Positions 1 through 64,000 of a stretch of DNA of 64,000 bases are shown here, piece by piece. The position numbers and the translations under genes are program-made. Below the pieces are notes generated by a model. It searched no databases. It was not told the DNA's origin and saw nothing but the letters and a program-made list of their open reading frames with translations. The DNA lies in the NCBI RefSeq assembly GCF_029873635.1, contig NC_080425.1:42286390-42350389 (forward strand), read 5' to 3'. Within the stretch, counting starts at the first letter, position 1, and each line of letters begins with the position of its first letter. This DNA is from Malania oleifera. Its lineage: Eukaryota; Streptophyta; Magnoliopsida; Santalales; Ximeniaceae.

Positions 1-641
1 GTAAACCCTCAAAAACTTGTTTAATCAAGTCTATGGACTTGTATTTATAGCAAAAAATGGGCTACTAGTCGTTTTATGACCATTGGGATGATATATTATA
101 TGTTTAAATTGAAAACTAGCCATTTATAGCTATTGGAGATCGAATCCCAAAGCCAATCATCGACTATTTGACCTCATTCGTCAACTATTAACACCCATTC
201 GTTGACTAATTGCTCCCATTCGTCGACTATTAGCATTCTGTTTGAATTCATCGAGAAATTACCTCAAATCATTGACGAATACCCCAAATTAGAAGAAGTC
301 ATCAACATGAAAGTTGTGAGAATTTTTCTTAACTTTTCATAAATACCAAGGTCGTCCTTTTTGAACTTTTCTAGGAAAAGTTATGCCCCAAATACCATAG
401 GGTATTCAAGAAATTTGATAGATGCATAACTAAGGTTTTAAACCTAACCAGGACCAAGTTTGTAAAAGATTATAACACTAATATGATTTAAAACTTGTCC
501 TTATGAAAATATACTTGATTTAATTGAATCTTTAGGTACATAAAAATAGTTTTGACTCAACCGGGACCAAGTATATTAAAGTTCACAATACTAAGACCAC
601 TTAGCACTTGTCCCATGTTAATCAAAGTTGAGTATAAGATA
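1..641 (-). mobile_element. Truncated LTR (minus orientation), cut by window edge
   Basis: Reading on the minus strand there is a TATA box (TATAAATA, plus coordinates 42-49). Upstream of it, at about 135-290, is a run of short CGTCGACTAT/CGACTATT-type motifs. This is the same layout as the U3 regions of the complete LTRs in this window, so I infer an LTR whose R/U5 side lies outside the window. It abuts another LTR at about 642. No coding sequence is visible. The family is not identified. Confidence 0.45.
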
Positions 642-2034
642 TGATAGGAATGGTATATTCCCAAGAGGGGGGGTGAATTGGGTATTTAAAAATTCTAGGT
701 CAATTTACCCCTATTTTAAAATCCACAAGTAGTATTACACAACCTATGAACTTTCTATACAATCTCAAATCCCACAAATATTTAAATCATGCATGTAAAG
801 CAATCAATGCAATAAATGATCAAATATACATGTACATAAATTAAAGTGGTGGAAATTAAATAGAGTATGGAAGAGAAGGCAGACACAACATTTTTATCGA
901 GATTTGGTCAATCCTGCCTACGCCCCTGCCTTGGGCAAACCACCCAAGGATTCCACTACCTTGCTCACTTAACCCAGTGGAGCGACCCCGTTTACAATTC
1001 TCCTTACAGGACGGAGTCTCCCTAGCTCACTTACCGGGTGAAGTCAAACTGTTTCTACTTACAGAGCGGCGTCTCCCTAGCTCACTTACCAGATGAAGCC
1101 AAACTATTTCTCCTTATAGGACGGAGTCTCCCCAGCTCACTTACCGGGTGAAACCAAACCGTTTCTCCTTACATGGCGGTGTCTCCCTAGCTCACTTACC
1201 GAGTGGAGCCAAACTGTTACACCTTACAGGATGGTGCCCTCCTAGCTCCCTTAACTGGACGGAGCCAAACCAGTTCTAGATATGAAAATTTTTGTACGAA
1301 TAAGATGCTTCTGAAATAAGCAAAGATGTATAATATGAAGACCAATGCACTTTTATATGATATGAAATAATGCTTAATAGAATATGGTAATTTTCTCAAT
1401 GAAACTTTTGGAATCTTTGAATAAAATGTATACGATGAATATTTCAAAGATTCAACCCCAAATGATTTCTTCCAAAAAGATATTCAAAAACTTTTTCAAA
1501 GGAAGCTAGGGTTTTTGCTCAAAATTATTTTTGCAATAAAGACTAGTGAGCTTTTGAATTTTGCAGTGGATGTGCACAAAGATTCACAAGTTAGATAAAG
1601 TTTCTCCAAAAAATATTTATTAAGAAAAATATGTGGAAAAACTCAAGCCTTACTCTCTAGAAATGATTTTCAAAGTGAAGGATTAAAATGAGAGTAAATG
1701 CTTTGGATGAAGAAATAAATACCCCAAAATAAATGCTCCTTTCAACAATCCCTAAAAAACAATTGATTTGCAAATAAGAGAGTGAAAGAAAATCAAATGC
1801 TCTCTTTAAAATTTTTTTTTCAAAGGAATGAGTATAAGAGAGTATAAATTATTGCTTGCTTTTAAAAAATAAAGCTTAAAATATTTTGGAGGATTTTCAA
1901 GATAATCAATAAATTAGAAATTAATTATAAGAGGGGTATTTATAGACTTCTTTCAAAATATGACCGTTAGGGACCTATTGGGCATTAATTAATTTGTTTA
2001 TTTCAAAATTAATGACCTTTTTGCACTGAAAAAT
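642..2034 (-). mobile_element. SIRE-like copia LTR, U5/R side (minus orientation), truncated
   Basis: The low end (about 642-700) matches the U5 end of the other SIRE-like LTRs here, with the typical 'cccaagaggggggtgaattgggt' stretch. On the minus strand a TATA box lies at 1937-1944. The sequence stops at 2034, just past the TATA box, where it runs into the R region of a second LTR, so the distal U3 with its palindrome array is missing. The small ORFs here are spurious. Confidence 0.65.
1000..1274. repeat. Five tandem 55-bp units inside an LTR
   Basis: Units begin at 1000, 1055, 1110, 1165 and 1220. Each carries CTCCTTACAGGACGGAGTC-like sequence followed by TCCCTAGCTCACTTACC and a GTGAAGCCAAAC-like end. 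The first four are very similar; the fifth is more diverged. They lie in the R/U5 part of the LTR. Related but shorter arrays occur in the LTR at 21690-21880. Confidence 0.9.
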
Positions 2035-3907
2035 TTGGCATGCCGAGGATTCGACTGCCTACGTCCCCACCTCAAGCTCACAAGCAAGAGGATTCCGCTA
2101 ATGCTCGCTTACCGGGTGGAGCGACACCGAATACAACACCTTTTCCTTACAAGGCAAGGGAAACTCCAGGTCATATTAATAGGGCTGACCCCAACCTTTA
2201 CAAGCAATCCTTATGGACTAGATCAACACCCCCTTAGGAGCAATCCTTATGGGTTAGATCAACACCCCCTCAGGCCACGCCTGAATACAATAGATAAGAA
2301 ATACAATTTTTTTGTACAATATCAATGCTTCTCCAATAAGCAAGTATATACCAATATAATCAATGCACTTCAATATGATAGGATTTATAAGCTCAATGAA
2401 GTTTAATATAACTACTCTAAAGATAATGTCAATATATCTAGTAATATGTGAGAGTGTGTTGTGAATGAATCTTTGAGTCAAGATATGTATGAATGTATCA
2501 ATCACAAGTTGCAAACTCAAAGATCTCAAGAGCACAAGCAAATATCTCAAAAATAATTTTTCAAATAAGTATGAGAGATATTCAGATTTAGCTTGTTAAA
2601 AGTGTTTTTCACAATATCACAGTACATGCCCTTGAATCTTGCAACAAGAATGCAAGACTTATAAGCCCTAGAGAATTTTCCCAAAGAAGACTTATGAATT
2701 AAATCACAAGGGAAAAATCAAGCTTACTCTCAATAAAAGTCAATCTCAATCAAAGAATGTGAGAGTGCAAGCTTATAGTAGCAATATGGATGATCTCAAG
2801 AGATTCTCACCAAAGGAATTTTTGCAAGAGGAATGTGTAAGAGTGGAGTTTTTAAGCTTGTAAGGGAAAAAAGTGAGTGTTTGGAAATTCAGAGGATATT
2901 TGCTAATTGTGTTTGCTAATCTGACGCTAGTCAGAACAAATGAAGGAATATATATAGACACTCCAAAAATTATAACCGTTTGGGACTCAATGGGTATTTT
3001 TGAAAATGTTATATTAGGTTTAATAAAAAATAACCCAGTTTAGCCCCGGTAAAAATCTCGCCAACCCTAAAGGTTCGGTCAACCATATTCAAGGTTTGTT
3101 TGACCATATTACTAAGTTCGGTCGACCGTGGTAATTTTGAACTAGGGTTTTGGTCGACCGTCTCAGGGCGATTTTGAACCCCTTCGTGGGTTCAATTGAC
3201 TGAAGCTAAGGTTTGGTTGACCGCTCATGTGGTTCGGTCGACCGATGCCAAAATGAACTGCATATTTGGTCGGTCGAACAGTTGGGGGTCAGACACGTAT
3301 AAGTTCGGTCGACTTAGGACAATACGTTCATTTTAGAACAGTTGACCGCACGAAGTCAAAATGTTGACTTTCGAATGGTTTGGTCGATCGTGGCATTTAT
3401 ACCGCCACAGGTTCGGTCGACCGTGGCTAAGTCTTTTCAGCCAACAAAGGTTCGGTCAACCCATCTGAGTATAACTAGGTGGGTTCGGTTGACTGAGGCC
3501 CTTTCAAAGATTATTTTAGGTCCTAATTTTTATTAGAATTCACCCCTGTTACTAGTGGTATAACTTTTAAGTTAAAGGGGATTTTTCATGAAGTGTTTAT
3601 GAGAACCTAAAGTCAATCTATGGTCATTGAGCTTATTAACCCTATTTTTCATGCAATGCATTAATTATTACAGATCATATTACAGACCCAAATGAATTAA
3701 ACAACAAATACAAATGAAAATATTTGGTCTTCACTTCCTTTACTTCTCCAAACTCCACCATATAATGTGAGCATTGAGTTCTTTATGACCTTGTTTGAAT
3801 CTTTGTCATTTCGTGCTAAGAATGGTCCTGCACACAAACTTAGGGCACAAGTAAAATACAAAGATATTTGTCATTATCAAAACGGGATATGACCTATAAG
3901 GTCAACA
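2035..3907 (-). mobile_element. SIRE-like copia LTR (minus orientation), U5 end missing
   Basis: The sequence begins abruptly at 2035 in the R-region 'GCCTACGTCCCCACCTCAAG' block shared with 900-960 and 60720-60745. It continues through a TATA box (2948-2956 on the minus strand) and a palindrome array (3072-3510), and ends at 3907 in GGTCAACA, which is the TGTTGACC start of the LTR in sense orientation. About 300-400 bp of the U5 side are absent compared with the complete solo LTR at 60537-62545. No TSD pairs the low end of the preceding LTR fragment with this high end. Confidence 0.7.
3072..3510. promoter_or_regulatory. Palindrome array (GGTTCGGTCGACCG type) in LTR U3
   Basis: About a dozen exact or mutated copies of GGTTCGGTCGACCG are spaced irregularly, for example at about 3117, 3152, 3233 and 3411. 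The GGTCGACC core is a perfect palindrome. In the sense of the LTR the array is upstream of the TATA box at 2948-2956, with about 115 bp between its near edge and the TATA. Confidence 0.75.
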
Positions 3908-5137
3908 TAGAGGCTGATGCCGCCTGAAGACAGAACTACCGAGAGCCTCTACTAAATGCTCGACCAGAGAGACCATTATGGGTGATAGAGTCAAGTTCTT
4001 GAGATTTCCTAAAATTCGAGATCTTTCAAGTCTCAACCATCTACTCGACCAACATAACTCGACTGTGCAACTATGTCGAGAAGAGCTAAATTCAAAATCC
4101 TGCTTTCCCGGGAGCTCCGACCAGGGCGCAATCGAGTAAGAACATGGATGCAACTTGGTCGAAATTGAAGATCTACATCACAAGATACTTGTTGAAGTTG
4201 CCATTTTTGAATTCCAAATCTTGTAAACCTTAATGGGTATATATAGTAGCTTCAACAATGAGCTTAGGGTTCCTTTTTGGCCTCTCTTAGGTTAGTGACA
4301 GACCTAAGACGTCATTGAGAACCATTGTAGATTAGTTAGAGTAGATTTCAATACTTGTTCTAGTTTGTACAAGATGTGTTCAATGGCCCGTGACAACCGG
4401 CGAGGCTCTTGTGTTTTTTGTGTCTATTAAAGGATCATTCAGTTGTACCTCTAGTGGTTAGTGACAGACGATTCGAATACAAAGGATTGATCTTTTTACA
4501 TGCTTTCTCTTTACTGCTTTCATCTTTACATGCTTTCATTTAATCGCTTTGCTTTACTGCTTTCCTTTACAATTTGATTGTGATGAATACCTAGTAGATA
4601 GGATAACACTTCTACAACTTCAATCAGGTACACATATTAGACTACAGTCTCTCACAAATTTTCTCGTGATCATTGTGATAGAGTATACTCTGGCTCTTGA
4701 CCATGCTCCAGACGGTTGGTGCACCCTTGCTACCCTATGCCATCTAATAGCTCCTTGGACTGTTTAGCCGGGTTCCAATTAGTTTAATGCTGTAAAATCA
4801 CTGAAATTAGATTACGCACATGACATCCTAGGTTAGATTTGTGATTGAGCACTGTTTTGTAGGAGTAGAGTTAAGTTAGACTTGCTTTCATTTACATGCT
4901 TTCAAGTAGCTGATAGAACACACCTTGAAAAATACCATCTTTTTACTTTTCTTTTGCACAAGGCTACAATAAATTAATTTGGAAGTGGCTCGATAACTGC
5001 GTTTTATGTTCCTAAGGATCGACACCCAACTTCCTCACTTTTTATTGAACTTGGGATTGTTAGGTACTACAAATATTATTTTTGGTAGTTAAGGACCCAA
5101 ACCTTGGTGAGCCTACCAATAGCCACCAAGGCTAACA
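3908..5137. repeat. Unclassified repeat-like stretch without a gene
   Basis: No convincing coding sequence. It contains a TATA-like TATATATAG (about 4239), repeated TTACATGCTTTC stretches (4497-4535, 4890-4905) and a GATCGACACCC segment near 5018 of the kind seen near LTR ends of some gypsy elements. The right edge, GGCTAACA directly followed by a CT-rich tract, looks like a minus-strand LTR start after a polypurine tract. I infer retrotransposon LTR material of uncertain family. Confidence 0.35.
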
Positions 5138-5155
5138 ATCTCCCCCTTTTTTATG
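5138..5155 (-). mobile_element. Polypurine tract of a minus-strand LTR element
   Basis: On the minus strand the sequence is AAAAAAGGGGGAGAT, directly followed by TGTTAGCC. This is the same arrangement as the polypurine tract plus LTR start at 17305-17319 and, on the minus strand, at 23912-23897. It implies the remnant of a 3' LTR junction. Confidence 0.6.
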
Positions 5156-5339
5156 ATGTCTAACCTATTAAGAATTTACTTAATCTTTGCATTTGAGTTT
5201 GACTTACCTTAACTTATTATGCAACGATAAGTTTACCTAAAACCACTAATGAGTTGTTATCATCAAAACAAAACAATCAAGCTTATGTAGCCACCAAGGC
5301 TAACGAATTTATTTTAAAACATTTAAAATAAGCCAAATT

Positions 5340-5420
5340 TCTGCATAATAATTTTTAAAATACTCAATTCACTCCCCTCCTAGGATTACACCATTACTTT
5401 CACTATGAATTTCTAGCATT
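5340..5420 (+). mobile_element. LTR U5-end fragment
   Basis: The block 'actcaattcactcccctcc' followed by TAGGATTACACC closely resembles the last 60 bp of the plus-strand SIRE-like LTRs (14095-14131, 19250-19286, 22215-22252). The flanks are not LTR-like, so only the terminal fragment remains. Confidence 0.45.
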
Positions 5421-5519
5421 AGATTTGAATTTGGGTAGATTTGCACAAAATTCAATGCAATTTTGCATTATAGTTTTTTTTTTAATTCACACAAATCCAA
5501 ATGCATGGTCTCTCCTAAA

Positions 5520-6285
5520 AATGGAATTAAAAGACTCAAATGAATTTACCTATTTTATTTTAGAATATATCTTTTATTAGAATTTATAATACCTCAATTT
5601 TAATTTTATTTTTCAATTTGTAAGTTCAAACATTGACTTACTAATTAATTGAATTGACCAAAAACATTCGATAAAAAAACCTCTATCAAACTAAACCAAA
5701 TTATTCCAAATACCGAATTGTTAACTACCAAAAATATAATTTGATTAAATTGGTAATCAAATTTTACCAAATATAATTCACTTCAAATTGGATTATGATA
5801 GACATACTTATAACTGGTGTTTGGGCATTCTTACTTCCAAATGAATTAACAAACTTTGCATTACTTCAACATCCATTATTTTTTATCTATAACTCATCTT
5901 CTAAAATTTATATTATTTATTTTTCAAATGATATGATACACTTTACTATAATTTTTAAAAGACAATTGAGGAATTTATCTATTTTATTTTGAAATATACC
6001 TTTTATTTAGAATTTATAATATCATAACTTTAATTTTATTTTTTAATAATTATATTCAAATCTTGACCTACTAATTAAGTGAATTAACTAAAAAATTTTA
6101 GTAAAAATAAAAAACTCTACCGACCAAACCAAATTCTTCCAAACATTGAATTGCTAGTCAATAAAAATATAATTTAATTAAAGTAGTCAACTAAATTTAA
6201 CTAGATATAATTTACTTCAAATTGAATAATGAAAAATGTACTAATGGTTGACGTGCCTATTTGATGGATTAACAAAACTTTATAT
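5520..6285. repeat. Diverged direct duplication, about 435-bp period, AT-rich
   Basis: Positions 5525-5860 and 5958-6285 align in the same order: ATTTACCTATTTTATTTTAGAA, then AGAATTTATAATA, TTAATTTTATTTTT, GACTTACTAATTAA, CCAAATTATTCCAAA, AAAAATATAATTT and ATAATTCACTTCAAATTG. The copies differ by many substitutions and small indels. No coding capacity. Function unknown. Confidence 0.7.
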
Positions 6286-6312
6286 TATATTATATTATAT
6301 TATATATATATA

Positions 6313-7560
6313 TTGTAGAGACCCAAATTTTTACCAGATCATTTTAATTATGAAATAAGGGTTCTGAATTGAGTTAAGTCAAGATTTTAAAGGTTGGGGT
6401 TGTACATTATTTATGGACTATTCTTAATCTCCTAAGTTAATTGGTTTGTAATTAATTTATTTAGCCATTCATAAGTGTCCTTAACCGGTTATTTCAGGAA
6501 ACTTAAGTGAGATTAGGAATTTTCAAAATCATTTGTCAGAATCGGTTGATTAATTGAACTTTTTAAATCTTGTTGTTTCATACACAAGCAAGGGTCAGAC
6601 GTGCATAATAAATTGAAATATTTTATTAAGTGGGCACGTGCCCAAGTTAGGAGATACAATGAAATACACGGAGTGCTGAAATTTAAATAATATGCAAAGG
6701 AAATACAAAGGAAGTACAGGGAGATGTTGAAATACAGGGAAATAACGTACAATACATACATGAAAAATACAGAGAAATAGTGTGCATACAAAGGAAATAT
6801 AGGGAAATAAAAAAGTCAAATCAAAATCTCTAGTTGAGCTCGCGGGCATATTCTAAAGCATCTTTGGACGTCCTGTCCACCAAATTAGAAAGAAAAATCA
6901 AAAAATTATGTTAAATTAAAATTCAAAATAAACATGCGCACAATAAAGAGATTGCAATTTGTTGAAATATCCCTTCATCTCTTTCTACCCAAATCTCCAT
7001 TAATTGGAGAATGAACTAAATTGCAAGAAAAGGGGGAACAAATTTCTATTGGAACAAATATCTGCTAGAAGAAAAGCAATCAAGCACGAATTGGACCTTG
7101 CCTAGACTCCCTATTTGCAATCAAGCACTAATTGGACCTTGCCTAGACTCCCTATAAATAGGGAGTCTCACACACAGAGAAAAAGGGGGGGGGGGGGGAC
7201 GAGAATTGAAAAATTAAAAGATACAATTGAGAGAAGGAGAGAAGGATAGTATTTGGAAAGCAAGGATGCACAGACCGAGGTAGAAAGAAGCTCTTGAAGC
7301 TTTCAAAATAGTAGAAACCTCGTAGGATTCTCAAAAGTAGGAACCAATTTCTCAAGAGGCACACCCACTGGGGCCAGACTACCAAAACTCAGGAGAATAC
7401 ACACAACATTGCATCTGTCCCATACTATTGACTTTTTGAGTCCTATCTCATTTTTAATAATAACAAATACAAGGTATTTAATGTTTGTCGAGTTTGTGTG
7501 CATGATCAAATTAGCAAAATCATATGGTGGCCCATGATGACTCAAAGGAAAAATGAAGAC
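6313..7560 (+). mobile_element. Gypsy-type LTR 5' part, truncated
   Basis: It starts TGTAGAGACCCAAATTTTTACC, like the TGTAAGAACCC and TATAAAGACCC starts of the two solo LTRs at 9723 and 29485. A TATA box (CTATAAATAG) lies at about 7150. The GGGCGT(T/G)ACA end typical of that group is not found before the next LTR begins near 7590, so the 3' part is missing. It contains a 14-G run near 7185 and a 41-bp tandem duplication (7076-7116, 7117-7157) reaching to the TATA box. Confidence 0.45.
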
Positions 7561-7589
7561 CCAAAGTGTTTTAGTTGTTGTAATTTATA

Positions 7590-9473
7590 TTCAATTCATT
7601 GGGTCTGTAATAATTTTTTCAAGGTCTGTAATAATTGATGCATATCATGCATGTAGGGACTATAAGCTCAAGACCATAGATAGACCTTAGGGATCACCCT
7701 TCGATTGACCGATGCCAGGTTTTTTAGGCTAAGTTAAAAGGCCTAGACCTTAGGAAGGACTCTAGGACATTGCACATACACTTAGAATAAGTCTGCACCT
7801 TCAAATATGCAGTTAGGGGAACATATATTACTTAGGTCCTAAAGCAGTAAGGTTTCGGGCGACCAAACCTTGGCGGTGAAAATGCCTCGGTCAACTAAAC
7901 CTAGGAAGTCAAAGTGTTCACTTGACTTTGGGAGACCAAACTTGTGCGATGAAAACGTCTCGGTCAACCGAACAGGTGAAAAGTCAAAATGTTGACTATG
8001 GCTCGGGCGACCGAACATTTTTGAACTAAACGTCCATGGTCAACCGAACACGAGACCTAACTTTTTCCAACAACTCAGGCGCCTAAATTTCATGTTCAAA
8101 ATACCCTCGGGCGACCAAACTGCGGATAGTTTGGAAAATTGCCTTGTTCAACCACCCGAACCATTTTTTAGGCACCCTAAGTTCAAATTTTCCTTTTTCT
8201 CATGTGTTTATTTGGGCGACCGAACCTAGGGCTTTGTCAAACGAAACTCTTGGGCTAGTTTAATTTTTACCGCGGTTAATTGGGGTTAAATTGGGTTAAT
8301 TTTCTTTAACTCATTTAAAACAAATTTAATAATTACCCTTGTGTCCCAACGGTATTAATTTTTATGCTTGTCTATATATAGGTCTTCATTTGCAAAATTA
8401 AGACAAGATTAGGGATTTAATTAGCTAAAATTTTCTCTGAATTTTTGAGAGCCCCTCTTCTTACTCAAAGCCAAAATGCTCCTTCTTTGATCATTCTTTT
8501 ACAAAATTCATTTGAGTGAGAATATTTTAAATCATCCTACATTACTTTCTAAAGTTATAACTCTCATTGTGTTAATTGTGTGGTTGATTTATGATTGAGA
8601 GGTTAGCCAAAGTTCCCCCCTCCCCCCCCCCCTCTGGTTTAATTAATAAATCCTTGAGTGGGGAAAACTTTTAGCTAGTGAGTCTTTGCATCATTATTGC
8701 AAGACTCATTAAGCTTGTGTTTTGATTGTGCAAAAATTATTTTGATAAGATTATACTACAAATATCTCTTGTAGTAGATTTTTGAGAAAAATCATTTATG
8801 AGATATTTTTTATTACACTTTTTGGAGATCTTTGAAACCATACTTGTGATTGATATACTTTGGTTTATTGTTTCGAATATTTTTTGAAAATACACGTTTG
8901 CACTTGATTGCCTATTGACATTAGATTGAGTGTGATTACACTTTATTGGCATTGAGCTTATAGTTCATATCTATGTGGTGTGCATTGATTGATATCAGTA
9001 CATATCTACTTATTGGAGAAGCATTTAAATTGTACACAAATTTGTATTTCATTGTTGTATTCCAGGCGTGGACTGAGGGGGTGTTGATCTAAATCGTAAG
9101 GATTGGTAGGGCCTTCTTCGCCTCATAAGGAGAGTGTGTAAAGGTTGAGGCCAGCCCTGGTAATTTGACCTAATTGTAACCGGTGCCACTCCACTTGTTA
9201 AGTGAGCATTAGTGGAATTGTTGGGCTTGTGAGCTGAGGCGGGAACATAGGTAGTATTGGCCGAAGCCCGATAACATTTCTTATGCTTGCTTTTAATTTT
9301 CGCAATTTAAATTTTTGCACTTGAATGTTTTTGATTTATTATTGTGAATGATTGGGTTTATAATTGCATAGACAAACCCTATGTTGCACAATACTGCTGA
9401 TTTAGTTGAACCTAGGAGAAAAAATTTAAATACCCAATTCACCATCCCTCTTAGGAATACACCAAAGTCAACA
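7590..9473 (+). mobile_element. SIRE-like copia LTR (plus), 5' end missing
   Basis: The sequence is collinear with the complete LTR at 20108-22252 from the 'accatagatagaccttaggg' block onward. It has a palindrome array (about 7850-8250), a TATA box (8373-8380), the R-region block with GGACTGAGGGGG, and a U5 end 'cacc...ctcttaggaatacacc' finishing in GTCAACA at 9473. The first ~230 bp of U3 are absent. No TSD is found. Confidence 0.65.
7850..8250. promoter_or_regulatory. Palindrome array (TCGGGCGACCGAAC type) in LTR U3
   Basis: Repeated variants of CTCGGGCGACCGAAC and CTCGGTCAACCGAAC occur (for example near 7853, 7950, 8001, 8038 and 8214), separated by 30-60 bp spacers. The array lies about 125-150 bp upstream of the TATA box at 8373-8380. 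Confidence 0.7.
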
Positions 9474-9722
9474 CATACACAGAAGCAAACCCCCTAGATG
9501 GTTACTCCAAGACTGACACTAAACAAACTCAAGGGGAGGGAAAAGATGGCCGGAGGAAACAGGGACAACAGGTAAACTTGGCTTCCTTTCCCTATTCTAA
9601 GCTACTTTAATACACTGTGGGTGCATATTTTGGTAGTAGTGACTCGAACCTTAGTCTAAACCAAAACCAAAATGTGAACTAGAAGCTTAACCAAACTATG
9701 AACCAGACTCCCTGAACCAACC
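9474..9722. repeat. Non-coding host sequence of the solo LTR insertion
   Basis: C- and A-rich sequence with many AACCAAAACC/GAACCAG runs. It reads straight on into 11533 once the solo LTR and one TSD copy are removed. It is probably part of an older retrotransposon internal region, but no coding domain is recognisable. Confidence 0.35.
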
Positions 9723-11527
9723 TGTAAGAACCCAAACCGCGATAAGGGGTTTAAATAAATAAAAGAGGGGCAAAATTGAGAATATGGTAGATTTCGTCGA
9801 CGAAGTTGAATTTCATCGATGAAGCCTTTGTTCTTCTCGTCGACGAAATGCAGAGACTCGGAAAAACTGGCAATCTCATATTCGTCGACGAGGCCACCAA
9901 TTCATCGACGAAGTCAATGAAAGATTCGTCGACGAGAACACTATTTCGTCGACGAAATTGGGCCAGGTCAAAGGGGTATAAAAGGAAATTTCCATTACTT
10001 CTTCACTAAGTAAGAAAATCTCTCTCTCTCTCCCTCTAAAACTCTCCCTACTCTCTCTCTCTCTCTAGATTTCTTCGTCGATCATTGATGGAATCAAAAA
10101 TTTGAAGTTACCACGAGGATCGTGGAAGGATTCTCTACAACTTCTACAGATCGGAATCTCGTTTCGGAGATTTTCGGGTTTCGGCGTAAAATTAGACTAA
10201 GGCTCAGTTTTTAATTCTGATCCGATAGTTTTGTAGGTATCAGTCTTGTGAGTATATTTTGTATTGTGATTTGTAGGTTTTGGAACTCGATTCGCTGTTT
10301 AGGGGCCTTGGAGTTCAGGATTTTCTTTTCGGGGAAAGGTAAGGGGAACTATGTTTATATTGGTTACTTTTGAAATCGAATTCTGTGGAACTGTGGTCCA
10401 CGATCCTGTATGTGTTTTGGCTACTCATTTGGGGGGATCTAACTAGGAAAACTATGGGTTTTTCATTATTACAGTTTTGGGAAAAAGGGGGCGACGGGCT
10501 GAATTCTGGGTTTTGTTGAAAACCAAGTATATGTGTGATTTATACTGTGATATTGGGATGGTCATGCCTTGACTTGTTTAAACTATATTTGTTTAAAAAG
10601 TCATGATTTAGATTACCAAATGGGTGTGGTTTGTTTGGTTATATGAGCATGCATGTGTGTGTGATATGTTGAAATGCTAGTAGGAACTGGGTTCCGAAAT
10701 TGTTCCAGGTACTGAGAGTGTCCGGCTCTATATCCGAGGGCATGTGTTTATCGCCTGCCACGTAGGCAAAAGTGTCCGGCTCTATATCTGAGGGCGTGAG
10801 CCTATGCCGACAGATCAGGCCGAAGGGTGTGGACCCACTAGTTTTGCGCCAGTACGATGCCATGGGAGTCGGGGACTAGCCATGTGCCGATGGCGCTGTG
10901 CTTCCCGGGTTGGCCGGGCCAACATCGGAATGTCGCGGACCGGTTTCGGGCCGAAGAGTGTGACGACATTATGGATTACTGATCATGTGTATGTGTGTGA
11001 GTGCGTGTATGCACTGTGGAAATTAGTACTGGAATGCATTTAACTGCGTGTATGTTGTATCATGATAACACTCAAATGCCACATACCGATATAACCTGTG
11101 TTCTTCCTTACTGAGAGTCTCACCCCTGCTGTACGTATATTTTTACAAGTCCTTCAAGTAACTAGAACTAGCGTCCTGGTGTAGGGAGCGTAGTGGCCGG
11201 TGTACTGTGTTTAGCGCTTGGGTAAGTGCTAGGACTGTATTTTGATGGGTAGCCATTTTGAGGTGTATTTGGGCACCCGTTTGTACGTTTTGATAGAGCC
11301 ATGTTTTGCTCTTGTATAGACTCTGGTATGGTACCACATAAGTGTATATAGATAACCTTTTTCCACTACGTATATGTTTGTGATTGGATGTGTTTAGGGT
11401 GCCTGGGAACCCCACGGGGTCGGACCCTCATCCATTGTACTGTATATTTGGATGCCTTATCAGATACAGGGACAAGTTAGATTATATTCTCACCCTTGGG
11501 TCCCATTTCAGGGTTCAGGGCGTGACA
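9723..11527 (+). mobile_element. Gypsy-type solo LTR, 1805 bp, TSD CAACC
   Basis: It starts TGTAAGAACCC and ends GGGCGTGACA. The 5-bp target duplication CAACC is perfect (9718-9722 and 11528-11532). A TATA box (TATAAAA) is at 9977-9983, followed by CT-rich leader sequence. No internal region, primer-binding site or pol is present, so this is a solo LTR left by LTR-LTR recombination. The ends resemble plant chromovirus (Tekay/Del-like) LTRs; that family assignment is inference. Small ORFs inside are spurious. Confidence 0.9.
9787..9957. promoter_or_regulatory. Seven-copy TTCGTCGACGAA palindrome array
   Basis: The palindrome TTCGTCGACGAA or one-mismatch variants (for example ATTTCATCGATGAAG) occurs about seven times in 170 bp, ending about 20 bp before the TATA box at 9977. 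It is the gypsy-LTR counterpart of the arrays in the copia LTRs, with a different flank around the same GTCGAC core. Confidence 0.85.
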
Positions 11528-11532
11528 CAACC

Positions 11533-12059
11533 CCTCTTAACCAAACCCGGTCTAGCCCATGAGGAACCAAGCCCACTCGTTTTAAATAGAAACCGGGCCT
11601 CACCTTCATTTTAAAACAAACCTCAAGCCCACAGAAACCAAGCCTAACTCTTTTTAACAAAGAAACCAAGCCCATTCGTTTTGAAAAATAACTTGAGCCC
11701 AACTCCCTTTTAAAACCTGATCCCAAACCTTTTTTAAAACCAGGCCCATTAACCATTCAAAAACCCAAGTCCATTTATTTTAAAACCCCTAAGGCCCATA
11801 TGTTTTAAAAACCCATTGCCCATCTTTTTTATTAAGACCCGAGCCCTAAAAATCATTTTAAACGTCCATGCCCAACTGGTCTAAAAAAGGCAGAGCCAAC
11901 CCCAGGTGATTAAAAGAAACCCGAAGCTTATTTCTAAATGAAGCCCAACTTCGTTTTTTTTTAAAAGTCGGCCCCACTTGTCCTTTGAAAACCCCAGACC
12001 ACTCATTTTGAAAATAGACCCGACCCATTTGTTTTAAATTAACCCAGGCCCAAACAAAT
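11533..12059. repeat. Degenerate GCCCA...TTTTAAA periodic tract
   Basis: A loose ~30-40 bp period repeats AAACC(A/C)AGCCCA followed by T/A-rich TTTTAAAA for more than 500 bp, with over a dozen GCCCA/GGCCCA words. It continues beyond the inserted element at 19292-19350, showing it predates that insertion. No plausible coding frame. Confidence 0.6.
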
Positions 12060-14131
12060 TGTTGGTCGTACAAGGCTTACAATCTTGTTTAGATGATAAC
12101 AAATAATAGGAACTTAACATATTTGGTTAAGTGATGATATTTCAAGACTTAACTATGAGAAAGCAAGGTCAAGTGTTCACAAGGATCCATTGAAAGCTTA
12201 TACTTCAAAGAAGGATGATCAAATGAAGCTTAAGACATGGATTCCAAGAGGATCTATTAAAGCTTGAAGAATATGAGAGGATGGATATTAAAGAGAAAGC
12301 TCAAAGTATATTAAAGGTTGAAGACAAGATGGAGCCAAAGCAAGCATGAAGATTTAAGTGTTTAGAATTTCAAAGTCTTATGAAGTCTTTATGTAAGTAC
12401 TTCATGTTTAAATATCTTATGAAATACTTTGAAGATCTTTAGGATGCATTTAAGACTTAGAGACCAGTTTTTGAAAACTTTGGAAAATAATTTTGAAAAG
12501 TAAAAATTGAGTTTTTCAAATAACAAGGGTTTAAAATCTTAAAAAAATGAAAGTTTTTGAAAAGATGAACTGCTTAGCCGACTGACCAAATTGAAGTGTG
12601 TTCAGTCAGCTGACTGACAAAGGGTCTGTCCAGCTGACTGACAGTATTGAACTGAGTTCAGTCAGCCGACTGACAATTATTTTCTAAATTTCTCGGATAG
12701 ACAGAATGGTCTCAACCAACTGTCCAACCGATCGACCCTGTACAAAAATGACTCAGTCGAGTGACCCAGCCGACTGACCCTGCGGGAATTTTAAATTTCG
12801 AACTTCAACGGAAAAATTCAAAAAATTAGTTTTTCCAATCTAAACGTTATAAAAACTTGGGGGACACTCTAAGCAACTTGGGAAACAAGGAAACTCATTT
12901 TAAAAACTCTATAAATACTTCTTTAACCCAAGGAATCAAATTACCAAGCAAAAATCAGCAATCAAGCATCCTACTTTCAATCTTCTCTAAAGCTCACTCT
13001 TGCTCACATTCTTGCTAGGAGAATTCTACTGAATTGCTGTTGATCAAAAGCCACGGTTCTAACTTGCTACTAAGTTTTTTCAAATCCTAAGAAAGAACCT
13101 TCGGTGATATCTTATCTTGAGCTTCAATTCTATTTCATGTTGATATTTAAATTCTGAAGTACATAATGCTGAATTTGTACTAATCTGCTATGTTTGAGAG
13201 TGTTCTTGTATGCAATGTTTATTTTGTATTTCTTGTAGTTCTTGGATGATTCCATTTTGTTGGATCGTTGACCAAGCATGGCGTATTGCTGGGAGAGGTG
13301 ATTACTTTAGCCTATTAAAGGAGTGCCCAAGCGTGGGGTATCGCTTGGAGAGGCGTTGCTCTAGCCTACTGAAGGAGTGTGTAACGATTTTGTTCCACCC
13401 AGAAAGGAATTGGTATACTGGAATCCTTTGGTGGTATTGACCAAAGGCGAGGATGTAGGCTGGGGATAAGCCGAACCTCGTAAAAAACATGGTCTCTATT
13501 TTTCCCTTACTCTCTTTAAATTCCAACAAACATATAAACTGCGTGGATGATTTAATTTCTTAATCGTATATACTACATAATTTGGAAATTAAATAAACTG
13601 AAGTTTAATTTGGTTTTGGGATTGCGGAAACCGAAAGGGAGTATGTTGATTGGTTAACACCTAAAGACAAATTAACTAAGAGTTTATTTAAATTCTGAGT
13701 TGTTTGGGATTTGAGTTGTGGTTTGCATTGAATCAAATTACATTCATTAGGTTTGCATTGAATCAAATTACATTCACTACAGGGCTTGAAACAATCATAC
13801 ACATAGGGTTATTAACAAAAGCTGAAATTACCAAAGTGCTGAAAATTATATTTGCTAGAGTATTTTATTTTTGATTACTTAGATGTTGGTTGGTTATGTG
13901 GATGTTTAAGTTTTTGATCACTTGTGCTTGGTGAATCAATTGGTTTGGTTGATTGGTTTTGAGAATTGCTTGTTCATTTAAGTTTTTGTGGTTGTGGATT
14001 GAATAAAGAATTAAGCTTGTGCTGTGTTGTTCATAAATAATCAAGAGCTTAAGAATTCATTAAAAAAATTGAAATAAATTTTAATAACCCAATTTACCCC
14101 CCCCCCTCCTGGGAGTACACCTTGGTTTTCA
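12060..14131 (+). repeat. 5' LTR (2072 bp) of the SIRE-like element
   Basis: U3 carries a palindrome array (12562-12782) and a TATA box (TATAAATA, 12910-12917). The R/U5 part has two tandem ~54-bp units (13272-13325, 13326-13380) with the words AAGCGTGG(G)GTATCGCTTGGAGAGG and AGCCTACTGAAGGAGTG. A ~31-bp duplication of GAATCAAATTACATTCA lies near 13730-13778. It retains a 68-bp segment (about 13466-13533) that the 3' LTR has lost. Confidence 0.93.
12562..12782. promoter_or_regulatory. Palindrome array (GTCAGCCGACTGAC type) in 5' LTR U3
   Basis: About eight copies of CAGCCGACTGAC, AGTCAGCTGACTGAC and similar, including GTCAGCTGAC, a perfect palindrome. The array ends about 130 bp before the TATA box at 12910. 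Confidence 0.8.
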
Positions 14132-14132
14132 A

Positions 14133-14150
14133 TTGGTGTCAGAGCGGGGT
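14133..14150 (+). other. Primer-binding site of the SIRE-like element
   Basis: TTGGTGTCAGAGCGGGG begins two bases after the LTR end. It resembles the initiator-tRNA-Met complementary site TGGTATCAGAGC used by plant copia elements, with a transition in the fourth position of the core. Confidence 0.75.
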
Positions 14151-14188
14151 TGTACCAAATCCTAACTAGTAGCTACATAAAGATCTAG

Positions 14189-16125
14189 ATGACACACATA
14201 GGAGTAGCTCCCTTTGGAGAGGGTCAATCCTCAACTAGGCCTCCCGTCTTTTATGATTTAAATTATAAATTTTGGAAACAAATGATGAGAATTTACCTTC
14301 AAACTATGGATTGGAAAGCTTGGAAGGTTGTCACACATGGTGACTTAATTCCTACTAAAATCGTAGATGGCAAAGAAATTCCCAAAGAAGAAAAAGAGAT
14401 GACCAGCAATGACCATAAGATGCTTCAAGTAAATTCAAGTGCTATGAATGCTTTATATTGTTTTCTTGACATAAATGAATTTAATAGGGTCATGGCTTGC
14501 AAATTAGCTAAGGAAATATGGGATAAATTAGAAGTCACTTATGAAGTTACTATTGATGTTAGAGATAGTAGAATAGACATGCTCACAAGCGAGTATGAAG
14601 CCTTCAAGATGAACTCGGATGAATCAATTACGAACATGTATACAAGTTTCACCCATATAATAAACTCCCTTAATGCCTTAGGAAAAACATACTCAACTTA
14701 TGAAATGATTTGAAAAATTCTTAAAGGACTTTCACTGATTTGGGAACCTAAGGTCACTGCAATAACCGAAGGAAGAAATTTGAAAAACACCTCTTTAGAC
14801 GAACTCATAGGATCCCTTCTTACATATGAAATGTTTATAAATGAAAGAAGTGGTAAAACTAAAGCACAAGAATCAATTGCTTTTAAAGCTTCAAACAAAA
14901 ATTCTTGTGATGAAGATGAAGATGAAATGAATGAAGATGAGCTAGCATTCATATCCAAGAAACTTGCAAGAATGCTAAGAAGGAAAAATAAATTCAAAAT
15001 AAAAATCCAAAACTCAAGTTCAGATGAGGAAGAAGTTAAGAAGAATGAAACAAAGAAATAACTACCTACATACTATAATTGCAAGAAAGTAGGACACCTA
15101 AAACCAGATTGTCCGGAACTTAAGAAAGATTCCAAAAAGAAAAAAAAAAGAAAAAAAGGCAATGAAAGCCACTACTTGGGACAATATGAGTACAAGTAGT
15201 TCTGATAATGAATCAAGTGACCAAGAGGTTGCCTACTATATGACTTGGGACGATGATGAAGGACAAAGTTCCTCATCCAAATCTTTTAATGAATCATATA
15301 GTGAATCTAGCAATGATGAATCCAATGATGAGAGTATACCATCTTATGAAAAGTTACAAAATGAATTATTCAAGGTTCATAAGATTCTAGTCAAAGTAAC
15401 TAAACAATATACTTCATTAAAAAATAAGAATGAATCTGTAATGAAGGAGTTAGAATCCCTTAAACTTGTTGAAAGAGAAGAAGATTTAAAAATCAAGAAA
15501 ATAAAAAATAAGAATGAAGTTGTGATAAAAAACTTAGAATCTAAAAATCTTGCTGAAAAAGAAAAAGATTTGAAAATCAAGATATTAGAAAATAAGAATG
15601 AAAAGTTGATGAAGGAAGTAGATGACTTAAGATCCCAATCCTCTATGGAAAATGAGAAAGATCAATATATTTCTAAATTAGAGAATAAAATCACAAAAAA
15701 AAATGTCTCAAAATCAAGAAAAGGGTAAAAATAAACAAAATTTAAAAATCTATGATCTTAAGGAAAGAATTGAGGATCAAGCCAAAATCATCTACAACTT
15801 CACTAAAGGAAAAGAAAATTTTGGCAAAATGATTGGCTCACAAAGAATGTTTTTAAATAAAGAAGGCATAGGATTCAATGGAGTAGAAAATACAAAGAAA
15901 AAGAACCTCTATATGTGGTACTTTGCAAAAGCCTCTAAAGATTATGCTAGCACTTCCTCTAATGTCTATACTCACACCACATGCTTCATATGTAAGAAGA
16001 AGGGACATATAAAGTTTGAATGTCCATTAAAAAGAAAGGGTGTGAAAACTAAACAAGTTTGGAGAGTAAAAGAAACTTTTCTTGTTAAACCGTCCGGACC
16101 CAAGACAATATGGGTACCAAGATGA
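14189..16125 (+). pseudogene. Broken copia gag (DUF4219/UBN2 and zinc knuckles)
   Basis: The N-terminal part (14189-14713) begins MTHIGVAPFGEGQS and carries the FGEGQS-x-RPPVF, W-K-x-M and 'A-K-E-I-W-D-K-L' signatures of copia gag (UBN2 family). It is followed by a lysine/glutamate-rich coiled coil (about 15330-15720). Zinc knuckle 1 near 15083 lacks its first cysteine (YYNC...H...C); zinc knuckle 2 near 15983 is intact (CFICKKKGHIKFEC). It ends near the typical GPKTIWVP. Breaks: in-frame TGA at 14711-14713 where the family usually has Arg, in-frame TAA at 15059-15061, and two frameshifts located at A-runs (about 15135-15160 and 15695-15703). In an autonomous element pol would follow; here a stop and non-coding DNA follow. 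Confidence 0.9.
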
Positions 16126-17304
16126 GATAAGAAAAAATCTCAAAGATGAGTTTTTGACAAATGAAAACAGTATTATTGGCCTCAATCAATGAATGAATCA
16201 TACAAGGCTTAACTTAGAAAGTATTAAACATGAAATTTAGGAATTTATATGAAGTCAAAAGTAAGAAAATCTGAGCTTATTGCATGAGTTTTTAATTAAG
16301 AAAAGATATTTGAGAATAAGAAACACTTGAGCAAAATTGTAGTACAATGCAAATGATAATGATATGCCCTCTGCTTATGTGTTATATGCTGCTTACATGC
16401 TGATATCTTGATAGTGCCAAAGACATGAAAATGATTTGACTTATATTGATGATTTATGGCTCACTATATATTGAAAATTTGAGCATAACAGCATAATTAT
16501 ATCCATGAGCATGTTATGATATTGATAATATTGACATGATATTGGTATTACTCTTGATATTAGTATCCATGAGCACATACATGATATAAATCAACATTTG
16601 AAGCATGAGATGATAAACTTAAAAGTATAATTGGTATCAAATATGAATGTATTAATTTCAGGGGGAGTGTTATGACTTATTGCTTGTATTATGATTTTCC
16701 CTAATTTTCAATTGGTATCATAAAATAAACAAATTGGTATCATGAATTAATGTCAAAGAGGGAAAGAATGTTGAAAGCAAAGATGAACTATAAATGACAA
16801 ATATGAAATATGCATGATGAATTCAAGCTAATATGAATGTTGTGCAACATATGCTTCATTGTGAACTTAAAGATGTTACAACACATATGCAATATGAATT
16901 ACAAATATGAAATATGCATGACTATTTGACTATTGAAGCACTCTACATTGCAATATATTGGGAAGCGTGTGTTCATGTGATATACTTGTTCTTATTTTCA
17001 TATGCTCAAAATGTGATTTTATTTGAATTTAATCATTTTTGATATCTAACTCTTTTTGATTGATGTCAAAAGGGGGAGAAGTTTTAAGCAAAAATTGAGT
17101 TTTATATTGTTAAGTTGGGGGAGAAGTATTTGAACTTGAATGTTGATATTAATCTTGAATGATGTAATTCTGATATATGAGCACAATACTGAAATTAATT
17201 TTGAAATTGACCTTGATATTACAAATATTGCTAAGATGATGCTTATTGTAAGGGGGAGTCTTTTTAACGCTCACTCAAATTTTTGCTCCTTGTTTGTCAT
17301 CATA
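16126..17304 (+). mobile_element. Non-coding internal 3' region in place of pol
   Basis: About 1.2 kb of AT-rich DNA with recurring AAATATGAAATATGCATGA (near 16802 and 16901) and repeated 'ggggga(g)' patches near 16661, 17074 and 17117 that resemble duplicated polypurine tracts. No ORF matches protease, integrase or reverse transcriptase, so pol has been replaced or deleted. Confidence 0.7.
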
Positions 17305-17318
17305 AAAAAGGGGGAGAT

Positions 17319-19286
17319 TGTTGGCCTTACAAGACTTAAAATTTTGTTTTAATGATAACAAACAGGAGGAACTTAACATATTTGGTTAAGTGATGACATT
17401 TCACGACTCAACTATGAGAAAGTAAAGTCAAGTGTTCACAAGGATCCATTGAGAGCTTATACTTCAAAGAAGGATGATCAAATGAAGCTTAAGACATGGA
17501 TTCCAAGAGGATCTATTAAAGCTTGAAGAATATGAGAGCATGGATATTAAAGAGAAAGCTCAAAGTATATTAAAGCTTGAAGACAAGATGGAGCGAAAGC
17601 AAGTATGAAGACTTAAGTGTTTAGAATGTCAAAGCCTTATGAAGTCTTTATGTAGGTACTTCATGTTTAAATATCTTATGAAATACTTTGAAACTCTTTA
17701 GAATGCAATTAAGACTTAGAGACTAGTTTTTGAAAACTTCGAAAAATTATTTTGAACAGAAAAATTGAGTTTTTCAAATAACAAGGGTTTAAAATCTTAA
17801 AAAATGGAAGTTTTTGAAAAAATGAACTGCTTAGCCGACTGACCAAATTGAAGTGTGTTCAGTCAGCCGACTGACAAAGGGTCTGTCCCGCAGACTGACA
17901 ATATTAAACTAAGTTCAATCAGCCGACTGAAAATTATTTTCTAAATTTCTCAGACAGACTGAATGGTCTTAGCCGACTGTCCAGCCGACTGACCCTATAT
18001 AAAAATGACCCAGTCGAGTGACCTAACTGACTGACCCTGTGAGAATTTTAAATTTTGAACTTCAACGAGAAAATTCTAAAAATTAGTTTTTCAAATCTAA
18101 ACATTTTAAAAACTTGGGGGACACTCCAAGCAACTTGGGAAACAAGGAAACTCACTCTAAAAACTCTATAAATACTCCTTTAACCCAAGGAATCAAATTA
18201 CCAATCGAAAAATCAACAATCAAGCATCCTGCTTTCAATCTTCTCTAAAGCTCACTCTTGCTCACATTCTTGCTGGGAGAATTCTACTGAATTGCTGTTG
18301 ATCAAAAGCCATGGTTCTAACTTGCTATTAAGCTTTTTCAAATCCTAATAAAGAACCTCCGGTGATATCTTATCTTGAGTTTCAATTCTATTTCATCTTG
18401 ATATTTAAATTTTGAAGTACATAGTGCTAAATTTGTACTAATCTGCTCTGTTTAAGTTCTTGGACGATTCTAGGTTGTTGGATCGTTAACCAAGCATAGG
18501 ATATCGCTTGGAGAGGTGATTACTCTAGCCTATTGAAGGAGTGCCCAAGCGTGGGGTATCGCTTGGAGAGGCGTTGCTTTAGCCTACTGAAGGAGTTTGT
18601 AATGGTTTTTTTCCGTCCAAAAAGGTACTGATATAGTTCAATCCTTTGGTGGTATTGGCCAAAGGCGAGGACCCAGGCTGGGGATAAACTGCGTGGATGA
18701 TTTAATTTCTTAATCATATATACGACGTAATTTGGAAATTAAATAAACTAAAGTTTAATTTGGTTTTAGGATTGTGGAACCCGAAAGGGAGTACGTTGGT
18801 TGATTAATACTTTGCGGAAACCTCAAAGGGAGTACGTTGATTGGTTAACACCTAAAGACAAATTAACCAAGAGCTTATTTAAATTCTGAGTTGTTTGGCA
18901 TTTGAGTTGTGGTTTGTATTGAATCAAATTACATTCACTACAGGGCTTGAAACAATCATACACACAGGGCTATTAACAAAAGCTGAAATTACTAAAGTGC
19001 TGAAAATTATATTTGCTTGAGTATTTTGGTTTTGATTACTTAGATGTTGATTGGTTATGTGGATGTAGTTTTTGATCACTTGTGCTTAGTAAATCAATTG
19101 GTTTGGTTGATTGGTTTTGAGGATAGCTTGTTCATTTAAGTTTTTGTGGTTGTGGATTGAATAAAGAATTAATCTTGTGTTGTATTGTTCATAAATCATC
19201 AAGAGCTTAAGAATTCATTAAAAGATTTGAAACAAATTTTAATAACCCAATTCACCCCCCCTCTTGAGACTACACCTTAATTTTCA
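17319..19286 (+). repeat. 3' LTR (1968 bp) of the SIRE-like element
   Basis: Collinear with the 5' LTR. The palindrome array is at 17834-18038 and the TATA box at 18167-18174. It differs by scattered substitutions, by loss of a 68-bp segment at about 18686, and by a private duplication of AAAGGGAGTACGTTG near 18785-18840. The two LTRs are clearly diverged, so this is not a recent insertion. Confidence 0.93.
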
Positions 19287-19291
19287 CAAAT

Positions 19292-19989
19292 TTTTAAACC
19301 AATCAGGATTTTATACCCCAAAAGCCCAATCACCCTTTCCAAAATCAAGCTCAATAGTCCCCACTCAGGCCTAACCCACAATCCAACGGGTTGACTCGTT
19401 TTCACTCACTGGGTTCGGATGAGTTAACTCATCCGCAAGCCCTAGTTGACCTGAAACCCTAACTTCCGAACATGAACCCTGACCTTCCGATCATGAACCC
19501 TAAACCATTCAAGCACAACCAACACTTGATCCACACACAAGGATGAAAAGCATACACATAATCACACCAGTAAAACAAAAAGAAAGAAAAGGGGAAGGGG
19601 ATACTTATTTGCGAGTTAGGGTTAGCTTGAAGCATAACCCCATCACCAACCCTAGTTAGACCTTCCTAGATCTTGAAATCGAATCGTTCATTGGGATCAG
19701 ATGTCCTTTTACATTCACAAAGGGAGAACTGGGGTTCCTTAAGAGATCTGACAAAAGAAAAGCATATAAGAGCTAGGGTTTCAGGGGTCTGCATCCGTAG
19801 AGAGAGAGTAAAAGCTTGAGGTTTTGAAAAGGGGTTTCGCAACAGAAGGGTGAGAGGGAGAACTAGGGTTTCAGTAGTTTGCAGCAGTACAGTAGAGAGG
19901 GATCTGGAGGATTATGGTTTTAGGAGGAGGAAGAGTTTGGGTTTCAGTGGGTTTCGAAGGAGAGTTAGGGTTTCGGTGGTTCGCAAGGT

Positions 19990-20023
<34 letters not shown>

Positions 20024-20107
20024 AGAGAGTGCTTTTGAAAGAAAAGAGAGAAGGAGCAATGGAAAAAAATGCAAAAAGCCAATTTTTTTTAGCTTTTATA
20101 TGATTTG
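19292..20107. repeat. Continuation of older repeat, (GA)n tract
   Basis: The GCCCA-rich tract continues to about 19350. Next come CCCTAA/AACCCT-rich sequence (19440-19520), a G-rich stretch with 'GGGTTTCGG' words (19840-19990) and a (GA)n microsatellite at about 19990-20022. Read on the minus strand it resembles a CT-rich leader. No gene is recognised; the ORFs overlapping the GA tract are low-complexity artefacts. Confidence 0.4.
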
Positions 20108-22252
20108 TGTTGGCTTTTTGAGTCTGATCCCTGTTTTGATACAAACCACTAGTATCTTGTGTGTGCATTTAGTGTGTGAATAGGTTTTCATTTCAGCATG
20201 AACATAAGATAGCGGAAGATGGAAGCTAGCAAGGACATAAAGCTCACACACTACTGGCGAATTCCATGGAAAATGAAGAGCAAAAGAAGAAGACATTTTT
20301 TATTTTAGTCGTAATGCATTTAAGTTTCTTAGCTCTGGTTTGTAATAATGCATGCATCTGCATGATATGGATAAAATGCTCAAAATAACCATAGACAAAC
20401 CCTAGGGATCAACATACTTCACAAAAAACGTTTTCCTGAAAGACTAAAATCATACAAAAGGTTTGAAAATAATTTAGGGTCAAATTTGGGGCAAAAACAA
20501 ACTTCAGTCGACTGACGTTGGTTTTTTGGGCTTAATTTAAAAGCCCAATCGACCGAATCTTTGGCAGTATAAATGCCTCGGTCGACCGAACATGTCAAAA
20601 GTCAACATGTTGACTTCGCTCGGTCGATCGTTTGGTTTTGAATGCACCGTCCTTGGTCGACCGAACCGTTGACCTTTGACACCCCAACTACTTGGTCGAC
20701 CAAACCCTGTAGTTCAAATTGGCCTTGGTTAATAGAAACTCAAAGATGATCAATCAACCTTTTACCTTGGTCGACTAAACCCATGAAGGGGTTCAAAATT
20801 GCCCTGAGACAGTCAACCAAATCCCTCATTCAAAATTGCCACGATCGACTGAACTTATTAATATGGTCAATTGAACATTGTCTATGGTTGATTAAACCTC
20901 TAGAGTTTTAGATTTTTTAAGGGTTTAAATGTAATTAAATTTTAATTAAATAATTTGAAAAATACCCAGCGTGTCCCCAATGGTCATATTTTTTAGAAAA
21001 ACTTTAAATACCCCTTCATTTGCTTTAATTAGCAACTTTGATTAGCCTAAATTTTCTCTTAAATCTCTTGTTAATCAAAGTTCTCCCAAATCATTTTTAT
21101 TGCAAAAATCTCTTCTTTGGGGCAAAATTTTTCAAACAAATCTCTCTAACTCTCTTCCATTATTTTATTTAAAAAATCTTTTTGAAGAGAGTACATTTAT
21201 TTTTGGGCATTCATAATGTTGATCCATAGCTTTTACTCTCACTTAACTTTAATTTTTAAAATCATCTTTGAGAGTATTGCTTGGGTTTTTCTCGATAATT
21301 TTCATGATATATATTATTGGAAGAAATTATTTATAGCACAAATGTTTTCTTGAACTTAAAATCCCTGATTCTCCAAATATTTTTATTTGCAAAAATCTTT
21401 GTTGGAGAACATATTTCTCATTTATATATATATTCATATATATATATATATATATGTATATATATTGTTTGTGCAAAAATTATTTTAAGAACAAAACCCT
21501 AGGTTCTCCTACATTTTTATTGAAATATATTTTTTGAAGAAATTTTCTTATTAGGGTTTAAATACATTTAAGCACCTTTTCTCCACTGAGCAAAATTTCA
21601 TATAATTAGAGAGTGCATGTATTGAGTTTTAATGTGTACATCCCAGCTTATTTTTTGAAGCATGTTATATGTACAAAAATAATTTTTATTGTATCAGTTG
21701 GGTTCATCCCGTAAATTGAACTGGGAAGTCTCAGCCCTGTAAGTGAGACTGGTTGGGTTCAGCCTAAGAAATTGAACTGAGGAGTTTCCGCCCCGTAAGG
21801 GAGACAAGTTGGACTCATCCTTGTAATTAAGTTAGGGTTTACCTTGCCTCGTAAGGAGAGGTTGTACCGGCTTCTGCTCCACCCGTTTAAGTATGCAGGG
21901 TTAGTGTAATCCTTGGGGGGTATGCCCAAGGCAGGGACGTAGGTTGGTTTGGCCGAACCTCGTTAGCAAATATCATGTGTCACTCTCTCTCTATTTCATT
22001 TATATTTCCGCACTTAAATTTCTATATGTGTATATTTGTTTGTTCACGGTTACAATTAATTGCATTCACACATTTAAATTAAATGAGATTTACTGTACAC
22101 GTGTATGCCTGAACTCATAGTTTAATTATTTTACATACACACGTGTGCATTGAATGAGATATGATTTGTGATGAATCGGCGAAAAGTTTAAATTAGCCAA
22201 AAAGTTTTTAAAACTCAATTCATCCCCTCTTGGGATCACACCAATTCCAACA
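20108..22252 (+). mobile_element. SIRE-like LTR (2145 bp), complete ends, no TSD seen
   Basis: It runs from TGTTGGCTTTTTGAG to CACCAATTCCAACA. It contains a palindrome array (20507-20900), a TATA-like TTTAAATA (21003-21010), two to three ~55-bp R-region repeats (21690-21880, GTTGGGTTCATCCCGTAAATTGAACTG-like) and the conserved TATGCCCAAGGCAGGGACGTAGG block. It closely matches the minus-strand LTRs at 22861-23897 and 28078-33312. The flanking pentamers (ATTTG, ATCTA) do not match, and neither primer-binding site nor polypurine tract adjoins, so it is a solo or rearranged LTR. Confidence 0.8.
20507..20900. promoter_or_regulatory. Palindrome array (CTCGGTCGACCGAAC type) in LTR U3
   Basis: Copies of CTCGGTCGACCGAAC and decayed variants lie near 20508, 20577, 20620, 20655, 20693, 20775, 20842 and 20866. 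The array ends about 105 bp before the TATA-like box at 21003. Confidence 0.75.
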
Positions 22253-22860
22253 ATCTACCTCACAACCACCAAAGCACAACACGTGGCGCTCCATCCTCCA
22301 TTCGTTTAGCACCTCACACGGCCTTGCCTCAGCCATCCGATTCGTTTTTCCTAGTGACGGGCACGATTGTGCCACGTTGGCAATTTGAGTCAACTTTGAC
22401 TACTCCGCCCAATGGCCCGTGGCCTAGTGACATCATTGTGATGTCGCTCACTGCAGGCTTAATGAAAGGATTATATTTATATAATTGTCGGCCACGTGTC
22501 CTCACCCGAAGATGACACGTGGCCTAAACCAATTGACCCAGTCTGGTTCTCTATGAATCGGTTGACTAATTGAATTGGTTTTAGACTAGCATTTTGTATT
22601 TTTATTATTTATTTTTTATTAGTTTTATTTATCTAAAAATCTAAAAAAGAAAATAGGAAAAATAAAAAAAAATCAATAAAAATTAGGAAAAAATTTGAAA
22701 AATATTTTCAAGGTCAAAATTTTGTTTTTCACACTTCTCATTAAGAAAAAATAGAAAATAATTCCCAAACTCTCCCAAAATAAAAATTGGAATATTATTT
22801 AATATCTAAAAAAATTTTATAAATTTTTGAAATGATTCTGGGATTTATTTTCATAAAATA
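22253..22860. other. Unclassified stretch with paired G-boxes
   Basis: No homology to the neighbouring LTRs and no credible gene. It has CACGTGG at about 22280 and an inverted pair of G-box palindromes at 22490-22524. The last 250 bp are AT-rich with AAAAATxAAAAA runs. It joins the truncated LTR at about 22861. Confidence 0.4.
22490..22524. promoter_or_regulatory. Inverted repeat of two CACGTG G-boxes
   Basis: Perfect 11-bp arms GGCCACGTGTC and GACACGTGGCC are separated by 13 nt. Each arm contains the CACGTG G-box core bound by plant bZIP and bHLH factors. Whether it drives any transcript here is unknown. Confidence 0.6.
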
Positions 22861-23897
22861 TGAAAAATGTATAAACAATTTAGAGTAAATGATTTATGAA
22901 ATCAAAGATATGAAATATATGTTAAAAAAAAATGCTCTCTTATAAGATGATTTTGCAAAAGAATGATGAAGAGAGTATGAAATTTTTGCTTGAAAGTGTA
23001 AAAATGCGAGTAAAAATTTGAGAGAATTTTTATCCTAATCTTCTACTTAATTTAGACGAATGAGGGAGTATATATAGACCTTGGGGAAAATATAGCCGTT
23101 CGGGACATATTAGGGATTTTAGAATTTGTTTAAAAAAAATTAACCCTAATTACCAGGATAAAAATGCGCCAACCTGAGAGGTTCGGTCGCCCGACGCTTA
23201 AGGTCAATCACCCGAACATTCACAATAGCACACAGGCAATATTCCTAGTTCGGTCGACCATGGCCAATGGTTGATCAGCTGAGCTAGGCGTTTTCCCAAG
23301 GTTACATGGTTTCAATCGGCTAATGAATGGTTCGGTCTACTGAATTTTGAAGTTCGGTCGGCTGAAAGAGGTGGAGATGATCACATCTAAGCTTCGGTCG
23401 TCCGTGGAAGATATGCTCAAATTATGTTCGATACCTCTAATCTGTTCGATCGACCGAGGCATTTATAACGCCATGGATTGGTCCACCGAGCCCTTTGAAA
23501 AATCAAGGTAAGCTCAACTTTGACCTAATAAGTTTAATTCCTATTTGTATAACTATGACATTTTAGTTAAGGAAATTTTTCATGAGGTGTTTAGGGACCT
23601 AAGGTCAATCTATGGTCTTTGAGCTTGTCATTCATATCATACATGTCATGCAATTATTACAAACCAAATTATAAAACAAAATGCATTACAAATTAAAAAC
23701 ATAAGTCTTCTTCTTCATCTTTGCTCTTTTGTCCTCATGAAATACGCAAGATGATATGGTCTTTATGTTCCTTCTGGCTTCCATCTCTTCCTTATGTGTG
23801 CGCTAAAATATTTAGTCTGCTCAAGCACTGAATACACACATAAGTAACTTGCGGTTTGTCATTATCAAAAATAAGGATCGGACTCAAAAAGTCAACA
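22861..23897 (-). repeat. 3' LTR (truncated) of the minus-strand SIRE-like element
   Basis: Nearly collinear with 32230-33312. The TATA box (23069-23076 in plus coordinates) and palindrome array (23180-23500) are conserved. About 1.1 kb of the R/U5 end is missing at the low-coordinate side, where similarity stops near 22861. Confidence 0.85.
23180..23500. promoter_or_regulatory. Palindrome array in the 3' LTR U3
   Basis: TTCGGTCGCCCGA, GTTCGGTCGACCATGG, TTCGGTCTACTGAA, TTCGGTCGGCTGA and GTTCGATCGACCGAGG occur in sequence. The near edge is about 105 bp upstream (minus sense) of the TATA box at 23069-23076. Confidence 0.7.
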
Positions 23898-23912
23898 ATC
23901 TCCCCTTTTTTT

Positions 23913-24386
23913 ATGATGACAAACGCATCAGAGCAAAAATGGGGTTTATCCTAAAAAAGCTCCCCCTCAAAATATGCATATCTAAAAACTTAGCAATATA
24001 ATTCAAGCATATTCACAAAAGAAGACATTTCAAATAATATGCATTTAGTTTTGACAATAAAGTACATACATGTAGCATGCAATATAGCTCAGAATTTTGT
24101 TAGTTTGCTCTTCCTCTCCTCCTTTTGGCAACAACAAAATGGTTAAGTAAAGAAAAATATTTGATCAAAAAAAAGACTTAGCTTGAGAATGGCAGACCCT
24201 TTTTCTAAAATAATTTTCATTTTGCTTAAAATAATTCTCCCCCTTTAAAACACTCCCCTTTTTTGATTTAATATTTGAAAGTATAACTCCCCTTTTTCTT
24301 ATTTTAAAAAAAAAAATTTGGGCATAGCAATTTGCATACAAGCAAGAAACAAGATATGTCTCATGTAAATTCATTTCTTGCCAATA

Positions 24387-24419
<33 letters not shown>

Positions 24420-27004
24420 TATATGTATATATTTATATGTATATATATGTATATGAATATATATCCCCCTTTTGATATTATCAAGATATACCGGGGGTGC
24501 GCTTGCTGAAGAAGAAACTTTAAAGATCATGCAAGCACAAATTTTCTGGTTTATCATTTAAGCACACACTAAAATATAACCAGAAAAACACTACCATATA
24601 AATCCTAAAAGTTTAACAATTAAATGCAAGATCATATGGCAACACAAATAATTGTGGCAAAACTACATATATTAACTTATGATATTCAATAAAAACAATA
24701 CACTTAAACACAAGTCACAATGAATTTCAATAAATATCTAAGCTTTAAAGAAAAATTTGTGAGCATAGCATGATAGAATTTCCATTTTAGATGCTCCCTC
24801 TATCAATTGGAGTACGAGCTCAGATGAACACAGTTGCTTATACTAACCAACGATTAATTTAATTAAGCATGCCAAGCAGTATAAGCAATTATTTTTGCAC
24901 TCCTTAAGCCAACTATACTGAATATGAATCAACCATATTTATCACTTGATTAGTATAGTTGTCCCTATAGACCATAGATGCATCAAAAAATGTATATTAA
25001 GGCATACTATAGAGTTCATGACCCAAGAACACTTCATATCTAATCATATAGCTTTAAGAGCTGGATATAATATTCAAGGTATTTCAGAAGAGCCTCAATA
25101 TTCGAAGAGCGTAGTGATGCATGTTAGTCCTTTAAGTTCTTTCCATAGGGAAGGTGCTTAGCTCTCTAAATACTTTATGATTATGTAAGGATGAAATTCA
25201 AAATTTTTAGTTTTCACTCATCCTTTCAAAAATATTTTGACATTAATTTTATCATAATCATTTATGTACAAGGTTTTATTTTGGGAAATTGTACGAAATT
25301 TCGGCATCATGCCATCTGTAAGTTGGATATTTTCCCATAAAACCTGTACTTGATAGGTTCAAGCAAGCAATTTATAATAATCTGCATCATGCAGATACCA
25401 TTTAGTTCAAGCATGCGAGAACCTATATCCACTACCATCATGCAATACACAAGATACTGCATCAATCATGCAATTGGCGTTCCATACAAGCATGCATTTT
25501 AGTAGATCAAATATATACTATCCAACAAAAGATATAATCATGAGGCAAGCAATGGATAGTAGGCTGCAATGTTATTTACATCAAGGCTTATAATAAAAAA
25601 TATGAGAGCATTAAATTCATATAGATGTGAAAAAGAGATGCTCCCCCTAAGTTATGCACTTATCCAAATTATGCCTTTATTTATTTTTCAAGTTCTTAGC
25701 CAAGAGCTCTGAGGTTTTCAATGATTCAGACTTGACTTTTAATGCCTTGGCTTATCGGACCAAAAAGTCACAATGAATATTCCTTAAGATGTGATAAGTC
25801 GTTTCTGCCTCTTTTCTTATGAATCTCAATACGTGTGCGAGGCTCAAGATAGAATGGCTTTGAATTTTAATTACATGTGCATAGGTCTCCTTCAATTTTT
25901 ATTCCATCATCTATATGTGATACCTAGTGCAACCACCTTAGCCATTCGATATCATTTGAAGCTCTAAAAGATTTGCCTTAAAGTTTGAGAGCTTATGAAG
26001 GGGAAAATGATAAATACTCTCTAAAGATTAAATTTTTATTAAGTTCAAAAGAGTATTTAGAATAAGCAGGACAATATTCAAAAAGATATTTTCGTGCAAA
26101 CGAATATGTCCTAACTCATTTTGGGCAAAGAGCATTTAGGAGAATATGAATATTTTAGAACAATGCTCTTAAGAGAATGGAAAGTATCCTTGAGATATGA
26201 TTAATTTGGGACAAGGATACAGACCAAGGCATAGGAAGAGTCTTTGCCAAATGTGATCGTGACATGGCAAAGATTTCCTGTGGTGAATCAAAGTTAGAGA
26301 TTTTGCATTTGAAGCACGAAGGGAGTATTTTGATTTGATTAGCTGAAAATCTTGAGTCCCTTAGATGAGGCCTCTAATTTGATGATGGATGGATGTCTTT
26401 AGAATAAGCACTAATAGAATAAGAAATTTATGATTAGTAGTGCTTAAGCCTAGAGTGATGACTAAACTTTGATCGAAGCTTTTAGGTTTAAAGATAAGCT
26501 TAGGGATAAAGGATATATAGCGTGAGACGAATCCCTAAACCTCAACTTTGTGAAATGGACAAAGTATTCTTAACTTAAGATGTTTATATTTAAGCATGAG
26601 TTAAGAATTGGGAAATATATATCAGGCACAATTGTCTTGTCCATTTGGAAGTGGATTTTTGACTTTAAGCGGACTTTTGTCAATATTCTCACATTTTATC
26701 CAATCATTATGATATATATATATGTATTAAGTTCAGGTTGGATATTTTGCTTGAATTTTCGTATTGGCTTGATTTTTCAAAATTCTTAGTTTGTAAAATT
26801 TGAATAGTGGACGTATACTAAGCTTCTGCATTTTAAGCCCGAACCACTTCCTAAGCCTTTAGTCAATACTCCCCCTAAACCTAAGAGCTAAGGATGAATT
26901 AAATGATTATGTGATTCCAATTGGAATCCATTTTTCCTTTGGTCCTAAGGGATTTGCTCTGCTGATTATCCATTTCATTTCTTTTTCCATGCCTCTTAGC
27001 ACCT
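23913..27004 (-). mobile_element. Non-coding internal region of the minus-strand element
   Basis: About 3.1 kb without recognisable protease, integrase, reverse transcriptase or RNase H. It includes a TA-rich microsatellite (about 24390-24465). In the position of pol it holds only AT-rich DNA, as in the 12060-19286 element. Confidence 0.6.
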
Positions 27005-28023
27005 CTAGCTAAACAAGTAAACCAAATGTGCCCTTTTTCTTTTATAGAATAAGCAGATTTTGTATATGTGTGAAAGATTAAGCTTATTTATCCTTCTTTT
27101 ACTAAATGAGGCAAAAGAGCTGGTATGGATTAAAAGGTGAACCCTTTTTGAAAAATTATTTCTTTTAATTCTTAAGGGTTCCTTTGAAGTATCCTTTTCA
27201 CTAGTAGGTTCGAAAATCACTTCAAGATAATCAATTTCTTTTTCTACGCAAATGATTTTCAAAACCTTCACGATCTTCTTCTTTTCTAAGGTGGCATGAT
27301 ATTCTCTTAGAGTTTCTAATTGCATAGCCAACTTTTTATTTTCCTTTTTCAAGATCGTTTTCTGTTTAGACACTCTAACTAGAAATTTATGCATGTTAAA
27401 TAAAGCACTTTCTAGTTTTATGTTGGAAAGCATGCTTTGATCATTGTATTCATCAGAAAATTCAATACAAAGTATATAACGAAAATTATCACATGAATCA
27501 GTGTATGCATCATTTTCAGAATTAACACTCATGCTTCCATATGATTCATCACATAACATATAACATGAATCAACAGAGGATTCATCACATGACAAGGAGG
27601 TTGAGGTACAGTTACCTTCGTATCAACTACAGCCGTTATTTCATGATTCACCACTTCTTAATCATTTGAGCTTGGAGTATCCGGAGTGGTGTTCTCTTAT
27701 TTCTTAGACACTCCATATCTCTTTTCTAACTCCTCCCATATATCTTTCGCAGAATCACATGTCATAGTCTCAAGAAAAATATTATAACTTAAAGCACAGT
27801 ATAACATGTCCATGGCATATGAATTCACATGCATTAACTTAATTTCATTTTCATCCAAGGGCATATGAATTCCATTAACAATCACCCGCCAGGCCATCCA
27901 ATCCACTAATTTTATAAATACGCTCATTCTAATTTTCAAGGTGGTGTAATCAACACCACAAAATACAGGAGGCCTAGAAGGTGACTGTCCCTCACCGAAT
28001 GGAGATACACCAAATTGAGCCAC
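27005..28023 (-). pseudogene. Broken, shortened copia gag remnant
   Basis: The N-terminal piece (28023-27697) starts MAQFGVSPFGEGQS and has RPPVF, the 'W-M-A-W-R-V-I-V-N-G' core and AKDIWEELEKRYG, all typical of copia gag, then a stop. After about 100 bp of disrupted sequence a second piece (27595-27005) holds acidic repeats, a lysine-rich coiled coil and a decayed zinc-knuckle area ending near 27005. The middle of gag, between UBN2 and the acidic linker, is deleted. It is homologous to the gag at 14189 but clearly diverged from it. Confidence 0.85.
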
Positions 28024-28063
28024 TACGATCTTTTACATAAGCGGTTAAACTTTTTGCAGCGAG

Positions 28064-28075
28064 GCTCTGATACCA
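28064..28075 (-). other. Primer-binding site (initiator tRNA-Met type)
   Basis: On the minus strand TGGTATCAGAGC lies two bases after the end of the 5' LTR (about 28078). This is the standard plant copia primer-binding site. Confidence 0.85.
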
Positions 28076-28868
28076 ATTTTTGGAATTGGTGTCTTCCCAA
28101 GAGTGGGGTGAATTGGACTTTTTTAAAGTTTTCTTCCTAAGTTCAACTAACCAATACACAACCTAGGGTCTATCTAAGCATATACCAATTCAACAAATAT
28201 ATAAAATATACAAAAATTAAATTTAGCGTAGTAAACACAATATATCAAATATAACATATATGTGCAAGAAAATAAAATGCAGAAATATAAAACAATGCAC
28301 ACACGATATGTTATCAGGGTTCGAACAATACTACCTACGTCCCTGCCTTAAGCTCACAAGTAAGAGGATTCCACTAAGACTCGCTTAAGGGTGGAGCAGC
28401 ACCGAATACAATACCTTATAGGATGGTGCACGTCGTTATCCTGACCGGGTCTGAACCAGTCTGGTGCTCTCCTAACCAAGTTTGAGCAATTCGGGACTAT
28501 TCACAGGGCTAGTCTCCCTCTTCCAACCACACGTTGAGAATACAACAAATATTCAAATGAAATATTTTTTGTACAACCAAAATGCTTCTGATCAAAAGCA
28601 GATGTGTACAACAATAAGTGAAAATACACTCACGTATGATATGAGATCAAGCTCAATGTTAGAATGTGATTTTGTCAAAAATAACTAATGCAATCTTTGA
28701 GTTAGATGTATATGATAAAACATTTCAAAGATGTAAACCTTAATAAAAATTTTCTTCTAAAAATATTTTTCAAATAAATTAAGGAGAACTTAATGTTTTC
28801 GGTTTTAAACAATTTTTCACAAAGAAATATATACGATCTTTGATTTAACTGTAGTAAACAGTAAGTAC

Positions 28869-29561
28869 TTTTTTTTTTTTTTTTCCGGCTAAAAGAGGGC
28901 GGCACCTCCATTTATTTGTTAATAAACCCTCACTTTTAGTGGAGGAATACCATGGTTAAAAGTTAAAACCAACCAACCAAATTAGGACAAACAAAATTAA
29001 ACATAACTAACAAATGAGATAAAAACATAAAAACAAACAAAAACAAAACGAAATACACCAAACAAAATTCTAGAGATGAACTAACGACGAACGGAAACAA
29101 GACCCCACCTATCTATCCAAATGATACCTTTCAGATAACGTAGTAGAAGGTGTTGTTCTTCGTAGATTACATTGTTTCCCATTTCTCCTTTTTTAGTAAG
29201 AAAATCAGTTGCACTATTGCCTTCCCTATATTGATGCATCACCATGACATTCACTCCTTCTAACTCTGCCACGAGTTCCTCTCAAAATTTCCAAAGATAC
29301 CACAAAGTACATCTACCTTTCCGAAACCAATCAACTACAATTCGTGAGTCACTTTCAATAATCACATTAACATAATGCAAACATTTACACAAACGAATTC
29401 CTTCCCTGATTGCTTTTAATTCTGCACTATTATTTGTACTATTGCCAAAATAACTTGAAAGCGCCGCTTTTACCATGTCATGGCTATAAAGACCCAAAAA
29501 TTAAAATGATTAAAATAATTAGGAAAAATAATAAATGAACTGATAAAAGGAATAGTATGAA

Positions 29562-29605
<44 letters not shown>

Positions 29606-29727
29606 TAAAATTAATTATTAATTGTTTATTTATTTATTTATTTGAATTAATAAATTAACTAAACGTTATTTAATTGAATTAATTAAATTAAATATATGAT
29701 ATTTATATGTTTATATATATATGTATG

Positions 29728-29763
<36 letters not shown>

Positions 29764-32010
29764 AAGATAACTGGAGAAAGAAGAAGAAGAAAGAAGAAGA
29801 ACAGAGGTTCACACGCGCCCCCCCCCTCCGAATATTTTTCCTGTGCGTTCGTCTCCGTCTCTCTCTTTCAATTTCTCAGCGGATTTGCAGCGGATCGGGA
29901 AATGGAAGGTGTCGTTGGATTCCTGGTTCCGCTGCCGACATTTATATTAGAACATATTTGTCCTGGGAACGGCTTAGGCACTGCTCCTGGGGAAAGGTAA
30001 CTTTTCCCCATTTTTTCAGTTTTGTTTTAAATCTGCTGTTAAATCAACGATCGGGTAGCACCACATGGTCCTAGTCGTGATTGCCGTCATTTTGACGTGA
30101 ATAAATTTTCAATTGGGGTTTTTCTAGGCCCCACTCCAAAACAAGAGTGAGATTTGGGAAATTTGAAAAATTAGTTAAATTTGCGGGTATAACTGTTAAT
30201 TTGGGAATTTTGACTCTAGGAAATATTTAAATAATATTTTATTCAAGAATAATTTATTGGAACTAGGAATTTGATTTCAGGATCCGGGTAAACGCCGCAG
30301 ACATCTTTTTAGGGTCTGTATTGGCATAATTCAAGAAATTAGGTAAGGGGAAATTATATATTAAATCAGATTTTATGAAATTAATGGTAATAATATATAT
30401 TATAGTATATGTATGTTTTGGTGTGAATTATTAAAATGTCAATCATGTAAAACTATGATTTCTGAACCTAGGACCACTTATTTAGTTATGTATTTGTGGA
30501 AATGAACTGAACAAAGTAGAAGAAATTTTTTGAATAATTATGTAAGAAATAGAAATTATATTTTCAGTAATTAAATGCTAAATGTGGGTTGGCCTATTTT
30601 ACAGGAATATGTATGAATTTTACTGTTAAATTGTGTGGCATGAAATTCTGTGCAAATATATGTTAAATGTATGAGATACAAGCTAAGTAAGTAAAGCAAT
30701 GAGAATAAAATATGATATGGGTAATGTTACCTGTATATGTTAAATGCAACCATGTAAAGGTACAACAGCTAAAAGCCGGGTTAGCAGATTCTGGCGCATT
30801 TTTATGTGGACTAACAAATGACGGCTAAAGAGCGGTTGTAGTACAAAGGAATAAAATGAAAATGTTATGAAATGAAATGACAAGGAATGACAATGCAATG
30901 AAATGAAATATGAAAGGTGAATAATACAAATGGGAAAGAGTCACTGAAAGTGAAACACAAGGAAATGTTAAGTTATGAACATGAAAGAATGTGAATGATT
31001 GAATAATGATGGAAAGAATGATGTATTATGATATTAGAAGTATTTATGTATGTAGAACATGTTACTTTTGGGCGGGGCGCACTCTTCGCCTGAGGGCTTA
31101 CTAAGTAAGGCGAGTGCACTAGTAGCTTCAGATGTGGCAGTAGCTGCATAACGCACTAGGGTAAAGGGAACCTACTGGTATGGGCAGGTAAAATTCCCTA
31201 TCCTAGTGCCTTTGCGGTAAACTGTTGTTGAATGCGTGAATACGAGATCAAGTTAACACTTGAGGACTTACTGCGTAAGGTGAGTGCTTTGGTATGCTTC
31301 AGTAGTGACCTTCGGGTTACCTAAGTATCAAAGCAGAGGGGTGCAACTTGTATGAGCGGGTAATCACCCCTATCCTCAGGTAATCTCGTGGGTTAAATCT
31401 TTTGCATGTGTTTGATTAGGATTAGAGAATGGTTTCAAAAATTGTGTTAACAATTTTTAAATGTTAAATATTATGCTGTTATATATCTCATGTTAGCCAC
31501 ACGCTAAGTTTAATATATTATTTCTTCCCTTACTGAGATATGTCTCACCTGAATATAAATGTATTTCTTTTTCAGGACATCCTCGAGTTTGAGCTTTGAG
31601 AGCTCGAGGTTTTATAGCATTATTGGGAAATAGAAAAAGAAAAGGGTATATTTCTATGTTAATTTTGGGGAATGTAAATATTTATGTTTTATGTCTTTAT
31701 GTTATAAGGCTATTGAGTAAAAATTGATTGTGAAAATACTAAATTGTTTTGGGAGTTATGGATTTATGGAAATTCAAGTGATGGATAATTTATTATGGTT
31801 TGTAGATAGATTTTAGAAAACTCTGGTATTATAATTAGGAGATTATATTTATGTTTTCCGCTGCGTATATGTTAATTATGGATTATCATAGATTTTATCA
31901 GGTATAACACGTCGGACCCAGGTTTAAGGGTTCGGGGCGTTACAATGGCAATCCCAAATAATTTCTCCACCTCCTGAAGTACCCGGATTGCCCCTACAAA
32001 GATCTTAACC
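28869..32010 (-). mobile_element. 5'-truncated L1-type LINE, RNase H domain (minus), interrupted
   Basis: The 3' poly(A) tail is the T-run at 28869-28884 on the plus strand. The minus-strand reading gives a plant L1-type RNase H domain: RGNPGTSGGG near 31985, then YFGNSTNNSAELKAI, the 'I-E-S-D-S' active-site segment and H-Q-Y-R-E-G-N-S-A-T-D-F-L near the end, followed by stops. It is split at 29484/31945 by a solo LTR. Removing that LTR and one TSD copy restores a continuous frame across the join. The 5' end is truncated near the first catalytic Asp. Confidence 0.88.
29485..31944 (+). mobile_element. Gypsy-type solo LTR, 2460 bp, TSD ATGGC
   Basis: It starts TATAAAGACCC (TG mutated to TA) and ends GGGTTCGGGGCGTTACA, with perfect 5-bp duplication ATGGC (29480-29484, 31945-31949). 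It contains an (AAT)n microsatellite (29560-29602), TA-rich sequence (29700-29763) and a CT-rich stretch. Two similar blocks with CTTACT(A/G)(A/C)GTAAGG(C/T)GAGTGC lie near 31097 and 31267. No internal coding region. Unlike the other long LTRs it lacks the palindrome array. Confidence 0.9.
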
Positions 32011-32557
32011 CAAAGGTCTTAACCCAAAGGAATATCTCCAAATGAAAATTTATGTAAAATATAAAGCATAGGAGATCTTAGGGTTTAATGCTCAAAAAGT
32101 GTTTTTGCAATATAGCACAAATGAGCTTTTGAACACTTGCAATAAATGTGCAAGATTCACAAGCTATTCAAAGTAAGCTCCCAAAGATAAATGAAATATA
32201 TAGGAGAAACCTTGGATTTACTCTCTAAAGATGATGTGAAAAAATGTACAAACAATTGAGAGTAAATGATTTATGAAATCAAAGATATGAAATATATGTC
32301 AAAAACAAATGCTCTCTTACAAGATGATTTTGCAAAAGAATGATGAAGAGAGTATGAAATTTTTGTTTGTGAGTGTAAAAATGGGAGTAAAAATTTGAGA
32401 GAAATTTTATCCTAACCTTCTACTTAATTTAGACAAATGAGGGAGTATATATAGACCTTGGAGAAAATATAGCCATTCATGACATATTAGGGATTTTATA
32501 ATTTGTTTAATGAAAAATTAACCCTAATTACCATGGTAAAAATGCTCCAACCCGAGA

Positions 32558-32930
32558 GGTTCGGCCGCCCGACGCTTAGGGTTAGTCGCCTAAACATTCA
32601 CAATAACACACAGGCAATATTCCTAGTTCGATCGACCGTGGCCGATGGTCGGTCAACTGAGCCAGGCGATTTCCCAAGGTTACATGGTTTCGGTCGACTA
32701 ATGAATGGTTCGGTCTACCGAATTTTGAAGTTCGGTCGACCGAGGTCAATTTGAACTACTAACACGGTCGGCTGAGGAAGGTGGAGATGGTCACATCTAA
32801 GCTTCAGTCGATCGTGGAAGATATGCTCAAATTATGTTCAGTCGGCTGAGGCTTGGTCAAACTGTTGACCTCTAACCTATTTGGTCGACCGAGGCATTTA
32901 TAACGCCATGGGTCGGTCGACCGAGCCCTT
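32558..32930. promoter_or_regulatory. Palindrome array in 5' LTR U3
   Basis: Copies include TTCGGCCGCCCGA, TTCGATCGACCGTGG, TTCGGTCTACCGAA, GTTCGGTCGACCGAGG, TTGGTCGACCGAGG and GTCGGTCGACCGAG. The near edge is about 105 bp from the TATA box at 32446-32453 (minus sense). Confidence 0.75.
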
Positions 32931-33312
32931 TGAAAAATCAAGGTAAGCCCAACTTTGACCTAATAAGTTTAATTCCTATTTGTATAACTATGACATTTTA
33001 GTTAAGGGAATTTTTCATGAGGTCTTTAGGGACCTTAGGTCAATCTATGGTCTTTGAGCTTGTCATACATGTCATGCAATTATTATAGACCAAATTATAA
33101 AACAGAATGCATTACAAATTAAAAACATAAGCCTTCTTCTTCATCTTTGCTCTTTTGTCCTCATGAAATATGCGAGATGATATGGTCTTTATGTTTCTTC
33201 TAGCTTTCATCTCTTCCTTATGTGTGCGCTAAAATATTTAGCCTGCTCAAGCACTGAATACACACATAAGTAACTTGCAATTTATCAAGAATCGGACTCA
33301 AAAAGTCAACAG

Positions 33313-34886
33313 TTTTCAATATGATGAAATTCATAATCATTATCTTGATCATAATATGCAAAATGAATTGATAAATTTGTTAACTCTTAATATTAAAAAT
33401 AAAATTCTGAAGAAAATCAATGAAGCAAAATATTATTCAATCATACTCGATTGCACTCTGGATATAAGTCATCAAGAACAAACGTCAAGAGAAGGACTTT
33501 CTATTGAATTAATAAATGTCATACAAAAATTTGAACTTGGTATTGAGAATATAATAGGGCAAGGATATGATAATGGATCTAATATGAAAGGAAAACAACA
33601 AGGTGTACAAAAGAGACTATTAGATATAAATCCTAGAGTATTTTACACTTCGTGTGGTTGTCATAGTCTTAATCTAGTACTTTGTAATATGGCTAATTGT
33701 TGTTCTAAAGCTATAACTTTTGTTGGAGTAATACAATAAATATATACATTATTTTTCTTCTTATAGAAAACAATGGAAATTTTTTACTGAATATGTATCA
33801 AATTTAACTGTAAAATTATTATCACAAACACGTTGGGAAAGACGAATAGAGAGTGTTAAGGCAATAAGGTTTCAGTTTCTCAAATTAGAGATGCTTTACT
33901 TCAATTAGAAAAAACTAACGATGATCCAAAAACAAAGAGTGAATCTTATTGTATAGCAACTTATGAGATGGAAATTTTTGAATTCTTATTAGAAATGATT
34001 ATTTGATATGACATACTATTTGCTGTTAATTGTGTTAGTAAAAATTTACAATCAAAATATATGCGTATTGATGTCGCCATTAATCAATTAAAAGATCTTA
34101 TTATTTTTTCTAAAAAATTATAGGGAGAATGGATTTACATCTTCTATGATTTTAGTAAAAGAGATTGCACTTGAAATGAATATTGAACGTGTATTTTTTT
34201 TAGAAAGTGTAATTAGTAGGAAAAAATAATTTAATGAGAATGTTAATGATGATACAACACACTCAGCTAAAGAATCTTTTATGATTAATTTTTTCTTATA
34301 CATAATAGATCAAGCTGTTATTTCACTTGAGAGCAGATTTGAACAATTTCAAACTTATGAGAATATTTTTTGTTTTTTAAATGATTTAAACATATTAAAA
34401 TCATTAGATGAGAATAATTTGAAACAAAAATGTTTGACACTTGAGAATATTTTAAAATGTGGAACACATTCAGATATTAATGGTTTTGATTTATTTTCAA
34501 AATTGAGAATTTTAAAAAAAAGTTTGGAAGAAATGAGTACACCAATTGAAACATTGAAATTTATAAAAAAGATAGATTGTTTTTCAAATTCATTTGTTGT
34601 TTATAGAATTTTATTGACGATACCTGTGACAGTAGCTTCTGCAAAAAAAAGTTTTTCAAAACTTAAACTTATAAAAAATTATTTGCGATCAACTATGTCA
34701 CAAAAAAGATTAAATGGATTGGTTATGTTAAATACTTGAAAATCTTGAATATAAAACTTTAATTAGTGATTTTGCATCTCAAAAAGTTAAAAAAATTAAT
34801 TTTAAATAAAATAAATTAAACAAAATATTAAGGGCTCCTAATTAAATCATTCGCCTAGGGCCCCATATTGTGAAGAGCTGGTCCTG
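33313..34886 (+). pseudogene. hAT transposase remnant, ZMYM1/DUF4371-like
   Basis: The plus-strand reading shows the plant 'zinc finger MYM-type protein 1-like' hAT family: EIHNHYLDHNMQNELI, YYSIILDCTLDISHQEQ (catalytic Asp region), GQGYDNGSNMKGKQQGVQKR and C-G-C-H-S-L-N-L-V-L (33313-33739). A frameshifted middle follows (33740-34280), then the C-terminal hAT dimerisation part (34281-34739, LLTIPVTVASAKKSFSKLK). The N-terminal TTF/zinc-finger part is missing: the sequence abuts the LTR at 33312. About 45 residues after ISHQEQ are deleted, and several stops and frameshifts are present. The 3' end carries a hAT-like terminal sequence, CAGGACCAGCTC on the minus strand at 34886. Confidence 0.88.
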
Positions 34887-35008
34887 CTCCAATTGTTCGA
34901 TTTTTAGGATGTTATGCTTAACTAACTAATGTTCTCACTTAATTTATCGAGTTAATGTCATTTTCCTATCACAATTTGATGAAAAAAAATTAACAAGGTA
35001 CTTAATTA

Positions 35009-35506
35009 AGGGTAAATGACTAGGCAAAAGAAGCTTATATCCCTGAGGTTTGGCAAAAAGATACAGATCTCCCCAAAGGTTTCAAAAATCTCACATATCT
35101 CCCTTAAGGTTTCAAATACCCCATAGATCCCCCTTCACATTTGATTTTTGGGACATTTGCACCTTTTAAAAAGACTTGTTCCTCTGCTTATAAGGGGAGT
35201 TTGGAATCATTTAAATAAATTTCGAGGGAAAGTGTAATATTTTTGTCCAACTCAAAATTACGCGAGTGGTAAAGGCAAATTTGGATTTTGATGACTCCAA
35301 ATCTCAAGTTCAAGTCATCACTTATGGTTTGTCTTGTGAATTATCAGACATGTATTAATGGGCGGACGGTAATATTTTTGTTACCCAAATTTGGTGCCAT
35401 CTGGGTAGGCCCAAAAGCTTATCCAGGTTGGAGTTTAGGATCATCCAAAAAAAATTAAGAGGTTAATATCTTTTCCTAAATCTCAAGAGGGGTCATTGTC
35501 CTTTAT
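35009..35506. repeat. Possible inverted-repeat element containing a SINE-like segment
   Basis: The left edge (AAATGAC...CCCTGAGGTTT, about 35024-35059) and the reverse complement of the right edge (CAATGACCCCTCTTGAGATTT, about 35478-35500) are imperfect inverted repeats. Inside, 35265-35340 has tRNA-like promoter boxes: GCGAGTGGT resembling box A and AGTTCAAGTC resembling box B. No TSD is seen. Only moderate support. Confidence 0.35.
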
Positions 35507-35898
35507 TTTTTTTTTTTAACATAAACTTAATGAGAACTAATGGAAGGTTCTAGTACATGTTTTAGCGGTAGGCCAGTCCACCTTAGACTTCAAGCCCTGC
35601 TCTCCAATATAAACCCAAGAGATTAAGAGAATTGGGCTCCACTGCTTGCAATTTTGAAAGCAGATTTAGTTGTGAAAAATATTTTTATTTTTAAAAAAAT
35701 TTTTAAATATTTTTCTTGTTTTGTAAAATTTGCATTAAAAATTAGAAATAGAGAGTTTGTTTAATTGTGTAAAATATTTTTATATTTTAATATTTTAAAA
35801 TAATTACAAAAAAATAATTTATTTTGTAATTTTTAAAAAATTATATACTACAATATTTGGGATCATGGATTTTGAGGTTCAAGCTTTAGATCTACATG

Positions 35899-36976
35899 TG
35901 ATGCGAACCTCAAACGACACGCGTTGAGACCCAACAACCAATATTGAAGCAATATATTAGTTTTTTGTCAATATTTTCTTTTCTCTTGCATCGTGACTTT
36001 CGTAGTTTCATTTCTTTCGTTTCTCTCAAAGAATCTAGTTTTTTTCCTACTCCTCTGATTCGTTGTTTCTACAATATTTTCTTGTCTTATTGGTTTAATA
36101 TTACATGGAATGGATTCGAGGTCGAATCCTTTTGAAGAGTGGGGGAATGATGAGAATCAATAAGCACCATGGAAGGATCCATTATATGTTTCAATTGGGC
36201 CTATCATCAGAGCGAGATCCAAGAAAATCAAAGAAATACTTCACGGGCTGATTCAAGATATTTGGGCTTATTCAAAAATGGGGCACTCCAAGCATGGCCC
36301 AAAGAAAGATGAAGACTTACTAAACTTAATTCAAGTTTGTGATGGAGCTAATCTTACTTAATGACTCTAATCTCCTTATTAATAATTGTGTGCTAATTCA
36401 AATATGGGATTTGACTTAATGGTGTATTGCAAGGCAACTTAGCTTGCATAGTATTTTAGCAAGTTGTGAGAGTCATTAATGTGTCTAGTAAGTTGGTATA
36501 TTTAATGTCCTTGTCTCCCATGTTTGTATGAGAATTGCTAAGTATTTAATGTTCTTGTCTCCCATGTTTGTGTGGGAATTGTTAAGTGTTTAATGTTCTT
36601 GTCTCCCATACTAGCTATATATATCTCACCATTGTAAGATTGAAGAAAAGGAAATAAAAATGTGAGGCTTTGAGGCTTTGTTTCTTCTTGGTTCTTTTGA
36701 AGAACTTTTCGAACTTATCGGGATTTCCCGTGGCGTTCACCAGCGACTTATCAACGGCTTTCCACCACCGTTTGTGGCGTCTTCCTTATACCAAGGTTCG
36801 TGTTTCGCACTAAACAACGGGTTGAGGTCGTATATACCAAAGTTCTTGTTTGTCGTAAACAACGGGTCGAGGTCTACCATTCATATCTATCCAAAAATCT
36901 GAATTTTAGCTTTCTTGGGCAAGCATTCCAACATTGTTTGCTGGGTCTCAACGCGTGTCGATTGAGGTTCGCATCA
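35899..36976 (+). mobile_element. Gypsy deletion derivative with 39-bp terminal inverted repeats, TSD ACATG
   Basis: The element runs TGATGCGAACCTC...GAGGTTCGCATCA with a perfect 5-bp duplication ACATG (35894-35898, 36977-36981). Its first and last 39 bp are inverted repeats of each other (37/39 matches). Around 36110-36150 the plus strand encodes the 'D-S-R-(S)-N-P-F-E-E' tail of gypsy pol followed by a purine tract (GAGTGGGGGAA). After it comes an LTR-like segment (about 36149-36976) with an R region containing two ACAACGGGT(T/C)GAGGTC repeats. Most of the 5' LTR and all but the end of pol are missing. Confidence 0.75.
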
Positions 36977-36981
36977 ACATG

Positions 36982-37607
36982 AATGGTATAAGCTCACTAC
37001 ATAATCTACACCAATCAGAGTTTGGAATTTTGAATTTCATACTTGTAAGTTTAAGTAAGAAATCTAAGAAAATAATAAAAGATATTTTCCATTTTTTTAC
37101 ATAATTTTAGAAAATTAAAAATAAGGTGATATTTTATAATTATTTAAAAAATTAGAAATAGAAAATGAAATCATTTTAAAGAATAATGTCAAAACTTTTT
37201 ATTGTTAGATACCTATTTTATATAAATATTTTAAAATTTTAAAAATTAACTAACCATTTTGTAATTCTTCGAAAATTTAAATGAAAAAAAAAAACTGCTC
37301 CGTCACTAAATCAGCTCTAAATATTTTTGTGATTCAAACTTTTTAAATGAAGCCCTTAAAACTACAATAATTTAGAATTTTAGTGCTAAAAACTCAAAAG
37401 TGGCATTTTTTTTAAAGTGGTTTGACAATCTGTAGGTTTTTTTTTTCTAATTTTACAACCACATCTTTCTTATACATTATCACAAAAATTTAAAAAGAAA
37501 AATGATGATTTTAAAAATATTTGAATGTGCAATTTAATTTTAAAAATTGTTGTTTCTTGGAAGCCATCATTTTATGCCAAGAGCCATTTTTAATTTTTAA
37601 TTTTTAA
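36982..37607. other. AT-rich intergenic DNA
   Basis: I see no gene, repeat boundary or regulatory site in this stretch. Confidence 0.5.
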
Positions 37608-37623
37608 TTTGAAAGAGCTTACT

Positions 37624-37839
37624 ACACCCCGCCACCCCCGACATAAACTCAGATGGTAAGGACTTGCGTCTAGCGATTTTGGACAAAGGTAAAATCTGGG
37701 GTTCGAACCCTGTCGCCTGCAACGCACATCAACGATTTACCTCCTGCGTATTGGTCAAGGGCACGGCTATCGTAGGTGTGGAATTAGTCTGGTGCGTAAG
37801 TTAGGACACCCAACGATATCAAAAAAAGAAAAAAAAAAA
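37624..37839 (+). mobile_element. tRNA-derived SINE with 16-bp TSD
   Basis: A box A-like ACTCAGATGGTAAG (about 37648) and a perfect box B GGTTCGAACCC (about 37701) form an internal Pol III promoter. The 3' end is an A-rich tail (37821-37839). Flanking target duplications TTTGAAAGAGCTTACT (37608-37623) and TTTGAAGGAGCTTACT (37840-37855) match at 15 of 16 positions. Length is about 216 bp including the tail. No coding potential. Confidence 0.9.
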
Positions 37840-38039
37840 TTTGAAGGAGCTTACTCAAAATGGAGGTTCCAAGTTCCAAACAAATTATTAAGAATCTTAC
37901 CCTTATTTAATTTGTATTGTAGAATGAAATTGTAGTATTGAAGAAGTTAAAGGAGGAATGGTTAGTACATTGCTTTTAGAATGCAATGATAATGTTTAGT
38001 TAGTAACATGAAATTATTAATAATTTTAGTTTTGATTTC

Positions 38040-39161
38040 TTTCTAACATTTCAATTTATTTATTTATTTTTGATAGTTTCAATAATGGAATGAGAAATAA
38101 GTCATTTTTTTTCTAATAAATACCCTAATACATAATAATTTAAATTTATAATTATTATTTTATAATAATGATTAATATGCGTTATGTTATTATTTTTAAT
38201 GCTATTATTATTTTTATTATTTTATAATACTTATTATCCTTAAAATAATTATTCTTATTATTTTTTTCCTTTTTATTTTTTGTATTATTATAATAATAGA
38301 TATTATTGTTATTGTAATTATTATTAGTTATTATTATTTTTTATTTTTATAATAATTATTATCCTTAAAATAATACTTCTTATTTTTACGTTTTTACTAT
38401 TTTTACTATTATTTTTATTGTAATAAATATTATTGTTTTATTATTATTAGTTGTTATTTTTTTATAACAACAATAATTGGTATTATTAGTTTTTTTTTTT
38501 TTTTAATTATTATTTTTATAATAGTGATCATTATTAATGTAACTATTAGTTTTATCATTTTTTTATTTAGAATAATACTAGTTATTATTAGTTTTTCCTT
38601 ATTTATTATTATTATTGTTGTTGTTATTTTTAAAACAATAAATATTATTTTTATTAAAATTATTATTACTTATTATTTTTATTATGTTATAATAATAATT
38701 AGTATTATTGATTTATTTTTTGTTTCATTATTATTTTTTATTATTATCTTACAATAGTGATTATTATTTAAGTAATTATTATTTTTATAGTTATTATTAT
38801 TTTTATTATTTTATAATAATTATGAACTTTAAAATAATAATATTTTATTTTTCCTTTTGTTATTATTATTATTTTAATTCTCATTAATTATTATTTTTAA
38901 TTATTTTGTAATATACTTTTTAAAACAATAGTATCTTAGGCTCTTTGGACACTCGACTAATCTAGCAAGATAATGGGACTGCCAATCTACCCTTTTCCAC
39001 TTAAATATAAAGGTATTATCTCCAATTGAAAGTCGTAATCCCAAGACTCGAACTTTAGTCATTTAACCAAAAGAGTTTTGAATTTATCACTTGAGCCACC
39101 TTAAGGGAGCTATTTTATAATAATTATTATCCTTAAATAATAATAGTTCTTATTGTAACCC

Positions 39162-39203
<42 letters not shown>

Positions 39204-39281
39204 GTAATAAACATTATTAATATAATTGAACTTTAAAATAATTGCTATTTTGATTTTTTTTTTTATTTATGTCATTCTTGA

Positions 39282-39318
<37 letters not shown>

Positions 39319-39360
39319 GTAGCCGTAATTAATATTATTATTTTGCTTTTATAATATTTT
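38040..39360. repeat. TTA/ATT-rich low-complexity tract
   Basis: About 1.2 kb is built from TTATTATT, ATAATAATT and T-run words, with pure (TTA)n stretches near 39166-39203 and 39283-39316. It is interrupted only by the SINE-like segment at 38937-39105. The 77-residue ORF in it (38524-38757) is a low-complexity artefact. Confidence 0.85.
38937..39105 (-). mobile_element. tRNA-derived SINE-like segment in the TTA tract
   Basis: On the minus strand, GGTGGCTCAAGTGAT (box A-like) is followed about 40 bp later by AGTTCGAGTCTTGGG (box B-like), then non-tRNA sequence with CCAATTGAAAGTCG on the plus strand. Its base composition differs sharply from the surrounding TTA tract. No clear tail or TSD. 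Confidence 0.6.
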
Positions 39361-40548
39361 TATCAGAAATTGAACTTAATTTATAAAGCTCAATTGGACT
39401 GTAATTATGATTCCACCATTATTGTTTTCTATTTTTTTTTTGTTCTGTTTATCATATCATAAAAACATATTTATTTGTTGCCGATTTTTTATTGTTTACT
39501 AAAAAAGTAAAAACTAAATTTTATGATTTTTAGTTATTTTGATGCCAAAAAATTTTAATATCCAAAAATAATTTTTTTGAATTAAATTATTCATTTTATG
39601 CACTTTTACATTAAAATCAAATTTAAATAATTATATAATTTTGAATATAGTTAAGACATACAAGTTTCAAAAAATGATAATAATAGTTACAAAATACTTT
39701 CTCACATCCAATAAAATTTGTATCATAGAATAATTTTTAAAAGTAAAACAACTAAGTTAAATAATTATAATAAATTTTATTTTATTTTAATACTTTTTTT
39801 AATATATATTTTTTGTAATTTTATTATTTTACTCGTATTTTTATAATATTATTTAATTTAAAGACGAAAATGAGAATTTTTTAATTAATTTTTAATTTTA
39901 CAAATGTTAACAAAAAAGGTTACGGATTTCTAATTTTTAATTTCTATTTTTAATTTTTAATTTTCGTTTCTGAGACCAAACAGCTCAGCTCCTAAACCGG
40001 CCCTTGGTTGCTCATACAGACGCGGCAAGCATATGGCTGGCTACCTCATGAAAATGAAAATTCAAACCATTAGTTCAGCTAACACCACATCCTCAAAACT
40101 ATCGATAAAAATCGACTAGACGTGCACATATAATTCACAACCACAATATGCATTTTCCGCGTCCTTCCCCTCGGTGTTCCTCTCCCAAAAGATGTGCAAC
40201 AGGGAAGGAGAGGAAAAATGCGGTCCTGCAGCAGTCCTTACATTGGCCATCTATTTGTTGAGGATTGAAGGAAAAATAGCTAAGGCTTTTGTCCGGGTTA
40301 TAAAACAATGTCTGCATTCTAAATTAACTTGACAAGGCTTTCAATTACAATAAGCCGGGAAAAAAAATCTCGGGGCCTTCCCTAGTCCAAGACAAACATA
40401 CAACCCCATCTTCAAAACCTTGTGATTTCTATCTGTAAATGTCTTCTGGGTCCCCAATACGTGACCTGAGGCTTCCTCTAAAATGCTTATTCTATCCCAT
40501 CAAAAGCTTGGGGAAGCACCATTGTATCTATTTCTTTTTCGAGAAGAC
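39361..40548. other. AT-rich intergenic DNA and probable 3' UTR of the TMN gene
   Basis: 39361-39980 is AT-rich without recognisable features. From about 40010 composition becomes balanced, consistent with the 3' UTR of the minus-strand gene that ends at 40549. No canonical AATAAA on the minus strand stands out, so the poly(A) site is not placed. Confidence 0.45.
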
Positions 40549-43500
40549 TTAGTCACACTTGATGTTCCTGTAAATCCTTCTCACGAACAAAGCAGAACCT
40601 AGGTAGCCAACAGCCCCTGCGGATTCAAAGAGAGACATCATTAAAATTGCACGACATGCAGAAAAGGAAGAATTCCATGGGTATTACAATTGCCAGGAAA
40701 AACACAAAAGGTGTGGCCAAAGCAGGCACAAATGTTCATTGTGCTCAAGTCAATCTGATAGACAAATAAAGGGGAAAAACAGGTTCTCCAAGATATATAG
40801 GACCTAAACAAAAACTAGCTTTTAAATCAACGGGATTTCAGAAACTTCAAGCTTTTCCGGCGAATTTAAGCCCCCTCATAAATTTGATCAAGGTCAGTTA
40901 GTTCCTTCACAACCTTCCATTATATCTATATATTTTTTAATCTGTAAAACAGTGTAAACTCATCAGCAAGAGACCAAGGAGAGCCAACCTCCTTGGCAAG
41001 TCAAAAAGGCTTAAGATGGCATGTACATCCAAATCACAATTTCCGCTATACAAAATTTTCAGCCTCTTAGCCATCTGTCCTCGAGCCTTAACAAGAGAGC
41101 ATTCCTCTCTTCAAAGGCCCTTCTATTCCCCCCCTGCACAATCCAAAAAACCAGAGATGTACTAGTTGTGCAGTTCTTTGTTTCTTTCTGTACAAGCTTT
41201 GATTTCCAACCACACCCACAATTCTTCGGCAGAAGATCTAGCCTTCAGTCAAGGGATTAGTTGTAAATAACCTTCCAATATTTGAAAATTGTAGGCAAAA
41301 ATATTTTTGAAATTTGGAATTTTGATCCAATTTCAAGCAGATGATGAAATTTGCTAATGAAATTAACCTTCAGAACCATTGATGCACTACAGACACCAGT
41401 CAATATTACGTTTATAATTACACATAGCATTTCCCAAACGCAACACCAAAAAGTGTTGACACAGACAAATACAAATAGTTGAATAAAAGAACCAAATGAA
41501 AGCTGCAAACACTTACCGCAGAGGATTCCCAAACCAAGACAAAACATCAGGGTGTATCCAAAATAGAAACTGGTCTGGAAGAAACCTGACATTTTAGTCT
41601 TCACGTGGTAGTAATATATTGAATACAAATACACATAAACAGCTGTTGAGGCAGCAGAGAAGAATGAAGTCCACTGCCAATGATAATTCTCAGCATTTAG
41701 CAAGAAATAAGTTCCCACAATTGTCACACACACAGTGACAATAATGAGAATCAGAAAAACCAACAGCATAAAGCCATACACGTAGTACACCTGTATCCAG
41801 CAAGAACAGCAAAAATAAGTACAGCAATGGATGGCATATCTCAATTAGCATTATGCAAACTACTTGCCCCCATCAATACCATAGCCCCAATTAATGAGTG
41901 GTTCAATTATGTATCAACAGTAGCTTCTCAGAAAATATTGGTGAGCAAAGAAATTTTTAAAATTATATTCACACTTTATGATAAAATTACTAATAAAAGC
42001 TCTGTAGGCTGGGTTTAGCACATCAATATAGCTGCTTCATTTCAACTAGGCCACAGGCTCTGCTCACAAAAAGTATCTCAGATTCTCAGCACTTTTTTTT
42101 CACATTAAGGCCTTCCCCCCACCCCCTTTTCTTGTTCTGTTGGAGATTTCCACACTGATGCCAGGACAGTCTTCAGTTCCTGATTAGCAATTCTAAAATA
42201 TCATTGATTTCAAATTATATTCTACAACAAATCATAATGCACTCCATTTTTTGGAATGATCCATCCTAGAAAACGACTTCTGCCATCAAAATATGGATTA
42301 AAAGCCACATAAAATGGTGCTATTATCATAAAATACAACACAACCCAATAATTTTTCAGGGTCTCAGAATCATGCAAGGCTGTAATCAACAGTTAAAGAA
42401 AAAGAGCATGTTGAACTGTTAAATCTTATCCAATTGTACAAATAACTACCTGATTGTTTTACAAGAATTTCTAACAATATAGTTAAAAACTTTACCTTGT
42501 AATTCCAGAAGGATGTGAAGACAAAATACATCTCAATGAATATACTACCAAAGGGCAGCAAACCTCCCATCATTGAGACTACAGATGGAGTGAGGTACCA
42601 TTTCTTCTCAGGGATTGGACGAGGAATGGTCTTCACACGACATGGGTTATTTGGAGCTCCGCTCCAGTTTCTTCCAACAACTGTACCTAGAAGTGCCAAA
42701 GGGAAAGAAATGAAAGCCCAAATGATGAAAACCACCACCATTGTGCCAAAGGGAATAGCTGCAAGGGATCCATAGAATATAGCAATCGTGTTCAAGATGA
42801 AACCAATCCCAAAGCACATGAATGGAAAAAGAGATGCTGTGAGGATCATCGACTTTATCCAGCTTTTTCCTGATAATATGACATAAAAATAATACTTCAG
42901 CAAAACTATGCCAATAAAATCAAACAAAAGGCCATCTAGACATGACGTGTCAGATGGGACAATGGGTTGAAGTAATCTAAGTAATCTAACAGCCCAATTG
43001 TTCTCAAATAAATGGGAAAAAAAATTGCCAGTGCATTGCTGAAGTGCATACCCCCATTGCGCGAGTACATCCCACCACTCACATACCCCGAAATGAATGA
43101 TGTAAGAGCATAACAAACTATGAAAGTTGTGACAATTGCTCCTCGCCTGAGATATAGCATTAAAAAGAAATTCATAACAATATCAAGAAGGCGGTGCAGG
43201 TATAAAACCAGAAAGTCATAGGAGAAAAACAGTGCTGCCAACACAGCTAAAAAAGATCAAAGAGACAATAAACAGAAAAAAATAAAATATAATAACTTGA
43301 AACACCAATAAATACAATTCCTTGTCGAGAGCCAACTTACCCAATATACAACATTCCAACAATTGCCAATAATATGACAAGCAGAACAAGCAGTGCAAGC
43401 TGAGCACCTGTGCCAACAACAGCCGAAAGTAGAACTAAACTGCGTGGAGGCCGGAATACGTCCCCATGAACAAGCTTCCATCCAGACTCTTCACTTACAT

Positions 43501-46500
43501 CTCTTTCCTGTGAATGAAGTGCTGACAATTGAGAAGATTACCCAAAAAAACACATACACAAGGAAGAGAGAGAGAGAGAGACAGAAACAGAGCATAAATA
43601 ACAAAAATTATAGACAGCAGCACCAGAGTCTCCAGATCATCATCTTCCCGAGCATATTTTGCATAGTCATTTCTGAGAGTACGCATCAATATCATGGACA
43701 CCAAACCAGTAAGGAAGATAACCATCATAAATGAATTAAAAATGGAGAACCAATGAATCTGCACATTTTACAGTGGACACAATTATCAGAGCAAAACAAA
43801 GACTAAGGAAATAAACAGGTAATCAAATACTAAAAGGAAAAAACCAAAGAAAAGGCAAGTCATTCATACTTGATTTAAATCACTGGCATCACAAATGCAC
43901 ATGTATTGTGGGTATGAGAATCAAATTTCCACTAGGGTAGATGCACTGGTTATCATCATGGGAGGAAATCAGAAAACTGCAAATAGAAAATATTACCTGA
44001 TGCTCAAAGAAAGGGTAGTCCAGATAAACATCAAAGCGACGTGCAAATGTGGTATTAGTTGGAATCCATTTGACAGAATATGTCAGGTCCAATGTTCTCC
44101 CAGCTTCCAATGGTTTTGGGCTTTCTTGAGAGAGATTAACATGAATAATCTGAAAGATTAGAAACTTCAACAGTAAAGCCAAGAATGGATCACAAGAAGA
44201 CCCATAATCCAATTCATGTGGAGGTTTAGTAACCACAAACCTGATCTTTGTTGTATTGAACAGCAATGCTCTTATGGGTAAAAAGCACATGCTTCTTGTT
44301 ATCACTGTTCCTATCAGGATGCAGCTCACCAACAAAGCCTACAACATGGGTAGAATAATATATTCTAGAATAAGTATCAGCTATCCCCAAATTCAAAAAT
44401 TGAAAACGCTTTAGAGTTAAAGGAATGCATACCCCATAAAGGCAGATCATCTGAACTTGTATGATCAGCACACCGGAGACCAAATCAAATGCAATCAGAG
44501 AAAAAAAATAAAAATAAAAATAAATTAAGGTACTTAGTGAATGCTCCAATAAATTATAGCACATAAAAGCTATAAAACTAGAACACAAAAAAGAAGCATG
44601 AAACAAATAAAAAAGGCTCATACGCCCATATTACCAGGTTTTTTTTCACATAAATCAATTATTCAACAATATTAAACAGTGCAAAACTGGTCCCATGAGT
44701 ACAAATGTTACGTGTACACAGGGTACTCTTGAACTGAGATGAGGTAAAATCAAATCAAACAAAAAAATAAAATAAAAAAATAATAAACAAATAAATAAAT
44801 AAATAACACATATCAATGTGCCTCAAAAACCTGAGCATACACCTCAAGAACAGATCATGCATATTTTTACTCCTCGAGTGAAAAGATGAACACCTTTTGT
44901 CACTGTTTGTACCATAAAAAAAATTCCATTTAACCAAAGTAAAAAATCAATTTCCATCACTATGTAAGCCTCCCCACATCCCCCTGACCTCTCTGGAAGA
45001 AAATAAGAAAATACTAAATTTATTGCGCACCAAACACAAGAAAAACTGATAACAAGGGAAATGAGATTTTTTATTAGTTCCATTATATATTTACTTCTAT
45101 GTCATGAAAAGCAGCCCTAGTTTTTTAAAAGTGAGCAGTATCACTGTCAAAGCTTGATATACATTGTTGGCCCACAATCAAACAGCTTAAGCTTTTATGC
45201 AAAGTGCGAATCCAACATGGTATCAGAGCTGCTTACCAGGAGGTCCTAGGTTTGCCCACATTTATCGTATGGTGTTTAAAAAAATTTTGTATTCCCTATA
45301 AAGGGTGTAATTTATCGTGTGTTTATTTCTCCACGTGCTATCCGGCTGCAAGTGCAAGGGAGTGTTAAAGATGTCACATTGTTGGCCCAAAACCTAATAG
45401 CTCAAGCTTTTAGGTAAAGTGGTAAGCTAACAATCACATACACAGAGTTCCATCCATCCAGAAAAATAATTATTAATTGTATTCAGCCATTGTATTCTGG
45501 CATTATTTTTTCTTAAGCATAAATGTATTCTACCATAGCTACCACAGTTTTTTGAAGGTGTAGTTGTATTCTGCCATATTTTATAGTAGATAGAGAGGAA
45601 TGCTTGTGACAGAGGCTTTATTATATTCTGCCATATTTTACATCAGAGAGAGAGAGAGAGGACTTTTTGCAGCAGAGGATTTAAATATGCACCATATGAA
45701 CTCTCAACTTTGAATAATCACACCAATAAATGAATTAGTAATACAAAGAAATTGTAATAACATACCCATGAAGAATTCAAACCAATAGCTGTTCTCAATT
45801 GCATCCTTGAACTGTTTGACCTTTAGCTCATCAAGTTCAAGTTCACAAATGGTGCTCCTATCCACATTTTCTGCAACAAAAATCAAAATTCTATAGCTTC
45901 ACTCTAATCACATTCAAACAAGATAACGAGCTATAGCAAAGAAATAATCATACTTCGGAACTTTATGTCAATCTGGCTATCGATAAGTTCATTTCCACCC
46001 AGGACCTCACCAAGGCCACCCCATTTGTGAGCCATGTTGCCAGATGGGTGACAAAATGGAAGGCTGAAATAATTGTATGTTTCTTGTGGATTATTATATG
46101 GACCAACTTTATTTACCCACAGGGTAACTAGCTCATCTTTTTCATACTGCGGATAAAATAAAAGGTGTCAGTGAATTTATATAGAGTATGTGGAGATATA
46201 CAACATCATATCATGCAATAGAGCAAAATAAATATGGAACAGGATTGCCAGTCCTAAAAATGGAATATTTTTTTCTTAAATCAGAACATATGCTATAAAT
46301 TAATATCATCAAATTCACAAGTAGAATATTCAATTCTGCCTTTATTTCACTGGGGGAGGGTGTTCAGGGCTTAAAACCAGAAAGAAATAATAGTTTGGCA
46401 ACGTAGCACAAGAAGATGGAGCACTGCAGGCTTATGGAAATAGGACCAACAATATTAAAGTTGATCACTGATCAGGCAGGACAAATGTTGTAGAATTGGA

Positions 46501-49500
46501 GAAAAAATCGAAGGTAAAAATACAAAATGAAGAAATCAATATATAGAAAAATGACAGAAAATAAAAGAGAAGCAAGTTCACAGCAGTGTACTCAAATCTG
46601 CTTACAGACTTGCCAAAAAAAAAAAAATGCATCATTTAGTACTAAACGTATACTAGAGCATTATCATATCTTTACTCCATAATCCACACATGCTTTTGTG
46701 CATAAGTTCTCACACACAGACTCGATAGCTGTGGCAGTGTCGAGATTTGGAGAAGATGTCAAATCCAATGCCTTAGATCAACATTGAAACAAAATATGGG
46801 TTCTTCAAAAAGGTAGGTGAGGTTATGTTGCACACAAGTGACGAGAGAAGTAGAGATAATCAACACAAACATCCAACAATCCTTAGGAGCTTAAGTATCA
46901 CATGGAAGGCGAGGGAGAAAATGGAAATGTAAGGGTAGAGGAAAGGAGAATACAGGGATGATGGAATGATGAACGTAGAAGAAAGTGAAGTAAGATTGAG
47001 TTAGGCTAATTCTTTTTTGTGTGGGAATGTGAGGAGATATAGAGTAAAGCAAATCAGTAAATGTGATCTAAAGTATTCTCAAGTGAGGCAAGTGGGGGAT
47101 ATTTTATGGTAGCAGTGGGGTGACAATTACCAAATAGAGTGATGCCATTAGATGTCTTGGTCTTGGCTACTAGTACTGGGATGTACAATTGGTTCGATAG
47201 GCAGGTGACAAGTAACTCTTCTTGGTTAAGGAGTATAAGAATAAAATGCAATGTCCAGGTTTGGGCAAAGAAAGATTTGGGCTCTCATTAACAAGCCCCA
47301 ACCTCAGCCCACCAGGCTTATTCTGTCTAATTCATCCGAAGGATCTGGAATTATTAAATAGGAAACCAGCCATAAATCCCATAATTAGTCCGCTTTTAGA
47401 CACATGATTGTCCTCTTTGCGGATTGCACACTCTCAATTGCCCCTCACTTATGGCTTCCTGAAAATCTCTTACAAAAATCTTCAATCATTAAAAACGTTA
47501 TTCATACAAGATGGAGATAAGTTTGCATTAAAAAAAAAACTCAAACTTGTACTTCGCCTGTGTAACACAAATTATCATTGTACACACAACCGGTCTCAAG
47601 CCTGGATAAAGGAACAGGGTTGTGGTCTTAAGTAGCTGACAGCCAACATAAAACTTTGTCAAATCTTTTCATCATGAATTCTTACCAAATTCACCTAGGT
47701 CAAGGGAATAGAGACCATGTCAGTGTAGAAGGGAGAGGAATAAGAAATTAGCACAAGAAACTAGGATTAGATCAGCAACTTGAAATATAGGGGCACTTAC
47801 AGGCAAAAGTACGGAATAATCTGCCTTCAAGAGACGAAATGATAGGGGAGAAAGCTAGAGAAACTGAAAATCAGAATTTAAAATTTGGTACACTGGAAAA
47901 GAGAAACATAGAAACAGGGTGGAATTATTGTAGACAAAGACCTAAAAAATAACGTAGTAGATGTTAAAGGAATAGGGGATAAGATCATTAAAATCAGGAT
48001 AGCTCTAGACAAATAGTAAATGTCATTAGTGTGTATGCTCCTCAAAAAGGCCTAGCAGAAAATCTTAAAAGACAATTTTAGAAAAATATGGGTAGAATTT
48101 TACAAGGGATACCAACATATAAAAAGAAATTCATAGGAGTTGATTTAAATGGATATATTAGAAAGGATAATATAGGCTATGAAAAGATACATGGAGACTA
48201 TGGACATGGAGATTAAAATGAGGCCGGTGATACAATGTTAGATTTTGTGTGGGAAAACATGGTTAATAATTTGTATTCTATGATGTTTATTTTATATTTA
48301 TTGTGTAGCTGTAAATAATGCTGCAATTAGGCAGCATGCTGGCACTGAACATGTGCCTGCCTGAAATTCTGGCAGCATGATCCAGAATTTCTGGCAGCAT
48401 GCTGAAAATATGCCTGAAAATATGGCACCAACTATGTAAACTTCTTCTATATAATGATAGCAAACCCTATGGAAGGGTAAGACATTAAGACCAACAAAAT
48501 GTAGACCCTAAAATTCAACATGTTATCAGAGCATTCATTGCTGAAATCCAACATGGTATCAGAACCTGCTGCTGCTTCTTTGCTGTTTCACTCTGGTTTT
48601 TAGTTCAAAAACTGAGTATTTTTTGCATCTTTCTGTTCAGCCTTCATTGCTGATGGTTTCAAATGATCAGGCCTTAATTGCCATGGGATCATTGTTTGTG
48701 ATCAGCCTTCATTGCTGAAATTTATTGGAGCAGTTTCTGTTTTTATTTCTACCGTTACCAGCCTTCATTGCTGGTGGTTTCAAATGATCGGACCTTAATT
48801 GCCATGGGATCATTGTAGGTGATCAGCCTTCATTGCTGAAATTTATTTCTTACCAGCCTTCATTGCTGGTGGTTTCAAATGATCAGGCCTTAATTGCAAT
48901 GGGATCATTGTTTGTGATCAGCCTTCATTGCTGAAATTTATTTCTTATCAGCCTTCATTGCTGGTGGTTTCGAGTGATCGGCCTTAATCGCCAAGAGATC
49001 ATTGTTCGTGAAGAATGTAGGAGGTTGCAGAGACAACCGCTACAACACAATCGGATGAGATTGTTCGATCCCAACAAATTGCAAAATATCCAGGCAGGGG
49101 TAAAGTAGTTTCAGAGTATTGTATCCAAGCTGGGGATGGAAAATACCCATTCGCCAGCTTGAGGGGGAGTGTGGGAAAACACGGTTAATAATTTGTATTC
49201 TATGATGTTTATTTTATATTTATTGTGTAGCCGTAAATAATGCTGCAATTAGGCAGCATGCTGGCACTGAACATGTGCCTGAAATTCTGTCAACATGCTC
49301 CAGAATTTCTGGCAGCATTTAGGTGCAGAAAATATGCCTGAAAATATAGCACCAACTATGTAAACTTCTTCTATATAATGGTAGCAAACCCTATGGAAGG
49401 GTAAGACATTAAGACCAACAAAATGTAGACCCTAAAATTCAACATTTTGCCATGTTTTACAATTTGATTATATTGAATACTTGTTTTATAAAAAGAGAAT

Positions 49501-52500
49501 AACACTTGTAACTTTAAAAAGTGGGCTTACTAAAAGCCAAAGAAATTTATTTTTAACTAAGAAGAGGGATCGTCTATCTTGTAAGGATTGTAAAGTTGTC
49601 CTAGGTGAAAGTTTGACTACACAACATAGAGTTCTAGTATTAGATATACATACTAAAAAATGGAAGAGGAGTAACATAAATCAACACAGGAGGACTAGAT
49701 GGTGAAGCTTGAAGAAAGATAATATAGTTAAATTGAAAGATAAAATAATCAAAAGTATGATTGGACGATAGAGGGTAAGGTAGATTCAAATACTATTTGG
49801 AATAAAATAGCTGACTCTATTATAAGGACAGCAAAAAGAGGTTTTAGGTGAATCGAAAGGTAGATACTCGGGGTAGTAAAGAAAGTTGGTGGTGGGATCA
49901 AGAAGTCCAAAAAGCCGTTAAAACCAAAAAAAAAAAAAAGTAAAAAAAAAAACGTACAATATGCCAAATTTGTACATATATAGAAAATCTTAAAAAATAT
50001 AAAGAGGCAAGAAAAAATGCAAAAATAGACTATTAGTGAAGCTAAACATAGAGCTTATGATACTTTATATACTAGATTAGATACAAAGGAAGGAGGAAAA
50101 AGACATTTATAGACTTGCTGGAGCTAGAGAAAGAATGCATTAGGTGATGTAAAATGTATAAAGGATGCATTAGGTGATGTAAAATGTATAAAGGATGAAA
50201 ATAATATGTCTTAACTAGAGAAGAAGACATAAAAGAGAGGTGGCGAAGATACTTTGATAAGTTGCTTAATGAGAACTAAAATGAAAGATTAAAAACGACA
50301 AATGGGGAGAGGACAAAAAATAAGAGATTTATTCGCAAAATTAAAGTCATTGAAATTAAGGTGGTGTTAAAAAAGATGGAAAGTGGGAAATCTTTGCAGG
50401 ACCCGATATAATTATCAATTGAAGTTTGGAAATATTTAGGGGATAAAGGAAATATTTGGTTAACTAACCTATTCAACATTATTATAAAAACTAAGAAAAT
50501 GTCAAAGGAATGGAGGAAAAAGTAAGTTAATACCTTTATACAAAAACAAAGGCAATATTCAAAATTGTAATAACAATCGTGGAATTAAGATTATAAGTCA
50601 CACGATGAAATTATGAATAAAACTAGAAACGAGGATATCATAAAATCAATTTGGTTTTATGCCTGAGAGATAAACAACAGAAGCTATTTATCATTTAAGT
50701 TTCATGGAAAATTTTAGGAAAAAGAATAGGAACTTGCATATGACCTTTTGAGCTAGAGAAAGCATATGATAGAGTACCCAGAGAAGTTCTTTGGTGGATC
50801 TTAGAAAAGAAGGGGGTATACAGTAGATATACTGAGGTTATTAAGGATATGTATGTAAAGTAGTGACTAGCATTAGGACTATCGAAGGGGAATCTCGAAA
50901 TTTTCCAACCACAATAGGTCTACATCAAGGTTCTACTTTGAGTCCATATGTTTTTACTTTAGTGATTGATGAACTTAATAAGAATATCTAAAATGAGATC
51001 CCTTGGTGTATGTTGCTTACAGATGATATTGTGTTGGCTGATGATAGCAAGAGCAAAGTGGAATCTATAAGTTAGAACTTTGGAGAACCGCATTAGAATT
51101 CAAAGGTTTTAGGATAAGTAGTAATAAGAAAAAAATATATGAAACATAATTTCAATAATATAAGGAGTAGGAGTGGAGAGAAGATTAAATTTGATAATCA
51201 ATAAATTAATAGCACTAATAGATTTTGATATCTGGAATCAAATATGCAAGTGGAAGGGGAAATTGAAGAAAATGTAATACATAGAATTAAAATAGGTTGG
51301 GAAAAATGGAGGAATGTGCTAAGGGTGTTGTGTGATCATAGAATACCCTTATTTCATAAGATTGCTATAAGGTCGACTATGTTTTATGGTTCAAAATGTT
51401 GGACAACTAAAAAACATGTACAAAAAGTAAAAGTTGCTGAATTGCGACTGTTAAGGTAGATGAGTGGTATAACATTATAAGATAAAATAAGAAAGGAGCA
51501 TATGCGCAATAATTTAGGTATAGCCCCAGTCCGAAACAAGACAAGGGAGGCGGCTTAAATGGTTTAGGCATTTGAAACGAAGCTTAGTAGAGCACATATG
51601 AGGAGGAGTGAGTTAGTCATTATTTCTAATGTGAAAAGGGATAGGAGCAGACCTAAAATAACTTGGAATGAGATAGTGAGGAAGAATTTAATAGCCCTTA
51701 ATCTAATAGAGGAAAACGCTCTCAATCGAGTGAAGTGGCAGAAAAGGATTCATGCAACTGACCCTACTAGTGGGACTTATTGTTGTTGTATGCAAATGGA
51801 GATAATGAGTATGGGCATGCATGTTGCAAAATTTAAGTAAAAAATGGACCTGCAGTCACCACCAAATTAATTGTTAGTTGAAAAAAAAATAATTAAGTCC
51901 ATTTTACTCATTTACATATATAAAGTACACAAACACATTATATGGTTATGCATTCACGTCATATTATGACCATTTATCCATCTAGATTTTGGGAAATTAG
52001 TCTAGATTTTGGCATCCACACTCAAATGTATGCTGAGACACAGTAGCACCCACATCTACAATTCACAGTTGCAACATGTTTGTCATTGAGAAATTAACTA
52101 ATTATAAACAGGCAGATTTATGGGAAGGCAACATGAGATTTGATTTTGCTTGTTACAAAAACATGCAATAACACAAGAAAATGCAACAAAAAACTCAATT
52201 CTGGAAAGTGATGTAAATGCCAGGCATCAAGTACAATAGGTTATTTTCCCTTAAAAGCCTGCAGGAGTCGGTACTTGAACCAAGATATATGAATTATACA
52301 CACAAAATTAATTTTAACTGCAGATACATGAAATGAATCCAAGGAAAAAAACATGAAGCCCCTTGTTTTAAATTAATATAGAAATAACGAGCAGCTTGTA
52401 ATCTGACATTATGATCAAACTATGTAATTCCATTTTCATAGAAATTATATACACTTATACGTCAGCTAACACATTAATCATCAAAATCAATAGAATAAAA

Positions 52501-55500
52501 CAAATTTGTTATATGTATATAGTAACCCCTCCGGGGAAAATAAAAAAGTGATTCCCACTACTTTCAAAACCCTTCCAAGGTTGCTTTTTTCACCCTAGGA
52601 GGCCGCTTGGGAAAGGTCCTCACCCTTGACAAACTTCAAAGAAAGGGCATTTCTACCATTAATAGATGTTTCCTGTGCCTCAAAGAAGCAGAATCCATGG
52701 ATCACATCCTTCTCCATTGCCCCTGGACTGGGAGTCCCTAGAGTTCAGCCATTTTCTCGGTCAATCAGAAAAGGGTCATTGCAGCATTGGTTGAGAGCAA
52801 GATTTGTGCTTGGAAAGGGATCTGCACCAACAAGCTCAAAATGAGAGCCCTTTCTCTTATTCCTTTGCTATTTTTTGGTGGTATGGAAAGAAAGAAACAG
52901 AAGGGCTTTCAATGGGATGGCCTCTTCCTTGCAAGTTGTTAAAGATAACCGGATTTCCATGATCTCTAGTTGTCATTGTGGGTTGCCCAAGAGGGACCTC
53001 CCTATTATTCTTGATTTCCTGGATGCACTTCAGTGGCTGGTGTCTGTTTTAGTTTTTTGTTGTTTGTGCTGAAAGGCATCTTATTAATGCCTAGTTTTCC
53101 TTTAATAATGTTTCTTCACTGATCAAAAAAAAAACTAATTTCAATATAAAGTGCTAATTTAGACACCAAATATCAACCCCTGAATAGTATTGCAAAGATT
53201 AAGGTTCAACATGAGAATAGTCGAGATATCAGGCTCTCTGATCTGGAGCAAAGTTTCAAAACAAAAAGAAAGAAACAAAGAAAAGGAAAAAGAAAAGGCT
53301 GCACTCAACTGAGCACAAATACGTTCACATTACTGCAGCAGAATTATCTAGGGGCTTTGTGTCTTTTCCAATTCTTTCCTTTAAATTACATTGGGTGATT
53401 TAAGACTGGTTTTAAAGGCTGCAATTTGATTTTACTTACAATTTTTGCCATATAAAAGTGTATCTAAAGGCTATAACTGAATCATTATTTAGGTTTTGAT
53501 GATTATTCAATAAAGAACGTTATTCTATTCCTTGTCCTCTACTCTGTAGCCTAGAAAACCAATCATTGACTGCAATTTGATATGAGTTGTCCTTTTTATG
53601 ATCTCTACATATTTTTTATAATTGTGTGAGATTTTCCTACATCATTCTCGAAGAATGCTCGTCTCACTAAGTGGGGAAACATGCAACGCCCTCTGCTTTA
53701 CGTATTGCACATAGTACTAAAGATTAAAAGGCAACCCATTTCATCCATTCATGAATGCTACAACACACTCCACATAAAGGTTCAAAACATTGCTCCTGAT
53801 AGAAAACCAAAACTCCTATTAGAATTCACACTTCTAGACTAGAGATTTTTGTCAGTCAGATTGAAACTAAAGTGAAAAAGCTAATATAAGTTTGAGCATA
53901 ATCTTTACATTATGTTAGCCAGATTCTTCCTGAAAGTGTGCAACCCAAAAAGTTAAAAAAATAAGTAGATCATATGAATGCATGTTGCCACTGCCTTCAG
54001 ACTAGTTGCATCTAGAAGAACACAATGTGTCACAAAGAAACAAACATTTTATTGGCTTAAAATTTTAACAAGAGAATTTTAAATTGTTGATTTGTCATAA
54101 TCTGACCAAAAAACTGAGTGGCTTACAAAATTGACAAGAGATTATTACATTGTTTCTTTTTTGTAATATAACAAATGAGTTGGGTGAGAAATGTCATAGA
54201 TTGTTAAGCTAATGGACCATGAAGTACAAGTTTAATGTTCAGATTCGACTAATATATTACAATTTAAATACATCTATATGGGGTATTGAGGTGGAAAAGT
54301 TGTAATATAGTATGGGTATCAAACTTATTTGTAAGATAATGTGCATTAAACATATTTAGTTAATACAAACGAAATTCATAAATTGTTTGAATATTATTTA
54401 TTATACAAATAATGATAATTTAGACATGAATTGTTAAATAAAATGTTGTTGTAAGTTTATTTTTTCATATAATCTCAAAAGCACGTATAATAATCTTTTG
54501 TTTCGATAAAAATAAATAAAATAAATTAAGATATAAATTTCACTTCACTCCTAAATCTTTCATTTGAATTCTGAGGAAATTTCATTGCTTAGTTAAAATT
54601 TCGAGATTTCGATAAATTTCGGATGATTTGTTGAGATTTCGATGGAAATTATGCAAGATGGAAATTGACTGCCATTTCGATATTGAGTCACGGAAACCGG
54701 AAATTTCCATGGAAATTCTGACAATTTCATGGAAATTTAACACCATGGTTTAGAATATGATGAAACAATATATATTAACTTTTAGCTTGTTGATTAATTT
54801 TCTATATATTCCCTCTAGATATCTGAGAATTTTCCACACATTTCCTTATTTCGTAAAAGTACCAGGAAAAACTATGCATCATATATTTATGTAAATTTAC
54901 AACAATCAAGATGTTTGCATTTTATTCTGAAATAATTTCAAATAACCATACAACTTAAGGTTTATGAGAATTTTGTGCTTTTCATCTCAAAAGATAAAGC
55001 AAGTTTGCCATCTTCTCTCACCTTTCAATAGGGCAAGCATGCGTGTGTGCATCTATACATGAGAAGTGAACCCAAGATGATTAAACTCCCGGAACAATAT
55101 TTTCAAGATTTTTGAAGTTTGTGCGTATGTGTGTGATGTGGAAAAAAACAATAATGATAAAAAAAAAAAAAGGAAATTTTTTTTTTCTAACACCCAAATA
55201 ATTAGTATGTGCATGAAAAAAAAATCCCCCCAATTTCAATGCCCTAGGAACCCTATCCCATCCATGAGAAAAAGAAAACTTGAACCCAAGTCCTGATATA
55301 ACATATAATAGTCTAGGACTAGCAAATACTAAACAATAATATTTCTTAATTTCCCTAAAATCTAAAGTTACCCATAGTATCTAAATATTGTACATGTTTT
55401 TTGCACAATAGAAACTACGGTATTGTAATTTTAGGTAAGTTATAGTTAAAGCCCCAAGATCACCACTTTGCTAACTCCATTGCATACATATGCTTTTAGC

Positions 55501-56798
55501 CATTAATGATCTAGGTAAACGTTTTCTTATATTTAACCCATCACAAGTCTTCAATCTGATTTCATCATATACACATCACACATGATTTTAAGCAATAATA
55601 ATCCTGAGTTAATATTTCTTTATGATAAGGCACTCTCAAACATTAATACGCACATATTAACACTAACTTATGTAGCTAAAATTCTCATCTTGATAAGCAT
55701 AACAACATTAAATTTGATTCCGTGCATACCCAGCTGACTATATTACCCTCAAAAGTAGACTATTCAGCTTTTAAGGCATTTATACAGTACTCAAATACAT
55801 GTTATTTCACACAGTTCTACCGGGCATTACCGAACATTGGTTATGTAATGAATAACACACACACACACACACACTTTGCTCCTTATGACTTTTTTTGTAG
55901 GCTTGCTCCTTTAAAATTCTTTTATATGCTTGATCCTTGAGAGTAGTTATTAAAAATCAACAAACTAAATTCAGCTAACTTCAAGCTATTAGAAGAAAAA
56001 GGCAAACTTAAAAACATAAAATAAGCGAGATTGAAAGAGAGAATAATACAAAAACCAAAAGGCAGATTAGAAAATATGTGAAGTCAAAAGGACAACTCAA
56101 AGATCAAGATATTAAATATTCATGCAATGTAGGCACCAAGTATGTTATCTAATTTGTGGATAACATTATTCCTTCTAGTGATACTCTTGGTTAATTATTA
56201 GCATGTCATCAAACCTTTATCATGCCATGAAAACTAACCAAATTTTGTAGGCTTCAAACTTATATTGGTCACATAGGAGAATTGATTGGAAAGGCAGTCT
56301 TGAGGCGCACGCCGCGCACCTAATGCGTTTTGAGGCCAAAATGCCACAAGGCGTAATGTAAAAGGCGAAAGTCTCAAAAGGTGCAGCCAGCAAAAAATTA
56401 TTTTAAAAAAAAATACCATCACTTGTGCAAGTTCCTCAGAAGAAGTAGCTTTCCTTGACATCAATGAATACTCTCATTCTGACAATCAATCTTTTCTGTC
56501 AAGACTCCTCTGACAAGACGGCCGGGGTGTTGTCTTCAGCTGATCAAGCACCATGATTCCCAATCCCCCCCTTCTCTCAGCTTGCTTCAAATGTCAACCA
56601 ACCTCAGTTCTTCTCCAGATCTGCGTCTTTGTCTTCTCAGGCGATCTCTCCCACATTCAGGACCTAATTCAAATCTTTGACACTCAATTGCTTCAGACAT
56701 TCTCAAAAATATTCGCACAAAAACCTCTTTGTAGACAACTTCTCTCGCTTCAGCAAGCCATACGACTAAGAGATCTCTTTTCAATTTCATTCAAGGTT

Positions 56799-56829
<31 letters not shown>

Positions 56830-57778
56830 CTGACTAATATTAACACTCTTTTAACCAGGAAGGGCAAGGGTTGGAGTAAAATATTAAGCTCATTGGACGA
56901 GACATGCAATGGCCCTGCAATTCATGGGCAAATACCCCCACAGCCAGCTTGAGTTTAGACTATCTATGCTATCTTTCAGGGGTAAAATTTAAAGAACATG
57001 TTTATTTTAAATTTTTTGTATGCATAAGTTATTTATATATTTTTTAAATAAAAAAATAAAATTCCCAAAAGGCATACGCCTCAATGCCTTGAGGCCTCTG
57101 CCTCGCCTTGTCAAGATAAAATGCCTTGCCTCGTCAAGATAAAATGCCTCCCCATACCCATTTGCCTTTCAAAACATTGGATAGGAGCATGTGACAATTT
57201 GAAATTGATTCACATCCCATCATCCATCATTATTACATTATTTCTTCCGCTTATGCTTGTACTAAAGAGTAGTTCCGTTAGAGTTGACCTTTCTGGAAAC
57301 TTCCCACCACTAAACTGCACAACTTGTTCTACTTCTCTGCAATGTAGATCACACTTGGCCGGCATATTAGAGGTGCATAATTCATGACAAACAAATTCAT
57401 AGTTGGGTGCCACAGATTATATACAAACCTCAAGCAATTACATGAACCCCTATAGCAAACGTAAGTAACTGACAGAATTTTAGAGCAACTGCCTACACCC
57501 TAACCAATGAAATGGGTTACGCCTACTTACCTAGAAGCTTTTGACAGCCAAAATGTGCACAAAGGCCAACATTAAATGCAAACTCTTACACAGCTTGCAC
57601 GCAGTACAGATGAAAATTCCATTTTAGACAGCTCTGTTTAAGGGTAGCTGCAACTGGCTGTGGTTTAAAGCATGAAACAACATCTGTCTTTTCTGCCCAA
57701 AAAAAAATATCTTAAGGCGAAATAATTTGGGAAGACTCTAGATACTGAAATTGACAATAATATTTTCTGCACCTCACC

Positions 57779-57812
<34 letters not shown>

Positions 57813-58292
57813 AGATCTAAAACAGAGATCTAAAACCCCTAGACATTACATCAATCCACAGTGCCATGCCTAATGAAAAGAGGATATTCTACTCCAGAAT
57901 TTAACCAGAAGCGCACACAAACACACAGACAAAGTGTGCTTACTAAACTTGACCTCAAATCACAGGCTATGAACACTCACAGCGTCATTAAAACCGCAAA
58001 ATCAACCCTCAAAGCATCACGAACCTCAGCAATCAAATCACAAGGCACGGCATTTCCAAATCAACAGATCTAAATCGAATGGTCAAATATAATGCAAAAA
58101 TGACAAGATCTTAAAGCTGAAATAGCGAATTACGATTCGAAGACCAAGTCGCATCTAGGGCTTCAGACCGACGAACTCGAGCTTTACCTTGTGGTCAGAC
58201 TCAGATGCGGACGACGGCGACAAGACGAGAGCAAGGAGAAAGACGACAACCAGCGAAGAGGACGATCGGACGGTGAACTGCAACGACGCCAT
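40549..58292 (-). CDS. TMN1: Transmembrane nine (EMP70/TM9SF) protein, TMN1-type
   Basis: Nonaspanin of Golgi/endosomal membranes. Twelve exons, minus strand: 58292-58188, 46146-45954, 45870-45766, 44450-44433, 44338-44241, 44149-43997, 43758-43624, 43507-43341, 43146-43052, 42869-42496, 41790-41517, 40616-40549. Lengths sum to 1785 nt (594 codons plus TAA), and every junction keeps frame with GT-AG borders. Residues 1-29 form a signal peptide (hydrophobic [11 protein letters not shown], cleavage after SSA). The lumenal domain contains [13 protein letters not shown] and YWFEFFMDDLPLWGFVGEL. Nine membrane spans begin near exon 7 ([17 protein letters not shown]). The family signatures [38 protein letters not shown] and [13 protein letters not shown] are intact. 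It ends R-N-I-K-C-D, a K-x-D motif known in plant TMN proteins to bind COPI and retain them in the Golgi. Length fits the family (about 590). The exon 7 donor is weak (GTGCTG). Family role is membrane-protein sorting; no further function can be read from this sequence. Confidence 0.97.
45145..45432 (+). mobile_element. Tiny TRIM element, 288 bp, TSD ATCAC
   Basis: A 5' LTR (45145-45217, 73 bp, TGTCAAAG...CCAACA) is directly followed by a primer-binding site TGGTATCAGAGC (45218-45229). About 145 bp of non-coding internal DNA ends in a purine tract (GCAAGGGAG). The 3' LTR follows (45363-45432, 70 bp, TGTTAAAG...GCTAACA). The target duplication ATCAC is perfect (45140-45144, 45433-45437). It lies in intron 3 (44451-45765) of the TMN gene, antisense to it. 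Confidence 0.88.
48248..49444 (+). mobile_element. TRIM/short non-autonomous LTR element, TSD TTTTG
   Basis: LTRs at 48248-48520 (273 bp) and 49170-49444 (275 bp), TGTGGGAAAAC...TTCAACA, are nearly identical. Target duplication TTTTG is perfect (48243-48247, 49445-49449). The primer-binding site is TGTTATCAGAGC just after the 5' LTR, with a second TGGTATCAGAACC 30 bp on. The polypurine tract TTGAGGGGGAG precedes the 3' LTR. The 649-bp internal region is non-coding and consists largely of 95-bp tandem units. It is inserted in the endonuclease part of the RTE LINE. Confidence 0.93.
48640..49012. repeat. Four tandem units inside the TRIM
   Basis: Units start at 48640, 48761, 48856 and 48951. 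Each has GCCTTCATTGCTGGTGGTTTC, then AATGATCGGCCTTAATTGCC, ATGGGATCATTGTTTGTG and ATCAGCCTTCATTGCTGAAATTT. The last three are spaced 95 bp apart; the first has a 26-bp insertion. GATCA-type half-palindromes recur in each unit. Confidence 0.88.
52555..53115 (+). pseudogene. L1-type LINE 3' end (zf-RVT domain)
   Basis: The plus-strand reading gives [15 protein letters not shown] and then the zinc-binding R-C-F-L-C...D-H-I-L-L-H-C (zf-RVT family) at about 52605-52715. After frameshifts comes [13 protein letters not shown] and a terminal L-D-F-L-D-A-L-Q-W (52875-53035), then an A-rich end (53131-53141). This is the C-terminal 160 or so residues of a plant non-LTR polyprotein, 5'-truncated and broken. 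Confidence 0.85.
54586..54755. repeat. AAATTTC-rich imperfect palindrome, possible MITE
   Basis: Left (TTAGTTAAAATTTCGAGATTTC) and right (reverse complement CATGGTGTTAAATTTCCATG) edges are similar, and the centre is full of GAAATTTCCATGGAAATTC-type palindromes. The flanks give no clear TSD. It resembles common plant MITEs with AAATTTCG words. Confidence 0.4.
55856..55875. repeat. (CA)n microsatellite
   Basis: About ten CA units inside intron 1 of the TMN gene. Confidence 0.9.
56280..57179. mobile_element. hAT-type MITE in intron 1
   Basis: The left end AATTGATTGGAAAGGCA and the reverse complement of the right end CAATGTTTTGAAAGGCA are imperfect terminal inverted repeats. Both are followed inward by GAGGC-rich sequence (TTGAGGCGCACGCC; AGGCATTTTATCTTGACGAGG). 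Flanking 8-bp duplications are CATAGGAG (56272-56279) and GATAGGAG (57180-57187), 7/8 identical, fitting hAT. It has an internal (GA)n tract (about 56803-56829) and no transposase. Confidence 0.72.
57780..57809. repeat. (CT)n microsatellite
   Basis: Fifteen CT units in intron 1, about 0.4 kb downstream (in the gene's sense) of exon 1. Confidence 0.9.
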
Positions 58293-58440
58293 CGTCGGGC
58301 AAGACCTGGATCTACAACAAAGAGTCCGAGATACTTTCAGGGAGAGAGAGAGAGAGAGAGAGAGAGAGGTTTCTCCAAATTTCAGAGATTTGCTTACTGA
58401 GGACCCAGGTGGTGGAGAGGCTTTCTACTAGTAGATTTGC
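58293..58440 (-). promoter_or_regulatory. 5' leader of TMN gene with (CT)n tract
   Basis: Upstream of the ATG (58292-58290) the minus strand has a (CT)14-like tract (plus-strand GA repeat 58341-58368) about 50 bp before the start, then pyrimidine-rich sequence. CT-rich leaders and Y-patches are common in plant housekeeping promoters. No clear TATA box is seen within 200 bp upstream. Confidence 0.55.
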
Positions 58441-58988
58441 GACCTATGAACGCATACAGCTCTACTTGAAATGATCTTCTTCGGTTACTTTTGGGCGTAG
58501 CTCATCTCAAATGCACCCATTTTGTCGTATTTTTGGATTTTTAAACTTACATAAACTTGTTCACCCGTGCACTCAATAAATATTTGATTATTTAAATTGT
58601 AAATATAATTTTTATTATTATTTGTTATTTTAATTAATTTACCTGATTAATCTCTAAATATATTATTAAAATATATTTTAATTGCAGCGTATTATACACG
58701 GCATGAAATTGTCAATGAGCTATTAAAATTAAATTGACCCCCCAAAATAGTTTCTAAACAAATTATATTTCAAACAAATCATTTAATAAAATGTGTTTTC
58801 TATTTTAAAATTGTTGATATGTGTCTTAAATTAAGCGGTCTTTATAATAAATAAGTTTTATTCATTAGCTGTACAAAAAAGTTTTGATTAGTTTTTAAAA
58901 TGTTACTTTATTTTCTAATTCAACATAAATTTGTATCGGGGCTTTGGAGGCCACAAAATACCTCTTGTTTTACTTTGATTTATATATA
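58441..58988. other. Upstream intergenic DNA of the TMN gene
   Basis: AT-rich; no gene or repeat boundary seen. It probably contains promoter elements of the minus-strand gene, but none can be assigned. Confidence 0.4.
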
Positions 58989-58996
58989 GTTGGAAG

Positions 58997-59917
58997 TAGG
59001 GATGTTCACGATTTGGGTATCTAAACCAAATGTGTATCTACCAAACATTTTCTGAACTGAAACCAAAATAAATGCTTTGATTAATCAATAACATAGTTAA
59101 TCGGCAGTTTGGTTCAGATATCCAATTCAATCTGAATGTAGTGATTAATGTGGTGATTGGGGACAACTTGATGAGCAAATTTGGAAATGTTCACAAGCCG
59201 ATGTGATGACGACTTGATGGTTGTGGTTAATGGGGGACAACTACGTGAGATGGTTGGTGGAGGCTAGAGAACGATAGTCAACGAAGAATGGAGAGTGGTG
59301 ACTAGAAAGTTTGGCAAATAGTGTGATGGTCGAAGGAGAACAAAGGGTGGCAAGTTTGGTGACTGGTGTGACCGTGACGACTAGAGGAGAATAAAGGGTG
59401 ATGACTGGGAAGCTACAACAACTGGATGATAGGAAGCTTTAGTGGGTAGTAAACGGTTGTGGTTGTTGGGGATGGGTGAAGCCTGGAGGGTTAAGAGTAT
59501 GAGAAGTTGGGATGTAAGATTTGCCCTAACCAGGTTTGTTTAAATGTGTTCTATTTTCTTGTTTTGAGTTTTGATTTGGTGTGGTTAGCTACACAATATA
59601 CTTACTAAGGTCCTAAACTACCAATAAAATACACCCATGTGTACTTATTTTTAATTTTAAAACATTATATACTCATATTAATAATATAATATAGTTATTT
59701 ATTTTTATAATATTGTAAGTAAACATACATATGTATCGGTTCGATTTGGGTAACTGTCAATTCAGGACCAAGACAAACCAAAACCAAATCAATAACCAAA
59801 AATTGGGAAAAAAATCCACTTCGAAGCCGAGCCAAGCAAATTGATTAATTGAATTTTTGGTTTGATTTGATTCGATACTTCATATTGGTACAATTTTCAA
59901 ATATTTGAAAAACCCTA
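58997..59917. mobile_element. hAT-type non-autonomous element, TSD GTTGGAAG
   Basis: The ends TAGGGATGTTCAC and (reverse complement of the right end) TAGGGTTTTTCAA form imperfect terminal inverted repeats. The 8-bp target duplication GTTGGAAG is perfect (58989-58996, 59918-59925), as expected for hAT. The inside has AACCAAA-rich arms and a G-rich centre with repeated GACTGG and GATGGT words (59150-59480). No transposase is encoded. Confidence 0.88.
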
Positions 59918-59925
59918 GTTGGAAG

Positions 59926-60536
59926 TGGTATCATATGTTTGTGTGTTTCAAGAGAAATGAGAAGTCATTTTTTTTTAATATAATGGTGTTTGAGACCCTT
60001 TTTGAGCTCAACTAACTTATCACGATAACAAATCTATCTCTGTAACCCTCCCCACTTAAACATCAAGATTTTATTTGAAATAGAAAGTCAATACTAAGGC
60101 TCCAATGTTGACTTCTAATCAAGGAAGTCTTTTTTAAATTTATGAATTGAGCAGCTCACAAGGTGATATTAAATGGAGATGGTTGTCCATTATTAAATAT
60201 AATTGTTCATAGCTCATTTTGGTCTTTTAGTTTACATAATACTTATGCCATTTTGTCTTAATATACATACCAAAAAAATTATGATCTCAAATCTTAGTTA
60301 TGAATTTTCATTATTTTTTTATTATAGATTTAGCACAAATTTTTTTTTTTTTTGTAAGATATTATAGTCCAAGTGCATGAAATGAATGAATAGTGATACT
60401 AATCTCATTTTGGTGGTTTAAAAGAGTAGTTTCAAGATTTATCCAAGTTATCAAGTAGTGAACTCGACATGAAAAATAGTGATTCTCTTATTTATACACT
60501 CTTTATGGCATTTAATAAGGGAAAAAAAATACAAGA
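59926..60536. other. Intergenic DNA, no gene seen
   Basis: AT-rich, with a T-run at about 60341-60355. It may belong, together with 62551-62840, to an older LTR split by the solo LTR between them; support is weak. Confidence 0.35.
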
Positions 60537-62545
60537 TGTTAGCTTTAGTGTATTCCCAAAAGGGGGGTGAATTGGGTATTTAAAAATTTGTCCCTAGGTC
60601 AATCGGTTTAACAGCTGTATAAACACAATCATTCATAATAGTAAAATATAAACATTCATATGCCGAAATTTAAAATACATAAATTAAAAGCACGCACAAA
60701 AAATGTTATCGAGTTTCAACTAACTGTGCCTATGTCCCCGCCTCTAACTCACAAGCCCAAGGATTCTACTAAAACTCACTTAACGAGTGGAGCGGCACCA
60801 ATTACAACAAAGTCAATTAGCACAGGGCTGACCTCAACCTTTACAAATTCTCCTTGAGAAGCGGAGAAGGCCATAACAATCCTTACGAACTGGATTACCG
60901 CCCCCTAAGGCCACGCCTTGAAATACAACAATATTCTTCACAAAATAACCAGTACAGTGATTATACTTCTCAAGTAAAGAAGATATGTACCCAATACGCG
61001 CAATCACATACACATCAATAATATAAGTAATGTAAACTCAATGATGTGAATATATGTGCAAATAATACTCAACAATATATGATCACAATAATATTCAAGA
61101 GTATTCTAAACAAACTGTATCTTTGAAACAGGTTTATATCAAATCTCAATGTTTAATCAGAATTTCAAAGATGCTAGTCAAATATTCAAACTAACTCAAA
61201 AGATTTCCTTTAATGAAATGCGCACACGAGTAGTCTGAAAAATATTTTAACTTGTAGAAAATATTTTGCACAACAAAATCAAAGTTATGGGACACTTGCA
61301 ATAACAATGCAAATATCCTAAGCTTGCTAATTTATCCCAACACAAGATTTATAATATTGAAATCTTTGAGATAAACCTAAGTCAAACTCCCCAAAAAATA
61401 ATATCACAATCAAACAAGCAAATGAGAGTTTTTAGCAAAATCTAGCAATCACAAGTACTCTAAATATGCTCTCACAATCTCAAAATGTATAAAGGAAATG
61501 GAAATTTGAGAGTATTTAGACAAAAAGAGTATTTGAAAAGAGAGGATTTTTGGCTAATGAAATTGCAAATCCTTGCAAATGAGCCAATATTTATAAGCAA
61601 GGGTAAAATTATAACCGTTTGGGACTTTTTGGGAATTCTTAGAAAAGTTTCAAATTGTTTAAACACAATTAACTCAACTTAACCTGTATTTACCTTGGTT
61701 AAAATTTTTTTTAACCCGACAAGGTTCGGGTGGCTGAACCGTGGTTTGGTTGCCCGAATAGACACGATAATAAAAGACTTTAAAATTAGTTCGGCAGCCT
61801 GAATTACAGTTCGGTGGCCCGAATCAAAGTCATAAACATTTCTTCATAAATTCGGGTGCCAAGTCATAGGTTCGATAGCCCGAACTCATGTGTTCGGTCG
61901 CCCGGGGCTTAATTTAAACTAAATCGCTCGGTAACCCGGGTTGGTGAAATGTCCTTTTCAGGTGGTTCGGGTGCCCGTGGACGGTATGCACAAAATTTTT
62001 TGGTTGCCTAAAAGCCTAAGTCAACTGTTGACTTCTCAACAATTTAGGCGCTCGAGGAGTTTTGAATTCTTAGGGTTCGGTCGCCCGAGCTCTCTCAAAA
62101 TTCCCTATGATATTCAATTTTAATTCATTTTTAACACTCTTGAATTCTGTATGATATATGTGCATAAGTCGTGGGACCTAAAGTCTCACTAAGGTCTTTT
62201 CAAGGGCCATTTTGAGATAGTTCCAAAAATCCGGCGTCGGTCGACCTGCTCTAAGGTCATTCAGTCCCTATGGTCAGTCTATGACATTTTTTAGCTTATA
62301 AACCTACATGCATGACATGCAGAGATTATTACAGATCATATTCCTAGTTACTATTACAGACCCATATTACATTAATCAATTTTACAAAATGAAATAGAAT
62401 CTTCATGGTCTTCAGGCTTCACTTCAGGTTTTTGCATGCCATTATATGAGTATTTGCCAATAAAAACCTGCATGCAAACTTGGCAACCATTAAGTACCTG
62501 AGTATTTGTCATAATCAAAATAGGGTATGACCTATGGGGTCAACA
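60537..62545 (-). mobile_element. SIRE-like solo LTR, 2009 bp, TSD CAAGA
   Basis: On the minus strand it runs from TGTTGACCCCATAGG (62545) to ...CACTAAAGCTAACA (60537), with perfect target duplication CAAGA (60532-60536, 62546-62550). The TATA box is TATAAATA at 61595-61588 and the palindrome array at 61723-62095. The R-region 'GCCTATGTCCCCGCC' and 'ACTCACAAGCCCAAGGATTC' blocks match those at 2050 and 28340. No internal region, so it is a solo LTR. Confidence 0.92.
61723..62095. promoter_or_regulatory. Palindrome array (TTCGGTCGCCCGAA type) in solo LTR U3
   Basis: Variants GGTTCGGGTGGCTGAACC, GGTTGCCCGAA, TTCGGTGGCCCGAA, TTCGATAGCCCGAAC, TTCGGTCGCCCGGG and TTCGGTCGCCCGAG are spaced 25-60 bp apart. 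The near edge is about 128 bp upstream (minus sense) of the TATA box. Confidence 0.75.
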
Positions 62546-62550
62546 CAAGA

Positions 62551-63290
62551 GTTACACGTGTGCCTCCAATAGATATTATAGTCCCACAACCAAGAGTTAG
62601 GTGGTTAGAACCCCTAGAAAACCACAAGGGGGCCTAAAAAAGAGGACATAACACAAAAAGAGGGCGAGAGAGAGAGGGTAGGCTAGTTGTTTTAATTACT
62701 CTTATGGACTTAAGCATTAGAGGGTTTCCGCAACCCTACTTTGGTCACCCCCATTGTTTTGTTTTTCTAGGGACACAAGTTTCACAAAGCTCGGTAGATA
62801 TTTGAGGACACTACCAATCCGAAAATTGATTCAACAATTTCGCATCATTTGTGGGAATGTAAAGTCATGCTACAATCACAGTTTTGGTAAATTTTCAAAA
62901 ACAAAAAAAAAAAGTGGGTAAAAAAGGATAGTCAATAGCATGCATAAATGTTCTCTCATATCAATGACCATACCCAAGGGTCCACAAATCCCAATTTCCT
63001 TTGAAACATTCGCCTCTAACAACATTTCCAAACCATACAAAATCAAGTGCAGCTACTCGTATAAAATGCTAGGTGCTACTAGAACACAACCACCTAAGTT
63101 AGGGAATGAGTGGCTCATAATCCATTTATTCATGACCACACTAGATGGAAAAATCCCCTGAAATGCAAGGGAGTTTATTTACCTATGGGTTGGAATCAGA
63201 GAATGTAACTGAAGATCTATAGGAGAAAAGAGGCAACTTGCGACAAAGTTGAAGAAAAAAGAGTGAGGAGACCCTATTTACGAACAAGAT
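62551..63290. repeat. Possible older gypsy LTR end, otherwise unclassified
   Basis: Around 62838, GATTCAACAATTTCGCATCATTTGTGGGAA resembles a decayed LTR end followed by the 'TGGCGCCGTCTGTGGG' primer-binding region of plant gypsy elements. The rest of the stretch has no recognisable coding domain. Confidence 0.25.
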
Positions 63291-64000
63291 AATAGTTGAA
63301 CCTATTACGTTTCATTAACTTGGTTTTGATGATAACAAATTATTTTGAACTAATGACTTTGTGCTTGAGTGGCGTTTCTATACGAATTAAGCCATTGAAG
63401 TTGGAGAAAAGCCAAAGAATTGAGATAAAATTTTGAAGATTTTAATACATTTATTTGTAGTGTTCCTCTCTCAATTATAATGTATTTTAATCTATGAAAT
63501 CATGTGAAAACATAAGGCATAATACTATTGGACCAAAACTTGCAAATGGGATCAAATAGAAGATCAAACTCTAGCCTTGTGCTGGGGGTGGTTGACTAGC
63601 CCAAGTAAAGGCCAAAGGTAGACAACCAACCTCTAAAGGTTGTTGACCGCTCTAGCAAGTTTTGCCTACAACGGTCTTCTTCTTGTCTCTAATGGCTAGT
63701 AAGTAGTTGACCAAGTCTTGTAAGCAATTAACCGATTTGAAAGCCAAAAAGACTCCACTGGGTAGAAAAATGGCTAATTTTCATCCAAACTCTATATATA
63801 TGTCATCCTAAACCTTAAAAACGTTAGAGAAGCTATCCATACTAAATATCTAAGTGCCCTAACCTTAAAAATCTCTTTTGCTCTCTTTGTGCCTTAATTT
63901 GCTCATCTTTGAGAAGAAACTCTTAAGCTTATATTTGATGATTCTTTCAGAATTTGTCTTGAGCCTTAAGTTGTAAATATTTCCTTGTGAGGATATTTGA
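63291..64000 (+). mobile_element. LTR start (plus orientation), cut by window edge
   Basis: 'Tggttttgatgataacaaa' at about 63320 matches the start region of the LTRs at 12060 and 17319. A TTGACCG/TTGACTA motif cluster (about 63585-63745) lies upstream of a TATA box (TATATATATA, 63793-63802), followed by a CTAAG/CTCTTTG-rich R region. The remainder lies beyond the window. Confidence 0.55.

Follow-up and report, generated by a model that had tools for sequence, protein, structure and literature searches.

Palindrome arrays upstream of the TATA box in Malania oleifera LTRs: six copies of one ancestral array, and probable Sirevirus repeated-motif boxes

In the 64,000-nucleotide stretch of Malania oleifera DNA analysed here (the window), a sequence-only reading had listed 11 arrays of short CG-rich palindromes upstream of the TATA box in LTRs, and had proposed that unrelated copia and gypsy families converged on one module at a fixed place. 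The question that this locus raises is whether such arrays were gained separately or inherited, and what they might do.

Taken together, the palindrome arrays do exist. Counting as a near-palindrome any 12 bases with at most one mismatched pair and at least five G/C, we found 42 across the 11 arrays when compared to 9.3 ± 3.0 (maximum 20) in 1000 dinucleotide shuffles, and a density of 13.4 per kb within arrays versus 1.3 per kb elsewhere in the window. Singly, six of the 11 (those starting at 9787, 12562, 17834, 20507, 23180 and 32558) exceeded their shuffles at p<0.05 on this count; the array at 3072 was significant for perfect palindromes only (p=0.014), and those at 135, 7850, 61723 and 63585 were above shuffles on neither score. 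When repeats were sought on one strand without regard to palindromy, a repeated 14-mer beat all five base shuffles in every array (only marginally at 63585, 17.4 versus a shuffle maximum of 13.2), and motif self-complementarity exceeded that of the five-shuffle motifs in 11 of 11, with a narrow margin at 135 (0.51 versus 0.46) and 63585 (0.43 versus 0.40). The description of the arrays as CG-rich islands fits eight of them, in which CpG observed/expected was 1.05–2.25 versus 0.45 for the remaining window, but not those at 12562 (0.59), 17834 (0.69) and 63585 (0.37).

Palindromes of one further type, absent from the earlier listing, were observed upstream of a TATA-like site in a ~280-bp LTR:

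48247..49448, no strand assigned: short element flanked by direct LTRs of ~280 bp, with CAGCATGCTG at 48332, 48395 and 49254 plus degenerate copies

Six of the 11 arrays are of a CGG type and lie in the following LTRs:

2037..3907, minus strand: LTR LB, Sirevirus-type, TGTTGAC start at 3907
3072..3495, minus strand: array of 14 CGGTCGACCG units in LB, the last of them with its axis 124 bp upstream of TATA
7480..9473, plus strand: LTR L3, Sirevirus-type, 5' end approximate, weak integrase-signal-like CACCATCCCTCTT near the 3' end
7850..8250, plus strand: orthologous array in L3, many TCGGGCGACCGA-like units, oriented, imperfect palindromes
20108..22252, plus strand: LTR L6, Sirevirus-type, TGTTGG...CCAACA
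20503..20900, plus strand: 13-unit array in L6 whose positions fit a period of 10.55 bp best
22838..23897, minus strand: LTR L7, 3' LTR of a minus-strand Sirevirus, aligned part only
23180..23490, minus strand: 10-unit array in L7, which shows gaps of 25 and 32 bp when aligned to L8
32211..33311, minus strand: LTR L8, part, presumed 5' LTR of L7's element, interrupted by a gypsy-type solo LTR
32558..32930, minus strand: array in L8, 12 units
60535..62545, minus strand: LTR L9, Sirevirus-type, low end approximate, integrase signal near 60567
61723..62095, minus strand: orthologous array in L9, 11 units like TCGGGCNACCGA

(By eye, the 3' part of LB abuts the R-U5 of another LTR near 2037.) Across these six LTRs the unit axes coincide within five alignment columns, except at the proximal end, where the arrays show two layouts (columns 875/916 versus 867–871/891); in L9 the centre of the units is relaxed and the CGG-CCG arms are mostly retained. 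Judged from this alignment, these six arrays go back to a single ancestral array that was inherited by related LTR families, and an independent origin of the six is ruled out by the coincidence of the axes. Because they align unit by unit as one ancestral array, the notion of unrelated families does not hold, and the proposed convergence of copia and gypsy LTRs mostly falls with it, alignable copies being what the sequence-only reading had itself named as evidence against the idea. Repeated-motif (RM) boxes are recognised by at least eight palindromic CGG-CCG copies upstream of TATA in a CpG island, and the six LTRs qualify, with 10–14 units per LTR (decayed ones included) and CpG observed/expected of 1.05–1.23. 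Note that the GC content of these arrays is 0.43–0.50, under 50%; a value above 50% is usual for CpG islands.

Such boxes have a precedent. Bousios et al. 2010 (PMC2829016) described Sirevirus LTR boxes as high-copy, CpG-rich palindromes with a CGG-CCG core, for which a regulatory role was proposed; in the parts of that paper available to us, the CpG islands are located just upstream of TATA, and CGGTCGACCG, from Vitis, is one of 13 Sirevirus motifs in Table 3. The headline finding on the arrays is thus mostly known. The arrays of the window resemble the published boxes in being CpG-rich CGG-CCG palindromes, mostly in the upper LTR half and upstream of a conserved TATA, and their core matches the Vitis consensus CGGTCGACCG exactly. 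They differ in that some units (those of L4 and L5, below) are without CGG-CCG, and in a helical spacing and an AACGG box that go unmentioned in the available parts of PMC2829016. In a literature text search with four motif strings, PMC2829016 was the sole paper that we recognised as being on the subject among the matches listed. In other literature searches, no paper on palindromic arrays in gypsy LTRs, on helical phasing or on MSA boxes in LTRs was found among the matches listed; these included PMC6911290, on the insertion of LTR elements into palindromes, and PMC11963269, on Retand.

Four further arrays are found in these LTRs:

12060..14130, plus strand: LTR L4, 5' LTR of a Sirevirus, followed by a primer-binding-like site at 14137 and a gag_2 ORF at 14189-14710
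12562..12782, plus strand: array in L4, TCAGCYGACTGA core, CpG-poor
17319..19290, plus strand: LTR L5, 3' LTR of L4's element, terminal AGGGGGAG-AT-TG junction at 17309-17320
17831..18038, plus strand: array in L5, pair of 12562-12782
135..290, minus strand: array in a partial LTR truncated by the start of the window, seven units like TAGTCGATGAATGG, first at 295-308
63585..63745, plus strand: weak array in an LTR truncated by the end of the window, GTTGACC-like units, TATA near 63793

The Sirevirus terminal PPT, AGGGGGAG followed by AT/TG, was judged on L5 and L7 (LB, L3, L6, L9 and the fragments have no attached internal region). It is exact in L5, whose element has extra copies at 16660, 17071 and 17251, and one G short in L7, with extra minus-strand copies at 23967, 24244, 25648 and 26876. 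The 5' junction, CA/ATTGG plus the PBS TATCAGAGC, appears exactly as ATTGGTATCAGAGC at 28072 (minus strand), behind a changed LTR end, and as CAATTGGTGTCAGAGC at 14137, with one mismatch in the PBS. A polyC-rich integrase signal is present at 14097 (L4), 19255 (L5), 60567 on the minus strand (L9) and 673 on the minus strand (LTR piece 655-2036), and in weaker form at 9440 (L3) and 22224 (L6); none was found for LB, L7 or L8 with the patterns used. The window holds 19 stop-to-stop frames of at least 110 aa. Of these, 17 were scanned, and none matched a pol domain at E 0.001. The frame at 14189-14710 matched Retrotran_gag_2 (E 8.9e-20), that at 15682-16122 contains a zinc knuckle, and that at 27700-28032 gave a gag match below cutoff; Rfam and tRNA scans were empty. 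The arrays of L4 and L5 sit in the LTR pair of one element, which has Sirevirus PPTs, an integrase signal and a one-mismatch PBS and which we take to be a Sirevirus. The fragments at 135 (unit spacing 21–30 bp, TATA near 49) and 63585 have an AAYGG/TATA promoter block in common and are probably Sirevirus LTRs. The CGG-CCG signature is absent from the consensus of L4/L5 (TCAGCCGACTGACA), of 135-290 (TAGTCGATGAATGG) and of 63585-63745 (AGGTAGTTGACCAA).

The remaining array lies in one of two gypsy-type solo LTRs:

9723..11527, plus strand: solo LTR G1, Del-type gypsy, ends TGTAAGAACCC...GGGCGTGACA, 5-bp target duplication CAACC
9787..9960, plus strand: array in G1, seven TTCGTCGACGAA-like units, ~44-bp tandem dimers
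29485..31944, plus strand: solo LTR G2, gypsy-type, ATGGC on both sides (by eye), no array

According to the available text of Cruz et al. 2014 (PMC4029996), Del gypsy LTRs have plastic 5' CpG islands and an att pattern with a U3 like TGTAACACCC and a type A U5 with GGG at -8 to -10. G1 fits this pattern (TGTAAGAACC / GGGCGTGACA, CAACC on both sides, no coding part), although its U3 att deviates from the maize/sorghum consensus at some positions, and it likewise has a CpG-rich block in its 5' part (array GC 44%); the same paper, however, finds CpG islands not predominant in the cluster with all eudicot Del elements. No word starting with "palindrom" occurs in the text of PMC4029996; G1 has a short palindromic array. 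That array is, by its host LTR, the only one of the 11 outside the Sirevirus lineage, a separate and similar array for which a regulatory role may be suggested by analogy with the Sirevirus boxes. In G2 no array was seen, as had been claimed.

G1 is also where the idea that copia and gypsy LTRs independently gained one module, bound by the same factor, finds its evidence: its array is strong (six near-palindromes versus 1.2 in shuffles), its units have the same GTCGAC centre as the CGG-type Sirevirus units, and GTCGACGAA is common to it and the 135 fragment. A CpG-centred hexamer in common is nonetheless weak evidence, and G1 is a single gypsy LTR, G2 being without an array, that differs in layout (the 44-bp tandem dimers), in outer bases and in its distance to TATA. 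Six of the ten other arrays are one array by descent. We regard such convergence as improbable. Relatives outside the window were sought in IMG/VR and GTDB, and the scans led to none. (In IMG/VR the PPT-junction pattern matched one contig of 52% GC with none of the unit motifs, the CGG-unit pair pattern matched two contigs with two units each, and the maize-type and gypsy-type patterns matched nothing; in GTDB nine stretches titled bacteria had 3–5 units each, for the most part at even spacing, and lacked the PPT octamer.)

The arrays do not stand at a place that is fixed across families. The last unit axis is 112–136 bp upstream of TATA in the six LTRs with orthologous arrays and, by arithmetic, 112, 138 and 151 bp in three further Sirevirus-type LTRs, which gives a range of 112–151 bp in nine LTRs; at 63585 it is 63 bp. 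In these distances the arrays differ from the published RM boxes. In G1 the distance is 26 bp (TATA at 9977). An AAYGG box is found 24–25 bp upstream of TATA in seven of 10 Sirevirus-type LTRs and is a possible addition to the known Sirevirus LTR layout.

Spacing had been described as irregular, at 25–60 bp; instead, unit spacings cluster near 21, 32 and 42 bp, each nearly a whole number of helical turns. At 10.5 bp the mean cosine was 0.52 over 94 spacings, unmatched in 20000 jittered sets, although this and the other phasing tests were devised after the spacings had been seen, three hand-picked spacing classes alone give p=0.02, and homology between the arrays, with apparent duplication of some spacers, leaves few spacings independent. 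(One phasing test dropped the 77-bp interval of L9, two L4 intervals and L3 unit 7941.) With a first unit list the best positional period was 10.45–10.6 bp in six of six arrays, three of which passed a scan-corrected test at p<0.05; under a second unit rule only L6 passed, plus L3 at a stricter setting, and LB peaked at 12.2 or 10.85 bp. Phasing at 10.5 bp was not significant in G1 (p=0.24) and was weak in L4/L5 (p=0.03–0.06 in one test, 0.10 and 0.24 in another). One of the two gaps that separate the L7 array from that of L8 measures 25 bp, no whole number of turns. Spacing in whole helical turns is a possible addition to what is known of these boxes. Note that L3 unit 7941 was excluded from the axis, conservation, ortholog, interval and first-list positional tests, and the L7-L8 pair from the pooled conservation, ortholog and interval counts.

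Comparison of the arrays bears on a more passive origin, in which tandem duplication and conversion in a rapidly evolving U3 would have produced them as functionless by-products. Some spacer pairs are alike (z up to about 5), the G1 array repeats in tandem every 44 bp, L7 is short of one unit and its spacer (32 bp) relative to L8, and intervals were exactly unchanged no more often in arrays (0.29) than in controls (0.27). Against this, orthologous intervals shifted by at most 1 bp numbered 78 of 115, versus 109 of 231 control intervals, while spacers are 53% identical; gap openings per 100 aligned bases were 2.3 in arrays, about half the 5.0 of the distal flank (3.9 in the proximal); and the motif type is common to distant plants. 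We consider a purely passive origin improbable.

Between paired LTRs, CpG transitions occurred at 0.22–0.30 per site versus 0.06–0.10 for other changes, and CpG decay dominates the arm changes. To this fast decay we attribute the fact that unit columns (conservation 0.61) were overall no better kept than flanks (0.60 distal, 0.65 proximal). Orthologous units were no more similar (0.634) than non-orthologous ones (0.630) even though their positions are conserved, which is consistent with upkeep of a common consensus. Arm covariation as a sign of structure was rejected: 277 of 432 pairs were complementary versus 266 expected (p=0.056 pooled, 0.28 within LTRs).

These data bear on the possibility, compatible with an enhancer role and proposed earlier for maize Sireviruses, that hairpins formed by U3 read-through transcripts give rise to small RNAs and silencing. 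Palindrome regions of maize Sireviruses are reported to be small-RNA hotspots (Bousios 2016, as cited in the available parts of PMC10760457 and PMC5311732), and like those regions the arrays here are palindrome-rich cis regions of the LTR with high sequence variability. RNA folding z was -3.3 to -6.0 in six of the 11 arrays but, in a difference from the maize case, only -0.35 to -1.9 in the other five, and four of 11 array-free control stretches reached -3.0 to -3.75. Moreover, hairpins do not require near-constant distances between units. A structural role is weakened by the lack of significant arm covariation and by the five arrays with folding z above -2, and we think the hairpin explanation somewhat unlikely. 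Of the options first offered for a shared module, structured DNA is thereby weakened, and methylation-sensitive cis-regulation through dimer sites is still the best reading.

We favour, at a probability of roughly two in three, the reading that the arrays other than that of G1 are Sirevirus RM boxes or their derivatives (only probably so for the two in LTRs truncated by the window), six of them by descent, and that they likely form a phased, methylation-silenced enhancer of dimer sites. Each near-palindrome (CGG-nnnn-CCG or a derivative) would bind a dimeric host factor, and spacings near two, three and four helical turns would align the sites along the same side of the helix, where bound dimers could act jointly on the TATA box 110–150 bp away, assisted by the MYB-like AAYGG box 24–25 bp upstream of it. 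Host CpG methylation of the boxes would silence the LTR, and deamination would then erode them. The sequence itself shows the identity and orthology of the arrays, their CpG richness and decay by CpG transitions, their lower rate of indels and their distances to TATA; factor binding, cooperative action and methylation control are what we infer here. A more specific form, which we put forward tentatively and think doubtful, is that Sirevirus LTRs contain a helically phased enhancer whose sites are held over ~400 bp while spacers diverge, together with a cell-cycle-type MYB (MSA-like) box 24–25 bp from TATA, and that the Del gypsy LTR may have recruited the same factor class independently.

For interpreting such loci, different cores at the same place can represent a single decaying ancestral array. 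Among plant copia elements, Sireviruses form a large lineage and, according to the available text of PMC10760457, make up 21% of the maize genome; since 2010 the candidate roles for their palindrome boxes have been enhancer, CpG island and silencing hairpin. If whole-turn spacing is valid in other families it would favour DNA-protein binding over RNA hairpins, and the phasing, if true, would point to a DNA-protein function for these long-unexplained palindromes.

Near-palindromic 12-mers numbered 42 in the 11 arrays that the sequence-only reading had named in U3 of the long LTRs, compared with 9.3 ± 3.0 expected from 1000 dinucleotide shuffles, and perfect GC-rich palindromes numbered 23 compared with 6.9 ± 2.7 (again 1000 dinucleotide shuffles). 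The proposed excess over composition-matched sequence is thus borne out for the pooled arrays, in which near-palindromes were about 10 times denser than in the remaining window. Taken singly, seven of the 11 arrays reached p<0.05 on at least one of these two scores, and those at 135, 7850, 61723 and 63585 did so on neither when compared to dinucleotide shuffles. A one-strand motif search scored by repetition, with symmetry unrewarded, found 5–14 units per array; the self-complementarity of the motifs (0.43–0.67) exceeded that of motifs from five base shuffles in all 11 arrays, narrowly so at 135 (0.51 versus 0.46) and 63585 (0.43 versus 0.40).

According to Bousios et al. 2010 (PMC2829016), each Sirevirus element carries between 8 or more and 32 palindromic boxes in its LTRs, all box sets but one share a CGG-CCG signature, the boxes form CpG islands with a TATA box shortly downstream, and the cores are family-specific (CGGTCGACCG in Vitis). 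The arrays here are of this kind. Sirevirus hallmarks could be assessed in two elements:

12060-19290, plus strand: Sirevirus element with an exact terminal PPT junction (17309-17320) and three more PPTs
33311-22838, minus strand: Sirevirus element with an exact ATTGG-PBS at 28072 and four further PPTs

The first also has a gag_2 domain and a PBS with one mismatch, and each of its two LTRs contains a polyC signal; in the second the PBS follows a changed LTR end, the terminal PPT is one base short and the gag match is sub-cutoff. Four other LTRs (LB, L3, L6 and L9) are classed as Sirevirus-type because they align with the LTRs of the minus-strand element, and L3, L6 and L9 also because of integrase-type signals. 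The arrays are an already known feature, and well identified. Note that a further Sirevirus-type PPT/LTR junction (AGGGGGAG-AT-TG) lies at 5130-5150 on the minus strand, with no array seen by eye between it and 3907, and that near 2037 LB is adjoined by R-U5 of another LTR (about 655-2036), as might result from recombination between two LTRs or from insertion of one into the other. The window itself (GC 34%, CpG observed/expected 0.52) looks like plant nuclear DNA, with numerous LTR elements, fragments of hAT type at 33.2-34.7 kb and EMP70 gene pieces at 41.3-44.3 kb; a long diverged tandem repeat region (38133-39364) lies outside the LTRs under study.

In a U3 alignment of six LTRs (LB, 3907 minus; L3, 7480 plus; L6, 20108 plus; L7, 23897 minus; L8, 33311 minus; L9, 62545 minus), the symmetry axes of the units fall into identical or almost identical columns; near the proximal end two array layouts occur. 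The six arrays descend from a single ancestral array. Therefore the cores GGTCGACC and TCGGKCGCCCGAA, which had been taken to differ by family, represent variant forms of shared sites. Orthologous units were 0.634 alike (135 pairs) versus 0.630 for non-orthologous units (1900 pairs), and units inside one LTR were slightly more alike (0.675). Positions persist, and a common consensus seems to be either restored or maintained at the sites. Among 72 units the commonest departures were C-to-T and G-to-A at three CpGs, T/A and T/G variation occurred at two other positions, and covariation of the palindrome arms, a check named in the sequence-only reading, was not significant. In paired LTRs, CpG transitions amounted to 0.22–0.30 per site versus 0.06–0.10 for other changes. 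Array divergence between L7 and L8, the presumed LTR pair of the minus-strand element, was 11.5% versus 6.7% elsewhere (p=0.01); between L4 and L5, the LTRs of the plus-strand element, the excess (10.9% versus 7.6% in the rest) was not significant (p=0.11). L7 is short of one unit and spacer (32 bp) relative to L8 (23352-23392 versus 32731-32803), possibly lost via exchange between neighbouring units. The CGG array has a 42-bp gap at 20619-20665; at the midpoint of this gap and of its orthologues sits an extra palindrome-like AAGTCAACATGTTGACTT, about 21 bp from each neighbouring unit as read in the alignment.

Start-to-start unit spacings, previously described as irregular at 25–60 bp, instead cluster near 21, 32 and 42 bp. 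Over 94 spacings, from which the phasing idea was itself derived, the mean cosine at 10.5 bp was 0.52, a value reached in 0 of 20,000 jittered sets, and the best periods were 10.25–11.25 bp. Cumulative positions, scanned over 9–13 bp, gave a best period of 10.45–10.6 bp in all six arrays, with scan-corrected p<0.05 in three (L6, 0.0002; LB, 0.015; L8, 0.016) and higher values in L9 (0.077), L3 (0.095) and L7 (0.30). Under the stricter form of a second unit rule six of six arrays passed at a fixed 10.5 bp (p 0.0003–0.037) and only L6 and L3 after scan correction; under the looser form of that rule four of six passed at fixed 10.5 bp, and only L6 after correction. Few spacings are independent, given the common descent of the arrays and the apparent duplication of some spacers: three hand-picked spacing classes alone gave p=0.02, and p=0.0009 together with the 21-bp spacing at 135 and two from a short LTR at 48247. 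Of 115 orthologous intervals, 78 shifted by at most 1 bp, versus 109 of 231 control intervals (the pairs being non-independent), and exactly unchanged intervals were no commoner in arrays (0.29) than in controls (0.27). The short LTR belongs to the following element:

48247-48524 and 49169-49448: LTRs of a short element, about 280 bp each, 93% identical

Its CAGCATGCTG-type palindromes lie upstream of a TATA-like site, at 48332, 48373 (degenerate) and 48395 in the first LTR (spacing 41 and 22 bp) and at 49254 in the second (next spacing 37); the interior holds tandem repeats, and genes are not evident.

The near-constant spacing, the CpG-rich symmetrical sites and the lack of arm covariation agree better with candidate dimer-binding sites in DNA, subject to methylation, than with RNA hairpins. 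Six arrays folded strongly (z −3.3 to −6.0) and five weakly (z −0.35 to −1.9), and four of 11 control stretches reached z −3.0 to −3.75, so that the arrays may have a small-RNA role of a secondary kind.

One array stands in a gypsy LTR:

9723-11527: G1, a solo LTR flanked on each side by CAACC, its attachment ends of Del type

G1 carries seven TTCGTCGACGAA-like units as dimers of about 44 bp, one dimer member missing, and the last unit axis lies 26 bp from the TATA box; the 10.5-bp period was unconvincing in G1 and in L4/L5. The gypsy-type solo LTR G2 (29485-31944) is without an array, as had been said, and gave only short matches to G1 (best E 0.013). In Cruz et al. 2014 (PMC4029996), Del LTRs of two clusters carry 5' CpG islands, the cluster with all eudicot Del elements is predominantly without them, and the word palindrome is absent; PMC10760457 describes maize Ty3 elements as generally without an obvious peak of hairpin-like structure. 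On these accounts a palindromic Del array, here a single copy placed in its lineage from LTR ends alone, may be unreported so far.

Among twelve LTRs compared near the TATA box, AAYGG starts 24 bp before it in LB, L6, L7, L8, L9 and the LTR fragment at 63585 (always as AAYGGYYA), 25 bp before it in L3 (AACGGTAT) and 35 bp before it in the fragment at 135, and has no counterpart at that place in L4, L5, G1 and G2. With a background of 1.5 per kb per strand, any one LTR has a 0.003 chance of AAYGG at 24 or 25 bp, although the LTRs are related. The box lies, for example, within 2850-3110, and at the corresponding position of other Sirevirus-type LTRs. We take it to resemble the MSA box of MYB3R factors. 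AACGG, MYB and MSA are absent from the text of Bousios et al. 2010 (PMC2829016).

We put the probability that Sirevirus boxes serving as an upstream enhancer are the overall explanation at roughly two in three. That this enhancer is helically phased and joined to an MSA-like box, its factor class perhaps recruited independently by a Del LTR, we regard as unlikely; both estimates were lowered slightly because exact interval conservation did not exceed that of controls. The gypsy array is one case of uncertain weight, and the spacing and the promoter box are small additions to a known feature.
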